Part shown: positions 1 through 64,000 of the stretch, piece after piece
Layout: every line of letters starts with the position of its first letter
How positions within the stretch are numbered: position 1 is the stretch's first letter
NCBI RefSeq assembly: GCF_936925435.1
Contig: NZ_CAKZHQ010000022.1
Span: forward strand, 124,001 to 188,000
Direction of reading: 5' to 3'
DNA length: 64,000 nt
Origin: an uncultured Ramlibacter sp.
GTDB taxonomy: Bacteria; Pseudomonadota; Gammaproteobacteria; Burkholderiales; Burkholderiaceae_C
Made by a program: the position numbers and the translations under genes
The notes under the pieces: generated by a model
What the model was told of the DNA's origin: nothing
The model's input: only the letters and a program-made list of their open reading frames with translations
Database searches by the model: none

Positions 1-753
1 CGAGCCGCCGCGCGGATCGGCCAGCGGCACGGCCAGGGCGGTCACGACGCCCGCCAGTGTGGCATGGACGCCGGACTTGAGCACGCAGACCCAGACCACC
101 AGGCCGACGATCACATAGGGCGCGATGGCCATGACACGGGCGCGGTTGAGGGCCAACAGCAATACGCTCCCCGTGGCCGCGGCCAGCAGCATGGTGAACG
201 ACAGGTCAGCGGTGTAGAACAGCGCGATGACGACAATGGCGCCCAGGTCGTCGATGATGGCCACCGCCGTGAGAAAGACCTTGAGCGAGGCCGGCACCCG
301 GCTGCCCAGCAGGACCAGCACGCCCAGCGCGAAAGCGATGTCGGTGGCCGCCGGGATGGCCCAGCCGCGCAGCGCCACCGGGTCGGCGTGGTTGATGGCC
401 GCGTAGATCAGCGCCGGGACCACCATGCCGCCCAGTGCGGCGCCGGCCGGCAGCTGGGCCTGCTTGAGCGAGGACAACTCGCCCTCGAGCAGTTCGCGCT
501 TGATCTCCAGCCCCACCAGGAAGAAGAACGCTGACATCCACAGGTCGTTGACCCACAGCAGCAGGGGCTTGGCCAGCACCAGTGAGCCGCCGATGGCCAC
601 CTGGCCGGGCGTGCGCAGCAGGTCCTGGTACTCGTCCGCCAGCTGCGAATTGCTCACCAGCAACGCGACCAGCGCCGCCAGGGCCAGCAGGATGCCGCCG
701 GTGGATTGCGAGGCCACGAAACGCTGGAAGTGACGGTGCAGGCGCTGGAGCAT
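1..753 (-). CDS. nhaA: Na+/H+ antiporter NhaA (3' end cut by window edge)
   Basis: This is the first 251 codons of an NhaA-type sodium/proton antiporter, an inner-membrane protein that exports Na+ in exchange for protons and serves pH and salt homeostasis. The frame runs open to base 1, so the C-terminal part lies outside the window. The ATG is at 753; the protein begins MLQRLHRHFQRF and continues through hydrophobic helices. The family hallmark AIIDDLGAI is visible, with the paired aspartates that bind the ion, followed by the VVIALFYTADLS helix. The GLEIKRELLEGELS segment is also typical. It is transcribed leftwards, upstream of fumC and on the same strand. The identification is firm; completeness cannot be judged. 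Confidence 0.93.
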   Translation of the reverse strand, partial: MLQRLHRHFQRFVASQSTGGILLALAALVALLVSNSQLADEYQDLLRTPGQVAIGGSLVLAKPLLLWVNDLWMSAFFFLVGLEIKRELLEGELSSLKQAQLPAGAALGGMVVPALIYAAINHADPVALRGWAIPAATDIAFALGVLVLLGSRVPASLKVFLTAVAIIDDLGAIVVIALFYTADLSFTMLLAAATGSVLLLALNRARVMAIAPYVIVGLVVWVCVLKSGVHATLAGVVTALAVPLADPRGGS

Positions 754-778
754 CGCCGCAGGATACACGCCGGCGGCG

Positions 779-2170
779 TCAGCCCTGGCCGCCGACCATG
801 TCGCCGGGCCTGACCCAGGCGTCGAACTGCTCGCCCGTGACATGGCCCGAGGCGATGGCGGCCTCGCGCAGGCTGCTGCCCTCCTTGTGGGCCTTCTTGG
901 CGATGAAGGCCGCCTTGTCGTAGCCGATGTGCGGGTTGAGCGCCGTCACCAGCATCAGCGAGCGGCCCACCAGCTCGCTGATGCGCTCGCGATTGGGCTC
1001 GATGCCCACGGCGCAGTTGTCGTTGAAGCTGCGCATGCCATCGGCCAGCAGGCGCACGCTCTGCTGGAAGTTGTGGGCGATCATCGGCCGGAACACATTG
1101 AGCTCGAAGTTGCCCGAAGCGCCGCCGAAGTTGATGGCCACGTCGTTGCCGAAGACCTGGCAGCACAGCATGGTCACGGCCTCGCTCTGGGTCGGATTGA
1201 CCTTGCCCGGCATGATGGACGAGCCCGGCTCGTTCTCGGGGATGGACAGCTCGCCGATGCCGCTGCGCGGACCGCTGGCCAGCCAGCGCACGTCGTTGGC
1301 GATCTTCATCAGGCTGGCCGCCAGGGTCTTGAGCGCGCCGTGGGCGTGGACCAGGGCGTCGGCCGCGGCCATCACCTCGAACTTGCTGGGCGCGCTGACG
1401 AAAGGCAGGCCGGTCAGGCGCGCCAGTTCGGCCGCCACCTTGTCGGCGTAGCCTGGCGGCGCGTTCAGGCCCGTGCCCACGGCCGTGCCGCCCAGGGCCA
1501 GCTCGCACAGATGCGGCAGGCTGGCGTGCAGGTGACGGTCGCACTGCTGCAGCTGCGCCACGTAACCGGAGAACTCCTGGCCCAGGGTCAGGGGCGTGGC
1601 GTCTTGCAGGTGGGTGCGGCCTATCTTGACGATGTCCTTGAACGCCTCGCTCTTTTGCGCCAGCGTGGCCTCGAGCTTTTGCAGCGAAGGCAGCAGGCGG
1701 TTGCGGATGGACTCCACCGCCGCCACGTGCATGGCGGTGGGAAAGACGTCGTTGGACGACTGGCTCATGTTGACGTGGTCGTTGGGATGGACCAGCCTGC
1801 CCTCGCCGCGCACTCCGCCCAGCAGCTCGCTGGCGCGGTTGGCCAGCACCTCGTTGACGTTCATGTTGCTCTGCGTGCCCGAGCCGGTCTGCCAGACCAC
1901 CAGCGGGAACTCGTCGGTGTGCTGGCCGGCCAGCACCTCGTCGGCGGCGGCGATGATGGCCGCGGCCTTGCTGTCATCGAGCAGGCCCATCAGGTGGTTG
2001 ACCACCGCGCTGGAACGCTTGACCTGGACCAGGGCGCGGATGATTTCGCGCGGCTGGCGCTCGCCCGAGATGTCGAAGTTCTGCAGCGAGCGCTGCGTCT
2101 GTGCGCCCCACAGGCGCTCGGCCGGGACGGCGATGGGGCCGAAAGTGTCGCGTTCGGAACGGGTCTTCAT
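779..2170 (-). CDS. fumC: Fumarate hydratase class II
   Basis: Class II fumarase, a soluble iron-free enzyme that interconverts fumarate and L-malate in the TCA cycle. The 463-residue length is normal for the family. The superfamily signature [13 protein letters not shown] contains the flexible loop carrying the catalytic serine, and the substrate-site sequences [13 protein letters not shown] and [14 protein letters not shown] are intact; the latter separates fumarase from aspartase relatives. A purine-rich AGAGGGCGAG stretch precedes the ATG. It lies 25 bp downstream of the nhaA start in this orientation and is probably its own unit. A second, unrelated class I fumarase lies at 11434. Aspartase or argininosuccinate lyase is much less likely from the motifs. 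Confidence 0.96.
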
Positions 2171-2236
2171 GGCGTGCTCGCCCTCTCTGCTACGGGCTGG
2201 GAACAGCCTTGCCCAAGCCCGCCAGTATCGCGCAGA

Positions 2237-4171
2237 TCAGCCCACCTGCTCGGCCTCCCCGGCCAGGACGCCCCCGTGGGCCAGCGTCAGGCCGACGGTG
2301 GTCTGCACGCCCACCAGCCGCACCAGCGCATCGCCGGGGTTGATGCCGGCAGTGGCGTTGGAGATGAACAGGTAGCGGTCGCCGCCGTGCAGGAAGGCGG
2401 CCACGGCCGTCTGGTAGGCAGCCACGGGCCCGCCCGCCTGGATGGCTGCTTCGGTCCAGGTGATCTTCTCCGCCAGTGTTCCTTCGCTGGCGAAGCTGGC
2501 GTAGCCCTGGGAGATACGGGCCACGCCCGGCATCGCCGTTGCATGGTCGACGGTGACGGCGGTGAACAGGGCCAGGGCAGAATCGCCGTAGCGGATGAAA
2601 TCCCGGCCCGTGCCCCAGTTGGTGAACTCGTCGGCGCTGGCCGCCAGCTGGGCCGCGCTGGCAGCCGCAAAGTGGCTGGAATAGAGAGTGAAAAAATCGC
2701 CGCCCGTGACGCGGCCGCCGGTGAAGATGTCGATGCCGGCACTGCCGATCAGCTGGTTTTGGTTGTGCTCGCTGCCTTTGGCCGTGATGCCGTTGAGGCC
2801 CCCGGCATTCAGCTCGAAAGCACCCGTGCCATTGAGCGCCACTGTCATGCGCTCGGACCGGCCCGGCTCGAACGACAGGCGCACCTGGCCCGCACCGGTC
2901 GATTCGATGCTGCGCACGTTGGTGCCGGCCACCCCTCGCAACCCGGCTGCACCGCTCAGATCGATGTCCACCACCGTGGCGCCGCCCAGCATGCCGGTCA
3001 GGTCCAGCGAGCCCTGCCCTGTGGCATTGACCTGCAACGCAGATCCCAGGCCCGTGAAGCGGGGGTTGCCGGTGTAGTTGGTGGTGAAATCCAGATTCAG
3101 TGTCCGCATCTGCGGCACGTCCAGTACCAGGCCGGCAGAGGATGCCTGCAGCACCAGCGATTCGACGCCGGGCAGATGGATGGTCGCCGCCTGCCCGGTG
3201 ATCTGGTCAACGCGGGCAAGGGTCGCGGTGGTGGTGCCGGCCGCGTCGCGGTCGGCGAATTCCACGCTCAAGTCCGCGCCTTCGTAGGCCTGGACGGCCA
3301 GGCTGACTGCACTGTTCAGGCCGCGCAGCACCATGGCGCCATGCACGTGCATGCCCACCGTAGTCAGGCCGGCGATGCCGGCAAGGTTGACCACGGCCCG
3401 AGCGCCGTCGAGCCATACCTGTTCGATGCCGCTGACGCGCAGGCCGGTGGTGTCGAGGTTGCCGCCGCCAAGGAATATCAGGGTGTCGGAGCCACCGCCC
3501 CCGTCCAGCCTGTCGCTTGCATCCAGCGTGCCCTGTGGCGCCCGGAAGAAGTCGCTGCCGGTGGACGCCACGAACAGGCTGCTTGAGGCAGTGGTGTTGA
3601 CGCTGCCATCGATGGTGTCCGCGCCGGTAGTGAGCTCGAAAGGCCGGCCGGGCGGCTGGCCCAGCGCTGCCGCGGCGGACATCGCAACCTGGGCACCGGC
3701 CACCGCAGCAGTCACGCTCGCTGGATCATTGCTCACGGCCAGCAGCCAGGACCGCGCCGAGTTCCCGGCGGCGGTCCCGGAGTAATAGGTGTTCTCCAGC
3801 TGCGTGTCCAGGGCGGCTTCGAAGGCGGCAGCGGCCTGCAGCTTGTTGGCCACTGTCGTGCGATCGGTGTTCTGCGCACCCTGCAGCAAGCCAATGGGGA
3901 GATCCGCCAGGCCCAGCCGGCCGGAAGCCACCTCGGCGGCCCAGTAGGCCTGCGCCGCCGGTTCGGCGCCGCGGTTGAACAGGCGTTGGTAGGCCGCTTC
4001 GATCAGCGCCGGCACATCCGTCGAGGGGCCGAATTCGGCCGAGCCGAAGAAGGCCCGCCCCAGGCCGGGGCTTTGCATGCTATCGCCGGACCCATACTGG
4101 GCATAAGCGTCCCTCGGCCGACCGAGATAGGCGAGGTAGTAGTCGCGTAGCTGTGCGGAAACAATGGCCAT
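2237..4171 (-). CDS. DUF4214 domain-containing, probably exported surface-layer-like protein
   Basis: A 644-residue protein whose N-terminus (MAIVSAQLRDYYLAYLGRPRD, then YQRLFNRGAEPAAQAYW) is a DUF4214 unit, a domain found at the ends of bacterial surface and RTX-like proteins. It is followed by glycine/aspartate-rich segments (GADTIDG, DRLDGGGGSDTL) that resemble calcium-binding repeats, then a beta-rich middle rich in Thr, Ala and Gly. There is no Sec signal peptide, which fits export by a type I system, but that is inference. A GTG at 4180 is possible; the ATG at 4171 is preferred because AGGGT sits about 7 bases upstream. No secretion genes are adjacent. Substrate and role are unknown. 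Confidence 0.75.
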   Translation of the reverse strand: MAIVSAQLRDYYLAYLGRPRDAYAQYGSGDSMQSPGLGRAFFGSAEFGPSTDVPALIEAAYQRLFNRGAEPAAQAYWAAEVASGRLGLADLPIGLLQGAQNTDRTTVANKLQAAAAFEAALDTQLENTYYSGTAAGNSARSWLLAVSNDPASVTAAVAGAQVAMSAAAALGQPPGRPFELTTGADTIDGSVNTTASSSLFVASTGSDFFRAPQGTLDASDRLDGGGGSDTLIFLGGGNLDTTGLRVSGIEQVWLDGARAVVNLAGIAGLTTVGMHVHGAMVLRGLNSAVSLAVQAYEGADLSVEFADRDAAGTTTATLARVDQITGQAATIHLPGVESLVLQASSAGLVLDVPQMRTLNLDFTTNYTGNPRFTGLGSALQVNATGQGSLDLTGMLGGATVVDIDLSGAAGLRGVAGTNVRSIESTGAGQVRLSFEPGRSERMTVALNGTGAFELNAGGLNGITAKGSEHNQNQLIGSAGIDIFTGGRVTGGDFFTLYSSHFAAASAAQLAASADEFTNWGTGRDFIRYGDSALALFTAVTVDHATAMPGVARISQGYASFASEGTLAEKITWTEAAIQAGGPVAAYQTAVAAFLHGGDRYLFISNATAGINPGDALVRLVGVQTTVGLTLAHGGVLAGEAEQVG

Positions 4172-4256
4172 TGCGTGCACCCTGGTGAACTTTCATTCTG
4201 GCGCATCCGGTGCGCAGCAGGTGTAACTGCGCGCGCTGACCAAGCGTGCAGGGCCC

Positions 4257-5525
4257 TTACTCCACCACCCCCGCCCGCTCCAGCATCACGCGCAACAGCA
4301 CGTTCGCACCCGCCTCCACGTGGTCCGCTCTCGCATCCTCGATCTCGTTGTGGCTGATGCCGTCCTTGCAGGGGATGAAGACCATGGCGGCCGGGGCGCG
4401 CCGCGCCAGGTAGATCGCGTCGTGGCCAGCGCCGGACACCGCCGGCATGTGGCTGTAGCCCAGGTCCCGCGCGGCCTGCGCGATGGCGGCAACGCTCGCG
4501 GCGTCGAACTGCTGCGCGGGGTAGCTGGAAACCAGTTCGATGTGGATCGCCAGCCCCGTCTCGGCCTGCAGCCGCGTGGCGCAGGCTTGCACCTGCGCAA
4601 CCTGGGCATCCACCGCTGTGTCGGTGGCGTTGCGAAGGTCGATCGAGAACTGCACCCGTCCGGGAATCACGTTGCGGCTGTTGGGATGCACATGCACCAT
4701 GCCGACGGTGCCGCGCCCGTGCGGGCCATGGCTTGCCGCGGAAGCCACGACTTCCTGCATCAGCCGGGTGGCCACTTGCAACGCATCGCGGCGCAGCTTC
4801 ATCGGCGTGGGGCCGGCGTGCGCCTCCATGCCGGTGACGGTGCAGTCGAACCAGCGGATGGCCAGCACGCCCTCCACCACGCCGATGGTCACGTCCGCGT
4901 CCTCCAGCACCGGGCCCTGCTCGATGTGGACTTCAAAGTAGGCGCCCACCGGGTGCTGCCCCGGCACCTGCGGCCCCAGGTAGCCAATTGCCTCGAGCTC
5001 GTCGCGCACCGTCTTGCCGGCAACGTCGGTGGCGGCATAGGCCTGCTCCAGGCTGAAGGCGCCGGCGAACACGCCCGAGCCCATCATCACCGGCACGAAG
5101 CGCGAACCTTCCTCGTTGGTCCAGAACGCCACCTCCACCGGCGCGCGGGTGCGGATGCCGTGATCGTTGAGCGTGCGCACCACCTCCAGGCCAGCGAGCA
5201 CGCCGTAGTTGCCGTCGAACTTGCCGCCGGTGGGCTGGGTGTCGATGTGGCTGCCGGCCATCACTGGCGGCAGGCTCTCATCCTCTCCGGCGCGCCGCAT
5301 GAACACATTTCCGATGCGGTCCACAGTCACCTGCAGTCCGGCCTCGCGGGCCCAGGCCGTAACCTGGTCGCGGCCCAGCCGGTCCTCGTCGCTGAGGGCG
5401 AGCCGGCAGACACCGCCCTTGGCGGTGGCACCGATGCGCGCCAACTCCATCAGGCTGTGCCACAGCCGCGGGCCGTCGATGCGCAACTGCGAAGCAGTCA
5501 GGGAAGAGATGGTTTGGTCTTTCAT
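4257..5525 (-). CDS. M20-family Zn-dependent amidohydrolase (N-carbamoyl-amino-acid hydrolase / allantoate amidohydrolase type)
   Basis: A 422-residue M20 peptidase-fold hydrolase. Metal-site sequences are visible: GSHIDTQPTGGKFDG (His and Asp ligands), WTNEEGSRF (catalytic Glu pair), and VSGAGHDAIYL near the C-terminus. This group cleaves N-carbamoyl amino acids, ureidoglycine or allantoate-like substrates, releasing ammonia or carbamate. It is the last gene of a tight leftward operon encoding a Dpp/Opp-type ABC transporter, 76 bp after the ATPase gene, so it probably acts on what that transporter imports. The dimerisation domain around the middle (EVHIEQGPVLE) is intact. The exact substrate cannot be read from sequence. 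Confidence 0.9.
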   Translation of the reverse strand: MKDQTISSLTASQLRIDGPRLWHSLMELARIGATAKGGVCRLALSDEDRLGRDQVTAWAREAGLQVTVDRIGNVFMRRAGEDESLPPVMAGSHIDTQPTGGKFDGNYGVLAGLEVVRTLNDHGIRTRAPVEVAFWTNEEGSRFVPVMMGSGVFAGAFSLEQAYAATDVAGKTVRDELEAIGYLGPQVPGQHPVGAYFEVHIEQGPVLEDADVTIGVVEGVLAIRWFDCTVTGMEAHAGPTPMKLRRDALQVATRLMQEVVASAASHGPHGRGTVGMVHVHPNSRNVIPGRVQFSIDLRNATDTAVDAQVAQVQACATRLQAETGLAIHIELVSSYPAQQFDAASVAAIAQAARDLGYSHMPAVSGAGHDAIYLARRAPAAMVFIPCKDGISHNEIEDARADHVEAGANVLLRVMLERAGVVE

Positions 5526-5531
5526 GGCCTT

Positions 5532-5547
5532 CGCGCCCTAGGGCGCG
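5532..5547. promoter_or_regulatory. 16-bp perfect palindrome upstream of the amidohydrolase
   Basis: CGCGCCCTAGGGCGCG is a perfect dyad starting 7 bases upstream of the amidohydrolase ATG, inside the gap after the ABC ATPase gene. It could be an operator, an RNA hairpin, or chance in GC-rich DNA. No regulator gene is next to it. Confidence 0.3.
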
Positions 5548-5601
5548 CTGTTGTCTTGCACGATCCGCTGCGCAGGTTCATCGGTTGGTCTTCATTGCTT
5601 T

Positions 5602-6591
5602 TCATGCCGGCGCGCCCTGCTCCACCAGCAGGCAGCGCACCGCATGGCCGGCCTCGGGCCAGCGCACTTCGGGCCGGGCTTCGAGGCAGGCAGCCTGGGC
5701 CTGGCTGCAGCGCGGCGCGAAGGCACAGCCGGCAGGCAGGGCGCTCAAATCCGGCGGCGCGCCGGCGATGGTTTCCAGCCGCGTGTTGCGGGCGAGCGCG
5801 CCGTCGGCCCGGCTGCGCAGCAGCGCCAATGTGTAGGGATGGCGCGGGGACCGCAGCACGGTGCGCACCGGCCCTTCCTCGACGATGCGGCCCGCGTACA
5901 TCACGGCGATGCGGTCGGCCACCTCGACCGCGGCGCCGATGTCGTGTGTGACGAAGACCACGGCCAGGCCCAGCTCGCGTTGCAGCTCGCGCAGCAGCAG
6001 CAGGATCTGGATCTGCACCGTGGCGTCCAGCGCCGTGGTCGGCTCGTCGGCCAGCAGCAGCTGCGGCTGGCAGGCCAAAGCCAACGCGATCATCGCGCGC
6101 TGGCGCATGCCGCCGGACAGCTCGTGCGGGTAGGCCTGCAGGCGCCGCTCGGGACTGGGGATGCGCACCCGCTCGAACAGTTGCAGCGCGCGCTGCATGG
6201 CCTGGGCCTGGCTCACCGGCTCATGGCGGCGGATGGCCTCGGCGATCTGCGCGCCGACGGTGTACACCGGGTCCATGGCCAGCAGCGGCTCCTGGAAAAC
6301 CATGGCGGCGACCTTGCCGCGGTAGGCGGCCAGCGCGGACTGCGACAGCTTGAGCACATCGTGCGAGCCCACCCGCACCGCGCCTTCGATGCGGGTGCGC
6401 TGGGGCGGGTGCAGCCGCAGCAGGCTGCGCAGCGTGACGCTCTTGCCGGAACCGGACTCACCGATCAACGCCACCACCTCGCCGCGCTGCACCTGCAGGT
6501 CGACCCCGCTGACCGCCTCCACGACTTTGCCGCCACCGGTGAAACTGACGTGCAGCTGGCGCACGTCGACAAAGGGTTCTTGCGCGCTCAC
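5602..6591 (-). CDS. Peptide ABC transporter ATP-binding protein, DppD/OppD type
   Basis: A 329-residue nucleotide-binding subunit of a dipeptide/oligopeptide importer, acting at the cytoplasmic face of the membrane. Walker A is GESGSGKSV, the ABC signature [10 protein letters not shown], and Walker [13 protein letters not shown]. The C-terminal oligopeptide-transporter extension with clustered cysteines (GCAFAPRC, then CLEA, RCLL) is present; in this family it can carry an Fe-S cluster. The start is taken as GTG at 6591, overlapping the upstream ATPase stop as GTGA; the longer open frame overlaps the neighbour and lacks family similarity. Second of two ATPase genes in the operon. Confidence 0.93.
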
Positions 6592-7637
6592 GGGCTGAGC
6601 TCCGAGCCACACGCTGCGGCCACGGGGGCAGCGCTGTGCCCGCTGCCCGCCACATGCATCCAGCAGGCGACCACCTGGCCGGCAGCAACCGGCAGCAAGG
6701 CTGGGCTGCGCTGCGCGCACACAACTTCCGCGTGCTTGCAGCGGGGATGGAAGCGGCAGCCCGAGGGCGGGTTGATCGGGTCCGGCGGGTCACCCGCCAG
6801 TGGCGGCTGCTCGGTGCGCCGGTCCGGGTCCAGCGACGGGATGGAGGACAGCAGCGCCCGTGTGTAAGGGTGGGCGGGCTCGCTGAACAGGGCTTCGCTC
6901 GCGCCGATCTCCACCACCTGGCCCAGGTACATCACCATCACGCGGTCGCTCATGTAGCGCACCACGTTGAGGTCGTGGCTGATGAACAGGTAGGTCAGGC
7001 CGAATTCCTGCTTCAGGTCCAGCAGCAGGTTCAGCACCTGGGCTTCGACCGACTTGTCCAATGCCGACACGGCTTCGTCCAGGATGACCAGCCGCGGCTG
7101 CAACGCCAGGGCCCGGGCGATGTTGACGCGCTGGCGCTGGCCGCCGGACAGCTCGTGCGGGTAGCGCCCGGCAAAGCGGCTGGGCTCCAGCCCCACGCGT
7201 GCCAGCAGGTCGCGGGCCCGCGCCACCGCGGCCTGGCGCGATGCGCCGTGCACCTGGGGGGCGAAGGCGATCGAATCTTCCATCGTGAGCCGGGGGTTGA
7301 GCGAGGCGTAGCTGTCCTGGAACACCATCTGCGCCTGGCGCCGGAACTGCTTGAGCGGCAGCGCCGCGCCAGCCACCGTTTCGCCGTCGAAGGTCAGGTC
7401 GCCGCGGTCTGCGGCGATCAGGTGCATGAGCAAGCGGGCGGTGGTCGACTTGCCGCAGCCGGACTCGCCCACCACGCCCAGCGTCTCGCCCTTGCGGATA
7501 TCGAAGGCTATGCCGTCCACCGCGCGCACCACGCCGCCGCCGCGCCCCAGCACGTCCTTTTTCAGGGGGAAATGCTTGACCAGACCCCGCACCGTCAGCA
7601 GGGGCTGGGCCGGTCCACCCACGTCCACCGCGCTCAC
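6588..7637 (-). CDS. Peptide ABC transporter ATP-binding protein, DppF/OppF type
   Basis: A 349-residue partner ATPase of the peptide importer. It has the OppF-like N-terminal sequence LLTVRGLVKHFPLKK, Walker A GESGCGKST, signature LSGGQRQRVNIARAL and Walker B LVILDEAVSALD. The C-terminal GCRFHPRC cysteine motif is present. The start is assigned to the GTG at 7637, which overlaps the permease stop as GTGA, matching the coupling used for the next gene. The F-type ATPase precedes the D-type here, the reverse of the common dpp order, but both subunits are complete. Confidence 0.92.
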   Translation of the reverse strand: MSAVDVGGPAQPLLTVRGLVKHFPLKKDVLGRGGGVVRAVDGIAFDIRKGETLGVVGESGCGKSTTARLLMHLIAADRGDLTFDGETVAGAALPLKQFRRQAQMVFQDSYASLNPRLTMEDSIAFAPQVHGASRQAAVARARDLLARVGLEPSRFAGRYPHELSGGQRQRVNIARALALQPRLVILDEAVSALDKSVEAQVLNLLLDLKQEFGLTYLFISHDLNVVRYMSDRVMVMYLGQVVEIGASEALFSEPAHPYTRALLSSIPSLDPDRRTEQPPLAGDPPDPINPPSGCRFHPRCKHAEVVCAQRSPALLPVAAGQVVACWMHVAGSGHSAAPVAAACGSELSP

Positions 7638-8536
7638 TGCTTGATCTCCATCGCCGAACGCAGGCCGTCGGCCAGCAGGTTGAAGGCGATCGAGGTGATG
7701 AAGATCATCACGCCCGGCAGCGCGGCCAGCCAGGGCTCGATGTAGATGGCGGTGCGCAGGGTGTTGAGCATCAGGCCCCATTCCGGCTCGGGCGGCTTCA
7801 CGCCCAGCCCCAGGAAGCTCAGGCCCGAGGCCAGGATCATGGACACCGCCACCAGGCTGGTGGCGTAGACAAAGATCGGCCCCATGACGTTGCCCAGCAC
7901 ATGGACCCGCACGATGGTGAAGGCGCCGGCACCGGAGGCGCGCGCGGCATCGACGAAGTCGCGGTGGCGGATCTGGGTGGTGACGCTTTCGGCCACCCGC
8001 GCCAGGGGCGGGATGAAGACGATGGTCAGCGAGATCAGCGAGTTGGTCGTGCCGGCGCCCAGCGCCCCCGACAGCGCGATGGCCAGCAGCACAGAGGGAA
8101 AGGCGTAGAACACATCGACGGTGCGCATGATCACGTTGTTGAGCCAACCGCCGGCATAGCCGGCCGTGATGCCGATCAACGAGCCGGCCAGGAAGGCGAA
8201 GATCACCGGCGTGATGCCCATGAACAGGGACAGCCGCGAGCCCACCATCAAACGCGAGAGCATGTCACGCCCCAGTTCGTCCGTGCCCAGCGGATGGCCG
8301 GCAAAGCCGATGGGCTTGAGACGGTTGAGCATGGCCGCGGCATAGGGATCCATAGGCACCAGCAGCGGCGCGAAGACGGCCAGCAGCAGCAGCAGCGCGA
8401 TGACGATGCCGGCACCGAGCGCCACCTTTTCGCGCAGGAAGCGCCGCAGCACGGTCTGCCAGTAGCCAGGCGAGCGTTCGAGGGCGATGGCCCCGATCTG
8501 GGAAGGTGTCTGGGCGGTGGCTTGCAGCACGGGCAT
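7634..8536 (-). CDS. Peptide ABC transporter permease, DppC type
   Basis: A 300-residue inner-membrane permease with the DppC/OppC N-terminal region and about six membrane helices. HPLGTDELGRDMLSRL is the usual family landmark before helix 2. The EAA loop that contacts the ATPases is seen around VDAARASGAGAFTIVRVHVLGN. The gene starts 3 bases after the dppB-type stop and ends overlapping the next ATPase start, so translation is coupled along the operon. Dipeptides, oligopeptides or related small amides are the expected substrates. Confidence 0.94.
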   Translation of the reverse strand: MPVLQATAQTPSQIGAIALERSPGYWQTVLRRFLREKVALGAGIVIALLLLLAVFAPLLVPMDPYAAAMLNRLKPIGFAGHPLGTDELGRDMLSRLMVGSRLSLFMGITPVIFAFLAGSLIGITAGYAGGWLNNVIMRTVDVFYAFPSVLLAIALSGALGAGTTNSLISLTIVFIPPLARVAESVTTQIRHRDFVDAARASGAGAFTIVRVHVLGNVMGPIFVYATSLVAVSMILASGLSFLGLGVKPPEPEWGLMLNTLRTAIYIEPWLAALPGVMIFITSIAFNLLADGLRSAMEIKQ

Positions 8537-8539
8537 CTC

Positions 8540-9487
8540 TCAGGCGCGCGCGATGCGCGGATCCAGCAGGGTCTGCACGACGTCCACCAGCAGGTTGAGC
8601 ACCACGAAGAACATCGCCAGCACGAGGATCGTTCCCTGCAGCAGCGGCAGGTCGCGCTGGAAAATCGCGGAGTTCAGCAGAAAGCCGGTGCCGGGCCAGG
8701 AGAACACCGTCTCGATCAGGATCGATCCTCCCAGCAGATACCCCAGTTGCAGCCCCATCACAGCCAGCGCGGTGGGCGCGGCGTTCTTCACCACATGCAG
8801 GAAGATGCCCAGGTCGGTCAGGCCCTTGGCGCGCAGGCCGACGATGAACTCCTGCGCCAGGATGTCCGCCACCAGCGCGCGCACGGTGCGCGAGATGATG
8901 CCCATGGGGATCACGCTCATGGTCACGGCGGGCAGCAGCATGTGCTTGAAGTGTTCCCAGTCCCAGGCCCACTCGGTGGAAGCACCGGCGCCGCCCGGCG
9001 GCAGCCAGTTGAGGAACACCGAGAACACGATCACCAGCACCATGCCCAGCCAGTAGTGGGGCACGCTGACGCCCAGCACGGAGACCAGCGAGGCCGCCCT
9101 GTCAATCCACGAATGCTGGAAATAACCGGCCACGAAGCCGAACATGCAGCCCAGGACGAAGCCGATCAGCGTCGCCAGCAGGGCGATCCGCAACGTGTTG
9201 CCGACCGCCCGCAGCACCTCCGAGGCCACCGGCCGGCCCGAAGCGATGGAGGTGCCCAGGTCACCCTGCACGGCGCGCCAGACCCAGCCGGCAAACTGCT
9301 CCGGATAGGAGCGGTTGAAGCCATACAGCTCGCGCAGCCGCTCCTGCAACTCCACCGAGGCATCGGGCGGGAGGATGGACACCAGCGGATCGCCCGGCGC
9401 GAGGTGCACCAGGGCGAAACACACCAGCGCCACCCCCGCCATGATCGGCAGCGTGTAGAGCAGCCGGCGCAGCAGAAAACCAAGCAT
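8540..9487 (-). CDS. Peptide ABC transporter permease, DppB type
   Basis: A 315-residue permease of the DppB/OppB family. It begins MLGFLLRRLLYTLPIMAGV, followed by a periplasmic loop with LAPGDPLVSILP, as usual. The EAA-type motif (VGLRAKGLTDLGIFLHVVKN) near residue 215 is the coupling helix. It lies 21 bp after the binding-protein gene and 3 bp before the second permease gene. Together with the neighbouring permease it forms the membrane channel. Confidence 0.94.
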   Translation of the reverse strand: MLGFLLRRLLYTLPIMAGVALVCFALVHLAPGDPLVSILPPDASVELQERLRELYGFNRSYPEQFAGWVWRAVQGDLGTSIASGRPVASEVLRAVGNTLRIALLATLIGFVLGCMFGFVAGYFQHSWIDRAASLVSVLGVSVPHYWLGMVLVIVFSVFLNWLPPGGAGASTEWAWDWEHFKHMLLPAVTMSVIPMGIISRTVRALVADILAQEFIVGLRAKGLTDLGIFLHVVKNAAPTALAVMGLQLGYLLGGSILIETVFSWPGTGFLLNSAIFQRDLPLLQGTILVLAMFFVVLNLLVDVVQTLLDPRIARA

Positions 9488-9508
9488 GCGCGCCTTCCCG
9501 TTGCGCCC

Positions 9509-11179
9509 TTAATCCATGGACATGGTGGCGATGTCGATGAACCAGCTTTGCGGCTGGACCACGCCCTTGACCTTGGCGCTGATGGCGCGCGGGCCGACGT
9601 CATGGGCGATCCAGACGAAGGGCGCGTCTTCGACGATGCGCGCGTGCAGCTTTGCCAGCGCGGCGTCGCGCGCCTTGTCGTCGAAGGCATTGCGCGCATC
9701 CGCCACCAGCTTGTCGACTTCCGCGTTGCCGAAGTAGCCCCAGTTGTTGCTGACCGGCGGGAAGGTCTTGGTGCTGACGAAGCGCACCATCGCGAAGAAC
9801 GGGTCCATCGCGGCGAAGCTCACGTTGATGGCGTTGGCGCCGTTGGCCGAGGGATCCTTCGCGCCCTTGCGCCAGTTGGTGAACAAGGTGTTCCACTCGA
9901 TCACGTCGAACTGCACGTCGAAGCCACAGGCCTTGAGCGACTGCTGCACGAACTCGTTCATCGGCAGGGGCTGCATCTGGCCGGAACCGCTGGCGGAGAT
10001 CTGCACCTTGACCTTCAAGGGCTTGGCAGTGCTGTGGCCTGCCTCGGCCATCAGCTTGCGAGCCGCTTCCGGGTCGTACTTGATGTCGAACTTCGGGTTG
10101 CCCCACCACGGATGGCCCGGCGGCACCGTGCCCTTGGGAATGGCCATCATGCCGCCCAGCAGCTTGAGCATGCCGGTGCGGTCGACGCAGAGGTTGGCGG
10201 CCTGGCGCACCCGCTTGTCCAGCCAGGGCGAGCCGTCCGCGAAGGACAGCTGCCACGGCCACACGTGGGGTTGCTGGTTGAAGTACATCTTGAAGCCGCG
10301 GGACTGGATCGGGCCCATGGCGTCGGGGGACGGCGCCTCGATCCAGTCGACCTGGCCGGACAGCAGGGCCGCGGTGCGGGCATTGGCCTCGGGCATGGGC
10401 AGCATCACAACGCGGTCGATCTTGGGTGTGCGCAGGGGGTCCCAGTAGGCCTTGTTGGCCACCACTTCGAGCCGCTCGCGCGGCACGAAGCGCACCATCT
10501 TGAACGGTCCGCTGCCCGAAGCGTCCGCAGCGAAAGCCGTCCATGCGGTCTTGGCCTTGTCGGTCGGCGTGGCGCCGGCAGCGGCGTCGAACTTCTTTTG
10601 CCAGTGCACCGGGCTGGCCATGAACAGGTTCGTCAGGTTCAGGGGCAGGAAGGCATCGGGCTCGGTGGTGGTCAGTTCCACGCTCAGGTTGTCGATCTTG
10701 CGGGCGCTTTTGAGCGTCGGCATGCGCGAGGCGGTGACGCCCACCTGGCTGGCGTCGAAATGCGGCGCGTCCTTGTCCAGCACCTTGCGCACGTTCCACA
10801 CCACGGCGTCGGCATTGAACTCGGAGCCGTCGTGGAACTTCACGCCCGGGCGCAGCTTGAAGACCCACTTGGTCTTGTCCTTGGCATCAACCGCCCAGGC
10901 CGTGGCCAGGCCGGGAATGATCACGCTGGCCCGGTCGGACTTGGACAAATCCCAGTGCGTCAGCGCGTCGTACATGGGGATGCCGGTGAAGCGGTTGCCC
11001 TCGAAACCCTGGTCCGGCTGGCCCAGCGTGCGCGGAATGTCGGCCGCCGTCATGGCGATGCGCAAGACCTTGTCCTGGGCCAGCAGGACGGGCGAGGCAA
11101 AGGTGGCGAGCACGCCGGCAGCAAGCGCGATGGCACGGGCCGGTTTGGACAGGCTTGGGAGGGCGGCGGACAGGATCAT
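9509..11179 (-). CDS. Peptide/opine ABC transporter substrate-binding protein (SBP family 5)
   Basis: A 556-residue periplasmic binding protein of the DppA/OppA family. Starting at the ATG at 11179 (GGAG about 7 bases upstream) gives a clean Sec signal ending LATFASPVLLAQ before DKVLRIAM. Family landmarks include WVFKLRPGVKFHDGSEFNADAV and the later GYFGNAEVDKLV region. The upstream extension of the frame has no family similarity and is excluded. This is the first gene of the operon SBP-B-C-F-D-amidohydrolase. The bound ligand is unknown; the terminal amidohydrolase hints at an N-carbamoyl or amide-bearing compound, as inference. Confidence 0.92.
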   Translation of the reverse strand: MILSAALPSLSKPARAIALAAGVLATFASPVLLAQDKVLRIAMTAADIPRTLGQPDQGFEGNRFTGIPMYDALTHWDLSKSDRASVIIPGLATAWAVDAKDKTKWVFKLRPGVKFHDGSEFNADAVVWNVRKVLDKDAPHFDASQVGVTASRMPTLKSARKIDNLSVELTTTEPDAFLPLNLTNLFMASPVHWQKKFDAAAGATPTDKAKTAWTAFAADASGSGPFKMVRFVPRERLEVVANKAYWDPLRTPKIDRVVMLPMPEANARTAALLSGQVDWIEAPSPDAMGPIQSRGFKMYFNQQPHVWPWQLSFADGSPWLDKRVRQAANLCVDRTGMLKLLGGMMAIPKGTVPPGHPWWGNPKFDIKYDPEAARKLMAEAGHSTAKPLKVKVQISASGSGQMQPLPMNEFVQQSLKACGFDVQFDVIEWNTLFTNWRKGAKDPSANGANAINVSFAAMDPFFAMVRFVSTKTFPPVSNNWGYFGNAEVDKLVADARNAFDDKARDAALAKLHARIVEDAPFVWIAHDVGPRAISAKVKGVVQPQSWFIDIATMSMD

Positions 11180-11433
11180 CGGGGCTCCAGAGTTGAGGCT
11201 GACGCGGTGTCCGGCATGGGGTTTCCGCTTGGGATCAGCTACAGCTCCTAAGCAACGGCTGTGCCATGAGCGCCCGTTCTCACCAAACATCGGCGACAAG
11301 CATCCGCGCACGCCTTCGGAGGCCGGCGCACCAGCAAGACGCAAATCCCGCTGGTGGCGCACCAGGAAGGCCACTGGGGCCCAACAGCGTCTGGGATAAT
11401 CTGCCAACGCCTCTCCCTACCCTCTCAAAAGCC

Positions 11434-12984
11434 ATGACGACCATCAAAGCCAACGATCTGATCGAGTCGATCTCCGCCGCCCTGCAGTACATCAGCTACT
11501 ACCACCCGGCCGACTACATCGCCCACCTGGCGCGCGCCTACGAGCGCGAGCAAAGCCCGGCGTCCAAGGATGCGATCGCCCAGATCCTGACCAACAGCCG
11601 CATGAGCGCCACCGGCCACCGGCCCATCTGCCAGGACACGGGCATCGTCAACGTCTTCCTCAAGGTCGGCATGGATGTGCGCTGGGAAGGCTTCACCGGC
11701 AGCCTGGACGACGCCATCAACGAAGGCGTGCGCCGCGGCTACAACCACCCGGACAACACCTTGCGCGCCTCGGTCGTGGCCGACCCGCAGTTCGCCCGCA
11801 AGAACACCAAGGACAACACGCCGGCGGTGATCTTCACCGAGCTGGTCCCCGGCGACAAGCTGGACATCACGGTGGCGGCCAAGGGCGGAGGCAGCGAGAA
11901 CAAGAGCAAGATGATCATGCTCAACCCGGGCGACTCGGTGGTTGACTGGGTGCTCAAGACCGTGCCCACCATGGGCGCCGGCTGGTGCCCGCCGGGCATG
12001 CTGGGCATCGGCATCGGCGGCACGGCCGAAAAGGCCGTGCTGATGGCCAAGGAATCGCTGATGGACGACATCGACATGTACGAGCTGCAGGCCAAGTCCT
12101 CGCGCGGCGAGGCGCTGGACAAGGTCGAGGAGATGCGCCTGGAGCTGTACGAGAAGGTCAACGCCCTGGGCATCGGCGCGCAGGGCCTGGGCGGCCTGAC
12201 CACGGTGCTGGACATCAAGATCAAGCTCTACCCCACGCACGCGGCCAGCAAGCCTGTGGCCATGATCCCCAACTGCGCGGCGACCCGCCATGCGCACTTC
12301 GTCATGGACGGATCGGGCCCGGTCTACCTGGACGCGCCCTCGTTGGACCTGTGGCCCGACGTCAACTGGGAGCCCGACTACAAGAAGAGCAAGAAGGTCG
12401 ACCTCAACACCTTGAGCAAGGAAGAAGTCGCCAGCTGGAAGCCGGGCGACACCCTGCTCCTGAACGGCAAGATGCTGACCGGCCGCGACGCCGCCCACAA
12501 GCGCATCCAGGACATGCTGGCCAAGGGCGAGCAGTTGCCGGTGGACTTCGCCAACCGCGTCATCTACTACGTCGGTCCGGTCGATCCCATCAAGGGCGAG
12601 GCCGTGGGCCCGGCCGGCCCCACCACGGCCACCCGCATGGACGGCTTCACCGAGATGATGCTGGCCCAGACCGGCCTGATCGCCATGGTGGGCAAGGCCG
12701 AGCGCGGCCCGGTCGCCATCGAGGCCATCCGCAAGCACAAGAGCGCCTACCTGATGGCCGTGGGCGGCGCCGCCTACCTGGTGTCCAAGGCCATCAAGAC
12801 CGCCAAGGTCGTGGGTTTTGCCGACCTGGGCATGGAAGCCATCTACGAGTTCGACATGGTCGACATGCCGGTGACCGTGGCTGTGGATGCCGGAGGCACC
12901 AGCGCCCACATCACCGGCCCGGCCGAGTGGCAAAAGCGCATCGCCACCGGCGAGTTCAAGAACATCCCGGTCGCCGCTGCCTGA
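11434..12984 (+). CDS. Fumarate hydratase class I (Fe-S)
   Basis: A 516-residue class I fumarase, the oxygen-sensitive [4Fe-4S] enzyme unrelated to FumC. Cluster cysteines sit in ICQDTGIVNVF, WCPPGMLGIGIGG and MIPNCAATRHAHF. The C-terminal beta domain (KGEAVGPAGPTTATRM) is fused in the same chain, as in FumA/FumB. The start is the ATG at 11434, because homology begins with the alpha-domain helix after MTTIKANDLIESI. GGATAAT ending at 11400 could be a -10 element, but no good -35 is seen. It overlaps nothing and is followed 2 bp later by murI. Confidence 0.95.
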   Translation: MTTIKANDLIESISAALQYISYYHPADYIAHLARAYEREQSPASKDAIAQILTNSRMSATGHRPICQDTGIVNVFLKVGMDVRWEGFTGSLDDAINEGVRRGYNHPDNTLRASVVADPQFARKNTKDNTPAVIFTELVPGDKLDITVAAKGGGSENKSKMIMLNPGDSVVDWVLKTVPTMGAGWCPPGMLGIGIGGTAEKAVLMAKESLMDDIDMYELQAKSSRGEALDKVEEMRLELYEKVNALGIGAQGLGGLTTVLDIKIKLYPTHAASKPVAMIPNCAATRHAHFVMDGSGPVYLDAPSLDLWPDVNWEPDYKKSKKVDLNTLSKEEVASWKPGDTLLLNGKMLTGRDAAHKRIQDMLAKGEQLPVDFANRVIYYVGPVDPIKGEAVGPAGPTTATRMDGFTEMMLAQTGLIAMVGKAERGPVAIEAIRKHKSAYLMAVGGAAYLVSKAIKTAKVVGFADLGMEAIYEFDMVDMPVTVAVDAGGTSAHITGPAEWQKRIATGEFKNIPVAAA

Positions 12985-12986
12985 CG

Positions 12987-13805
12987 ATGCGCGCTGGCGC
13001 CGCCGCCGCACCCATCGGCAGCATCACGAGCGCCGATCGGCCGATCGGCGTGTTCGACAGCGGTGTCGGCGGCTTGAGCGTGCTCAGGGCGCTGCGCGCC
13101 GAATTACCGCAGGAAGACTTCGTCTACTTCGCCGACAGCGGCAACGCGCCGTATGGCGAGCGTGACGACGCCTTCGTGGCCCAGCGCTCGCAGGCCATTG
13201 CACAGCAACTGCGCGAAGAGCACGGCATCAAGGCCCTGGTCGTGGCCTGCAACACGGCGACAGCCGCAGCCGTGCACCTGCTGCGCGCCGGCCATCCCGG
13301 ACTGCCCCTGGTCGGCGTCGAGCCTGCGCTCAAGCCGGCGGCGGCACGCAGCCGCACCCGGCGCATCGCCGTGCTGGCCACGCGCGGCACGCTGGCCTCG
13401 GCCAAATTTGCAGCGTTGCATGCCTCGCTGCGCGATGAAGCAGAGTTCCTGCTCCAGCCCTGCGACGGCCTGGCCGCTGCCATCGAAGCCGACGACGCTA
13501 CAAAAATCAGAGCGCTCTGCGAAGAATACACGCGGGCTAGCGGCCGATTTGGCTCCAAAAATGGGCAAATCGACAGCCTGGTGCTCGGTTGCACCCACTA
13601 CCCCTTTGCCGCGAACCATTTCGCCGAATTGGCCGGACCGGAGGTGGCCTTGATCGAGACCGGCGAGCCGGTGGCGCGCCAGACCCGGCGCCTGCTGGGA
13701 GCCGCCGGCCTGCTGCGCACGCAAGGCGTGGGCAGCATCACGCTGCAGGCCAGCGCTGGGCAGGCAGCCCTGCACGCCACCGCCACGCGCTGGCTGGGCC
13801 GCTAG
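12987..13805 (+). CDS. murI: Glutamate racemase
   Basis: A 272-residue racemase making D-glutamate for peptidoglycan. The catalytic regions are clear: FDSGVGGLSVL at the N-terminus, VVACNTATAA with the first catalytic Cys, and LGCTHYPF with the second. The ATG lies 2 bases after the fumarase stop, so the two genes are probably cotranscribed. Odd point: the stretch just before LGCTHYPF (about residues 171-193, DATKIRALCEEYTRASGRFG) is encoded by a copy of an interspersed DNA repeat read in frame. Total length stays within the family range, so the enzyme is probably functional. The stop overlaps the convergent MFS gene by 4 bases. Confidence 0.95.
   Translation: MRAGAAAAPIGSITSADRPIGVFDSGVGGLSVLRALRAELPQEDFVYFADSGNAPYGERDDAFVAQRSQAIAQQLREEHGIKALVVACNTATAAAVHLLRAGHPGLPLVGVEPALKPAAARSRTRRIAVLATRGTLASAKFAALHASLRDEAEFLLQPCDGLAAAIEADDATKIRALCEEYTRASGRFGSKNGQIDSLVLGCTHYPFAANHFAELAGPEVALIETGEPVARQTRRLLGAAGLLRTQGVGSITLQASAGQAALHATATRWLGR
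13497..13564 (+). repeat. Interspersed repeat, copy 1 (inside murI)
   Basis: Counting from the G of GCTA as position 1, AGC occupies 15-17, GGGCTA 38-43 and GGCCGATTTGGC 46-57. The same spacing occurs at 25582-25642 (plus) and 45605-45666 (minus). Here the element is translated as part of MurI without a frame break. Confidence 0.75.
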
Positions 13806-15103
13806 GGGGCCTGCAAGGCCGCGGCGCGGCCGCGTGCCACGTCCACCTTCAGCAGCAGCACCAGGCCGACGAAGAACAGCACCGTGGTCGAGAGGATGGC
13901 GATGCGCTGGTTGCCGCCGGTCGCCCAGGCAATGGCGCCGTAGCTCAGGGGGCCGATCACGCTGGCCAGGCGGATGGCGAAGGTCCACAGGCCGAAGAAC
14001 TCGCCCAGCTGCCTGGGCGGCGCAAACAGACCGGCCATGGCACGGCCGGCCGACTGGCTGGAGCCCATGCACAGGCCGGCGATGGCGGCGGCCCACCAGA
14101 ACTGGCCCTTGCTGGTGCTGACAGCGGCGATCACGCAGGTGGCGATCCAGCCGACCAGGGTGCTGCCCAGGGCCAGCTTGTGGCCGATACGGTCCTGCAG
14201 GTAGCCCCAGGCGAAGGCGCCGCCGGCGGCCGCCAGGTTGAGCACGAAGATCAGCACCATGGTCTCCTGCGGCTCGAAGCCGATCACCTGCTCGGCGTAG
14301 ATGGCCGCCAGCGTGATCGCCACCGCCACGCCGCCCTGGTAGAACACCGCGCAGGCCAGCAGCCACATGAAGTCTCGGTAGCGCCGGGCCTGGCGGAAAG
14401 TCTGCTGCAACTGGCGCAGCGAGGCCTGCAGGCCGCTCTGCTGTGCGGCCGCGGGATTGGGCTGGGCACGCTCGCTCAGCAGCCAGAATGTCACCAGCGA
14501 GGCCGAGCCGTAGATGGCGGCCGTCAGCAGCACCGTCACCGGCACGAAGCTGCTGGCGGGAATGCCCTGTTTTTGCGCCCACAGCACGTAGCCAAGGCTG
14601 ATGCCCAGGGCCAGCATGCCGCCGAAGTAACCGAAGCCCCAACCCCAGCCGCTGACCTTGCCCAGCGACTCAGGCCGCGCCAGCTCCGGCAGGAAGGCCG
14701 CCGTCAGCGATTCGCCCCAGGCATAGAAGGTGTTGGACAAGATGATGAGCGCCACCGCCAACGCCACCGAGCCGGTGCCGGCCAGGGCCAGGGCCGCGGT
14801 GCTGAGCACGCATCCGGCCGTCACCATCATCAGCAGCTTCTTTTTGGCGGCGCGCAGGTCGGCCCAGGCGCCCAGGCTGGGCATGGTGAGCATGACGATG
14901 GCGTAGGAGGTGCTCAGAGCCGCCGTCCAGGCAAACGTGGCCCACTCGGCCTTTTGCGCGATCCCGCCGACGAAGTAGGCGGCGAACACGGCGGTGATGA
15001 TCACCGTGGTGTAGCCCGAGTTGGCGAAGTCGTACATCGCCCAGCCGAACACCTCGCGCCGGCGCACGCCGGGATTGAGAGCTTCCCTGGAAAAAAGGGC
15101 CAC
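13802..15103 (-). CDS. MFS transporter, UMF1/Atg22-like
   Basis: A 433-residue polytopic membrane protein. The N-terminal motif REVFGWAMYDFANSGYTTVI is the recognised opening of the UMF1 (Atg22-like) branch of the major facilitator superfamily. About twelve hydrophobic segments follow, with a loop pair of basic residues (RAAKKKLLMM) between helices 2 and 3. Substrates of this branch in bacteria are mostly undefined; yeast Atg22 exports amino acids from the vacuole. It is convergent with murI, with 4-bp overlapping ends. No operon partner is seen. Confidence 0.85.
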   Translation of the reverse strand: MALFSREALNPGVRRREVFGWAMYDFANSGYTTVIITAVFAAYFVGGIAQKAEWATFAWTAALSTSYAIVMLTMPSLGAWADLRAAKKKLLMMVTAGCVLSTAALALAGTGSVALAVALIILSNTFYAWGESLTAAFLPELARPESLGKVSGWGWGFGYFGGMLALGISLGYVLWAQKQGIPASSFVPVTVLLTAAIYGSASLVTFWLLSERAQPNPAAAQQSGLQASLRQLQQTFRQARRYRDFMWLLACAVFYQGGVAVAITLAAIYAEQVIGFEPQETMVLIFVLNLAAAGGAFAWGYLQDRIGHKLALGSTLVGWIATCVIAAVSTSKGQFWWAAAIAGLCMGSSQSAGRAMAGLFAPPRQLGEFFGLWTFAIRLASVIGPLSYGAIAWATGGNQRIAILSTTVLFFVGLVLLLKVDVARGRAAALQAP

Positions 15104-15160
15104 GCTGCGTCTCCTTGGTTGGAGCGCAGCATAGCCCAGGCCGGTGACGGCCCGGCCGGA

Positions 15161-15787
15161 TCAGTGCAGGTGGCGCGGGCGGCGTCCGCCGCCGTGGCCT
15201 CCGCCGGTCCCACCGCTGCCGCGCGGCGGGCGGCCGATCTCCAGCGAGTTGACCAGGGCGTCAAAGCGCTGGCTGAAGAGCTTGTCGATCTCGCCGACCA
15301 CGCCGCCCAATTCGGCGCCGTCGAAATGGCGCTCCATCAGGTTGACCACGTCCTCGACCAGCAGGTCGCGCTGCACCTGCATGATGGCCGCCGGATTGGG
15401 CCCGACGAACAGCATGATGAAGTCGTCGCGCGATTCGGCCTCGGGGCGCTCTTCTTCCTCGTCGAACTCGGCGTCGTAGAAGGTCACCTCGATCGCGGCG
15501 CCCTGATCGGCCAGTTCGTTCAGGCTCATGCACATTTCGTCGAGCGACTGGCGGAAGTCCTCGTCACCCGGCAGCGTCCAGCACATGGTCAGCAGGTGCT
15601 TGGCGGCGTCGAACTTCAGGCCCGACTCTTCCTCGTAGGTGCTTTCGGCGGCGTCGGCCAGCGATTTGGCGCCGGCGTACTTCCACAGCGGTTTGAGGGC
15701 CTCCTGCAGCTGGGCGAAGCTCACATCGGCGCGCAGAGGCACATCGCCGTGGACGTGGATTTCAAAAGGGGCGTTGTAGTTGGACAT
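15161..15787 (-). CDS. Conserved hypothetical acidic protein with Gly/Arg/His tail
   Basis: A 208-residue cytoplasmic protein with no recognised catalytic motif. The body is acidic (FDEEEERPEAESRDD) and looks like a compact alpha/beta domain (FEIHVHGDVPL at the start, FIMLFVGPNPAAIMQVQRD in the middle). The last 25 residues are low-complexity glycine, arginine and histidine. I think related proteins occur next to tRNA genes in other Burkholderiales, but I cannot check. It sits just downstream (in its own direction) of the tRNA-Leu/Cys/Gly cluster. No function is proposed. Confidence 0.8.
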   Translation of the reverse strand: MSNYNAPFEIHVHGDVPLRADVSFAQLQEALKPLWKYAGAKSLADAAESTYEEESGLKFDAAKHLLTMCWTLPGDEDFRQSLDEMCMSLNELADQGAAIEVTFYDAEFDEEEERPEAESRDDFIMLFVGPNPAAIMQVQRDLLVEDVVNLMERHFDGAELGGVVGEIDKLFSQRFDALVNSLEIGRPPRGSGGTGGGHGGGRRPRHLH

Positions 15788-15801
15788 GTTCGTACTCCGG
15801 C

Positions 15802-15893
15802 TGGTGCCTCGAGCCGGGCTTGAACCGGCACGCCCCCTTGCGGGTAGCGGCGGATTTTAAGTCCGCTGTGTCTACCAATTTCACCATCGAGGC
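15802..15893 (-). tRNA. tRNA-Leu(TAA)
   Basis: The minus strand folds as a class II tRNA: acceptor GCCTCGA paired to TCGAGGC, D-arm with TTGGTAGAC, anticodon stem GCGGA/TCCGC around loop CTTAAAA giving anticodon TAA, a long variable arm (CTACCCGCAAGGGGGCGT) and T-arm GGTTCAAGCC. The 3' CCA is encoded at 15802-15804. Confidence 0.96.
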
Positions 15894-15910
15894 TTCGAGC
15901 CCAATGTAAG

Positions 15911-15947
15911 ACAAAACAGCCCCGGCAACCTGGGTTGTCGGGGCTGT
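15911..15947 (-). terminator. U-tailed hairpin between tRNA-Cys and tRNA-Leu
   Basis: On the minus strand, ACAGCCCCG-A-CAACC pairs with GGTTG-C-CGGGGCTGT around a short loop, followed by TTTTGT. It looks like an intrinsic terminator 3' of tRNA-Cys, yet tRNA-Leu begins only about 20 bases later, so read-through or RNA processing is also possible. Confidence 0.7.
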
Positions 15948-15952
15948 ATGTC

Positions 15953-16026
15953 TGGAGGCGCGACCCAGAGTTGAACTGGGCTAGCCGGATTTGCAATCCG
16001 GTGCATAACCGCTTTGCTATCGCGCC
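15953..16026 (-). tRNA. tRNA-Cys(GCA)
   Basis: A 74-nt cloverleaf on the minus strand: acceptor GGCGCGA with TCGCGCC, D-loop AAGCGGTTATGC, anticodon stem CCGGA/TCCGG with loop TTGCAAA (anticodon GCA), T-arm CAGTTCAACTCTGG, and discriminator T followed by encoded CCA. Confidence 0.96.
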
Positions 16027-16050
16027 CGAATCCGTTCGCTGTTGCCGCAT

Positions 16051-16078
16051 GAAAAAGGGAAGCCGAAGCTTCCCTTTT
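16051..16078 (-). terminator. U-tailed UUCG-tetraloop hairpin between tRNA-Gly and tRNA-Cys
   Basis: An 11-bp stem AAAAGGGAAGC/GCTTCCCTTTT closed by C(TTCG)G on the minus strand, with the T-run continuing after the stem. A very stable intrinsic-terminator shape only about 25 bases before the tRNA-Cys 5' end. Confidence 0.7.
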
Positions 16079-16093
16079 ACCGGTTCTACCGGC

Positions 16094-16114
16094 AAAAGCA
16101 GCACTGCTGCTTTT
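16094..16114 (-). terminator. Second hairpin 3' of tRNA-Gly
   Basis: AAAAGCAGCA-G-TGCTGCTTTT on the minus strand, six bases after the tRNA-Gly CCA. The stem ends in TTTT, so it is a plausible terminator or a protective 3' structure. Confidence 0.6.
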
Positions 16115-16120
16115 GAAATA

Positions 16121-16196
16121 TGGAGCGGGAAAAGAGTCTCGAACTCTCGACCTCAACCTTGGCAAGGTTGCGCTCTACCAACTGAGCTATTCCCGC
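16121..16196 (-). tRNA. tRNA-Gly(GCC)
   Basis: A 76-nt cloverleaf on the minus strand: acceptor GCGGGAA with TTCCCGC, D-loop AGTTGGTAGAG, anticodon stem CAACC/GGTTG around TTGCCAA (anticodon GCC), T-arm GAGTTCGAGACTC, discriminator T and encoded CCA. Confidence 0.96.
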
Positions 16197-16210
16197 ATTT
16201 CGAGCCTCGA

Positions 16211-16240
16211 ATTATAGCGCAATTTTTTGGCTCTTTGCAA
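16211..16240 (-). promoter_or_regulatory. Sigma-70 promoter of tRNA-Gly
   Basis: On the minus strand, TTGCAA (16235-16240) and a perfect TATAAT (16211-16216) are separated by 18 bases. The expected transcription start is 6-8 bases before the tRNA 5' end at 16196. It lies between lon and the tRNA cluster. Confidence 0.75.
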
Positions 16241-16246
16241 CCATCC

Positions 16247-18667
<2,421 letters not shown>

Positions 18668-18692
18668 GGGAATCCTTGTTGTTACCAGTCGA

Positions 18693-18719
18693 ATATGGAC
18701 TGGAATAGGGCATTTTCAA
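18693..18719 (-). promoter_or_regulatory. Candidate sigma-32 (heat-shock) promoter of lon
   Basis: The minus strand carries TTGAAA (18714-18719), 13 bases, then GTCCATAT (18693-18700), resembling the sigma-32 pattern CTTGAAA-N11-16-CCCCATNT. It is about 25 bases before the lon ATG and after the clpX-lon hairpin. The -10 matches only in its second half. Confidence 0.45.
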
Positions 18720-18753
18720 CCCACCCGCGGTCCCCTGCGAGGCTGCGGGTGGG
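18720..18753 (-). terminator. Hairpin between clpX and lon
   Basis: CCCACCCGC pairs perfectly with GCGGGTGGG across a 16-base loop, then TTGAAAA follows on the minus strand. It is a weak intrinsic terminator or processing site; the U-rich tail is poor. Confidence 0.4.
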
Positions 18754-18809
18754 AAGACAAGCAAGATACCACCAGAGGGCAGATCTTCAGGCCCCGATAA
18801 CCGGCTGTT

Positions 18810-20075
<1,266 letters not shown>

Positions 20076-20197
20076 GTGCGCTGTGCCCTCAGAAGGTGTT
20101 TCTCAATGATACCCAAATAGCAAACGGCGCTTCCCCTGTTACAGGGAGCGCCGTTGCGGCTGTGCAACCCGGCGCCCGGCGGCGCCGGCGGCCGGCC

Positions 20198-20806
20198 TCA
20201 GGGACGCTTGGCGATGACCTGGTCGATCAGGCCGTAAGCCTTGGCCTCTTCGGCCTCCAAGAAGTAGTCGCGCTCGGTGTCGTTCTTGATCTTTTCCAGC
20301 GGCTGGCCGGTGCGCTCGGCCAGGATGCGGTTCATCTGGTCCTTGGTGCGCAGGATGTCGCGCGCATGGATCTCGATGTCGGTGGCTTGGCCGCGGGCGC
20401 CGCCCAGCACCTGGTGGATCATGATCTTGGAGTTGGGCAGCGAAAAGCGCTTGCCCTTCTCGCCGGCGGCCAGCAGGAAGGCGCCCATGCTGGCGGCGAA
20501 GCCGCAGCACAGGGTGGACACGGCCGGCTTGATGAAATTCATGGTGTCGAAGATCGCCATGCCGGCCGTGACGCTGCCGCCCGGCGAGTTGATGTAGAAC
20601 GAGATGTCCTTGTCCGGGTTCTCGCTCTCCAGGAACAGCAGCTGCGCCACGATCACGTTGGCGGTCTGGTCGTTGACCTCGCCGACCAAGAAGATCACCC
20701 GCTCCTTGAGCAGGCGCGAGTAGATGTCATAGGACCGCTCGCCGCGGCCCGACTGCTCGATGACCATCGGGATCATGCCGAGGTTCTGGGTCTCAAGTGC
20801 GCTCAT
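20198..20806 (-). CDS. clpP: ATP-dependent Clp protease proteolytic subunit
   Basis: A 202-residue serine peptidase that forms the tetradecameric barrel used by ClpX. The catalytic serine is in GFAASMGAF, the histidine in IMIHQVLGG, and the aspartate further on in the [14 protein letters not shown] region context. The propeptide-like start [33 protein letters not shown] is normal. GGAG precedes the ATG by about 9 bases. GQ at the active-site turn of E. coli ClpP is GF here, which I believe is common in this group. Confidence 0.98.
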
Positions 20807-20924
20807 GGAATGCTCCGTTTCGTTACGCCTACTGTATCCAAAAAGGATTTGGGGCCGGGATGGCCTTTGACAAGACCGTCCGGCCCCAGCGGGGACGCGG
20901 CCCTCAGGCCGCGTTGTCCTGCGT

Positions 20925-22238
20925 TCAGCCCTGCTGGCCCATCAGGTCGTCGAAAGCGATGTCCTTGGCGGTGACCTTGGCCTTGGCCAGGACGAAGTCG
21001 GTGACGTTGTTCTCGATCACGATGGCTTCGACTTCCGCCAGGCGGCGGGTGTCGCTGAAGTACCAGCGGATCACGTCGGTGGGCTTCTCGTAGCTGGCAG
21101 CCAGTTCCTCGACGTGGGCCTTGACCTGCTCGGGCTTGGCCTGCAGGTCGTTGGAACGCACCAGCTCGGCGACCACCAGGCCCAGGCGCACGCGGCGCTC
21201 GGCTTGCGGGCGGAAGATGTCGTCGGGGATCGGCGCCTTGTCGGCGTCCTTGATGCCGCGCTGCTTGAGGTCGGCGCGGGCGCTCTCGATCATGCGGTCG
21301 AGTTCAGCTTGCACGCTGGACTTGGGCAGGTCGAGTTCGGCCTTGGCCACCAGGGCGTCCATGACGGCCTGCTTGTTGCGGCCCAGCAGGCGGAACTTGA
21401 CTTCGCGCTCCAGGTTTTTCTTGATGTCGGCGCGCAGGCCGTCCACCGTGGCGTCGGCGATGCCCAGCGACTTGGCCAGGGCTTCGTTGACTTCGGGCAG
21501 GTGGGCCGCTTCGACCTTCTTGACCGTGACCAGGAAGTCGGCCTGCTTGCCGGCCACGTCCTGGCCGTGGTAGTCGGCCGGGAAGGCCAGCGGGAAGGTC
21601 TTGCTCTCGCCGGACTTCATGCCGCGCACCGCAGCCTCGAACTCCTTGAGCATCTGGCCTTCGCCGACCAGGAACTGGAAGTCCTCAGCCTTGCCGCCCT
21701 GGAAGGTCTCGCCGTCGATCTTGCCTTCGAAGTCCACCGTCACGCGGTCGCCGTCCTGGGCACCGTCGGTCAGGGAGCGCTGGGCAAAGCTGCGGCGCTG
21801 CTTGCGCAGGATGTCCAGGGTCTTGTCAATGGCAGCATCGGTCACTTCGGCCGACAGCTTGTCGACCTCGGCCGCGGCCAGGTCGCCGATCTTGACCTCG
21901 GGATAGACCTCGAAGACGGCGTCGAAGGCCATCTCGCCCTCGGGCGCGCTTTCCTTCTCGGTGATGCGCGGCTGGCCGGCCACGCGCAGCTTGGCCTCAT
22001 TGGCAGCCTGGGCGAAGGCCTCGCCGACCTTGTCGTTCATGACCTCGTAGTGCACCGAGTAGCCGTAGCGCTGGGCCACGACGGTCATGGGCACCTTGCC
22101 GGGACGGAAACCGTCCATCTTCACGGTGCGCGCCAGGCGCTTGAGGCGGGAATCGACTTCCGACTGGATCACGTTGACGGGCAGCGTCAGCGTCATCTTG
22201 CGTTCGAGCTTCTCGAGGGTTTCAACGGTCACGGCCAT
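20925..22238 (-). CDS. tig: Trigger factor (ribosome-associated chaperone/PPIase)
   Basis: A 437-residue chaperone that binds nascent chains at the ribosome exit tunnel. The N-terminal ribosome-docking signature is seen in [17 protein letters not shown], and the FKBP-like PPIase domain follows ([30 protein letters not shown]). The C-terminal helical arms complete a normal length. The start is the ATG at 22238, giving the canonical [19 protein letters not shown]; the open frame extends 26 codons further without homology and into the tRNA-Leu leader. It heads the tig-clpP-clpX-lon block. Confidence 0.97.
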
Positions 22239-22281
22239 GGTAGGTCTCTCAAAGGTGATTTGGACGGTGTATGGGGCTGTC

Positions 22282-22368
22282 TGGTGCGCGGGGGGGGACT
22301 CGAACCCCCACACCATTGCTGGCGTCAGGACCTAAACCTGGTGCGTCTACCAATTTCGCCACCCGCGC
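22282..22368 (-). tRNA. tRNA-Leu(TAG)
   Basis: An 87-nt class II tRNA on the minus strand: acceptor GCGCGGG/CCCGCGC, D-loop AATTGGTAGACGC, anticodon loop TTTAGGT (anticodon TAG), variable arm CGCCAGCAATGGTGT, T-arm GGGGGTTCGAGTCCCCC and encoded CCA. Confidence 0.95.
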
Positions 22369-22393
22369 GCCCCAATTCGGGCAACCGGCTATT

Positions 22394-25300
22394 TTAACCG
22401 GGCGCGGGAGCCTCTTCCCGCTTGACCCTGAACCACGCTGCATACATCGCCGGCAAGGCCAGCAAAGTCAGCACCGTGGCGACGATCAAGCCGCCCATGA
22501 TGGCCACGGCCATAGGCCCCCAGAACACCGAGCGCGACAGCGGGATCATGGCCAGCACGGCGGCCGCGGCCGTCAGCACGATGGGCCGCAGGCGCCGCAC
22601 GGCGGACTCCACGATGGCGTCCCAGGCGGGCACGCCGCGGGCGCGGTCCTGCTCGATCTGGTCGATCAGGATCACCGAATTGCGCTGAATCATCCCCATC
22701 AGGGCGATCACGCCCAGCAGGGCGACGAAGCCGAAGGGGCGATTGAGCAGCAGCAGGGCGCCGGCCACACCGGCGATGCCCAGCGGGCCGGTGATGAAAA
22801 CCAGCATGGCGCGGCTGAAACTCTGCAACTGCAGCATCAGCAGGGTGAAGGTCAGGAACAGCATGATGGGGATGCCGGCCGAGATCGATGACGAGCCCTT
22901 GGAGCTTTCCTCCACCGCGCCGGCCACCTGGATGGCATAGCCCTGCGGCCACTTGGCCTCCAGCGCCTTGAGCTCGGGGAGCAGCTGCGCGCTGACGGTG
23001 GCGCCCTGCAGGCCCTCAATGATGTCGCCCTGCACGGTGATGGCGTAGTCGCGGTTCTCGCGCCACATCACGCCGGGCTCCCAGCTGAGCGTCGGCTTGG
23101 TGATCTGCGTCAGCGGGATCGATTTGCCCGAAGCCGTCGGCAGGTAGGCGTTGGCCAGGTCGGTGATGGCATTGCGCTCGTCCAGCGGCTGGCGCAGCAC
23201 GATGTCGATCAGGCGGTCGCCCTCGCGGAACTGGCCCACGTTGGCGCCGGCCAGGATGGTCTTGGAGGCCTGGGCGATGGACTGGCTGGTCACGCCCAGG
23301 GCACGCGCCTTGGACTGGTCCACTTCCAGCCGCAACACCTTGACCGACTCGTTCCAGTTGTCGTTGACGCCGCGCGTGTTCGGGCTTTGCCGCATCACGG
23401 CCTTGACCTCGTCGGCGCGCGCGCGCAGCTGCGCCGGGTCCGGGCCGACCACGCGGAACTGCACCGGATAGGGCACGGGCGGGCCGTTGGGCAGCAGCTT
23501 GACGCGGCCGCGCACCTCGGGGAACTCCTGCGCCAGCAGGGCCGGCAGCTTGATGCGCAGCGATTCGCGCAGCTTCAGGTCGCGCGGAATGATGATGAAC
23601 TGCGACACATTGGCCTGCGGGAAGACCTGGTCCAGCGGCAGGTAAAAGCGCGGCACGCCCGAGCCCACCCAGACACTGACGTCGACCACGCCCTCCTCAT
23701 CGCGCAAGCGCTTTTCCACGCGCTTGACGACCTCCTCGTTGGCGGCAAACGAAGTGCCCTCGGGAAACCATATGTCGACCAGGACTTCGGGCCGGCTGGA
23801 GTCGGGGAAGAACTGCTGCTGCACCTTGCCCATGCCCAGGATGCCCAGGGCGAACACCAGCACGGTGGCGCCGATCGTCAGCCAGCGGTGCTGCACGCAC
23901 CAGTTGACCGCGCCGCGGAAGGCCCGGTAGAACGGCGTGTCGAAGTGCTCGTGGTGCGCGGCTTCGCCGTTGGCCGGCAGGGGCTTGGCCTTGAGCAGCA
24001 GCGTGCCCAGGTAGGGCACGAAGTAGACCGAGACCAGCCAGCTCAGGACCAGGGCGATGACGGTGACGGCGAAGATGGCGTAGGTGTACTCGCCCACCGT
24101 CGACTTGGCCATGCCGATGGGCAGGAAGCCCGCCGCCGTGATCAGGGTGCCGGTCAGCATGGGCATGGCCGTCACCTCATAGGCGAAGGTGGCGGCGCGC
24201 ACCTTGTCGTAGCCCTCCTCCATCTTGCGCACCATCATCTCCACCGCGATGATGGCGTCGTCCACCAGCAGGCCCAGGGCGATGATCAGCGAGCCCAGCG
24301 AGATCTTGTGCAGGCCGATGCCCCAGTAGTTCATGGCCAGAAAGGTGACTGCCAGCACCAGGGGGATGGTGATGCCCACCACCAGGCCGGGTCGGACGTC
24401 GATGTAGTAGCGCCGCCACAAAGGCAGGCCGGGCTCGGGCCGCTTGTGCAAGCCCAGGGCGATGAAGCTCACGGCCAGCACGATGACCACGGCCTCGATC
24501 AGGGTGCTGACGAATTCGTTGACCGAGCTGGCCACCGCCCTGGGCTGGTCCTGGATCTGCGACAGCTTGATGCCGGCCGGCAGGCCGGTCTCGATCTTGC
24601 CAAACGCCGTCTTGAGCGACTCGCCCAGGCGGATGATGTCGCCGCCCTTGGCCATGGACACGCCCAGGGCGATGACCTCCTTGCCCTGGTGGCGCACCTT
24701 GACCACCGGCGGGTCGACGTAGCCGCGCCCGATGGTGGCGATGTCGCCCAGGCGCAGTTGCGCCCCCGAGCTGCCGCGGATCGGCATGGCGCGCAGTTGC
24801 TCGACCAGCTCGAACTGGCCGGCCACGCGCACCTGCACCACGTCCAGCGGCGTCTGCACCGCGCCGGCCGACTCCACCGCGTTCTGCTGGCCCAGTTGGG
24901 CCAGCACCTGGTTCATGTCCAGCCCGAGCTGGGCCAGGCGCTTTTGCGAAATCTCGATGTAGACCTTCTCGTCCTGGACGCCAAAGAGTTCGACCTTGGC
25001 CACGTCGGGCACGCGCAGCAGCTGCTGGCGCACGTCGTCGGCAAAGGTCTTGAGCTCGGCATAGTTGAATCCGTCGGACTCCAGCGCGTAGATCACGCCA
25101 TAGACGTCACCGAATTCGTCGTTGAAGAAGGGGCCGAGCACGCCCTGCGGCAAGGTGGAACGCATGTCGGCGACCTTCTTGCGCACCGTGTACCAGACGT
25201 TGGCCACGTCGCCGGGCTTGGACGAGTCCTTGATCTGGAAAATGATCTGCGATTCGCCCGGCTTGGAATAGCTGCGGATCTTGTCGGCATAGGGCACTTC

Positions 25301-25546
25301 CTGCAGGGTGCGCTCGAGCTTGTCGGTCACCTGCTCGGCCACCTGCTGGGCGGTGGCGCCTGGCCAGTACGTGCGCACGACCATGGCGCGGAAGGTGAAG
25401 GGTGGGTCCTCGTCCTGGCCCAGCTGGAAGTAGGCGGCACAGCCCAGCAGCATCAGCACCACCATCAGGTAGCGGGTCAGGGCCGGATGCTCCAGCGCCC
25501 ACTTGGACAGGTTGAAGGACTCGCGGGCCGGTGGCGTCTGCGTCAT
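22394..25546 (-). CDS. RND efflux transporter, inner-membrane permease
   Basis: A 1050-residue AcrB-type proton-driven exporter. The N-terminal helix ends YFQLGQDEDPPFTFRAMVV, which, with YWPGATAQQVAEQVTDKLE, is the common HAE1-family opening. The transmembrane proton-relay region includes GLLVDDAIIAVEMM with the paired aspartates. Two large periplasmic loops are present. It is the downstream partner of the membrane-fusion lipoprotein, 7 bp apart. No outer-membrane TolC-type gene is adjacent, so the pump probably borrows one. Drug or solvent specificity cannot be assigned. GAGG precedes the ATG by about 7 bases. Confidence 0.95.
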   Translation of the reverse strand: MTQTPPARESFNLSKWALEHPALTRYLMVVLMLLGCAAYFQLGQDEDPPFTFRAMVVRTYWPGATAQQVAEQVTDKLERTLQEVPYADKIRSYSKPGESQIIFQIKDSSKPGDVANVWYTVRKKVADMRSTLPQGVLGPFFNDEFGDVYGVIYALESDGFNYAELKTFADDVRQQLLRVPDVAKVELFGVQDEKVYIEISQKRLAQLGLDMNQVLAQLGQQNAVESAGAVQTPLDVVQVRVAGQFELVEQLRAMPIRGSSGAQLRLGDIATIGRGYVDPPVVKVRHQGKEVIALGVSMAKGGDIIRLGESLKTAFGKIETGLPAGIKLSQIQDQPRAVASSVNEFVSTLIEAVVIVLAVSFIALGLHKRPEPGLPLWRRYYIDVRPGLVVGITIPLVLAVTFLAMNYWGIGLHKISLGSLIIALGLLVDDAIIAVEMMVRKMEEGYDKVRAATFAYEVTAMPMLTGTLITAAGFLPIGMAKSTVGEYTYAIFAVTVIALVLSWLVSVYFVPYLGTLLLKAKPLPANGEAAHHEHFDTPFYRAFRGAVNWCVQHRWLTIGATVLVFALGILGMGKVQQQFFPDSSRPEVLVDIWFPEGTSFAANEEVVKRVEKRLRDEEGVVDVSVWVGSGVPRFYLPLDQVFPQANVSQFIIIPRDLKLRESLRIKLPALLAQEFPEVRGRVKLLPNGPPVPYPVQFRVVGPDPAQLRARADEVKAVMRQSPNTRGVNDNWNESVKVLRLEVDQSKARALGVTSQSIAQASKTILAGANVGQFREGDRLIDIVLRQPLDERNAITDLANAYLPTASGKSIPLTQITKPTLSWEPGVMWRENRDYAITVQGDIIEGLQGATVSAQLLPELKALEAKWPQGYAIQVAGAVEESSKGSSSISAGIPIMLFLTFTLLMLQLQSFSRAMLVFITGPLGIAGVAGALLLLNRPFGFVALLGVIALMGMIQRNSVILIDQIEQDRARGVPAWDAIVESAVRRLRPIVLTAAAAVLAMIPLSRSVFWGPMAVAIMGGLIVATVLTLLALPAMYAAWFRVKREEAPAPG

Positions 25547-25553
25547 GCGCGCC

Positions 25554-26729
25554 TCACTTGGCCGGAGCCGGGGTCGTGGTTGCTACCGTTTTGGTAGCAT
25601 CCGGACCAGGATTGGCAGGGGCTACAACCTGTTTTCCCTGGTAAATCGTGACTTTCTGGCCGGCCGAGAGCACATGAACGCCAGCGACCACCACCAGCTG
25701 GCCGGGCTGCAGGCCGGCGGCCACCACCGCCTCGTTGCCGTCTGCTGTGGCGATCTGGACGGGCTGCGACTTCAGCGTCATGCTGGCCTTGTCCAGCACC
25801 CAGACCGCGGTGGCCCCGCCTTCCTGGCGCAGGGCGCTGGTGGGCAGCTTGATGACCTGGGCGCCGGCGTGGCTGAACACCTGCGGCGCCACATAGACCG
25901 TCGCCCCCAGCGGCGGCGGCGCCGCGCCATCGAGGCCGACCTTGACCGCATAGGTGCGGGTGACGGGGTCGGCGCTGGCAGCGACTTCACGCACCTTGCC
26001 GCTAAGCGTGCGGTTCTCGGACCACAGGCGCACGCTGACCTCGGAGCCCGGCTTGATCGCCACCACCTTGTCTTCCGGCACGGCGAAGACCACGTCGCGC
26101 GGGCCGTCCTGGGCGATGCGCACCACCGGCGCGCCGGCGCTCACCACTTGGCCGGGCTCGGCCTCAATGGCCGTAACCACGCCCGAGACATCAGCCACCA
26201 GGCTGGTGTAGCGGGCCTGGTTGCCCTGTGAGGACAGCTGCGCCCTGGCTTGGTCGAATTGGGCCTGGGCCGACTTGAGCGTGGTCTCGCGGCGCTCCAG
26301 TTCGGCGCCGCTGATGAAGTTCTGGTTCTTCAACTGGGTGTAGCGCTTGAAGTCCGCCGCCGCCAGCTCGAGGTTGGTCGTCGCTGCGGTCAGCTGGGCC
26401 CGCGCCACTTCGGCGGCCAGCTGGTAGTCCTGCGGGTCCAGCTGGGCCAGCACCTCACCGGCCTTGACCCGCTGGCCCAGTTCGGCCTGGCGGCGGGTGA
26501 TCTTGCCGCCGACGCGAAAGCCCAGGCGCGACTCGACGCGTGGCCGCACCTCGGCGGCAAATTCGGTGGCGGACTGGAAGCCGCTGGTGCCCACGGTCAG
26601 CACCTTCACCGCCCGCACCGGCTCTTGCGCCGGCTCGGGCCGGGAACAGGCGGACAGGACCAGGGCGCTGGCGCTGGCGGCGGCCAGCAGGACAAGGCGT
26701 GCAAAGGAGGAAAGAGGCTGGGTGGGCAT
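25554..26729 (-). CDS. RND efflux periplasmic adaptor (membrane-fusion lipoprotein)
   Basis: A 391-residue AcrA-like adaptor. A lipoprotein signal ends LVLSAC-SRPEP, so the mature protein is lipid-anchored. The split lipoyl (biotinyl-like) domain is seen at GFRVGGKITRRQAELGQRVKAGEVLAQLD and its later half, and a helical hairpin rich in Ala/Gln lies between. The start is the ATG at 26729 (AGG about 9 bases upstream) rather than the in-frame codon at 26756. Odd point: the last 30 residues (from about QGKQVVAPANPGPD) are encoded by an interspersed DNA repeat, so the C-terminal tail is probably a late addition. Confidence 0.93.
   Translation of the reverse strand: MPTQPLSSFARLVLLAAASASALVLSACSRPEPAQEPVRAVKVLTVGTSGFQSATEFAAEVRPRVESRLGFRVGGKITRRQAELGQRVKAGEVLAQLDPQDYQLAAEVARAQLTAATTNLELAAADFKRYTQLKNQNFISGAELERRETTLKSAQAQFDQARAQLSSQGNQARYTSLVADVSGVVTAIEAEPGQVVSAGAPVVRIAQDGPRDVVFAVPEDKVVAIKPGSEVSVRLWSENRTLSGKVREVAASADPVTRTYAVKVGLDGAAPPPLGATVYVAPQVFSHAGAQVIKLPTSALRQEGGATAVWVLDKASMTLKSQPVQIATADGNEAVVAAGLQPGQLVVVAGVHVLSAGQKVTIYQGKQVVAPANPGPDATKTVATTTPAPAK
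25582..25642 (+). repeat. Interspersed repeat, copy 2 (3' end of adaptor gene)
   Basis: Same layout as the murI copy: GCTA at 1-4, AGCATCCGG at 15-23, GGGGCTACA at 37-45 and TTT at 52-54. AGCATCCGG and GGGGCTACA are identical to the copy at 45605-45666. The left part is also a dyad, GCTACC-GTTTT-GGTAGC. Confidence 0.75.
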
Positions 26730-26789
26730 GGCAAACCTGATGGAAAGGACGGGCACAGGGATGGCGGGAGCGTCCGTCGGTCGCTAATG

Positions 26790-26803
26790 ACTGACTGGTT
26801 AGT
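26790..26803. promoter_or_regulatory. TetR-type operator candidate between the efflux and squalene-synthase genes
   Basis: ACTGAC-TG-GTTAGT is an inverted repeat of the kind bound by AcrR/TtgR-like TetR regulators. It lies 61 bases upstream of the adaptor ATG and 57 bases upstream of the divergent hpnC GTG. No TetR-family gene is in the window, so the regulator would act from elsewhere. Confidence 0.5.
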
Positions 26804-26859
26804 AATCTAAATCCTGCTCCGGAGGCTGTCAAGGCAAAAAGTTCCCCGACAATTCCCGC

Positions 26860-27903
26860 GTGACGCCCCCTTCCCCGCCGCCAGCCGCGCCCGACCAGCT
26901 CCTGCTGTTGCGCGGCGTCAGCCGCTCCTTCTACCTGTCGATCCGCCTGCTGCCGCCGCCCCTGCGCGAGCCCATTGCCGTGGCCTACCTGCTGGCCCGC
27001 GCCACCGACACGGTGGCCGACACCACAGGCCTGCCGGCGCCGCAGCGCCTGGTCCAGCTCCAGGTGCTGGGGCTGGCGATCGAGGGCTACAGCAAGGCCC
27101 GCGAGGCCATCCCCGCCCTGGCCGCGTCTTTCTCGGCGCTGCAGCAGGACCCGGCCGAGACCGCCCTGATCCAGGCTCTGCCCCAGTGCCTGGCCTGGCT
27201 GGACGCCCTGGGACCGGCCGATCGCGCCGACGTGCGGGAGGTGCTGCGCAAGATCACCCACGGCCAGATGCTGGACGTGGAGCGCTTCGGTGACGGCGGC
27301 GCACTGCAGGCCCTGGCCGATGCGCAGGAACTCCACGGCTACACCTATCTGGTGGCCGGCTGCGTCGGCGAGTTCTGGACCACCCTGTGCCAGCGCCACC
27401 TGGCCGGCTTCGCCACGCTCCAGGCGCAGCGCATGCTGGAACTGGCGCGCGACTACGGCATGGGATTGCAACTGGTCAACATCCTGCGCGACCTGCCGGC
27501 CGACCTGGCCGCGGGCCGCTGCTACCTGCCGCGCGACGAGCTGGCGGCCGCCGGCCTCACGCCGCAGGACCTGCTGCGCGAGAGCGCGCTGGCGGCGCCG
27601 CTGCAGGCGCGCTGGCGCGGCGAAGCGGCGCGCAAGCTCGTCGCGGGCATGGACTACGCGCTGGCCGTCAACAGCCGCCGCGTGCGTGCCGCCTCCGCCC
27701 TGCCCGCCCTGCTGGGCGCACGTACGCTGGCGCTGCTGGCGCAGCCGCAGGCCCTGGGCCAGCGGGTCAAGGTGCCACGCAGCGAAGTGCGCGCCATGGC
27801 GCTGCGGCTGGCGCTGGGTCTGGCCGGCCGCAGCACGCTGACCGCCATGTCGCGTGCGCTGCGCGCAGCGGCACGCGATGCCGATGGGACAATCGGGCCA
27901 TGA
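26860..27903 (+). CDS. hpnC: Squalene/phytoene synthase family protein, HpnC type
   Basis: A 347-residue trans-isoprenyl diphosphate synthase-like enzyme. The first aspartate-rich motif appears as RATDTVADT and the second as NILRDLPADLAAGR; SRSFYLSIRLLPPPLREP is the usual substrate-pocket start. In hopanoid makers HpnC works with HpnD and HpnE to convert two farnesyl diphosphates to squalene. It starts with GTG (no ATG is in a suitable place and no strong ribosome site is seen) and its stop overlaps the hpnD start as ATGA. No hpnE or squalene-hopene cyclase gene is nearby. The product could instead be another C30 lipid precursor. Confidence 0.82.
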   Translation: MTPPSPPPAAPDQLLLLRGVSRSFYLSIRLLPPPLREPIAVAYLLARATDTVADTTGLPAPQRLVQLQVLGLAIEGYSKAREAIPALAASFSALQQDPAETALIQALPQCLAWLDALGPADRADVREVLRKITHGQMLDVERFGDGGALQALADAQELHGYTYLVAGCVGEFWTTLCQRHLAGFATLQAQRMLELARDYGMGLQLVNILRDLPADLAAGRCYLPRDELAAAGLTPQDLLRESALAAPLQARWRGEAARKLVAGMDYALAVNSRRVRAASALPALLGARTLALLAQPQALGQRVKVPRSEVRAMALRLALGLAGRSTLTAMSRALRAAARDADGTIGP

Positions 27904-28739
27904 CTCCGCAACAGTACGTGCAGGACAAGGCCGCTGCCTCGGGCAGCAGCTTCTACTACGCCTTTCTCTTCCTGCCCAAGCCGCGCCGCGCCGCCATCAC
28001 CGCCTTCTATGCCTTCTGCCGCGAGGTCGACGACGTGGTCGACGAGGTGATGGACCCGGGCGTCGCCGCCACCAAGCTGGCCTGGTGGCAGTCCGAGGTG
28101 GCCCAGGCCTTTGCCGGCCAGCCCCACCATCCTGTGATGCAGGCCCTGATGCCCTGCGCCGCGCAATTCGGCATCGAACAACACCATCTGCAGCAGGTGA
28201 TCGAGGGCTGCCGCATGGATCTGGAGCAGACCCGCTACCTGGACTACCAGGCCCTGCAGCGCTACTGCCACCTGGTGGCCGGCGTGGTCGGCGAGGTGGC
28301 GGCCCGCATCTTCGGCCAGACGCAGGAGCAGACCACCGAGTTCGCGCACAAGATGGGCCAGGCCTTCCAGCTGACCAACATCATCCGCGACGTCGGCGAG
28401 GACGCCTTGCGCGGGCGCATCTACCTGCCAGTCAGCGAGCTGCAGCAGTTCGACGTCAAGGCCCACGAGATCCTCAAGCGCACCTACTCGGAGCGCTTCA
28501 CCGCCCTGATGCAGTTCCAGGCGCAGCGCGCCCACCGCCTCTACGACGAGGCCATGGCCCTGCTGCCGCCGCAAGACCGGCGCAGCCAGAAGCCCGGCCT
28601 GATGATGGCCAGCATCTACCGCACCCTGCTGCGCGAGATCGAGGCCGATGGCTTCCAGGTGCTGCACCAGCGCGTCAGCCTCACTCCCTTGCGCAAGCTC
28701 TGGCTGGCTTGGCGGGTGCAGGCTCTGGGCAGGCTCTGA
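27900..28739 (+). CDS. hpnD: Presqualene diphosphate synthase, HpnD type
   Basis: A 279-residue member of the squalene/phytoene synthase family. The first Asp motif is in YAFCREVDDVVDEV and the second in NIIRDVGEDALRGRIYLP, both complete. YVQDKAAASGSSFYYAFLFLPKPRR at the start is typical of HpnD. HpnD condenses two farnesyl diphosphates to presqualene diphosphate, and HpnC then makes hydroxysqualene. Translation is coupled to hpnC through the ATGA overlap. It is followed by repeat-bearing, low-GC DNA. Confidence 0.88.
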   Translation: MTPQQYVQDKAAASGSSFYYAFLFLPKPRRAAITAFYAFCREVDDVVDEVMDPGVAATKLAWWQSEVAQAFAGQPHHPVMQALMPCAAQFGIEQHHLQQVIEGCRMDLEQTRYLDYQALQRYCHLVAGVVGEVAARIFGQTQEQTTEFAHKMGQAFQLTNIIRDVGEDALRGRIYLPVSELQQFDVKAHEILKRTYSERFTALMQFQAQRAHRLYDEAMALLPPQDRRSQKPGLMMASIYRTLLREIEADGFQVLHQRVSLTPLRKLWLAWRVQALGRL

Positions 28740-28743
28740 ATCG

Positions 28744-28771
28744 CGTCATTCCCGCGCAGGCGGGAATCCAG
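28744..28771. repeat. REP-like palindrome
   Basis: GTCATTCCCGC-GCAG-GCGGGAATCCA has 8-bp perfect arms (ATTCCCGC/GCGGGAAT). This motif resembles a palindromic element widely scattered in proteobacterial genomes. It lies 5 bases after the hpnD stop. Confidence 0.6.
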
Positions 28772-28800
28772 TGCGTTCGCATTCGGACTGTCCTCAGATT

Positions 28801-28820
28801 CCGTTCGGGCTGAGCCTGCC
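28801..28820 (+). repeat. Partial copy of a CCGTTCGG-CTGAGC repeat
   Basis: CCGTTCGGGCTGAGC here matches, with one change, CCGTTCGGACTGAGC on the minus strand at 30662-30693. The pair flanks the low-GC DUF4214 gene. Confidence 0.5.
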
Positions 28821-28996
28821 TGTAGCGACTCACCTTTGCGCTTCTATCGGCTGGAGAAGGGAGAGCGCCACGGCCCATTGACCTTGACTCATCAGTCGGA
28901 CATGATCTGCAAAGTCGGGCAGCCAAGGTGAAGACACGAGCCGAGTTATTTTCGGCAGACCCGGGTCGTCCTCATTCACACCGCAAAGGGGTATTG

Positions 28997-30034
28997 GTGT
29001 TCAAACTTGGTCTCGCTTTTCTATTCGCTACTGTGCTGACTGCATGTGGCGGGTCTTCCTCGTCTTCTCAAGCTCAGCCCGCTCATTCCCAGTTTGCCTC
29101 TACCGTAGAAACGGCAGACGACGAAAATCTGCGGTTACCCATGGCTGAGACTCCTGTTCTTGAAGGGCACAGCGGTTCGGCGTACCGGATGTATCAGGCG
29201 GCCTTCGACAGAGCGCCTGATTCCGCAGGCCTCAATTACTACATTGAAAAGCTGTCTACACGTCAGATGACGCTTAAAAGTATGGCTATTGGTTTCTACA
29301 ACAGCCCGGAATTCAAGTCGCGTTACGGGGATGTAGGACCCCAAACCTTTATCGACTTGCTTTACCGCAACGTTCTAGGTCGGGACGGTGAAACTGCCGG
29401 GCGGTTCTTTCACATGTCCAACATTGCGAACGGTCGAACTGATGTGTATGACACGTTAGTCTCGTTTTCAGAGTCACCCGAGAACATCGCGCGCGTGTCC
29501 GCTAGCCTCGGAACAGGCACAGCACCTGGCACCGGAACATTGGCCACATGTCCCGTTGCTACCGACTCAAAGATGGCGCGGCCGTATTCGAACTGGCTGT
29601 TCGTTCAATCGGACAAAGCTCTCCAGGTTCGTTACGGAATTTTGAAAGAGTATTCCGACGGAACGGCGGACGTCTGTCTACAGTATCAAGTGAACAAGGC
29701 CGATTCTATTCACTGCACTTCAGCAAGCTGCGATGGCTACATCCTTGAAACGAACGTCCTTGAAGTCCCCTCCAACTCATCTCGGCACTATTGGTTTACG
29801 CGGGCTTTCGATGGACCATACACCGAGACCTTTCTAAAGCGAAGACTGAAGTTCAGCGATGGCTCTGAACTGCGATGGGATCAGAGCAAGGGAATAGTCT
29901 TGTTAGAGAGCGGCGTCGCCACTGGAGGGGTTTGGTCAACGCTCTGCGTTGACAACAAGCTCACATCGGGCTCTACTCGGTGCACATACTACCGTCCTGA
30001 CATGTCCAAAACAGTCTCCATCAACGGTAGTTGA
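28997..30034 (+). CDS. DUF4214-domain lipoprotein, low G+C
   Basis: A 345-residue predicted lipoprotein. From the GTG at 28997 (AAGGGG about 6 bases upstream) the protein starts with FKLGLAFLFATVLTAC-GGSSSSS, a textbook lipobox; an earlier in-frame GTG at 28928 would add 23 residues and spoil the signal. Residues about 60-165 are a DUF4214 domain: YRMYQAAFDRAPDSAGLNYY, YNSPEFKSRYGD, FIDLLYRNVLGRDGE and FSESPENI. The C-terminal half has paired cysteines (CTSASCDG, LCVDN, RCTYY) and no recognised domain. Codon use and G+C (about half, by eye) differ strongly from all neighbours, pointing to horizontal acquisition. Confidence 0.8.
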   Translation: MFKLGLAFLFATVLTACGGSSSSSQAQPAHSQFASTVETADDENLRLPMAETPVLEGHSGSAYRMYQAAFDRAPDSAGLNYYIEKLSTRQMTLKSMAIGFYNSPEFKSRYGDVGPQTFIDLLYRNVLGRDGETAGRFFHMSNIANGRTDVYDTLVSFSESPENIARVSASLGTGTAPGTGTLATCPVATDSKMARPYSNWLFVQSDKALQVRYGILKEYSDGTADVCLQYQVNKADSIHCTSASCDGYILETNVLEVPSNSSRHYWFTRAFDGPYTETFLKRRLKFSDGSELRWDQSKGIVLLESGVATGGVWSTLCVDNKLTSGSTRCTYYRPDMSKTVSINGS

Positions 30035-30680
30035 ACCTGGCACTGTCTGCTCCAACTGCAACGGCCGCAAGGCTAGCTGGCGCACCGAGTAGGCCAGCAT
30101 GCCGCCGTAGTATCGACCCTGCATATTCCCAGGTGCCTTGACGGCTTCCTGCCGGAAGACCGCCGGATCGGCGCCAGTTCGGTGGAGCAGCAACGCATGA
30201 AAGTGTATATGCGGCTGTCGGGCTAGCAATGCGGAAAGACGCAGGCTTTCCGCAAACAAATGTTCCAACCCGCTAGAGCGGACAGGTGAACTCAAACGTT
30301 ATAGACGGCACCATGAAATCTGTGGAGGCACTCGCAGTGATAAGAACCCTCTGCGGGCTGTACTACTTCGCACCCGGCATGTCGGCAGGAAGACACCTCC
30401 GAGATCGGGAGCGTGCGGGCGGGCTGCGGGACGCCATTCGACGGGTGCCGGGGAAATCTGCCTGGCCGTGTCGGCGAGCGCAACGCACTCCGTGCACTGA
30501 CTTGCGGCAGCAAGCCTAAACGGAACGGCCTCATGGCGCGAAGTGAGTTCTGCCGCCCGACAGGCCAGGCGGATTTCTCCGGGAAGCGTATGCGGGGCGA
30601 AGCGAACATGCGCCGCCCGTTGTGCACCACGCGGCCCGCCCGCACGCGGCTGGGGCGCTCAGCGGAGGGCTTTGACAAGC
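30035..30680. other. 646-bp region without a recognisable gene
   Basis: Lies between the DUF4214 lipoprotein and the HAD gene. It holds a minus-strand open frame (29936-30295) whose peptide LARQPHIHFHALLLHRTG looks protein-like but matches no family I know, a GCGGAAAG/CTTTCCGC dyad near 30232-30254, and the long inverted repeat described separately. It is best read as decayed mobile or gene-remnant DNA. Confidence 0.45.
30448..30583. repeat. Long imperfect inverted repeat (hairpin element)
   Basis: CCGGGGAAATCTGCCTGGCC (30448-30467) is mirrored by GGCCAGGCGGATTTCTCCGG (30563-30582) with two mismatches, and the similarity continues inward (AACGCACTCCGTGCAC against the complement of CGCGAAGTGAGTT). 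The whole 136-bp unit could fold into one cruciform, like a MITE or REP-derived element. Confidence 0.55.
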
Positions 30681-30693
30681 TCAGTCCGAACGG
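30662..30693 (-). repeat. CCGTTCGG-CTGAGC repeat overlapping the HAD gene end
   Basis: On the minus strand it reads CCGTTCGGACTGAGC, then TTGTCAAAGCCCTCCGC. The TGA inside CTGAGC supplies the stop codon of the HAD gene. A related fragment lies at 28801-28820. Confidence 0.55.
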
Positions 30694-31391
30694 ATATCGG
30701 ATTTCAGCAGGTCCACCAGTTCGGTCAGCGAGACCACCGTCAGGTGCGGCTGCGGCTCGTGCGGCCAGATCGTCTCGGTGCGGTTGAGCCAAACCGCCTG
30801 CATGCCGGCGTTGAGCGCGCCCAGCGCATCGAGCGTGGCGTCGTCGCCTATGTGCAGGACGTTCTCCGGCGGCACCTCCACCGCGCCGGCGGCGGCGTGG
30901 AAGATGCGCGGGTCGGGCTTGCCCACGCCGAACTCGCGCGCCGAGATCGCGGCGCGGAAGTACCTGGCGATGCCCACCCGCTGGAGGTTGGCATTGCCGT
31001 TGGACAGGCTGACCATGGGATAGCGCGCGGACAGGAACTCCAGTGCCGCCGGCACGTCCTCGTACAACGTCACGTTCTGCCGCTCAGCAAAGAAGGCCTC
31101 GAAGGCCGGCTCGGCCAGCAGCGGGTTCTCGCCGGCGCGGTACAGGGCCAGCCGGATCGACTCGCGCCGCACGGCGCTCAGGTCGTTCTTCAACTCGGGC
31201 CGCTGGGTCGCCATATGGTTGCGGATGTCACGCAGGGCCGCCGGGCTGGAGAACAGGGCCGCGGCCATGGGCGCGTTGTCCACCAGCCAGTTGTGCAGCG
31301 CCTTTTCCGCCCGCTCGATGGTCGGCCAGATGGGCCACAGGGTGTCGTCCAGGTCGATGGTGATCGCCCTGATTTTTCCAAGGTCCAGCAT
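30681..31391 (-). CDS. HAD-superfamily hydrolase
   Basis: A 236-residue haloacid dehalogenase-like phosphatase. Motif I is ITIDLDDTLW with the nucleophile and acid/base aspartates, motif II lies near MVSLSNGNA, motif III is the lysine of FGVGKPDPRIF, and motif IV is VLHIGDDATLD. A helical cap is inserted after motif I, as in the pyrimidine/FMN phosphatase (YjjG/YigB-like) group; the substrate is not predictable. Start choice is uncertain: ATG 31391 gives a normal N-terminus, while ATG 31421 would overlap the divergent hemH start. The last codons and stop come from a dispersed repeat. Confidence 0.87.
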   Translation of the reverse strand: MLDLGKIRAITIDLDDTLWPIWPTIERAEKALHNWLVDNAPMAAALFSSPAALRDIRNHMATQRPELKNDLSAVRRESIRLALYRAGENPLLAEPAFEAFFAERQNVTLYEDVPAALEFLSARYPMVSLSNGNANLQRVGIARYFRAAISAREFGVGKPDPRIFHAAAGAVEVPPENVLHIGDDATLDALGALNAGMQAVWLNRTETIWPHEPQPHLTVVSLTELVDLLKSDIRSD

Positions 31392-31408
31392 GCAGGGGAG
31401 AATACCTG

Positions 31409-32437
31409 ATGCCTTCCCCATCCCCTGCTACCGCCGTGGTCCTGTGCAACCTGGGAACGCCGGATGCGCCCACGGCACCGGCCGTGCGCCGCTACCTGGC
31501 GCAGTTCCTGTCCGATCCGCGCGTGGTCGAGATCCCGCGCGCCGTCTGGCTGCCCATCCTGTACGGCGCCGTGCTGACCACCCGGCCGGCGAAGTCGGCC
31601 GCCAAATATGCCAGCATCTGGTTGCCCGAAGGCTCGCCGCTGAAGGTCTGGACCGAGCGCCAGGCCGCCGCCTTGCAGGAAGCCCTGGGGCCCGAGGTCA
31701 CGGTGCGCGCCGCCATGCGCTACGGCGAGCCCGCCCTGGCCTCGGTGCTGGACGCGCTGCGCGCCCAGGGCGCGGACCGCATCCTTGTGCTGCCGGCCTA
31801 TCCGCAGTACAGCGGAACGACCACGGCCAGCGTCTGGGACGCGCTGGCGCAATGGGCAGGCGCGCAGCGCAATCTGCCCGCGCTGCGCTTCGTGCGCGGC
31901 TACCACGACGACGCCGGCTACATAGGCGCTCTTGCCGCCACTGTGCGCGCCCACTGGCAGCGTAACGGCCGCGGCGGCCACCTGGTCATGAGCTTCCATG
32001 GCGTGCCGCAGCGCACCGTGGACCAGGGCGACTCCTACGCCGATGAGTGCCGCGAGACTGCCCGCCTGCTGGCCGCGGCCTTGCAACTGCAAGAAGGCAG
32101 CTGGAGCCTGAGCTTCCAGTCGCGCTTTGGCAAGGCCAAATGGCTGGAGCCAGCCACCGAGCCCAGCCTGGTGGCTCTGGCGTGTGCCGGCACGGCGCGG
32201 GTCGATGTGATGTGCCCGGGCTTTACCAGCGACTGCCTGGAGACCCTGGAAGAGATCGACCAGGAGGGACGCGCCGCCTTCATGGCCGCCGGCGGCAGCA
32301 CGTTCCACTACATCCCCTGCCTGAATGCCGACGCCGCATGGACAGCAGCCCTGGCCGGCCTGGCCCGCAGGCAGCTTGCCGGCTGGCTCCCGCAATCACA
32401 GGAAAATCAGGCCGCGGCTCCCGGCTCCTGGACCTGA
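31409..32437 (+). CDS. hemH: Ferrochelatase
   Basis: A 342-residue enzyme inserting Fe2+ into protoporphyrin IX, the last step of heme synthesis. Family landmarks: VVLCNLGTPDAPTAPAVRRYL at the N-terminus, ILVLPAYPQYSGTTTAS, the metal-site histidine in VMSFHGVPQRT, and the C-terminal MCPGFTSDCLETLEEI with the acidic residues. AGGGGAG lies 8 bases before the ATG. It is divergent from the HAD gene with only 17 bp between starts, so the promoters must overlap the coding ends. Confidence 0.96.
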   Translation: MPSPSPATAVVLCNLGTPDAPTAPAVRRYLAQFLSDPRVVEIPRAVWLPILYGAVLTTRPAKSAAKYASIWLPEGSPLKVWTERQAAALQEALGPEVTVRAAMRYGEPALASVLDALRAQGADRILVLPAYPQYSGTTTASVWDALAQWAGAQRNLPALRFVRGYHDDAGYIGALAATVRAHWQRNGRGGHLVMSFHGVPQRTVDQGDSYADECRETARLLAAALQLQEGSWSLSFQSRFGKAKWLEPATEPSLVALACAGTARVDVMCPGFTSDCLETLEEIDQEGRAAFMAAGGSTFHYIPCLNADAAWTAALAGLARRQLAGWLPQSQENQAAAPGSWT

Positions 32438-32440
32438 GGC

Positions 32441-32457
32441 GCTATTGATTCGATAGC
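32441..32457. repeat. Left-half palindrome of the interspersed repeat
   Basis: GCTATTGATTCGATAGC sits 3 bp after the hemH stop and contains the TAG stop of the convergent hydrolase gene. It has the same 17-base form (GCTA at 1, AGC at 15) as the left part of the full repeats, but no GGGCTA follows. Confidence 0.6.
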
Positions 32458-33335
32458 GCAGCGGCTTCGCATGCAGCCTCGATGAAGGCCGTGACCGGGT
32501 CCAGCTGCGAGGCCACGTTGAGCGCCGGTGCATGGCCGCAGCCGGGCACCTCGATCAGTTCGGCCAGGCCGCGCGCGCCCGGCCCGCGGCGCAGCATCTC
32601 CTGCGCTGTCTCGGGCAGCACCAGGTCCGACTCGGCGCCGCGCAGGCACAGCACCGGGATCTCCAGCGCGTCGTAGTGCTCCCACAGCGCGTAGTCGTCG
32701 GGATGGTCGATGAACTGGCGCACCATCGCCGGGTCGTAGTGCGGCGTGACGCGGCCATCGGCCAGGCGGCGCGCCGAGCTCTCGGTCAGGCGCCGCCACT
32801 GCGCGTCGCTCAGCCAGCCATAGGGCCGGTAGACCTGGCGAAAGAAGGCTTCCAGTTCGGCGATGGTGGCAAACGACGGCGGACTGCCCGCATAAGCCTT
32901 GATGCGCTCGACTGCCGGCGCCGCCAGCTGCGGCGCGTTGTCGTTGAGGACCAGGCTGTGGATGCGGCCCTTGAGCTGGGGCTGCATCAGGCCGGCGGCA
33001 CAGACCGTGCCGATGGCCCCGCCCATGGAGGTGCCGATCCAGTGCACGGCGTCGAGCTGCAGCTGCTCGAACAGGCCGGCAGCGATGCGCGCATAGAACT
33101 CCAGCTGGTACTCGCCGCCCGGGTCGGCCGCCCACTGGCTCAGGCCTCGGCCGATGGTGTCGGGACAGATCACCCGCCAGCCGCGCCCGGCCAGGTGGGC
33201 CGCCAGTTCGTCCATGTCGCGGCCGGTGCGCGCCAGGCCATGCCAGGCCAGCACCGTGCGGCCATGCTGCGCGCCCCACTGCGTGTAGTGGATCTCGCGC
33301 CCCGCGCATGTCACGTAGTTCGAGCTGTAGTCCAT
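32442..33335 (-). CDS. Alpha/beta-fold hydrolase
   Basis: A 297-residue serine hydrolase. The oxyanion region is LAWHGLARTG, the nucleophile elbow is WIGTSMGGAIG, and the catalytic His is near VPGCGHAPALN. The cap region is rich in aromatic residues. It begins 11 bp after the livM-type gene and closes the operon livK-livG-livF-livH-livM-hydrolase, so it may cleave an ester, lactone or ring-fission product of the imported compound; this is inference. The start at 33335 excludes a long upstream shadow frame antisense to nothing but overlapping livM. Confidence 0.87.
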   Translation of the reverse strand: MDYSSNYVTCAGREIHYTQWGAQHGRTVLAWHGLARTGRDMDELAAHLAGRGWRVICPDTIGRGLSQWAADPGGEYQLEFYARIAAGLFEQLQLDAVHWIGTSMGGAIGTVCAAGLMQPQLKGRIHSLVLNDNAPQLAAPAVERIKAYAGSPPSFATIAELEAFFRQVYRPYGWLSDAQWRRLTESSARRLADGRVTPHYDPAMVRQFIDHPDDYALWEHYDALEIPVLCLRGAESDLVLPETAQEMLRRGPGARGLAELIEVPGCGHAPALNVASQLDPVTAFIEAACEAAALSNQ

Positions 33336-33346
33336 TGCCTGCGTCC

Positions 33347-34432
33347 TCAAGATCCTGTGTGCCGTCCGCGCGCCTGCCCCATCGCCCGCAGCTTGCCCAC
33401 CACGCCGGTGGGAAAGTAATACACGGACAAGACGAAAAGCAGGCCCAGCCAGAGCAGCCAGCGGTCGGGCGACAGCAGGGCCGACAGCCAGGGCAGCGAT
33501 GCAGTGGCTTCGCTGCCCAGGCGCAGCAGGTCCTGCAGGTAGCTCTGGGCGATCACGAAAATGGCCGAACCGATGGCCGCGCCATACATCGTCCCCATGC
33601 CGCCGATGACGACGATCAGCAGCACGTCGATCATGATTTCGAAGGACAGCGAGGTGTCCGGGCCGTTGTAGCGCAGCCAGATCGCCAGCATCGCGCCAGC
33701 GGCGCAGGCGAACAGGGCCGACAGCACGCTGGAGGTGGTGCGGTAGACCACCACGCGGTAGCCGATCGCCTCGGCGCGGAACTCGTTCTCGCGGATCGCC
33801 TGCAGCACGCGGCCGAAGGGCGAGTTGACGATGCGCAGCAACGCCAGCAGCAGGCCCAGGGCGACAAAGAACAGCAGGTAGTAGCACAGCAGGCGGCCGT
33901 CCAGGTTCACGCCCAGGAACGGTGTGTCCGACAGCTCGAAGCTGGGCGACAGCAGCTCGGGCACCTTGAAGCTCAGCCCGTCCTCACCGCCGGTGAAGTC
34001 CGACAGCTGCGAGGCCAGGGTCTGGAAGGCCGCGGCCACCGCCAGCGTGATCATGGTGAAGAAGATGGCCTTGACCCGCAGCGAGAACAGGCCCACCACC
34101 AGGGCCAGCACAAAGGACAGGGCCAGGGCCGCGGCCAGGCCCAGGGCCAGTGCACCCCAGCCCGCGCCCATGCGCGTGGAGGCAATCGCGATGCCGTAAG
34201 CACCGATGCCGTAGAACATGGTGTGGGCAAAGCTGACGATGCCGGTGTAACCCAGCAGCAGGTCGAAGCTGGCCACCAGCACCAGGAAAACCAGCACCTT
34301 GGCCGCCACGTTCAGCGCCTTGACGCCGGGGAACAGGAAGGGCGTGAAGGCCAGGGCCAGCAGCAGCGCCACCAGCAGCACGGCCAGAACGCGGTTGCGC
34401 GGGAAATCGTTGGAGAGAAGTCGGGTCAGCAT
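33347..34432 (-). CDS. livM: Branched-chain-type ABC transporter permease, LivM type
   Basis: A 361-residue permease with about ten hydrophobic segments. The family motif GYTGIVSFAHTMFYGIGAY is clear, and the EAA-like coupling loop AIRENEFRAEAIGYRVVVYR is intact. The GGMGTMYGAAIGSA region follows. It starts 7 bp after the LivH-type gene. In this operon the transporter type (HAAT family) imports amino acids, amides, urea or aromatic acids; the true ligand depends on the binding protein. Confidence 0.93.
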   Translation of the reverse strand: MLTRLLSNDFPRNRVLAVLLVALLLALAFTPFLFPGVKALNVAAKVLVFLVLVASFDLLLGYTGIVSFAHTMFYGIGAYGIAIASTRMGAGWGALALGLAAALALSFVLALVVGLFSLRVKAIFFTMITLAVAAAFQTLASQLSDFTGGEDGLSFKVPELLSPSFELSDTPFLGVNLDGRLLCYYLLFFVALGLLLALLRIVNSPFGRVLQAIRENEFRAEAIGYRVVVYRTTSSVLSALFACAAGAMLAIWLRYNGPDTSLSFEIMIDVLLIVVIGGMGTMYGAAIGSAIFVIAQSYLQDLLRLGSEATASLPWLSALLSPDRWLLWLGLLFVLSVYYFPTGVVGKLRAMGQARGRHTGS

Positions 34433-34439
34433 GGCGGTC

Positions 34440-35423
34440 TCAGCGGCCCGCGCCGCGCACGCCCTGCGGGCGCCACAGCAGGATGGCCATCATCAGGGCG
34501 ATGTTGGAAAACAGCGCCGCCTTGGGCGCCAGGAAGCCGGCGTAGTTGGTCAGCAGGCCCACCAGCAGCGCGCCGATCAGGGCGCCGCCGGTGGAGCCCA
34601 GGCCGCCGATGATGAGCACGATGAAGATCAGGATGTTGACCTGCGCGCCGATCTGCGGCGTCACATTCTGCAGGTACAGGCCCCACATCACGCCGCCCAG
34701 GCCGGCCAGCGCGCTGCCCGCGACAAACACGCCGATGAACAGCACGTTGATGCGGTAGCCCAGCGACTCCACCATCTCGCGGTCCTGCACGCCGGCGCGG
34801 ATCAGCAGGCCGATCTTGGTGCGCGCCAGGGTCCAGGCCAGCAGGCCGAACACCGCCAGGCCGACCACCACCGCGATCACCCGGTACTTCTCGATCGCCG
34901 CCTCACCCAGAAAGATGGTGCCGCGCATGCCCGCGGGCAGCGGCAGCGGCACCTGCAGCGGGCCCCAGATCACCTTGATCAGCTCCTCGCCGATGATGGC
35001 GCCGCCCACAGTGATGAGAATCTGCTTGAGGTGGTTGCCGTAGACCGGCCGCACGATGAAGCGCTCGAAGGCCAGGCCGCCGGCGCTGGCCACCAGCATG
35101 GCCACCAGCATGGCCGGCAGCACCGCCAGCAGGTTGCGCCAGAGCTCGCCCGAAGCCGTCCAGTCGCCCATGCCGGCGAGCACGCTGGTGGCGATGAAGG
35201 CGCCCAGGGTGATGAAGATGCCGTGGCCGAAGTTCATCACGTCCATCAGGCCGAAGACCAGGGTCAGGCCCGAGGCGATGATGAAGATGATCATGCCCAT
35301 GGCCAGGCCGGCCACGGTCAGCGTGACCCAGGTCGAGCCCGAGCCGATGAAGGGCAGGACGATCAGCGCCAGCAGGGGCACCAGGGCCAGCGGCTTCCAG
35401 TCGATGTCTTTCACTCCGTTCAT
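34440..35423 (-). CDS. livH: Branched-chain-type ABC transporter permease, LivH type
   Basis: A 327-residue permease. LTLVFGLMDVMNFGHGIFITLGAF is the LivH signature and RAGVQDREMVESLGYRINVLF is the coupling loop. The ATG overlaps the upstream ATPase stop by 4 bases (ATGA), coupling translation. An N-terminal extension (MNGVKDIDWKPLALVPLL) is slightly longer than in E. coli LivH. Confidence 0.93.
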   Translation of the reverse strand: MNGVKDIDWKPLALVPLLALIVLPFIGSGSTWVTLTVAGLAMGMIIFIIASGLTLVFGLMDVMNFGHGIFITLGAFIATSVLAGMGDWTASGELWRNLLAVLPAMLVAMLVASAGGLAFERFIVRPVYGNHLKQILITVGGAIIGEELIKVIWGPLQVPLPLPAGMRGTIFLGEAAIEKYRVIAVVVGLAVFGLLAWTLARTKIGLLIRAGVQDREMVESLGYRINVLFIGVFVAGSALAGLGGVMWGLYLQNVTPQIGAQVNILIFIVLIIGGLGSTGGALIGALLVGLLTNYAGFLAPKAALFSNIALMMAILLWRPQGVRGAGR

Positions 35424-36148
35424 AGCGCCAGCCCCAGCAGCGAGCGCTGCAGTTCCTCGTTCTCAGACAGTTCACGCATGGAGCCGGCATGCACGACCAC
35501 GCCGTTGTCCATGACGGCGACCGTGTCGCCCAAGCGCTTGGCGAAATTGATGTTCTGTTCGACCAGCAGAATGGTCACGCCGCTGGCCTTCAACTGCGCG
35601 AAGGCCTCGATCATGTTGTTGATGATGGCCGGCGCCAGGCCCTTGCTGGGCTCGTCCACGATCAGCAGCTCGCGCGGCTCGACGATGGCGCGCGAGACCG
35701 CCAGCATCTGTTTTTGCCCGCCCGAGAGCTTGCCGGCCGGGTGGTTCCAGAACTTCTCCACCGCCGGGAACAGCGAGAAGATCCATTGCAGGCGCTGGCT
35801 GTCGATGTCGGCAGCGCTGCGCGCGCCGCGCGCGGCCAGCAGCATGTTCTCCTTGACCGTGAGGTCGGCGAAGATGCCCATGTTTTCTGGCACGTAGGCG
35901 ATGCCCAGGCCGGCGATCTGCGGCGTGGCCAGGGCCGTGCTGTCCTGGCCGTTGAAGACGATGCTTCCCTGCGAGGCTTTCCACAGGCCCATGATGGTGC
36001 GCAGCGTGGTGGTCTTGCCCGCGCCATTGCGCCCCAGCAGCATGGTGAGCTGGCCGCGCGGCACGGCCAGGTCCACGCCGTGCAGGATGTGGTACGCCCC
36101 GATGTGGGTGTGCACGCCCTTCAATTCGAGGAGCTTGTCGCTGCTCAT
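35420..36148 (-). CDS. livF: Branched-chain-type ABC transporter ATP-binding protein, LivF type
   Basis: A 242-residue ATPase. Walker A is GRNGAGKTT, the signature LSGGQKQMLAVSRA, and Walker B LLIVDEPSKGLAP, the last being characteristic of LivF. It starts at ATG 36148, sharing ATGA with the livG stop, and ends overlapping livH. The open frame upstream of this ATG is a shadow of livG. Confidence 0.94.
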   Translation of the reverse strand: MSSDKLLELKGVHTHIGAYHILHGVDLAVPRGQLTMLLGRNGAGKTTTLRTIMGLWKASQGSIVFNGQDSTALATPQIAGLGIAYVPENMGIFADLTVKENMLLAARGARSAADIDSQRLQWIFSLFPAVEKFWNHPAGKLSGGQKQMLAVSRAIVEPRELLIVDEPSKGLAPAIINNMIEAFAQLKASGVTILLVEQNINFAKRLGDTVAVMDNGVVVHAGSMRELSENEELQRSLLGLAL

Positions 36149-36918
36149 GCGGCCTCCTTCGGGGCGACGCCCAGATAAGCCTCTTGAACGATTGGGGAGG
36201 CAATCACCTCCGCCGGTTCGCCGTCGGCCACCAGCGAGCCGTTGTGCAGCACGATGATGCGGTCGGCCAGCTCGCGCACCACGTCCATCTTGTGCTCGAC
36301 CAGCAGGATGGTCTTGCTGCGGTCTTCTTTGAGCTTGCGGATCAGGTTGAGGATGACCGGCGCCTCGGCGCTGTTCATGCCGGCGGTGGGCTCGTCGAAC
36401 ATGAAGACCTTGGACTCCAGCGCCATCAGCAGCGCCACCTCCAGCTTGCGCTGGTCGCCGTGCGGCAAGCTGGCCACCAGCTCGCCGGCCTTGTCGGCCA
36501 GCGCCACCGCCTGCAGGACCTCGTCGGCCCGCTCCATCAAGCCCTTGTGGTCGCTCCACACACTCCACAGGTTCAGGCCGCGCCGGTGCGCACCGTCCCG
36601 CGTGGCCTGCACGGCCAGCCGGATGTTCTCCAGCACCGTCAGGCGCGGGAACAGGTTGGTCAGCTGGAAGGCCCGGCCCAGGCCGGCGCGCGTGCGCGCG
36701 GATGCGGACAGGCCGGACAGGTCACGCCCATCCAGCGTGACCTGGCCGCTGCTGGCCCTGAGCTGGCCCGAGATCAGGTTGAAGTAGGTGGTCTTGCCCG
36801 CTCCGTTGGGGCCGACGATGGCGGTCAGCGTGCCCGGCTGGAAAGCGCAGGTCACGGCGTTGACCGCCACGTGGCCGCCGAAGCGGATGGTCAGGTCCTT
36901 GGTGGCTAGCAGACTCAA
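36145..36918 (-). CDS. livG: Branched-chain-type ABC transporter ATP-binding protein, LivG type
   Basis: A 257-residue ATPase with Walker A GPNGAGKTTYFNLI, the LivG-type region after it, and Walker B KVFMFDEPTAGMN. I place the start at TTG 36918 because GGAG stands 5 bases before it and the resulting SLLATKDLTIRFGG opening is the family norm. The next upstream ATG (36984) would put 22 codons inside a hairpin-forming intergenic segment. The signature loop reads LPHGDQRKLEVALL, the usual LivG variant. Confidence 0.9.
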   Translation of the reverse strand: MSLLATKDLTIRFGGHVAVNAVTCAFQPGTLTAIVGPNGAGKTTYFNLISGQLRASSGQVTLDGRDLSGLSASARTRAGLGRAFQLTNLFPRLTVLENIRLAVQATRDGAHRRGLNLWSVWSDHKGLMERADEVLQAVALADKAGELVASLPHGDQRKLEVALLMALESKVFMFDEPTAGMNSAEAPVILNLIRKLKEDRSKTILLVEHKMDVVRELADRIIVLHNGSLVADGEPAEVIASPIVQEAYLGVAPKEAA

Positions 36919-36945
36919 GTGATCTCCGAAGGGCAATGGGACGTC

Positions 36946-36993
36946 GGGGACAGGGTTGTCGCCTGTGTGTCGGGATGCAGACAACCTGCCCCC
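36946..36993 (-). terminator. Hairpin between livK and livG
   Basis: GGGGACAGGGTTGTC pairs with GACAACCTGCCCC across a 20-base loop, with a second small dyad (CCCC/GGGG) just after. There is no U-run, so it more likely stabilises the livK message or attenuates read-through into livG than terminates fully. Confidence 0.45.
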
Positions 36994-37061
36994 GTGTCAC
37001 AGGGGGCCTCAGTCACGAACTGCAAAAACAGGGGGCGGCCGGCGGGCTGCCCCGAAGCGGC

Positions 37062-38255
37062 TCAGCGCTTGTTGCGGATCGGCACGTTCATCTCGGCCGC
37101 CGTGATTTCCTTGACCAGCTGCAGATCGGCCTGCGCGCCCATCTTGGCGCCGGGCGCCACGCGGAAGTGGTACATGGACTGCATGGCCTGGTGGTCTTCC
37201 TTGCGGAAGGTCATCGTGCCCTTAGGCGTGTCGAAGCTCAGGCCTTCCATGCCGGCGATGAGCTTGTCGCTCGCGGTCTCGCCGTTGGTCTTCTTGAGCG
37301 CGGCCACCAGGGCGGCGGCGGCACTGAAACCACCGGCGGTGAAGAAGTCGGGCGGCGACTTGAAGCGGCTGTAGTGGTTGGTCACCAGCCAGACGTTGGC
37401 CGGGTTCTTGGGAAAGCCGTAGTAGTAATAGCTCGCGCCTTCCATGCCGGGGAACTGGTTGTAGGCCACCATGGCCGGCAAGATGTTGCCGCCGGTGGCG
37501 ATCTCGATGCCGTAGCGCTTGAGGTCCAGGTCGGCGATCTTGAAGGGGTTGCCGGCGCCTGCCCAGACGATCCAGATGACCTTGCGGCCGGGCAGGTCCT
37601 TGAGCTTGTCGATCAGGCGCTGGGCACCGGCGGTGAAGTCGGTGGTGTTAGCCGGCAGGTATTCCTCATGGGCGATCTTGGCGGTCTTGATCGACTCCTT
37701 GAAGGCCTTCACGCCGTCGCGGCCGAAGGCGTAGTCCTGCGCCAGGGTGGCGATGTTCACGCCGGCCTTGTCCAGCGCCACGGCGTTGGAGATCGCGTCC
37801 TGCGAGCTGTTGCGGCCGGTGCGGAAGATGTACTTGTTCCACTTGTCGCCGGTGATGGAGTCGGCCACGGCCGGCTCGACCAGCAGGATCTTCTTGTATT
37901 CCTCGGCCACCGGCAGCATCGCCAGGGCGACGCCGGAAGACGTCGGGCCAACGGCGATGTCGGCCTTGTCGTCGGAGTAGGCGGTGGCCAGCAGTGACTT
38001 GCCCAGGTCGGGCTTGCCCTGGTCGTCCTTCTCGATCACCACCAGCTTGCGGCCATTGACGGCCATGGTGCCGCCGGTGGCGTATTCCAGGCCCAGCAGC
38101 AGGCCGGCCTGGGTCTGCTTGCCGTAGGCCTCGAGCGGACCGGTGCGGCTGTAGACGTGGGCGATCTTGATGTCCTTGGCCTGGGCCATGGCCAGGGGGG
38201 CGGTGAAGGCGGTGGCGGCAAAAGCGGCCAGCGCAACCAGATTGCGACGCTGCAT
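37062..38255 (-). CDS. Branched-chain-type ABC transporter substrate-binding protein
   Basis: A 397-residue periplasmic binding protein of the LivJ/LivK-like (Peripla_BP_6) family. The Sec signal MQRRNLVALAAFAATAFTAPLAMAQ is followed by KDIKIAHVYSRTGPLEAYG, the typical first strand and ligand loop. Tyr-rich SYYYYGFPKNPANVWL is an unusual, possibly aromatic-lined, pocket segment. AGGAG lies 8 bases before the ATG. It is the first gene after a sigma-54-type promoter and heads the transporter-hydrolase operon. Its relatives include binders of aromatic acids and amides; the ligand is not assigned. Confidence 0.92.
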   Translation of the reverse strand: MQRRNLVALAAFAATAFTAPLAMAQAKDIKIAHVYSRTGPLEAYGKQTQAGLLLGLEYATGGTMAVNGRKLVVIEKDDQGKPDLGKSLLATAYSDDKADIAVGPTSSGVALAMLPVAEEYKKILLVEPAVADSITGDKWNKYIFRTGRNSSQDAISNAVALDKAGVNIATLAQDYAFGRDGVKAFKESIKTAKIAHEEYLPANTTDFTAGAQRLIDKLKDLPGRKVIWIVWAGAGNPFKIADLDLKRYGIEIATGGNILPAMVAYNQFPGMEGASYYYYGFPKNPANVWLVTNHYSRFKSPPDFFTAGGFSAAAALVAALKKTNGETASDKLIAGMEGLSFDTPKGTMTFRKEDHQAMQSMYHFRVAPGAKMGAQADLQLVKEITAAEMNVPIRNKR

Positions 38256-38298
38256 GGGGACTGTCTCCTGTTATTGGTGCAAGAACTCGCACCAACAA

Positions 38299-38314
38299 TG
38301 CACAGTGCGTGCCA
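38299..38314 (-). promoter_or_regulatory. Sigma-54 (-24/-12) promoter of the livK-type operon
   Basis: The minus strand reads TGGCACGCACTGTGCA. It has GG and GC exactly 10 bases apart (TGGCACG-N4-NTGCA), matching the sigma-54 consensus TGGCACG-N4-TTGCA at all but one base outside the spacer. The start site would fall near 38288, about 33 bases before the binding-protein ATG. An activator gene of the right class is immediately upstream. Confidence 0.75.
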
Positions 38315-38392
38315 GCGTCTAAGTCCTTGATTTATATGACGGCGAACCGGCGTCAACGCCAATTTGCCTGACAATCAGACAGATTTGAGTGT

Positions 38393-39889
<1,497 letters not shown>

Positions 39890-39919
39890 GGGCCCATCCT
39901 AGCCTGAGATCCGGCGCGC

Positions 39920-41416
39920 TTAGACCTGGCGCTGAGCGCGCAGCCGCATCAGCCGCGGCACGGCCAGGACGGCCAGCACCACAAGGAGCAGCACCAGCGA
40001 CATCGGCCGCTGCACGAAGATCAGGAAGCTGCCCTCGCCAATGGACACGGCGTTGCGCATCTGGGCTTCCGCAAGAGGGCCCAGGATCATGCCCACCACC
40101 ACCGGGGCGGTGGGAAAGTCAAAGCGTCGCATCACCACGCCCAGCAGGCCGATGCCATACAGCAGCACCAGATCGAAGGCGCTCTGGCGCATGCCATAGG
40201 CGCCAACGGTGGCAAAGATCAGGATGCCGGCATACAGCTGCGGCTTGGGGATCTTCAGCAGCTTGACCCAGAGCTTGATCATCGGCAGGTTCAGCACCAG
40301 CAGCATCACGTTGCCGATGTAGAGCGAGGCGATCAGCGCCCACACCAGGGCGGCCGAGGTGGTGAACAGCTGGGGCCCTGGCTGGATGCCGTAGTTCTGG
40401 AAAGCGCCCAGCAGGATGGCCGTGGTGTTGGAGGTGGGGATGCCCAGGGTCAGCAGCGGGATCAGCGCCGCCGTCACCGAGGCGTTGTTGGCCGCCTCGG
40501 GGCCGGCCACGCCCTCGATCGCGCCCTTGCTGCCGAACTCCGCCAGGTTCTCGCCCTTGGCCAGCTTCTTTTCCGTCGCGTAGCTCAGAAAGGTAGGGAT
40601 CTCGGTGCCGCCGGCCGGGATGCAGCCGAAGGGCACGCCAATGGCCGTGCCGCGCAGCCAGGCGGGGATGGAGCGGCGCCATTCCTTGCCCGTCATGTAG
40701 ACCTTGCTCATGGCGTTCTGGGTCTCGTCGCTGCGGCCCTCGTACATGGCGGCGTACAACACCTCGGCAACGGCGAACAGGCCGACCGCCACCAGCACGA
40801 TCACGATTCCCTCGAGCAGATCGGGCACGCCCAAGGTGTAGCGTCCCTGGCCCCAGATCTGGTCCAGGCCGAAGCAACCGATGGCCAGGCCCAGCAGCAG
40901 CGCCGTCATGCCGCGCAAGGTGCTCTTGCCCAGCACCGCGCTGACCGTGGTGAAGGCCAGCACCATGAGCATGAAGTACTCGGGCGGTCCCAGCTTGACG
41001 GCGAACTCCGCGACAAAGGGCGCGAACAGGGTGACGATGACGGTGGCGATGGTGCCGGCCACGAAGGAGCCGATGGCCGCCGTGGCCAGGGCCGCGCCGG
41101 CGCGGCCGCTCTTGGCCATCTTGTTGCCCTCCATGGCCGTGACCATGCTGGCGGTTTCGCCCGGCGTGTTCAACAGGATGGAGGTGGTCGAACCGCCATA
41201 CATCGCGCCGTAGTAGATGCCCGAGAAAAAGATCATCGAGGCCGTGATGTCGACCTTGCCCGTGATGGGCAGCAGCATGGCCACGGCCACGGCCGGACCG
41301 ATGCCGGGCAGCACGCCGACGGCCGTGCCCAGGGCGCAGCCGACAAAAGCCCAGACCAGGTTGACCGGCGAGATCGCCGTGGCGAAGCCCTGCAGCAGTG
41401 CGTTGAGGATTTCCAT
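39920..41416 (-). CDS. tctA: Tripartite tricarboxylate transporter, large membrane subunit TctA
   Basis: A 498-residue polytopic protein. The duplicated family signature is visible as [17 protein letters not shown] and [16 protein letters not shown]...[19 protein letters not shown]. It forms the carrier for citrate-like substrates, driven by Na+ or H+, with TctB and the periplasmic TctC. The start is taken at ATG 41416, whose first base is shared with the tctB TGA (TGATG); an ATG three codons upstream is also possible. It is last in tctC-tctB-tctA. Confidence 0.95.
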
Positions 41417-41925
41417 CACAGCCATCCCGTCGAAGTCAGGCCCGGCAGGTTGATGGCCAGGAACTGCGTGAACATCCAGAACACCGGGGCCGAGATGATG
41501 GCGCCGGTGGCCGCATCCACCACCCAGGTGCTGGCTGCGATGGACTGGCCGCTGGCGCGGCGCAGGCCCTGCACCGCCAGCAGGTAGCACAGCGTGCAGC
41601 TGAGGATGAAGCCGATGCTGGTGATCAGCGCCGCATTGGCCAGCAGGCCGGCCGAGACCCAGACCAGGCCGGCCCAGTTGGCGCGCGCAGCGCCCGTGGG
41701 CTCCTCCATCGCGCGAAAGCCGCCGGTGCGCGCCTCGCGGATGATGAGCGCGCCGCACAGCGCCAGAGAGACCGCCACCAGCCAGGGCAGGAAGTTGGGC
41801 CCGACGCCGCCGTAGCCGGCCGCCGAGGGGATGGAGACCGCGCCGGCCGCCAGGGCCAGGCCCAGCAGCAGCACGCCGGCGCCAACGGCGGTCTGTACCG
41901 CGCTTGCAGGGCTTGCTTGTGTCAT
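41416..41925 (-). CDS. tctB: Tripartite tricarboxylate transporter, small membrane subunit TctB
   Basis: A 169-residue protein with four predicted membrane helices and little motif content, as usual for TctB. It starts at ATG 41925 ([21 protein letters not shown]) and is translationally coupled to tctA. The upstream frame extension runs over the tctC 3' end and terminator and is not used. Assignment rests mostly on position between tctC and tctA plus hydropathy. Confidence 0.9.
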
Positions 41926-41947
41926 GTTTGATCTTTCGCAATGCACG

Positions 41948-41972
41948 AAAAAACGCCCGGCAGGCCGGGCGT
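41948..41972 (-). terminator. Intrinsic terminator/attenuator between tctC and tctB
   Basis: ACGCCCGG-CCTG-CCGGGCGT on the minus strand, followed by TTTTTTC, 21 bases after the tctC stop. It is a strong intrinsic terminator shape inside the operon, which would make the binding protein more abundant than the membrane subunits. Confidence 0.8.
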
Positions 41973-41993
41973 CGCGTCTGGCATGGACGCCGC

Positions 41994-42947
41994 TCAGACC
42001 ATGCCGGACTTGACCATGGTGGCGCGCAGGCTGGCGAATTCGTCGTCGACGAACTTGTCGAAGGCCGGGCCGGACAGCACGGCCGGCGTCCAGTCGTTCT
42101 TGGCCAGCGACTCCTGCCAGGACTTGGTCTTGAGGGCCGCCAGCACCATGTCGGTCAGGGCCTTGCGCTGCGCCTCGTTGATACCGGAGGCGCCGTAGAC
42201 GCCGCGCCAGTTGCCGATCTCGATGTTCAGGCCCTGCTCCTTGAGCGTGGGCACGCCCTTGAGGCGCTGGGCCGAGGTGACGGCGATGGCCTTCATCTTG
42301 CCTGCCGTGATGTACTCGGCGAACTCGCTGTAGCCGCTGCCACCCACGGTGACGTTGCCGCCCAGGATGGCGGCCGTGGCTTCGCCGCCGCCACGGAAGG
42401 CGACATAGTTGATCCTGGACGGGTCGACGCCCACTTCGCGGGCGATCATGGCGGCGGCGATGTGCTCGGTCGATCCGCGCGAACCGCCGCCCCACTTGAC
42501 GCTGCCCGGGTCCTTCTTGAGCTGGGCGATCACGTCGGCCATGGTCTTGAACGGCGAATTGGCCGGCAGCACGAAGACGTTGTACTCGCTGGTGATGCGG
42601 GCGATCGGCGTGGCCTGCGACAGGTTGACCGGCGGCTTGCCGGTGATGATGCCGCCGAGCATGACGGCGCCCATCACCATCATGGCGTTCGGATCGCCCT
42701 TGCTGCCGTTGACGAACTGGGCCAGGCCCAGCGCGCCGGCGGCGCCGCCCTTGTTGTCGAAGCTGACGTTGTCGGCGACCTTGGCTTCCAGCAGGGCCTT
42801 GCCCAGGGCGCGGCCCGTGCTGTCCCAGCCGCCGCCGGGATTGGCCGGAATCATCATCTTGACGCTGGCGGCAGCCTGGGCCGACAACGGCAGTGCGCCA
42901 GCGGCGGCCAGTGCGGCCATGGATTTGAGGAAGGTGTCGCGACGCAT
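41994..42947 (-). CDS. tctC: Tripartite tricarboxylate transporter, binding protein TctC (Bug family)
   Basis: A 317-residue periplasmic protein. The start is ATG 42947 with AGGAG 8 bases upstream, giving the signal [25 protein letters not shown]. The mature region has the Bug-type ligand loop [21 protein letters not shown] and the later [18 protein letters not shown]. It is divergent from the tctDE genes, 139 bp apart, so the shared intergenic region probably holds TctD sites; I saw no clear repeat there. Citrate, tricarballylate or a related acid is expected. Confidence 0.94.
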
Positions 42948-43086
42948 GGGCTGTCTCCTGGAAATACTTGTTGGAAGGTGAACGGCCAAATCATGCGCCC
43001 GCTGCCTGTCAAACGGCTGTCCAGGGCATTGGGGAAACTACTACATTCGGCGGGCCCCGCGGCATCCGCTAACCTCGCATCCATTG

Positions 43087-43764
43087 ATGAAACTCCTGCT
43101 GGTCGAAGACGATCCCTCCATGCGCGCCACCCTGGAGCGCGCGCTGTCGCGGCGCGGCATGCAGGTGAGCAGCTGCGGCGACGGCCTACAGGCCCTGGCC
43201 CAATGGAAGGACAGCGCGCCCGATGCCCTGGTGCTGGACCTGAGCCTGCCCGGCCTGGACGGCTTGCAGGTGCTGGAGCAGGGACGCCGCGCCGGCCTGC
43301 ACACGCCGGTGCTGATCCTCACGGCCCGCGGCACCGTGGGTGATCGCGTGATGGGCCTCAACAGCGGCGCGGACGATTACCTGCCCAAGCCCTTTGACCT
43401 GGACGAACTGGAGGCGCGGCTGCGCGCGCTGCTGCGCCGCGGTCCCGCGTCCGGTGCCGAACCGGCCTCCAGCCCTTTGCAAATGGGCGCGCTGCGCTAT
43501 GAAAAAGAGAGCGGTGCGGTCTACCACCGGGACCAGGTGCTGGAGCTGACGCCGCGTGAGGCCGCCCTGCTGCAAGCCCTGATGGCGCGGCCGGCGCACG
43601 CCGTCTCCAAGGAGAAACTGTTCGAGCTGGTCTTTCCCGGCGAGGCCGACGTGCAGTACGAGGCGGTGGAAGTGGTGGTCTACCGCCTGCGCAAGAAGCT
43701 GGCCCACACCGGCGTCACCCTGATGACGCTGCGCGGCCTGGGCTACCTGCTGAAGGAGGAATGA
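43087..43764 (+). CDS. tctD: Response regulator TctD (OmpR/PhoB type)
   Basis: A 225-residue two-component regulator. The receiver has the acidic pair EDD near the start, phospho-acceptor Asp in LVLDLSLPG, Thr in ILTARG and Lys in YLPKPFDLDEL. The C-terminal winged helix (LTPREAALLQALM, YRLRKKL, LRGLGYLLKEE) is of the OmpR class. The start is ATG 43087; a TTG directly before it is ignored. Its stop overlaps the kinase start as ATGA. Divergence from tctCBA and pairing with a TctE-like kinase support control of tricarboxylate uptake. Confidence 0.94.
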   Translation: MKLLLVEDDPSMRATLERALSRRGMQVSSCGDGLQALAQWKDSAPDALVLDLSLPGLDGLQVLEQGRRAGLHTPVLILTARGTVGDRVMGLNSGADDYLPKPFDLDELEARLRALLRRGPASGAEPASSPLQMGALRYEKESGAVYHRDQVLELTPREAALLQALMARPAHAVSKEKLFELVFPGEADVQYEAVEVVVYRLRKKLAHTGVTLMTLRGLGYLLKEE

Positions 43765-45182
43765 GCGTGCGGGCGCTTTCGCTCAGACGGTATTTGCTGG
43801 TCGGCATCCTGGTGCCGGTGGTGCTGCTCATCACCCTCAACAGCGTGAGCCTGTACACCCAGGCGCTGGCGGCGGTGAACACGGCCTACGACCGCACCCT
43901 GCTGGCTTCGGCCAAGGTGATCGGCGAGCAGCTCGATGTCGAGGGTTATGACGAGCTCTCGCTGCTGCGTGCCACCGTGCCCTACTCCGCGCTGGAAGCC
44001 TTCGAGGCCGACAACAGCAGCCGCATGTTCTACCGCGTCTCCAGCCTCAAGGGCGAGATGGTCTCGGGCTTCGCAGAATTGCCGTTCTGGCGCGGCACCC
44101 TGCCGCAGCGCCCGCCCTATGCCGCCCTGGTGGACTTCTACGACGACAGCTTCCGCGGCGCCGAGGTCCGGGTGGCGGTGATGCTGCAGCCGGTGGCCAG
44201 CCCCACCGGACGCGCCATGGCCGTGGTCCAGGTGGCCGAGACCCTGGAGCTGCGCCGCACCCTGGCCCGGCAGATCCTGGTCGACACCATCTGGCGCCAG
44301 GCCGTGCTGGTGGCGGTGATCGCCCTGGTGGTGGTGGTCGTGGTGCAACGGGCCACGCGGCCGGTGCGCCGGCTGTCGGGCGAGCTGCAAGAGCGGCGCG
44401 AGGGCGACCTCACGCCGATTGCCGCACCGGACGCCCCCCGCGAACTGCTGCCCCTGGTGGACGCCACCAACCAGGTGATGGCGCGGCTGGACCAGTTGCT
44501 GGACAACCAGAAGCGCTTCGTGCGCGACACCGCCCACCAGCTGCGCACGCCGCTGGCCGTGCTCAAGACCCAGGTGCAGTCGGCCCTGCGCGGCGACGCC
44601 CCGCCTTTGCAGGCGCTGCAGGAGATCAACGCCACGGTCGAACGCGCCACCGTGCTGGCCAACCAGATGCTGTCGCTGGCCAAGGTGGAACAGCTGCGCC
44701 AGCAGCCCGATGCGGCGGTCAACGACCTGTCGGCCCTGGTGCGCGCCATGGCGCTGGAGCTGTCGCCGCTGATCGCCGAGAAGGACCTGGACTTCGAGAT
44801 CAGCACCCACAGCGCACCGGTGATGGCGCACGAATGGATGCTGCGCGAGCTCTCGCGCAATCTGCTGCACAACGCCATCCGCCACAGCCCGGTGGGCGGC
44901 GGCCTGGCTGTGCAGGTGGTCAGCGACGCGCATGCTGTCGCCCTGACCGTGGCCGACGCCGGGCCCGGCATCACGCAGGCCCTGCGCGGCCGCCTGTTCC
45001 AGCCGTTTTCGGCCGGCGACCTGCACCACGGCTCCGGCCTGGGCCTGGCCATCTGCCAGGAGATCGTGCAGGCGCTGGGCGGCAGCATCGCCCTTGAAAA
45101 CCGCGAGCGCCATGGCCAGGTGCAGGGACTCGACGCCACGGTGCGCCTGCCGCGCGCCCAACCGGCGGACAATGGGCACTGA
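43761..45182 (+). CDS. tctE: Sensor histidine kinase TctE
   Basis: A 473-residue membrane kinase. Helix 1 (YLLVGILVPVVLLITL) and helix 2 (AVLVAVIALVVVVVV) bracket a periplasmic sensor of about 140 residues with the LLASAKVIGEQL start of the 2CSK_N family. HAMP-like linker, then the H box FVRDTAHQLRTPLAVLK, N box ELSRNLLHNAIRHSP, G boxes VADAGPGI and GSGLGLAICQEI. All catalytic boxes are intact. It is coupled to tctD and ends one base before hslR. Confidence 0.94.
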   Translation: MSVRALSLRRYLLVGILVPVVLLITLNSVSLYTQALAAVNTAYDRTLLASAKVIGEQLDVEGYDELSLLRATVPYSALEAFEADNSSRMFYRVSSLKGEMVSGFAELPFWRGTLPQRPPYAALVDFYDDSFRGAEVRVAVMLQPVASPTGRAMAVVQVAETLELRRTLARQILVDTIWRQAVLVAVIALVVVVVVQRATRPVRRLSGELQERREGDLTPIAAPDAPRELLPLVDATNQVMARLDQLLDNQKRFVRDTAHQLRTPLAVLKTQVQSALRGDAPPLQALQEINATVERATVLANQMLSLAKVEQLRQQPDAAVNDLSALVRAMALELSPLIAEKDLDFEISTHSAPVMAHEWMLRELSRNLLHNAIRHSPVGGGLAVQVVSDAHAVALTVADAGPGITQALRGRLFQPFSAGDLHHGSGLGLAICQEIVQALGGSIALENRERHGQVQGLDATVRLPRAQPADNGH

Positions 45183-45183
45183 C

Positions 45184-45597
45184 ATGGACAAGTTACGCAT
45201 CGACAAGTGGCTCTGGGCCGCGCGCTTTTACAAGACGCGCAGCCTGGCCAGCGAGGAAATCACGAAAGGCCGGGTCGAGGTCAATGGCCTGGAGGCCAAG
45301 CCCTCCCGCGAGGTGAAAGTGGGTGACACGGTGCAGCTGCGGCGCGAGGCCGTGGTCCGCACCGTGGTGGTCAAGGGCCTGTCGGCCACGCGCGGCGCGG
45401 CGCAGGTGGCCCAGCAGCTGTACGAGGAAACGCCCGACAGCCTGCGCGCGCGCGAGCAGGCTGCAGAGCAACGCCGCTTGGCGCCCGAGCCGGCGCTGGC
45501 CATCGAACACGGCCGCCCCACCAAGCGCGGCCGGCGCGAACTGGACCAGGCCCAGGGCGGCTGGGGCGACCGCTGGAGCGCCTCGGCCGACGAATAG
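45184..45597 (+). CDS. hslR: Heat shock protein 15 (S4-domain ribosome-associated RNA-binding protein)
   Basis: A 137-residue protein with an N-terminal S4 RNA-binding fold: MDKLRIDKWLWAARFYKTRS, then GRVEVNGLEAKPSREVKVGD. The C-terminal tail is basic (PTKRGRRELDQAQGGW). Hsp15 homologues bind stalled 50S subunits with peptidyl-tRNA. The ATG at 45184 lies just past the tctE stop; an in-frame ATG at 45172 would overlap tctE and is less likely. Confidence 0.93.
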   Translation: MDKLRIDKWLWAARFYKTRSLASEEITKGRVEVNGLEAKPSREVKVGDTVQLRREAVVRTVVVKGLSATRGAAQVAQQLYEETPDSLRAREQAAEQRRLAPEPALAIEHGRPTKRGRRELDQAQGGWGDRWSASADE

Positions 45598-45604
45598 CCC
45601 ACGT

Positions 45605-45666
45605 TGCAGGCCAAAGCGGCCTGTAGCCCCCGGGATAGGGACCCCGGATGCTCCTGATTCCATAGC
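45605..45666 (-). repeat. Interspersed repeat, copy 3 (intergenic)
   Basis: Read on the minus strand from 45666: GCTA (1-4), AGCATCCGG (15-23), GGGGCTACA (37-45), GGCCGCTTTGGC (46-57). The last block differs from the murI copy by one base, and the first two match the adaptor-gene copy exactly. It sits between hslR and the TAXI gene. Confidence 0.75.
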
Positions 45667-45771
45667 AAGCCGGAAATCGCCGGCGGCCCCGGGCTTTCAC
45701 TATGGAGCGGCCCACCGCATACATGGTCTACTTCTTGCCTCTCTGACATCTCAGTTTTTCTGGAGCAAGAC

Positions 45772-46725
45772 ATGAGCATCAAGCACTGGGCCGCCGCCTT
45801 CGCCGCCACCCTGGCCTTCGCAGGCGCAGCCAACGCGCAGCAGTTCTTCCGCATCGGCACCGGCGGCACCGCCGGCACCTACTACCCGGTGGGCGGCATG
45901 ATCGCCAACTCGGTCTCGCAGCCGGGCAAGCTCATCGCCACCGCCCAGGCCAGCAACGGCTCGCTGGCCAATGTCACGGCCGTGGCCGGCGGCTCGCTGG
46001 AAGCGGGCATGACCCAGTCGGACGTCGCCACCTGGGCCTTCACCGGCACCGGCGCCTTCGAGGGCAAGCCCAAGATCGCCGACCTGCGCATGATCGCCAA
46101 CCTCTACCCCGAGAGCATTCACCTGGTGGTCAAGAAGGGCTCGGGCATCAAGTCCGTGGCCGACCTCAAGGGCAAGCGCGTGGCGCTGGACGAGCCGGGC
46201 TCGGGCACGCTGATCAACGCCCGCATGGTGCTGGCCGCCTACGGCGTCAAGGAAGCCGACATCAAGCCCGAGTACATCAAGCCCAACCAGGCCGGTGACA
46301 AGCTCAAGGACGGTGCGCTCGACGCCTTCTTCTTCGTCGGCGGCGCCCCGGCCGGCGCCATCGCCGAACTGGCCTCCGGCGGCGCCGGCATCGAACTGGT
46401 GGCGCTGACCGGCCCGCAAGCCGAAGCCCTGCGCAAGACCAACCCCTACTTCGCGGTCGACAACATCGCCGCCGGCACCTACAAGGATGTGGCGGCCGTG
46501 CAGACCCTGGCCGTGGGCGCCCAGCTGGTGACCAGCGCCAAGATCGACACCGAGACCGTCTACCAGGTGACCAAGGCCATGTACAGCGAGGCCACCCAGA
46601 AGGCGCTGCAGGCAGGCCATGCCAAGGGCAAGTTCATCACCAAGGAAAACGCCGTCCAGGGCGTGGGCATCCCCTACCACGCAGGCGCCGAGAAGTTCTA
46701 CAAGGAAGCCGGCCTGCTCAAGTAA
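45772..46725 (+). CDS. TAXI-family TRAP transporter substrate-binding protein
   Basis: A 317-residue periplasmic protein. The signal MSIKHWAAAFAATLAFAGAANA precedes QQFFRIGTGGTAGTYYPVGG, the hallmark of TAXI receptors. GSGTLINARMVL and the DAFFFVGGAPAGAI region are also typical. GGAG lies 9 bases before the ATG. With the fused permease downstream it forms a TRAP system; ligands of TAXI receptors are mostly dicarboxylates or amino acids, and none can be assigned here. Confidence 0.94.
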   Translation: MSIKHWAAAFAATLAFAGAANAQQFFRIGTGGTAGTYYPVGGMIANSVSQPGKLIATAQASNGSLANVTAVAGGSLEAGMTQSDVATWAFTGTGAFEGKPKIADLRMIANLYPESIHLVVKKGSGIKSVADLKGKRVALDEPGSGTLINARMVLAAYGVKEADIKPEYIKPNQAGDKLKDGALDAFFFVGGAPAGAIAELASGGAGIELVALTGPQAEALRKTNPYFAVDNIAAGTYKDVAAVQTLAVGAQLVTSAKIDTETVYQVTKAMYSEATQKALQAGHAKGKFITKENAVQGVGIPYHAGAEKFYKEAGLLK

Positions 46726-46746
46726 GCACCGCGCACGCAACGAGGG

Positions 46747-46772
46747 AAACAGGGAGGCCCGCCTCCCTGTTT
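46747..46772 (+). terminator. Hairpin between the TAXI and TRAP-permease genes
   Basis: AAACAGGGAGGC pairs with GCCTCCCTGTTT (12 bp, 2-base apex), followed by GTATTTT. It is a partial intrinsic terminator, likely lowering permease expression relative to the binding protein. Confidence 0.7.
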
Positions 46773-46794
46773 GTATTTTGAAGAGGACGAAAAG

Positions 46795-48996
46795 ATGACG
46801 ACAAGCACGCTGGACGACAAGAAGCTGCAGGAACTGGAAGAAAAATTCGACCCGGAGATGCGTTTCCGGCAGGTGGTGCCGCCGGCCTCGCAGATCGTCA
46901 AGTGGCTGCTGATCGCGCTGTCGTGCTTTCACTACTACACGGCCGGCTTTGGCCTGCTGCGCGAGACCACCCACCGCGGCGTGCACCTGGCCTTCGTGCT
47001 AGGCCTGATCTTCCTGGTCTTCGCCGCCAGCAAGAAGTCGCTGGAGAACCCGCGGCAAAACAGCTGGCTGGCGCCCGGCGGCGTGCCCCTGGTCGACTGG
47101 CTGCTGGGCCTGGCCTGCGCCGCCAGCGTGATGTACATCCCCTACATCTTCGAGGACATGGCCTTCCGTGTCGGCAACCCCGACACCATGGACGTGGTGA
47201 TGGGCTCCATCCTGTTCCTCACCCTGCTGGAAGCCACGCGCCGCTCCATGGGCTGGCCGCTGCCGCTGATCGCGCTGGGCTTCACCGCCTATGCCCTGGC
47301 CGGGCCCATGTTCCCCGGCCTCCTGAAGCACGCCGGCGCCAACTGGAGCCAGATGATCAACCACCAGTACCTCACCAGCCAGGGCATCTACGGCGTGGCG
47401 GTGGGCGTGGTGGCGACCTATGTCTTTCACTTCGTGCTGTTCGGCGTCATGGCCACGCGCATCGGCCTGGGCCAGCTGTTCCTGGACATCGCCTCCAGCG
47501 TGGCCGGCCGCTATGCCGGCGGCCCGGCCAAGGTCAGCGTCTTCGGCTCGGCCATGTTCGGCATGCTCAGCGGCTCCTCGGTGGCCAATGCGGTGACGGT
47601 GGGCTCGCTGACCATCCCGGCCATGATCCGCGTGGGCTACAGGCGCGAGTTCGCCGCGGCGGTGGAAGCAGCCTCGTCCACCGGCGGCCAGATCACACCG
47701 CCGGTGCTGGGGGCCGCGGCCTTCCTGATGATCGAGTTCCTCAACGTGCCCTACCAGACCATCATCGCCGCGGCGGTGATCCCGGCCTTCATGCACTTCT
47801 TCGGCGTCTTCATGCAGGTGCATTTCGAAGCCAAGCGCTTCGGCCTGCGTGGTCTGACCGAAGAGGAAATGCCCAAGCTCAAGGAGTCGCTGCGCCAGCG
47901 CTGGCCGACCCTGATCCCGCTGGTGCTGCTGATCGCCATCCTGGTGTCGGGCCGCACGCCCTACTTGGCAGCCTTCACCGGCATCAGCTCCTGCGCCATC
48001 GTCGGCCTGACCACCCAGACCCAAGGCAATTCGCCCAAGAACTGGGCCCTCATGCTCGCGCTGCACGCCATCCTGGGCGTGATCGCGTTTGCCGACCTGG
48101 GCCAGCAAAGCGAATGGATCAAGCTGGGCCTGTTCGCCGTGGGCACGGCCATCGCCCTGGCCGGCTGGAAGCTCGCCGGCATCACCGGCCGCATCAAGCA
48201 CGGCGTGCTGGTCGAAGCCTTCGAGACCGGCGCCAAGTACGCGCTGGCCGTGGGCGCGGCAGCGGCCACGGTGGGCATCGTCATCGGCGTGGTCACGCTC
48301 ACCGGTGTCGGCTTCAAGATCAGCTACATCATCACCAGCTGGGCCACCGTCATCGCCAGCGGCCTGTCGGTGGTGGTGCCGGACTTCCTGGCTGGCACCA
48401 AGGGCCTGACCCTGTTTGCCGCCCTGGTGATGACCGGCATGGTCTGCATCCTCATGGGCTGCGGCATTCCGACCACGGCCAACTACATCATCATGGTGAC
48501 GGTGGCCGCGCCCACCCTGGTGCAGTTGGGCGTGGAGCCGCTGGTGGCCCACTTCTTCGTCTTCTACTACGGGGTTCTGGCCGACATCACGCCGCCGGTG
48601 GCGCTGGCCGCCTATGCGGCCGCCGGCATGGCCGGCAGCGACCCGTTCAAGACCGGCAACATGGCCTTCCGCCTGGGCCTGGCCAAGGTGCTGGTGCCCT
48701 TTGTCTTCGTCTTTTCGCCCTCGCTGCTGCTGGTCGCCAAGGGCTTCACCTGGTACGACTTCAGCGTCACCTTCATCGGCTGCATCCTGGGCATCGTGGC
48801 GCTGGCGGCGGCGCTGTCGCGGTTCTTCCTGGTGGAGATGAAGCGCTGGGAACAGGCGCTGTGCCTGCTAGCGGCCCTGCTGCTGATCGCGCCGGGACTG
48901 ATCGTCACCCTGATCGGCGCGGCCATGCTGGTGCCCATCCTCGTGCACCAGCTGGCTGCCTGGAAACTGGGCAACACGCGGGCAGCGCCGGCCTGA
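46795..48996 (+). CDS. TRAP transporter permease (fused 4TM/12TM)
   Basis: A 733-residue fused membrane subunit of TRAP transporters (DctQ-like plus DctM-like), the form that partners TAXI receptors. Starts at ATG 46795 with AGAGGA 9 bases upstream; the earlier in-frame codon at 46771 lies in the hairpin. Landmarks: GSAMFGMLSGSSVANAVTVG, STGGQITPPVLGAAAFLM and GCGIPTTANYIIMVTVAAP. Many hydrophobic helices follow to the C-terminus. It is probably cotranscribed with the receptor by read-through of the hairpin. Confidence 0.94.
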   Translation: MTTSTLDDKKLQELEEKFDPEMRFRQVVPPASQIVKWLLIALSCFHYYTAGFGLLRETTHRGVHLAFVLGLIFLVFAASKKSLENPRQNSWLAPGGVPLVDWLLGLACAASVMYIPYIFEDMAFRVGNPDTMDVVMGSILFLTLLEATRRSMGWPLPLIALGFTAYALAGPMFPGLLKHAGANWSQMINHQYLTSQGIYGVAVGVVATYVFHFVLFGVMATRIGLGQLFLDIASSVAGRYAGGPAKVSVFGSAMFGMLSGSSVANAVTVGSLTIPAMIRVGYRREFAAAVEAASSTGGQITPPVLGAAAFLMIEFLNVPYQTIIAAAVIPAFMHFFGVFMQVHFEAKRFGLRGLTEEEMPKLKESLRQRWPTLIPLVLLIAILVSGRTPYLAAFTGISSCAIVGLTTQTQGNSPKNWALMLALHAILGVIAFADLGQQSEWIKLGLFAVGTAIALAGWKLAGITGRIKHGVLVEAFETGAKYALAVGAAAATVGIVIGVVTLTGVGFKISYIITSWATVIASGLSVVVPDFLAGTKGLTLFAALVMTGMVCILMGCGIPTTANYIIMVTVAAPTLVQLGVEPLVAHFFVFYYGVLADITPPVALAAYAAAGMAGSDPFKTGNMAFRLGLAKVLVPFVFVFSPSLLLVAKGFTWYDFSVTFIGCILGIVALAAALSRFFLVEMKRWEQALCLLAALLLIAPGLIVTLIGAAMLVPILVHQLAAWKLGNTRAAPA

Positions 48997-49045
48997 CTGC
49001 CCGGCTGTGGGACAGGTCCGACCTCATCTGTAGCAGCCTGCTGTC

Positions 49046-49086
49046 ACAACGCTGTCGCCATCGCAGCCCATACTGCACAGCGTTGT
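49046..49086. promoter_or_regulatory. Inverted repeat upstream of a short ORF
   Basis: ACAACGCTGT (49046-49055) and ACAGCGTTGT (49077-49086) are perfect 10-bp arms 21 bases apart. They lie between the TRAP permease stop and the 35-residue ORF at 49106. They could be an operator pair or a long-loop hairpin ending the permease transcript. Confidence 0.4.
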
Positions 49087-49105
49087 TTCAGAGAGGTCCA
49101 ACAAG

Positions 49106-49213
49106 ATGAACGAAGCCAAGTCCCCTTCCGTGCTGCAGCGCCTGACGCGCATCCTGGCCGTCACGGCCGCCGCCTATGGCCTGCCCCAGCCGGCACAGCT
49201 GCCGGCGCATTGA
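49106..49213 (+). CDS. Possible 35-residue small protein
   Basis: MNEAKSPSVLQRLTRILAVT begins a 35-codon ORF ending in QLPAH. It has GAGAGG about 10 bases before the ATG, a dyad just upstream and a strong bidirectional terminator 24 bases after its stop, so it has the outline of a small transcription unit. The middle is a short hydrophobic helix (ILAVTAAAYGL). No family is recognised, and it could be chance. Confidence 0.4.
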   Translation: MNEAKSPSVLQRLTRILAVTAAAYGLPQPAQLPAH

Positions 49214-49236
49214 ACAGGCAAGCCCCTGCGGGCATG

Positions 49237-49265
49237 AAAAAAAGCCGCCCTCGGGCGGCTTTTTT
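49237..49265. terminator. Bidirectional intrinsic terminator
   Basis: AAAAAAAGCCGCCC-TC-GGGCGGCTTTTTT: an 8-bp GC stem flanked by A and T runs, working on both strands. It ends the region downstream of the TRAP permease and short ORF. Confidence 0.85.
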
Positions 49266-49275
49266 GTTTGCGGGG

Positions 49276-49509
49276 ATGCCCCTGCGGCTCCCCCCAGTCG
49301 GAGTACTTCTCGCAGGTCTTGTTGACTTCCTTGCCTTTGCGGGTGTCGGCAAATGTCACCAGGTTGCCCTTGAAGTCGTCGGGCGTCACGTTCCGCACGC
49401 AGGTGCATCAAGCTTGCGCCTTGGTCTGGCCCTTGATCGGGCGGGCGTCGTTGCAGGCAGGAGGGTCACGGTCGCCGTAAGCAACAGCTACGACCGTCCC
49501 TTGCGTTGA
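49276..49509 (-). pseudogene. Remnant of a cysteine-containing protein gene
   Basis: One minus-strand frame reads TVVAVAYGDRDPPACNDARP, a TGA at 49408-49410, then CTCVRNVTPDDFKGNLVTFA and KTCEKYSDWG. The peptide on both sides of the stop looks like a single conserved sequence (paired Cys, charged turns), but it has no start or signal and runs into the terminator at its end. It is probably a decayed gene; the TGA may replace a former Trp codon. Confidence 0.35.
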
Positions 49510-49679
49510 CGCGCCCGGCGCACCTGGCGGCTTGCACCGTCCATTGCCTTGGCGTCGGCCCGCTCCCTGGCCTGCTTGGCGCGGCGCTCGCGAAAGCCCC
49601 GGCCCAGCACGCGGGCGACAACAAAGGTGGCAATGAAGCACACCAGGGCAAAGGCGATGGCACCAGTGCTGAGGTTCAT
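49488..49679 (-). CDS. Small single-pass membrane protein
   Basis: A 63-residue protein: one N-terminal membrane helix (IAFALVCFIATFVVARVLG), then a strongly basic tail (GFRERRAKQARERADAK, RQVRRARQRKGRS). It sits between the tRNA-Ser terminator and the gene remnant, in the same direction as tRNA-Ser and lysC. The hydropathy and clean codon use support a real gene. No family is named. Confidence 0.65.
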   Translation of the reverse strand: MNLSTGAIAFALVCFIATFVVARVLGRGFRERRAKQARERADAKAMDGASRQVRRARQRKGRS

Positions 49680-49691
49680 ATCGGCAGAATC

Positions 49692-49724
49692 TGAAAAAAC
49701 AAAACCCGCCAGAAGGCGGGTTTT
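49692..49724 (-). terminator. Terminator of tRNA-Ser
   Basis: AAAACCCGCC-TTCT-GGCGGGTTTT on the minus strand, continuing GTTTTTTC, eight bases after the encoded CCA. A clear intrinsic terminator. Confidence 0.85.
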
Positions 49725-49732
49725 GAAGGTTT

Positions 49733-49825
49733 TGGCGGAAACGGAGGGATTCGAACCCTCGATGAGGCTCTACACCCCATACTCCCTTAGCAGGGGAGCA
49801 CCTTCGGCCACTCGGTCACGTTTCC
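49733..49825 (-). tRNA. tRNA-Ser(GCT)
   Basis: A 93-nt class II tRNA on the minus strand: acceptor GGAAACG/CGTTTCC, D-loop GAGTGGCCGAAGG, anticodon stem CTCCC/GGGAG with loop CTGCTAA (anticodon GCT), variable arm TATGGGGTGTAGAGCCTCAT, T-arm GAGGGTTCGAATCCCTC, discriminator G and CCA. TATAAT at 49836-49841 on the minus strand is a probable -10 element inside the lysC end. Confidence 0.95.
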
Positions 49826-49846
49826 TGCAAATGCGATTATAGGCGC

Positions 49847-51115
49847 TCAGACAGCCGGCTGATCCAGATCGAAGGCCTTGTGCAGCGCGCGCACGGCCAA
49901 TTCCATGTACTTCTCGTCGATCACCACCGAGGTCTTGATCTCGCTGGTAGAGATCATCTGGATGTTAATGCCCTCTTCGGACAGGGCGCGGAACATCTTG
50001 CTGGCGATGCCCACGTGGCTGCGCATGCCGATGCCCACGATGCTGACCTTGCAGATCTTGGTGTCGCCTTCGATGTGGTCGGTGCCCAGGCTGGGCAGCA
50101 CCTTGGCCTTGAGCAGGTCCACGGTGCGCGCGTAGTCGTTGCGGTGCACGGTGAAGCTGAAGTCGGTCTTGCCGTCCTTGCTGATGTTCTGGATGATGAC
50201 ATCGACCTCGATGTTGGCATCGGCCACCGCGCCCAGAATGTTGTAGGCAATGCCGGGCTTGTCCGGCACGCTCAGGATGGAGATCTTGGCTTCGTCGCGG
50301 TTGAACGCGATGCCGGACACGACGGCTTGTTCCATTTGTTCGTCTTCCTCGAAAGTGATCAGCGTCCCGGAAGCCGCCTCTTCATTGATGTCGATGTCCC
50401 AGGGCGTGAAGCTCGACAGCACGCGCAGCGGCACCTTGTATTTGCCGGCGAATTCCACCGAGCGGATCTGCAGGACCTTGGAGCCCATGGAGGCCATCTC
50501 CAGCATCTCCTCGAAGCTCACCGTGTGCAGGCGCCGCGCCTCGGGCACGACGCGCGGGTCGGTGGTGTACACGCCGTCGACGTCGGTGTAGATCAGGCAC
50601 TCGGCGGCCTTCATGGCAGCGGCCACGGCCACGGCCGAGGTGTCGCTGCCGCCGCGGCCCAGGGTGGTGATGTGGCCCTGGTCGTCCACGCCCTGGAAAC
50701 CGGTGACGATGACCACCTTGCCGGCGGCCAGGTCGGCACGCACCTTCTGGTCGTCGATCGATTCGATGCGGGCCTTGGTGTAGGCGCTGTTGGTGCGGAT
50801 GGGAACCTGCCAGCCGGCGTAGCTGACCGACTCCTGGCCTTCTGCCTGCAGGGCAATCGCCAGCAGGGCCGACGAGGCCTGCTCGCCAGTGGACGCCAGC
50901 ATGTCGAGCTCGCGGTCGTAGGCCGGCGAGGCCTTGCCCGGCGCCAGTTCCCTGGCCAGGCCCAGCAGGCGGTTGGTCTCGCCGCTCATGGCGCTGGGCA
51001 CGACCACCATCTGGTGGCCGGCGCGCGCCCATTTGGCCACGCGCTTGGCGACATTGCGGATGCGCTCGGTCGAGCCCATCGACGTGCCGCCGTATTTGTG
51101 AACGATCAGTGCCAT
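49847..51115 (-). CDS. lysC: Aspartate kinase
   Basis: A 422-residue aspartokinase, first step to lysine, threonine and methionine. Kinase motifs: MALIVHKYGGTSMGSTERI at the N-terminus, GRGGSDTSAVAVAAA and the YTDVDGVYTTDPR nucleotide/aspartate site. Two C-terminal ACT domains for feedback by amino acids follow (ISILSVPDKPGIAYNILG; CKVSIVGIGMRSHVGIASKMF). The start is ATG 51115; the open frame upstream is a shadow of tilS. No lysine riboswitch is seen in the 71 bp leader. Confidence 0.97.
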   Translation of the reverse strand: MALIVHKYGGTSMGSTERIRNVAKRVAKWARAGHQMVVVPSAMSGETNRLLGLARELAPGKASPAYDRELDMLASTGEQASSALLAIALQAEGQESVSYAGWQVPIRTNSAYTKARIESIDDQKVRADLAAGKVVIVTGFQGVDDQGHITTLGRGGSDTSAVAVAAAMKAAECLIYTDVDGVYTTDPRVVPEARRLHTVSFEEMLEMASMGSKVLQIRSVEFAGKYKVPLRVLSSFTPWDIDINEEAASGTLITFEEDEQMEQAVVSGIAFNRDEAKISILSVPDKPGIAYNILGAVADANIEVDVIIQNISKDGKTDFSFTVHRNDYARTVDLLKAKVLPSLGTDHIEGDTKICKVSIVGIGMRSHVGIASKMFRALSEEGINIQMISTSEIKTSVVIDEKYMELAVRALHKAFDLDQPAV

Positions 51116-51186
51116 TGGAATGGAAAGGATGATGCGGCGAGAAATGGAAAAGGCCCCGACAGGGCGTGCCGCGTGAAACCCTGGGA

Positions 51187-52182
51187 TTATACCGAGGGCG
51201 GGAGGGCGGCCGCGTAGCCCAGGGCGGCCCCCTGCCTGAGCACGAAACCGGCGCCGACCTTGATGCGGATGGCGTGGCCGCGCGTGGTGCAGGCCGCCAC
51301 CTGGTCGAGCAACTCCTCCAGCTGGGCGGCGCTGGCGGCAGCCCCGTGCTGCGCACGCAACCAGTGCCGCAGCAGATTGGCCTGGCGCGAGCGCGGCAGC
51401 GCCTGCAGCACGGCGATGGCCGGCGGCGCGCCCGCGGCCACGAGGTCGTCGGCGGCCAGCGCGGCCAGCAGTTCCTGCGCCTGGGCCGCATGCCGGGCCG
51501 AGCGCGCAAAGGTCTCGCGAAACTGCGGAAAGGCTTGCTCCAGCGCGGGCAGCAGTTGGTGGCGGATGCGGTTGCGGGTGAAGGAGGTATCGGCGTTGCT
51601 GGGGTCCTGCACACAGGCGATGCCGGCATCGTCCAGCCATTGCCGCAGCGCCGCGCCGCTGGTGCCCAGCAAGGGCCGCTCGAAGCGCATGCCGTGCCGC
51701 TCGAAGCGCGCCGGCATGGCCGCCAGGCCCGGCAGGCCGGCGCCACGGCTCAGGGCCAGCAACAGGGTCTCGACCTGGTCGTCCGCATGCTGGCCCAGCA
51801 GCACGCAGGCCAGGCCGTTGGCCTGCGCCGCGCCGGCCAGCGCCCGGTAGCGCGCGCGCCGGGCCGCGTCCTCCGGGCTCTCGCCGGACGCGTGGCGGGC
51901 GTCGACCCGCAGGGCATGCAAGGGCACACCGGCCTGCTCGCAGACGGCCATGCAATGGCGCTCGAAGTCATCGGCCGCCGCCTGCAAGCCGTGGTGGACA
52001 TGGATGGCATGGACCTGGCCGGGCCAGGCCTGTGCCGCGGCCAGCAGCAAGGCAGTGGAGTCGGCGCCGCCGCTGAAGGCGACTGCCAGCGGCAGGGACG
52101 GATTGAGCCCCTGCAAAGGGGCCAGGGCGGGGTTGCCCCCCGTGCTAGCGGGCGTCGGCCTTGGTGTCGGTGAAGCGGCCAT
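51187..52182 (-). CDS. tilS: tRNA(Ile)-lysidine synthase
   Basis: A 331-residue N-type ATP pyrophosphatase that converts C34 of tRNA-Ile(CAU) to lysidine. The PP-loop is [16 protein letters not shown], followed by the [17 protein letters not shown] and [19 protein letters not shown] motifs of TilS. The C-terminal domain is shortened relative to E. coli. The ATG at 52182 overlaps accA by 38 bp; a TTG at 52116 would shorten the odd Pro-rich N-terminus and cannot be excluded. It is between accA and lysC. Confidence 0.9.
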
Positions 52183-53122
52183 AGCCTTGCAGCCGCTCGT
52201 AACGGCGGTCCAGCAACTCTCGCACCTTGAGGTCGCTGACCTGACGCCAGGCATCGTTGAGGGCGCGCTTGAGAAAAGCCGCCATCTGCTTGTGGTCACG
52301 GTGGGCACCACCCACCGGCTCGTTGACGATCTTGTCGACCAGGCCCAGGGCCTTGAGGCGGTGCGCGGTGATGCCCATGGCGTCGGCCGCGTCCTGCGCC
52401 TTCTCGGAGGTCTTCCAGAGGATGGAAGCGCAGCCCTCGGGGCTGATCACCGAGTAGATCGAGTACTGCAGCATGACCACCTGGTCGGCCACCGAGATGG
52501 CCAGCGCGCCGCCGGAGCCGCCCTCGCCAATCACCGTGGTGATGATGGGCACTTCGAGCTGGGCCATCTCGTAGATGTTGCGGCCGATGGCCTCGGACTG
52601 GCCGCGCTCCTCGGCGTCGATGCCCGGGTAGGCACCGGGCGTGTCGACGAAGGTGAAGACCGGCAGCTTGAACTTCTCGGCCGTCTTCATCAGGCGCAGC
52701 GCCTTGCGGTAGCCCTCGGGCCGGCTCATGCCGAAGTTGCGCAGGCCGCGCTCCTTGGTGTCGCGGCCCTTCTGGTGGCCCAGCACCACGCAGGCGTTGC
52801 CGTTGAAGCGGGCCAGGCCGCCGACGATGGACAGGTCATCGGCAAAGTGGCGGTCACCGTGCAGCTCGATGAAGTCGGTGAAGATTTCGTTGATGTAATC
52901 GAGCGTGTAGGGACGTTCCGGATGGCGGGCGATCTTGGTGATCTGCCAGGGCGACAGCTCGCTGTAGATGTCCTTGGTCAGCTGCTGGCTCTTCTTGCTC
53001 AGCTGGTCGATCTCCTCGGAGATGTCGACGGCCGACTCGGTCTGCACATAACGCAGTTCTTCGATCTTGGTCTCGAGTTCGGCAATGGGCTGCTCGAAAT
53101 CCAGAAAGGTCTTCTTTGCCAA
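52145..53122 (-). CDS. accA: Acetyl-CoA carboxylase carboxyltransferase subunit alpha
   Basis: A 325-residue cytosolic subunit that pairs with AccD to carboxylate acetyl-CoA for fatty-acid synthesis. The N-terminal coiled coil ([20 protein letters not shown]) and the carboxyltransferase core ([53 protein letters not shown]) are complete. The start codon is TTG at 53122, supported by AAGGAG six bases upstream and by the canonical [12 protein letters not shown] opening. It overlaps tilS at the 3' end. Confidence 0.97.
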
Positions 53123-53152
53123 GGTGTGCTCCTTGTAGGGGGTCGTTGCCCG

Positions 53153-53791
53153 TCAGTAGGCCACGGGCAGGGGGTCGAGCGAGCGCCAAATATACCAAGT
53201 CGCGACACTGCAATAGGGCTCCCAGGCGGCGGCCACCTCGCGGGCGTCGCTGCGACTGACCGGGTCGCCGGAAAAGTAGTTTTTGCTGATGCCGGTGATC
53301 AGGCCGACGTCGTCCAGCGGCAGCACGTTGGGGCGCATCAGGTGGAAGATCAGGAACATCTCGGCAGTCCAGCGGCCGATGCCGCGGATGCCCACCAGCT
53401 CGGCGATGACGGTTTCGTCGTCCATGGCCTGCCAGGCCTCAACGCGGATCGCGCCGGAATCGAAATGCAATGACAGGTCGACCAGGTACTCGATCTTGCG
53501 CGCCGACAGGCCGGCCGAGCGCATGTCGTCGACCTTGAGCTTGAGCACATTGCCCGGCAGCATGCGCCGCGGCAGCTTGGCGAAGCGGTCCCACACGGTC
53601 TGGGCCGCCTTCACCGAGATCTGCTGGCCGACGATGCTGCGCGCCAGCGTGGTGAACGCGTCGCCGCGCGACTGCAGGCAGCCGTCGCCGAACTGCGGGA
53701 TCAGGCGCTTCATCACCCGGTCTTTTTTGGCCAGGTGCCTGCAGGCCTCGTCCCAGTAGCCCGGGGTGATCAGTTCCACCGCGTCGCTCAC
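53153..53791 (-). CDS. DNA-3-methyladenine glycosylase (HhH-GPD, AlkA-like)
   Basis: A 212-residue base-excision enzyme. The helix-hairpin-helix is [19 protein letters not shown] and the catalytic Asp follows in [11 protein letters not shown], both intact. [19 protein letters not shown] is the family's first core helix. It lacks the N-terminal beta domain of E. coli AlkA, as in the short yeast MAG-like group. The start is GTG 53791, overlapping the cysS stop as GTGA; the long upstream frame is a cysS shadow. Confidence 0.92.
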
Positions 53792-55164
53792 TGGAGCGCC
53801 TCCCAGGTGGTGCCGGCAGCAGAGTCCTTGAGCACGATGCCCTGGGCCAGCAGTTGCTGGCGGATGCGGTCGGCTTCGGCGAAGTTCTTCGCGGCCTTGG
53901 CGGCAGCGCGTTCGGCGATCAGGCCAGCGATGCTGGCCTCGTCGAGCGCCGCGCCGGCCTGCAGGAAGGCCTTGGGCTCCCCCTGCAACAGGCCCAGCAC
54001 GCCCCCCAGGGCCTTGAGCTGGCCCGCCGCTTCGGCGCTGCGGCTGCGGTTGACGTCGGCCGCCAGCTCGAATAGCACGGCCACGGCCTCGGGTGTGCCG
54101 AAGTCGTTGTCCATCGCCGCCTTGAAGCGGGCCGCGTGCGGTGCGGACCAGTCGATCCCGGCCTGGGCCGGCGCCACCAGGTCCAGGGCCGTGTACAGCC
54201 GCTTGAGCGAGGCACGGGCGTCGTCCAGGTGCACATCGCTGTAATTCAGCGAACTGCGGTAATGGGTACGGACGATGAAGAAGCGCACGGTTTCCGCATC
54301 GAACTTGCCCAGCACGTCGCGGATGGTGTCGAAGTTGCCCAACGACTTGGACATCTTCTCGTTGTCCTTGTTGACGAAGCCGTTGTGCATCCAGAGCTTG
54401 GCCAGGGGCACGCCGTTGGCGCCCTCGCTCTGGGCGATCTCGTTCTCGTGGTGCGGGAAGGTCAGGTCCAGCCCACCGCCGTGGATGTCGAAGGTCTCGC
54501 CCAGCAGGGCGCAAGCCATGGCGGAGCATTCGATGTGCCAGCCGGGGCGGCCCCGGCCATAGTCGCTGTCCCACTGCGCGTCCTGCGGTTCATGCGGCTT
54601 GGCAGGCTTCCACAGCACGAAGTCCAGCGGGTCTTCCTTGCCATCGAGCACGGCCACGCGCTCACCGGCATGCAGTTCGTCCAGCGACTTGCCCGAGAGC
54701 TTGCCGTAGCCCGGGAAGCGCCGCACGGCGTAGTTCACGTCGCCGCCCTCGGCCCGGTAAGCCAGGCCCTTGGCCTCGAGCTTACGCACGATGTCCAGCA
54801 TCTGCGGCACGTAGTCGGTGGCGCGCGGGTCGTGAGTGGGCCGCTCGATGCCCAGGGCGTCGAAGTCGCGGTACATCTCGGCGATCATGCGGTCGGTCAA
54901 TGAGCGCACGCTCTCGCCGTTCTCGACCGAACGGCGGATGATCTTGTCCTCGATGTCGGTGATGTTGCGCACGAAGGTCACGCGCAGGCCGCTGGCCTTG
55001 AGCCAGCGCTGCACCACGTCGAAGGCAATGTTGGCACGGGCATGGCCCACGTGGCACAAGTCATAGACCGTGATGCCGCAGACGTACATGCGCACATGGC
55101 CGGGTTCAAGCGGAGAAAAGTCCTCCAGAGCACGCGACAGCGTGTTGTAGATTCGCAGGCTCAT
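53788..55164 (-). CDS. cysS: Cysteinyl-tRNA synthetase
   Basis: A 458-residue class I synthetase. The zinc and HIGH region is [26 protein letters not shown] (Cys and His ligands visible), [15 protein letters not shown] supplies further ligands, and KMSKSLGNF is the KMSKS loop. The C-terminal anticodon-binding part is normal. It is coupled to the DNA glycosylase through a GTGA overlap and divergent from the TPR gene, with 163 bp between. Confidence 0.97.
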
Positions 55165-55327
55165 GGGTGTATCAGGGGGCCGGGCTGCGGTGCATGCCGG
55201 CGGCGCAATTCGGATTGGCTTTGTTCGTCAGGAGTCCGGGGCCCCGACGGGGTGCCCCGGCTACAATCCGATGCAGTATATAGCCCGTGGTACGGGCTTG
55301 TCACACGTGTAGATCCAAGAGGCCTTC

Positions 55328-56362
55328 ATGACGCATGCCCGCTTTCCCGTCCCCAAAACGCTGCGCCTGGTGGCCCTGGCCGCAGCCCTGCTGGGGCCCG
55401 TCGTCGCATTCGCCGATGACTACAGCGACGTCAACCAGTTGATGCGCTCGGGCAAGCTCGCCGAAGCCCTGACCAAGGCCGACCAGGTCCTGGCAGCCAA
55501 GCCCCGCGACCCGCAGATGCGTTTCCTCAAGGGCGTGATCCAGACCGAGGCCGGCCGGCCGGCCGAGGCCATCACCACCTTCACCAAGCTTACCGAGGAC
55601 TACCCGGAGCTGCCCGAGCCGTACAACAACCTGGCCGTCCTGTATGCCGGCCAGAGCCAGTTCGACAAGGCCCGCGCAGCGCTGGAGATGGCCATCCGCA
55701 CCAACCCCAGCTATGCGACGGCGCATGAGAACCTGGGCGATGTCTACGCGAAGTTGGCCAGCCAGGCCTATAGCAAGGCACTGCAACTCGACGCCAGCAA
55801 CACCGCCGTGCAACCCAAGCTGGCGCTGATCCGCGATCTGTTCACCCCTGGCGCCAAGGGCTCCAAGCCCGGCGCCCCGGCCGCTGCCGCGCCCGCCCCC
55901 GCCGTGGTCGCCAAGGCGCCAGCGGCCGCCGGCCCGGTGACTCCCGCCCCCGCCCCGGCTGCGGCGGCTCCCGTACCAGCCGCTGCGCCCGCTGCCGCCG
56001 CGCCCGCAGCGCCAGCCTCGGCAGCCAGCCGCGAGGTCGAAGCCGCCGTGCAGGCCTGGGCTACGGCCTGGGCCGCCAAGGACATGGGTGGCTACCTGGG
56101 CGCCTACGGCAAGGAATTCGATCCGCCCGGCGGTCAGGCCCGCAAGGCCTGGGAAGACGAGCGGCGCAGCCGCATCGTGGGCAAATCCCGCATCAGCGTG
56201 AAGCTCAGCGACGTCGCGGTGTCGGTCAACGGCAGCAAGGCCACGGCGAAATTCAAGCAGGCCTACAGCGCCGACACCCTGAACGTGTCCAGCCGCAAGA
56301 CGCTGGAACTGGTCAAGGCCGGCGACCGCTGGCTGATCGTGCGCGAAAGCACCGGCGCCTGA
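55328..56362 (+). CDS. TPR protein with C-terminal NTF2-like domain, exported
   Basis: A 344-residue secreted or periplasmic protein. The signal ends VVAFA before DDYSDVNQL. Residues about 30-165 are tetratricopeptide repeats (LKGVIQTEAGRPAEAITTF, PEPYNNLAVLYAGQSQFDKA). A low-complexity Ala/Pro linker of about 65 residues follows, then a C-terminal NTF2/SnoaL-like fold (VQAWATAWAAKDMGGYLGAY, ending KAGDRWLIVRE). The same C-terminal domain ends the next gene's product. AGAGG lies a few bases before the ATG. It probably works with the L,D-transpeptidase at the cell wall. Confidence 0.85.
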   Translation: MTHARFPVPKTLRLVALAAALLGPVVAFADDYSDVNQLMRSGKLAEALTKADQVLAAKPRDPQMRFLKGVIQTEAGRPAEAITTFTKLTEDYPELPEPYNNLAVLYAGQSQFDKARAALEMAIRTNPSYATAHENLGDVYAKLASQAYSKALQLDASNTAVQPKLALIRDLFTPGAKGSKPGAPAAAAPAPAVVAKAPAAAGPVTPAPAPAAAAPVPAAAPAAAAPAAPASAASREVEAAVQAWATAWAAKDMGGYLGAYGKEFDPPGGQARKAWEDERRSRIVGKSRISVKLSDVAVSVNGSKATAKFKQAYSADTLNVSSRKTLELVKAGDRWLIVRESTGA

Positions 56363-56433
56363 TCACGTGGCTAGCGCCGCGCCGGCGCACAGGGTGTTGC
56401 CGTTTTGAATTCTTCTCTTTGTCTGTCCAAGCC

Positions 56434-57660
56434 ATGAAGCGGGCGTTGCTCGTCCTTTGCTGCGTGCTGTCGGTCGCCCTGATGGCGGCGCAGGCCTGGG
56501 CCGCGCCGCAGAAAAAGGCCAAGGCCCGCAGCCAGGCGCCGGTGGTGCGCGATGGTGAGGCAGAAGCCCGGCTGCTCGAGGTCTACCGCCTCATCGGCCA
56601 GGCCCAGGGCCGCCAAGCCCTGGCCAAGGCCGAGGCGCTGGTGACCGAGCATCCCAATTTCCAGCTGGCCCAGCTGGTCTACGGCGACCTGCTGGCGTCG
56701 CAAAGCCGGCCGCTGCGGGCCCTGGGCGATGTGCCGGACGCAGTGGCCAAAAGCGGCGCGCAACTCCTGAGCGACCTGCGCGACGAGTCCGCGCTGCGCA
56801 TCCGCGCCCTGCGCGAACGGCCGCCGGCAGGGACCATCCCCGCGCAATTCCTGCAGCTGTCGATGCGCAACAAGCACGCCATTGCCATCGACAGTTCGCG
56901 CGCCCGCCTCTACCTCTTCGAGAACACAGGCGGCGAACTCAAGCTGCTGGCCGACTACTACATCTCGGTGGGCAAGTCCGGCATTGAAAAGGCGGTGGAG
57001 GGCGACCTGCGCACACCGCTGGGCATCTACTTCGTCACCAGCAACCTCGACCCGAAGTCGCTGAAAGACTTCTACGGTGTGGGCGCCCTGCCGATCAACT
57101 ACCCCAACCCCTACGATGCGCGCCGCGGCAAGACCGGTGGCGGCATCTGGCTGCACGGCACGCCGCCGGCGCAGTTCTCGCGCGCGCCCAAGGCCACCGA
57201 CGGCTGCGTGGTGCTGGCCAACCCGGACCTGCAGCGCATCATCCGCACGGTGGAGATCCGCACCACGCCGGTCGTGATCGCCGACAAGCTCAACTGGGTC
57301 ACGCCGCAAAGCGTGCAGCCCGACAGCCGGCGTTTTGCCGACACGCTGCAGGCCTGGCGGGCCGCCAAGGCCAGTGCCGACATGACCCGCCTGCTGGCGT
57401 TCTATTCGGCCGATTTCTCGTTCTACGGCAAGAACCTGGCCGAATGGACACCGGCGCTACGCAGCGAGCTGGACAAGGCCCGTGGCCGCGACATCCAGCT
57501 CAAGGACGTGTCCTACCTGCACTGGACCGACAGTGCCGATACCATGGTGGTCACCTTCGGCGAAGTGCCCGAAGGCGCCCGCAGCGGCCCGGTCAAGCGC
57601 CAGTACTGGCTGCGCCAGGGGACGCAGTGGAAAATCTTTTTCGAAGGAGTGATCGGATGA
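56434..57660 (+). CDS. L,D-transpeptidase (YkuD family) with C-terminal NTF2-like domain
   Basis: A 408-residue exported enzyme. The signal is MKRALLVLCCVLSVALMAAQ, ending AWA. The YkuD catalytic domain has IAIDSSRARLYLFE at the start, INYPNPYDARRGKTGGGIWLHG, and ATDGCVVLAN with the nucleophile Cys. This TDGC form replaces the more usual SHGC. The C-terminal domain (TLQAWRAAKASADMTRLLAFY to [11 protein letters not shown]) matches the NTF2-like tail of the upstream TPR protein. Such enzymes make 3-3 peptidoglycan links or attach lipoproteins. It is coupled to the next cyclophilin gene by ATGA. Confidence 0.9.
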   Translation: MKRALLVLCCVLSVALMAAQAWAAPQKKAKARSQAPVVRDGEAEARLLEVYRLIGQAQGRQALAKAEALVTEHPNFQLAQLVYGDLLASQSRPLRALGDVPDAVAKSGAQLLSDLRDESALRIRALRERPPAGTIPAQFLQLSMRNKHAIAIDSSRARLYLFENTGGELKLLADYYISVGKSGIEKAVEGDLRTPLGIYFVTSNLDPKSLKDFYGVGALPINYPNPYDARRGKTGGGIWLHGTPPAQFSRAPKATDGCVVLANPDLQRIIRTVEIRTTPVVIADKLNWVTPQSVQPDSRRFADTLQAWRAAKASADMTRLLAFYSADFSFYGKNLAEWTPALRSELDKARGRDIQLKDVSYLHWTDSADTMVVTFGEVPEGARSGPVKRQYWLRQGTQWKIFFEGVIG

Positions 57661-58349
57661 ACCCATTGGCCCTGGCAATGACGCGACGCGGCGCGGCCGC
57701 CCTGCTGTATTGCAGCCTCGCAGGCGCAGGTGCTCTGGCACACGCCAACGATGCGCCGCGCGTGAAGTTCGCCACCACGGCCGGCGACTTCGTGGTTGAG
57801 GTCTATCCCGACAAGGCGCCCAAGACGGTGGACAACTTCCTGCAGTACGTCAAGGACAAGCATTACGACGGCACGGTCTTCCACCGCGTCATCGACAACT
57901 TCATGGTCCAGGGCGGCGGCTTCGACACCAGCTACGCCCAGAAGCCGACCCGTTCGCCGGTGGCGCATGAAGGCCGCGAGGCGCTGGCAAAGGGTGGGGC
58001 CAAGAACGTGGTGGGCACGCTGGCGATGGCGCGCACCAACGACCCCAACTCGGCCTCCTCGCAGTTCTTCATCAACGTCAAGGACAACGCCTTCCTTGAC
58101 CCCACCATCATCCCGCCCGGCGACCCGGTGCCCCGGTTCGAATACCAGGGCAAGGTCTACGAGAACATCGCGCGCGCCCAGTTGGTCAATGCGCCTCAGC
58201 TGTTCGGCTACACGGTGTTCGGCAAGGTCGTCAGCGGCATGGATGTCGTCAACAAGATCAAGGCCGTGCCCACCGCCGCGGGCGGCCCCTTCCCCTCCGA
58301 CGTGCCCAAGACGCAGGTCGTCATCACGTCGGCCACGCTGGTCAAGTAA
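57657..58349 (+). CDS. Peptidyl-prolyl cis-trans isomerase, periplasmic cyclophilin
   Basis: A 230-residue cyclophilin with a signal region ([20 protein letters not shown]) and the fold core [37 protein letters not shown] and [15 protein letters not shown]. The inserted loop ALAKGGAKN and a long [16 protein letters not shown] segment set it apart from the following PpiB. ATG 57657 overlaps the transpeptidase stop by 4 bases. It folds or isomerises exported proteins. Confidence 0.92.
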
Positions 58350-58369
58350 ACATTCGCAAAGGATTTCCC

Positions 58370-58879
58370 ATGAGCAACCCCAAAGTCGAACTGCACATCG
58401 CCAACCACGGCGTCATCACCCTTGAGCTGGACGAGGCCAAGGCGCCCAAGTCGGTCGAGAACTTCCTGAACTACGTCAAGAAGGGCCACTACGACCGCAC
58501 CATCTTCCACCGCGTCATTCCCGGCTTCATGGTCCAGGGCGGCGGCTTCGAACCGGGCATGACCCAGAAGCCCACCGACGCGACCATCGAGAACGAGGCC
58601 AACAACGGCCTGAAGAACGACAACTACACGGTGGCCATGGCCCGCACGAATGCGCCGCATTCGGCCTCCTCGCAGTTCTTCATCAACATCGCCGACAACG
58701 CCTTCCTCAACCACACGGCGCCCAGCGCCCAGGGCTGGGGCTACGCGGTGTTCGGCAAGGTCGTGGCCGGCACCGAGGTGGTCGACAAGATCAAGGCCGT
58801 CAAGACCGGCCGCAAGGGCTTCCACGACGACGTGCCCAACGAAGACGTGGTGATCGAAAAGGCCGTGGTCGTCGCCTGA
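58370..58879 (+). CDS. ppiB: Peptidyl-prolyl cis-trans isomerase B, cytosolic cyclophilin
   Basis: A 169-residue cytosolic cyclophilin without a signal. Core motifs [40 protein letters not shown] and [16 protein letters not shown] are intact, including the catalytic Arg in FHR. It lies 20 bp after the periplasmic paralogue; the two probably arose by duplication. AAGGA precedes the ATG. Confidence 0.95.
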
Positions 58880-58897
58880 CGGCCGCCCCGCCTGCCC

Positions 58898-59668
58898 ATG
58901 GACGCTGCATTGCCCCGGTTCGGCCAGGTGCTGGCGCCGCCGGGCTGGCGCAGCGTGGAGCTGATCTCCGACCTGCACCTGCAGGCGTCGGAGCCCGCCA
59001 CCTTCGAGGCCTGGCGCAGCTACATGCGGGACACGGCGGCCGACGCCGTGTTCATCCTGGGCGACCTGTTCGAGGTGTGGGTCGGCGATGACGCCGCCGC
59101 GCAGCCCGGCTTCGCCGCCGACTGCGCCGCCGTGCTGCAAGCGACCAGCGCTGCGCGGCCGGTGTTCTTCCTGCACGGCAACCGCGACTTCCTGGTTGGT
59201 TCTGCCTTCCTGCAGTCCTGCGGCGTGACCCTGCTGGAAGACCCCAGCGTGCTGGACTTCGCCGGCCGGCGCTGGCTGCTCTCGCACGGCGACGCCCTGT
59301 GCCTGGCCGACACCGACTACCTGCGCTTTCGCCAGCAGGTGCGCCAGGCCGGCTGGCAGCGCGACTTCCTGGCCAAGCCCCTGGCCGAGCGCCAGGCCAT
59401 CGGCAGAGCGATGCGCGAGCAAAGCGAGGCGCGCAAGCAGCCCGATAGCGGCTGGGCCGACGTCGACAGCGGTGCGGCGCTGGCCTGGTTGGCAGCAGCC
59501 GGCGCCGATGTGCTGGTGCACGGCCACACCCACAGGCCCGCCCGACACGCCCTGGATGCGGTCCGTGAGCGCATTGTCCTGACCGACTGGGATGCCAGCG
59601 CGGTGCCGCCACGCCTGCAGGCCCTGCGCCTGGACAGCGCCGGAGCGCAGCGCATCCCCCTGGCCTGA
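58898..59668 (+). CDS. lpxH: UDP-2,3-diacylglucosamine diphosphatase
   Basis: A 256-residue metallophosphoesterase of lipid A synthesis that forms lipid X and UMP. Metal ligands: ELISDLHLQA, ILGDLFEVWVGDD, FLHGNRDFLVG, LLSHGDALCLADTDYLRFR and VHGHTHRPARH, the full LpxH set. The stop shares a base with the mtfA start (TGATG). It is a peripheral inner-membrane enzyme. Confidence 0.95.
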   Translation: MDAALPRFGQVLAPPGWRSVELISDLHLQASEPATFEAWRSYMRDTAADAVFILGDLFEVWVGDDAAAQPGFAADCAAVLQATSAARPVFFLHGNRDFLVGSAFLQSCGVTLLEDPSVLDFAGRRWLLSHGDALCLADTDYLRFRQQVRQAGWQRDFLAKPLAERQAIGRAMREQSEARKQPDSGWADVDSGAALAWLAAAGADVLVHGHTHRPARHALDAVRERIVLTDWDASAVPPRLQALRLDSAGAQRIPLA

Positions 59669-60420
59669 TGTTTGGCTGGTTCAAACCGGGCCGCGCCACG
59701 CGCGCCATCCCCGAGCCCCTGTGGCAGGACGTGCTGGAGCGCCACCCCTTTCTGGCCGAGCGTGCCGGGCGTGATCTGCCACGCCTGCGCGAACTGGCCG
59801 GCCAGTTCCTGGCCAGCAAGGAGTTCCATGGTGCTGCCGGCTTCGACGTCAGCGACGAGATGGCCGTGGCCATCGCCGCCCAGGCCGTGTTGCCGGTGCT
59901 GCACCTGGGCCTGGCCTGGTACGACGACTTCGTGGGCATCGTGGTCCACGCCGGCGAGGTGCTGGCCCAGCGCACGGTGACGGACGAGGACGGCGTGGTC
60001 CACCACTACGACGAGGTGCTCGCCGGCGAAGCCATGGACGGCGGCCCCGTCATGCTCAGCTGGCAGGACGTGGAAGCCGCCGGCGACAGCGCCGAACAGG
60101 GCTACAACGTTGTGATCCATGAGTTTGCGCACAAGCTGGACATGCGCGACGGCGAGCCCGACGGCTGCCCGCCACTGGCCAACCGCGCGGCGCGGCAGGC
60201 CTGGCTGGCGGTCATGCAGGCCGAGTACGAGAGCTTCCGCGAGAAGGTCATCATCGCCGAGCGCTTCGGCGGCGAGTCCACCTGGCTAGATCCTTATGGG
60301 GCGCAGTCCATCGACGAGTTCTTCGCCGTGACCTGCGAGGCCTGGTTCGTCAACCGCCAGCGCTTCATGGACGAGTTCCCCCGCCTCACACTGCTGTTCG
60401 AAAGATTTTTCGGCCTCTAG
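59668..60420 (+). CDS. mtfA: M90-family zinc peptidase (MtfA-like)
   Basis: A 250-residue metallopeptidase. The zinc motif HEFAHKLDMRDGEPDG is intact, and the third ligand is probably the Glu of the EFFAVTCEAWF segment. MtfA in E. coli binds the repressor Mlc and links to glucose transport; whether that holds here is unknown. The start overlaps lpxH, so they are coupled, and a strong terminator follows. Confidence 0.92.
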   Translation: MFGWFKPGRATRAIPEPLWQDVLERHPFLAERAGRDLPRLRELAGQFLASKEFHGAAGFDVSDEMAVAIAAQAVLPVLHLGLAWYDDFVGIVVHAGEVLAQRTVTDEDGVVHHYDEVLAGEAMDGGPVMLSWQDVEAAGDSAEQGYNVVIHEFAHKLDMRDGEPDGCPPLANRAARQAWLAVMQAEYESFREKVIIAERFGGESTWLDPYGAQSIDEFFAVTCEAWFVNRQRFMDEFPRLTLLFERFFGL

Positions 60421-60435
60421 CCCCCGTCAAATGGG

Positions 60436-60468
60436 CGCAGGCCGCTATCAAATAGATAGCGGCCTGCG
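60436..60468. terminator. Convergent terminator built on a repeat half-palindrome
   Basis: CGCAGGCCGCTATC-AAATA-GATAGCGGCCTGCG is a 14-bp perfect stem, then TTCTTTC. It ends mtfA, and on the other strand the DUF349 gene. Its core, GCTATCAAATAGATAGC (60444-60460), is the left half of the interspersed repeat. Confidence 0.75.
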
Positions 60469-60473
60469 TTCTT

Positions 60474-63290
60474 TCAGTCGCGCAGCAGGACCTTCAGCAC
60501 GTTCTGCAGGCGGCGTGCGACCTGCGGCTCGTGCGTCGACGCCAGCACGCGCGCTGCATCCTGGCCCCAGGTCTGGGCCGGCGAAGGATCGTTGCGCCTG
60601 GTCAGCAGCTGCAGCTGCAGCAGGCGGCGCGCGCTGATCTGATCAGCCGGCGTCGGCACTTCGGCGGCGATCTCCAGCCGCAGCAGTGCCTCGCCTGCAT
60701 CCTTGGCCGGCGCTGCGCCCAGGGCCTGGGCCCAGCTGCCGCGCACGGCCGGCGACACCGACTTGCCCAGCTCGCTCTGGCTGGGCACCTGGTCGGCTGC
60801 CCGCTTCTCCCAGGCCGTGATCAGCTGGGTCAGCGCCTCGCCATGGGCCTGGGCCGCCAGCTTCCTGAGGGTGGACTGGGCGTGTTCGAGTGCGTCGCGT
60901 TGCGCGCGGAAGGCGGCATCGCCCAGACGCGGGCCGCGGTCTTCCTGCTCACGGTCGCCAAAGCGCCCGCCCCGGTCACCGCGGTCACCGCGGTCACCGC
61001 GATCGCCCGGCTTGTCGCCAAAGCGCCCGCCTGGAGCGCCCTTGCGGTCACCGAACTTGCCGCCGCGGCCAGCCGCAGCCGGCTCGGCCTTCTTCATGCC
61101 GGGGCGGTCGTCGCCACGCATGGCGATGACCGGCTTGGGCGGCGCCTTGGGCGGGGGTGCCACAGGCGCGGCAGCCGCATCCGGCGCAGCGGACTCGGCG
61201 CCCTCGCCTTCCGGCGCTGTTGTTTCGGCTGCGGCGGCAGAAGCAGCCGGCGCGAGCTCGGCACGGGACGCAGCCTCCTCGTCCTCTTTTTTCACCGCGG
61301 CCGCTGCCTGGGCCTGACCGCGCAGGGCGGCGTCCAGGCCGGCCATTGCGGCGCGGATCTTGTGCGCATCACCGTCGGCGTTGGCAGCTTCCAGGGCCTT
61401 GGAGGCATCGAGCACGGCGCGGTCGCGCTCGCTCAGCGCCGCAGCGGCATGGTCGCGTTCTTCACCCTTGCGGTTGAAGGCTTCGTCAATCGGCTTGCGG
61501 AATGCGTCCCAGAGCTTTTGCTCGTGCTTGCGGTCCAGCGGCACGCCCTGGGCTTCGACCTGCCAGCGCTGTTGCAAAGCCTTGACGGCATCGACACGCA
61601 ACTGGGGCGCTGCGCCCAGAACCCTGGCCTCGTCGATCAGCGCATGGCGGCGCTCCAGGCTCTGCTTTTGCATCGTTTCAAGAGGTGCGGCGGCGCCATG
61701 GATGGCTTCTTTCCACAGCGGCTGCAGTTCGGCATAGGCCTTCTCGCTGAGGTGGCCGGCATCGCGCCAGCGGTCGGAGAACTGGTGCAGGATGCGGTTG
61801 AACCCTTTCCAGTCGCCATCCTTGGCCGTCTGGTTGTCCGCACCCCAGGCTTTGACTTCCGCGATCAGGGCCAGGCGCTGCGCCTTGTGCTCCGCCGCCT
61901 CGGACTTGACCTTGTCCAGCCAAGCCTCGACCACCTTGTAGGCCTCGTTGCAGGCGTCGTCGAAACGCTTCCACAGGGCGTGGTTGGGCGGGCCACCCTG
62001 GTCGGTCTGCTTCCACTGCTCGCGCAGCGCGCGCAGGCTCTCCTGCATCTTGCGGCCGCCAAAGCGCGGCTTGCGCGCCTGGCTCTGCGCAGGCGCAACC
62101 GCTGTAACCGGGGCAACCGGCGCTGCAGCCTCCGCGCCTTCGACCGGGGGCACGACAGCTTCGGCTTCGGCTGCGGTTTCTGCTGCGGGGGCGGGCGCCG
62201 GAGCGGCTGGAACGCGCTCGAACAGCGCCTCGGCCTTGGCCACCAGCTCCTGGCGCAGCTGGTCGGCACGCCAGCGTTGCCAGCCTTCCAGTTCACCGGC
62301 TGCCGCCAGGGCGGCATGGGCCTGGCTTTCCAGCTTCTCGCCGGCCAGCTTGCCGTGTTCCTTCAAGGCGTTGCGCAGGGCTGCTGCCGCGCCGGCGCTG
62401 GCCTTGCCATGGCCTTGGGCGATTTCCTGCTCCAGCTTGGCAAGCGGCTCGCGCACGGCTTGTGCTGCCTTGGCCCGCACTTCCGGATCGACCTTGGGCC
62501 GGCCCGGCTTGGCCTGCGCTTCCACCGGCAAGCCGCGCGCAGCGCGCATCTCGTCGGCCCAGACCTGCACTGGCGGAAGCGGCGCAGCAGGATCTGCATC
62601 GGCGGCGGTCGCGAGCGCCAGCGCGCCCTGGAAAGCGTCCCACACGGCCTGCAGTTGCCCCCGCGATGCTTCCAGCAAGGGCGGGAATTTCACATCCACG
62701 CTGGCCCAACCCGGATCTGCCAGCAGGCCGCTGGCCTGCGTCTGCCAATCGGGCACGTCGGCGGCCAGGATGGCGGCGGCCGCGCTGGCATCGCGCCAGG
62801 ACTTCATGGACAGCACCTCGATGCGCTGCGCCAGCAGGACAGCCGCCTCGCGCTGCACCTGCACGCGATGCTGCAGGTCTTCGATGCTACGCACACGGTC
62901 GGCCAGTTGCGTCTTGAGCGACGCCAGAGGTTCGCGGCTCAGGGGCGCGCCGGCCTTGGCGGCATCGCGCTGCCAGGCCATGGCATCGGCGATATTGAGC
63001 TTGCCCTGGGCCAGCAGGCCCTGCGCCTTGTCGGCCCATTCCGCGCCAATGGCCTCCTGGCCCTTGCTGCGCTTGATCTCGTCGAGGCGCTCGCGCAGCA
63101 GCTTGGCTGCCCCCTTGTCGCGGCCGCTGAGTTCACGGTACACCTCCTGCATCTGCTCCACGGCGGGATTGGCGGCAAGCCAATCGCGCACGCGTGCTGC
63201 GCGCTCGCCCGATGTGGGAGCCGTGAAGGCGCCGCCGGTCAACGCGTCAAGCGCCTGGGTGTCGTTGGATTTGATGCTGGCTTGGGTCAC
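60474..63290 (-). CDS. Large DUF349-domain protein
   Basis: A 938-residue hydrophilic, Ala-rich protein. Several DUF349 helical repeats are seen, for example LREQWKQTDQGGPPNHALWK and LQQRWQVEAQGVPLDRKHEQ followed by FRKPIDEAF. The C-terminal third has a basic-acidic linker GDRGDRGDRGDRGGRFGDRE from tandem 9-bp repeats. The start is GTG 63290, giving MTQASIKSNDTQ; a TTG six codons earlier is possible. DUF349 proteins are linked by family lore to ribosome or RNA-associated roles, unproved. It ends at the shared terminator. Confidence 0.88.
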   Translation of the reverse strand: MTQASIKSNDTQALDALTGGAFTAPTSGERAARVRDWLAANPAVEQMQEVYRELSGRDKGAAKLLRERLDEIKRSKGQEAIGAEWADKAQGLLAQGKLNIADAMAWQRDAAKAGAPLSREPLASLKTQLADRVRSIEDLQHRVQVQREAAVLLAQRIEVLSMKSWRDASAAAAILAADVPDWQTQASGLLADPGWASVDVKFPPLLEASRGQLQAVWDAFQGALALATAADADPAAPLPPVQVWADEMRAARGLPVEAQAKPGRPKVDPEVRAKAAQAVREPLAKLEQEIAQGHGKASAGAAAALRNALKEHGKLAGEKLESQAHAALAAAGELEGWQRWRADQLRQELVAKAEALFERVPAAPAPAPAAETAAEAEAVVPPVEGAEAAAPVAPVTAVAPAQSQARKPRFGGRKMQESLRALREQWKQTDQGGPPNHALWKRFDDACNEAYKVVEAWLDKVKSEAAEHKAQRLALIAEVKAWGADNQTAKDGDWKGFNRILHQFSDRWRDAGHLSEKAYAELQPLWKEAIHGAAAPLETMQKQSLERRHALIDEARVLGAAPQLRVDAVKALQQRWQVEAQGVPLDRKHEQKLWDAFRKPIDEAFNRKGEERDHAAAALSERDRAVLDASKALEAANADGDAHKIRAAMAGLDAALRGQAQAAAAVKKEDEEAASRAELAPAASAAAAETTAPEGEGAESAAPDAAAAPVAPPPKAPPKPVIAMRGDDRPGMKKAEPAAAGRGGKFGDRKGAPGGRFGDKPGDRGDRGDRGDRGGRFGDREQEDRGPRLGDAAFRAQRDALEHAQSTLRKLAAQAHGEALTQLITAWEKRAADQVPSQSELGKSVSPAVRGSWAQALGAAPAKDAGEALLRLEIAAEVPTPADQISARRLLQLQLLTRRNDPSPAQTWGQDAARVLASTHEPQVARRLQNVLKVLLRD
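60974..61009. repeat. 9-bp tandem repeat coding Gly-Asp-Arg
   Basis: Four units of GGTCACCGC (the last degenerate, GATCGCCCG) encode GDR repeats in the DUF349 protein on the minus strand. Likely to vary in copy number between strains. Confidence 0.8.
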
Positions 63291-63300
63291 TGAATGTCTG

Positions 63301-63317
63301 GCTCTCAAATAGATAGC
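63301..63317. repeat. Left-half palindrome of the interspersed repeat
   Basis: GCTCTCAAATAGATAGC differs at one base from GCTATCAAATAGATAGC at 60444-60460. It sits 11 bp upstream of the DUF349 GTG start, so the same motif brackets that gene at both ends. Confidence 0.6.
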
Positions 63318-63399
63318 TGCCCCCGGCGCGAGGGCAAACCGCTATTCTCGCCGCGAAACAGCTGCCCTCGCGCGGCAGTCGGTCTGCGCCACCTGCCCA

Positions 63400-63594
63400 A
63401 CAAAAGAGAAAGCCCGGAAGGAGGCCTGAAGCCACCCTGCCGGGCTTGACGGCTGACACGAGGTCTTTTGCCGTCGAGGGCCGCAGACAAGGAGATTGAA
63501 GTCCCCATCTGCGTCGGAGGCAAGAGATTGCCTCCAGGAGGGGCCGGGGCTACCACCGAAGTGGCCCTACCGGCTGAGTGCCCGATCACTCGGG
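63400..63594 (-). ncRNA. Candidate structured RNA ending in a terminator
   Basis: On the minus strand a run of hairpins is seen: 63581-63594 (CCCGA/TCGGG), 63543-63574 (GCCGG/CCGGC with CCAC/GTGG), 63516-63535 (GGAGGCAA-TCTC-TTGCCTCC), 63482-63513 (CGCAGA/TCTGCG), 63448-63475 (GACGGC/GCCGTC) and 63411-63446 (AGCCCGG/CCGGGCT) followed by TTTCTCTTTTG. The last is a good terminator, so a minus-strand transcript should end near 63400. No known RNA family (tmRNA, RNase P, 6S, SRP) fits by its conserved parts, and no promoter is clear. Confidence 0.35.
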
Positions 63595-64000
63595 CCTTCC
63601 AAAGTTAGGCGAGGCGGCCGCCCTTTCCCAATCTGGGTTTTCAATCGCGCGGGGCCGCGTGATTGCGGCATTTGCATTGACAAGTCCCTGCGCAGAGCTG
63701 TCTTTCGCAAGGAGCTATATTGAGACCGGTCCGCCAAATCCTGTTACCCGAACGCAGTCCGACGAACGGTCGCAAGCCCATTCAATTCCACATGATGGAT
63801 TTGAAGGAATTGACGGGCCAAACTCAAGAATTCCCAAACTCTGCCGACAGGCCCCGCCCCTTGCCTTGCGGTCGCGCTCTCCTTTTGGGAGCACAGCGCC
63901 GCGCAACAAGGGTTTGCAGGCCTTGTCTGACATCCATATGCGCCATTCGGGGACATGTTTCCAAGCCTTCTTGTAGGTAAATTCCTGATGTCTTATGTAA
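63595..64000. other. Right edge: unassigned, lower-GC sequence
   Basis: No gene is recognised. A hairpin CAATC-GCGCG/CGCG-GATTG lies at 63642-63665. A TTG with AAGGAG five bases upstream (63720) opens an 86-codon frame whose peptide (MDLKELTGQTQEFPNSADRP in part) matches nothing I know. An ATG at 63989 with a weak AGG upstream could open a gene beyond the window. G+C falls towards the end. Confidence 0.4.

What the first reader, a model, noticed from the sequence alone, without database searches (positions are those of the whole stretch)
13497..45666. A dispersed repeat of about 57-60 bp with fixed internal spacing
Three sites (13497 plus, 25582 plus, 45666 minus) share the same map from the first base: GCTA at 1-4, AGC at 15-17, GGGCTA at 38-43 and TTT at 52-54. 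Two share AGCATCCGG and GGGGCTACA exactly; two share GGCCG-TTTGGC. Exact spacing across three otherwise unrelated places (inside a gene, at a gene end, intergenic) is not expected by chance. I recall similar elements scattered in Comamonadaceae genomes, but know no accepted name or function. A palindromic left half and non-palindromic right half suggest a folded, possibly mobilised, DNA or RNA unit.
Basis: partly seen in the sequence, partly recalled or inferred. Interest (0 to 1): 0.72.

Follow-up and report, generated by a model that had tools for sequence, protein, structure and literature searches.

The report
Genome-wide DNA tag with species dialects
A roughly 60-base DNA tag sits at hundreds of places in this bacterium and in many of its relatives, each species spelling it in its own dialect even at the same spot inside the same gene, which looks more like a recognition signal (perhaps for taking up DNA of its own kind) than like a jumping or folded element.

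Summary
The window holds six copies; one contig extrapolates to about 350 per genome. Copies align without gaps. The family is common but patchy in the host's taxonomic family (81 of 299 genomes have at least 10 pattern matches). "Folded, possibly mobilised" is not supported: no stem covariation, little excess fold stability, no near-identical copies, no orientation preference relative to genes, and no 60-bp insertion at the in-gene sites compared. Copies stay put: murI and comEC carry one at the same place across genera, and the comEC copy fits its own genome's dialect best in 10 of 11 genomes (murI less clearly, 6 of 12). A shared core (GCTA..TAGC..GGGCT..G.C..TTT) surrounds a dialect-specific middle. 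Best reading: a double-stranded recognition motif maintained in place, most likely a DNA-uptake-type signal, which would fit published, unexplained sequence-selective transformation in Verminephrobacter and Acidovorax temperans. No uptake, binding protein or receptor was tested; function is inferred. Probable fragments of the family were listed as unexplained motifs in 2017 (PMC5217627); my searches found no description of the whole, its dialects or its in-gene conservation.

The parts
13490..13565 (+).
   Evidence: R1 51.8 bits, E 3.3e-15; gene; PF01177 and glutamate racemase models below or near cut-off; same codons in other genera
25575..25650 (+).
   Evidence: R1 36.3 bits, E 2.2e-10; TIGR01730; shared with G049 at the same place and strand
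32389..32464 (-). Copy 3 (new), over the 3' ends of the convergent ferrochelatase (31409-32437 +) and alpha/beta hydrolase (32442-33335 -) genes
   Evidence: R1 28.0 bits, E 8.7e-8; no motif apparent in G049 or G050 at this place
43444..43519 (-). Copy 4 (new), inside an OmpR-type response regulator gene (43087-43764 +), antisense
   Evidence: R1 33.4 bits, E 1.8e-9; G049 has its own-dialect copy at the same place and strand
45598..45673 (-).
   Evidence: R1 53.3 bits, E 1.1e-15; about 100 bp including the motif absent from G049
60392..60467 (-). Copy 6 (new), over the 3' end of a peptidase M90 gene (59668-60420 +), facing a DUF349 gene (60474-63290 -)
   Evidence: R1 47.9 bits, E 5.3e-14; no relative stretch available for comparison

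Best explanation
The motif is a double-stranded DNA recognition signal of about 64 bp (columns 8-71), present at some hundreds of places per genome and kept in shape in place. It has a core shared across the taxonomic family and a middle part specific to each species. The mechanism I think most likely is DNA-uptake specificity: a receptor of the transformation machinery prefers DNA with the species' own version, so incoming fragments with a good copy recombine more often into the homologous place and each copy is driven toward the receptor's taste. When the receptor changes, copies move together to a new dialect; when the preference is lost, copies decay. Shown here: copy number, register, place conservation, dialects at orthologous in-gene sites, lack of fold and of recent copying.
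For: Dialects: 12 genomes each give their own consensus; the comEC copy fits its own genome's dialect best in 10 of 11 genomes, murI in 6 of 12. Place: the shared core is at the same codons of murI in 21 of 27 carriers of other genera and in 1 of 28 other same-genus genomes, and in comEC in 13 of 15 carriers at offset zero, 14 of 15 within 15 bp, 0 of 6 others. Shared core with divergence concentrated in the middle, as in Neisseriaceae DUS dialects (PMC3630211, passages). Gene-3'-end bias and no orientation preference; uptake sequences of Pasteurellaceae are biased to gene termini (PMC2346458, abstract). Near absence from viral contigs: 1 contig. No covariation. Independent published fact: in Comamonadaceae, A. 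temperans was transformed only by DNA of its own species (stated as 'not shown'), and V. eiseniae transformation drops only about tenfold under a large excess of salmon-sperm DNA and needs type IV pilus genes (PMC4212676, passages and one part of the text).
Against: No competence, uptake, binding or receptor was tested, and it was not checked that V. eiseniae or A. temperans carry the family. Fewer copies (hundreds) than DUS (943 to 3603 in the passages seen) and a far longer motif (44-74 bits per dialect, inflated by thresholds). Only 13 of 81 copies lie inside genes. ComEC does not discriminate: over the cut-off in 41 of 42 carriers and 25 of 27 zero-count genomes; one carrier, G102, has only a weak match (MurI was not found there either). 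Murl's middle columns follow their own dialect in only 4 of 12. Some intergenic copies differ between relatives. How new copies arise was not seen.
Confidence: 0.43

Rival explanations
1. Binding site of a chromosome-organising or nucleoid protein: hundreds of sites kept by selection at each place, with the protein and its sites changing together.
For: Fits place conservation, dialects, double-stranded character and both orientations as well as the uptake model does.
Against: A 44-74 bit motif is far more than hundreds of sites need (the information argument is recalled); whole genomes and genera of the same family lack it, so it would be a dispensable organiser; the recurrent copies in murI and comEC have no obvious reason.
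Confidence: 0.25
2. Old mobile repeat (REP/MITE-like): copies were spread by a transposase long ago and are now decaying or kept by gene conversion.
For: Hundreds of short, partly palindromic, mainly extragenic copies; patchy presence across genera; some copies present in one relative and not the other. A Y1-type (PF01797) gene is present.
Against: Copies at 51-68% mean identity with no near-identical pair in ten dialects (maximum 0.88); no motif-length insertion in murI, the response regulator or comEC; dialects at fixed coding sites. The Y1 gene occurs in all 20 of 20 genomes searched, 12 carriers and 8 non-carriers alike, and in this genome has no copy within 1.5 kb (L409; 2 of 12 loci checked had one, in dense carriers). 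Copy 2 is the weakest case: G050 is about 24 nt shorter there.
Confidence: 0.14
3. Bidirectional transcription terminator or mRNA 3'-end element.
For: 26 of 81 copies overlap a gene 3' end against 3.7% of random places; 13 convergent against 3 divergent intergenic copies. G131/G314 have a strong central inverted repeat with modest folding z.
Against: No covariation; folding little better than shuffles in most dialects; no T-run after a stem in the alignment; conserved copies inside murI and comEC and a response regulator.
Confidence: 0.07

Closest known systems
DNA uptake sequences and their dialects in Neisseriaceae (PMC3630211, passages seen) and uptake sequences in Pasteurellaceae (PMC2346458, abstract seen)
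   Same: Genome-wide copies in both orientations, inside and between genes, invariant core with species dialects, patchy in the wider group, gene-terminus bias.
   Different: About 64 bp instead of about 10-12, hundreds rather than about a thousand or more copies, mostly extragenic; no receptor or uptake effect known.
Unnamed 'potential novel motifs' of PMC5217627 (section 13 read): ATAGCT(N)22CAAAAG in Polaromonas naphthalenivorans, GCTTAT(N)5AAGCG in Acidovorax ebreus
   Same: Letters fit parts of the motif in related dialects; about 114-125 copies, mainly intergenic, many between convergent genes. Most probably pieces of this family (my inference).
   Different: There only word pairs in single genomes, without family range, dialects, in-gene conservation or function.
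BRE, Beta-proteobacterial repeat element (PMC3110155, passages and section 14 read)
   Same: Dispersed in Betaproteobacteria including Polaromonas and Delftia, some copies within coding sequences.
   Different: About 90 bp, often tandem, 1-29 copies per genome as counted there; its sequence was not in the text I saw, so not compared.
REP/BIME elements with RAYT transposases (recalled)
   Same: Short, hundreds of copies, gene 3' ends, partly palindromic.
   Different: No structural constraint found, no link to the Y1-type gene, orthologous in-gene copies with dialects.

Membership tests
DNA uptake sequence (DUS/USS) | Strongly over-represented motif spread over the genome in both orientations | tested here: met
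   48+53 vs 12+3; 73+85 vs 1+1
DNA uptake sequence (DUS/USS) | Conserved core with species dialects | tested here: met
DNA uptake sequence (DUS/USS) | Copies within coding sequence without insertion | tested here: met
   murI, response regulator, comEC; copy 2 less clear
DNA uptake sequence (DUS/USS) | Short motif of about 10-12 bp in about a thousand or more copies | tested here: not met
   About 64 bp, about 350 copies by extrapolation
DNA uptake sequence (DUS/USS) | Motif raises uptake or transformation through a receptor | not testable with these tools
   Needs a bench assay
DNA uptake sequence (DUS/USS) | Carriers have the transformation apparatus | tested here: inconclusive
   ComEC over cut-off in 41 of 42 carriers and 25 of 27 zero-count genomes; pilus genes not tested
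REP element / RAYT system | Stem-loop under structural constraint | tested here: not met
REP element / RAYT system | Associated Y1 transposase tracking presence of the repeat and flanked by it | tested here: not met
   PF01797 in 12 of 12 carriers and 8 of 8 non-carriers; no flanking copy in this genome
MITE or other insertion element | Precise insertion at an otherwise intact site | tested here: not met
   No motif-length insertion at compared in-gene sites; four unshared or doubtful sites in a close pair gave no clean insertion
Rho-independent terminator | Stem followed by T-run | tested here: not met
   Alignment of 30 copies, folding
BRE | BRE sequence and tandem arrangement | not testable with these tools
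   BRE sequence not in the text read; the six window copies are single
Rfam RNA families | Match at gathering score | tested here: not met
   Only five tRNAs in the window

The most novel reading that the evidence does not exclude
Much of one bacterial family marks its own DNA with an uptake signal of about 64 bp whose spelling differs by species and changes in concert at hundreds of fixed places, even inside conserved genes such as comEC: a separately evolved uptake-signal system of a new architecture, and a species barrier written into the genome.
Probability: 0.4. Interest if true: 0.9.

Novelty: new variant of a known kind. Interest (0 to 1): 0.75.

Why it matters
Well-established uptake signals are, as far as I recall and as PMC4212676 says, those of Neisseriaceae and Pasteurellaceae. 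Sequence-selective transformation in Comamonadaceae has been published without a cause. This motif gives a direct, cheap test. Whatever the reader protein is, hundreds of sites that differ in spelling between species in concert, at orthologous positions, are a rare natural record of a DNA-recognition system evolving with its targets.

Tried and rejected
Folded RNA or DNA: RNAalifold gave four pairs with negligible covariation; all-pairs scan and stem counts negative (best z 3.8, 3.2 and 4.1 in three data sets of about 2800 pairs, not in stems); folding z-scores small (40 of the 80 G000 copies folded).

Helical phasing of A/T positions: pooled p 0.089; two of ten dialects below 0.01 at 10-11 bp, uncorrected. 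Not claimed.

Absence from the genus: R1 found nothing in 24 same-genus and 16 same-order genomes, but for the genus this was partly a dialect effect, since G049 carries another spelling. Zero counts with one dialect's pattern therefore do not prove absence. Eight genomes were checked by the left-arm pattern: 2 to 29 sites against controls of 32 to 82; G050, with 29, may hold remnants.

Strand bias along the chromosome: the partial listings looked skewed, but the totals are balanced (151/168, 84/83); nothing drawn from it.

ComEC as discriminator: uninformative.

Literature: nine searches showed no paper that describes this family or an uptake signal in Comamonadaceae, apart from the word pairs of PMC5217627; subscription papers are not held.

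Rows dropped: one copy at a locus edge; copies without synteny, 3 of 17 in G131, 1 of 15 in G314, 10 of 19 in G130; 3 of 30 carriers without a MurI match. G130 to G313: 6 of 9 syntenic copies had a partner scoring over 40, one 21.1, two below 3.
Full report
Observation. They belong to one family: thirty copies found by pattern align over 76 columns without a gap. GCT at columns 8-10 was not part of the search pattern, yet C9 and T10 are invariant and G8 is present in 29 of 30. On one contig (193 kb) a matrix finds 15 copies, which extrapolates to about 350 per genome.

Where copies lie. Of 82 copies, 81 were classified with my own gene finder: 39 intergenic (13 convergent, 3 divergent, 20 co-directional, 3 at an edge), 26 over a gene 3' end, 3 over a 5' end and 13 inside genes. 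Of 5000 random places on that contig, 85.4% fall inside genes, 7.3% between genes, 3.7% on 3' ends and 3.6% on 5' ends. Orientation relative to the gene is balanced (inside 6 sense/7 antisense, 3' ends 14/12, co-directional gaps 9/11). In 14 of the 76 copies a gene ends exactly in the motif: its stop codon is the TAG of columns 21-23 (8 sense) or the reverse complement of columns 48-50 (6 antisense). The balance of orientations speaks against a strand-specific RNA role.

No fold, no recent copying. In 82 copies the inner pairs of the left arm occur as often as independent columns predict, one of them less often, and the best-scoring column pairs do not form a stem. Folding energies are close to shuffled sequence in most dialects; G131, G314 and G158 are lower on at least one strand (median z -1.1 to -1.5). 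Mean identity between the copies of this genome is 63% and no pair exceeds 84% (80 copies, 57 columns), so there is no sign of recent multiplication.

Range. In 299 genomes of the same taxonomic family, 81 have at least 10 matches to the core pattern by my count of the rows, up to 368 (G095), with at most 4 for the reversed control. Presence is patchy within genera. Genomes of other families of the order were at or near control. In a collection of 2.9 million viral contigs one contig matched.

In place and in dialect. MurI homologues without the motif have about the same length and the same protein pattern as the window's MurI, so copy 1 is not a motif-length insertion. In carriers of other genera murI has the motif at the same codons: 21 of 27 show at least 12 of 19 core positions, all at offset zero; among 28 same-genus genomes other than G000 and G049 one does (L233, from G004). 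A syntenic relative, G049 (74-88% identical in the aligned blocks), has copies at the same place and strand as window copies 1, 2 and 4, but in a different spelling: its 29 copies in 360 kb share their own consensus. On the contig, 5 of 15 copies had an aligned flank in G049 and 3 were shared, with length differences of 0, 8 and 0 bp; the two unshared are copy 5 and one just outside the window. Copy 3 also shows no counterpart in G049, and copy 6 could not be compared. In the relative without the family, G050, murI has no length change, the response regulator is 6 nt shorter and the adaptor gene of copy 2 about 24 nt shorter. In the close pair G131/G314 (91.5% identity), 13 of 14 syntenic G131 copies have a same-strand partner; read the other way, 12 of 14 (one of the two missing is itself the partner of a G131 copy).

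comEC gave an independent test. I went to it because motif hits fell inside the comEC matches. The core is at the same place, offset zero, in 13 of 15 carriers; in G095 it is shifted by 15 bp and in G216 absent; none of six other genomes has it, two of which count as non-carriers only by zero pattern counts. I built dialect matrices for 12 genomes and scored each copy with itself left out, treating congeners as one dialect. The comEC copy fits its own genome's dialect best in 10 of 11 cases, over all columns and over the variable middle alike; murI does so in 6 of 12 over all columns but only 4 of 12 over the middle. So at one fixed coding position the spelling follows the genome-wide dialect clearly in comEC and only partly in murI.

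Anatomy. Over ten dialects the shared core is GCTA (8-11), TAGC (21-24), G32, GGGCT (45-49), G53, C55 and TTT (59-61), with A/T at 15-17; divergence between dialects is concentrated in columns 25-46. Each dialect carries 44-74 bits (matrices were built with a score threshold, which inflates this).

Mechanism. Sites that stay in place, differ by species in concert, lie in both orientations, do not fold and are tolerated inside conserved genes point to a double-stranded recognition motif. Two models fit: a chromosome-binding protein, or an uptake signal under drive. I prefer the second because the pattern (invariant core, dialects, gene-end bias, wide but patchy range) matches uptake-sequence dialects in Neisseriaceae (PMC3630211, passages) and the gene-terminus bias in Pasteurellaceae (PMC2346458, abstract), and because transformation in this bacterial family is reported to be sequence-selective: A. 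temperans was transformed only by DNA of its own species (given as not shown), and transformation of V. eiseniae falls only about tenfold under a large excess of foreign DNA and needs type IV pilus genes (PMC4212676, passages and one part; V. eiseniae is in Comamonadaceae). Against it: no receptor, unusual length, ComEC not discriminating, murI following its dialect weakly. Whether the two named species carry the family was not tested.

What is known. PMC5217627 (section 13) lists ATAGCT(N)22CAAAAG in Polaromonas naphthalenivorans (125 copies; 101 intergenic, 18 in genes, 6 overlapping) and GCTTAT(N)5AAGCG in Acidovorax ebreus (114 copies; 44 convergent, 4 divergent) as potential novel motifs, and notes that Rhodoferax ferrireducens has the most motif pairs. 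By their letters and contexts these are most probably pieces of this family. BRE (PMC3110155) differs in length, tandem form and number but could not be compared by sequence.

Noticed in passing
L438 (G000:C4:229800-232400): The copy recurring inside comEC lies in the gene for the DNA-uptake channel itself; coincidence or not is open.
   Followed up: partly
L409 (G000:C5 around 29900-30229): A Y1-type (PF01797) gene, usually one per genome and of 211-291 aa open frame in most, occurs in all 20 genomes searched, with or without the motif; its role is open.
   Followed up: partly
G102: A carrier with 160 pattern matches, listed as 100% complete, gave no MurI match and only a weak ComEC match; possibly an assembly gap.
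   Followed up: no
L437 (viral contig IMGVR_UViG_3300045825_000357), 5676-5728 and 6220-6272: The only viral contig with the exact pattern carries two copies about 500 bp apart; perhaps a prophage or host fragment.
   Followed up: no
L027/L306 (G000:C48:74537-74603): A motif copy overlaps the 5' end of a gene and, read by eye, would encode part of a signal-peptide-like N-terminus.
   Followed up: no
window 57762-58349 and 58370-58879: Two adjacent peptidylprolyl isomerase genes that give the long direct repeats D4 and D13; likely a tandem gene duplication.
   Followed up: no
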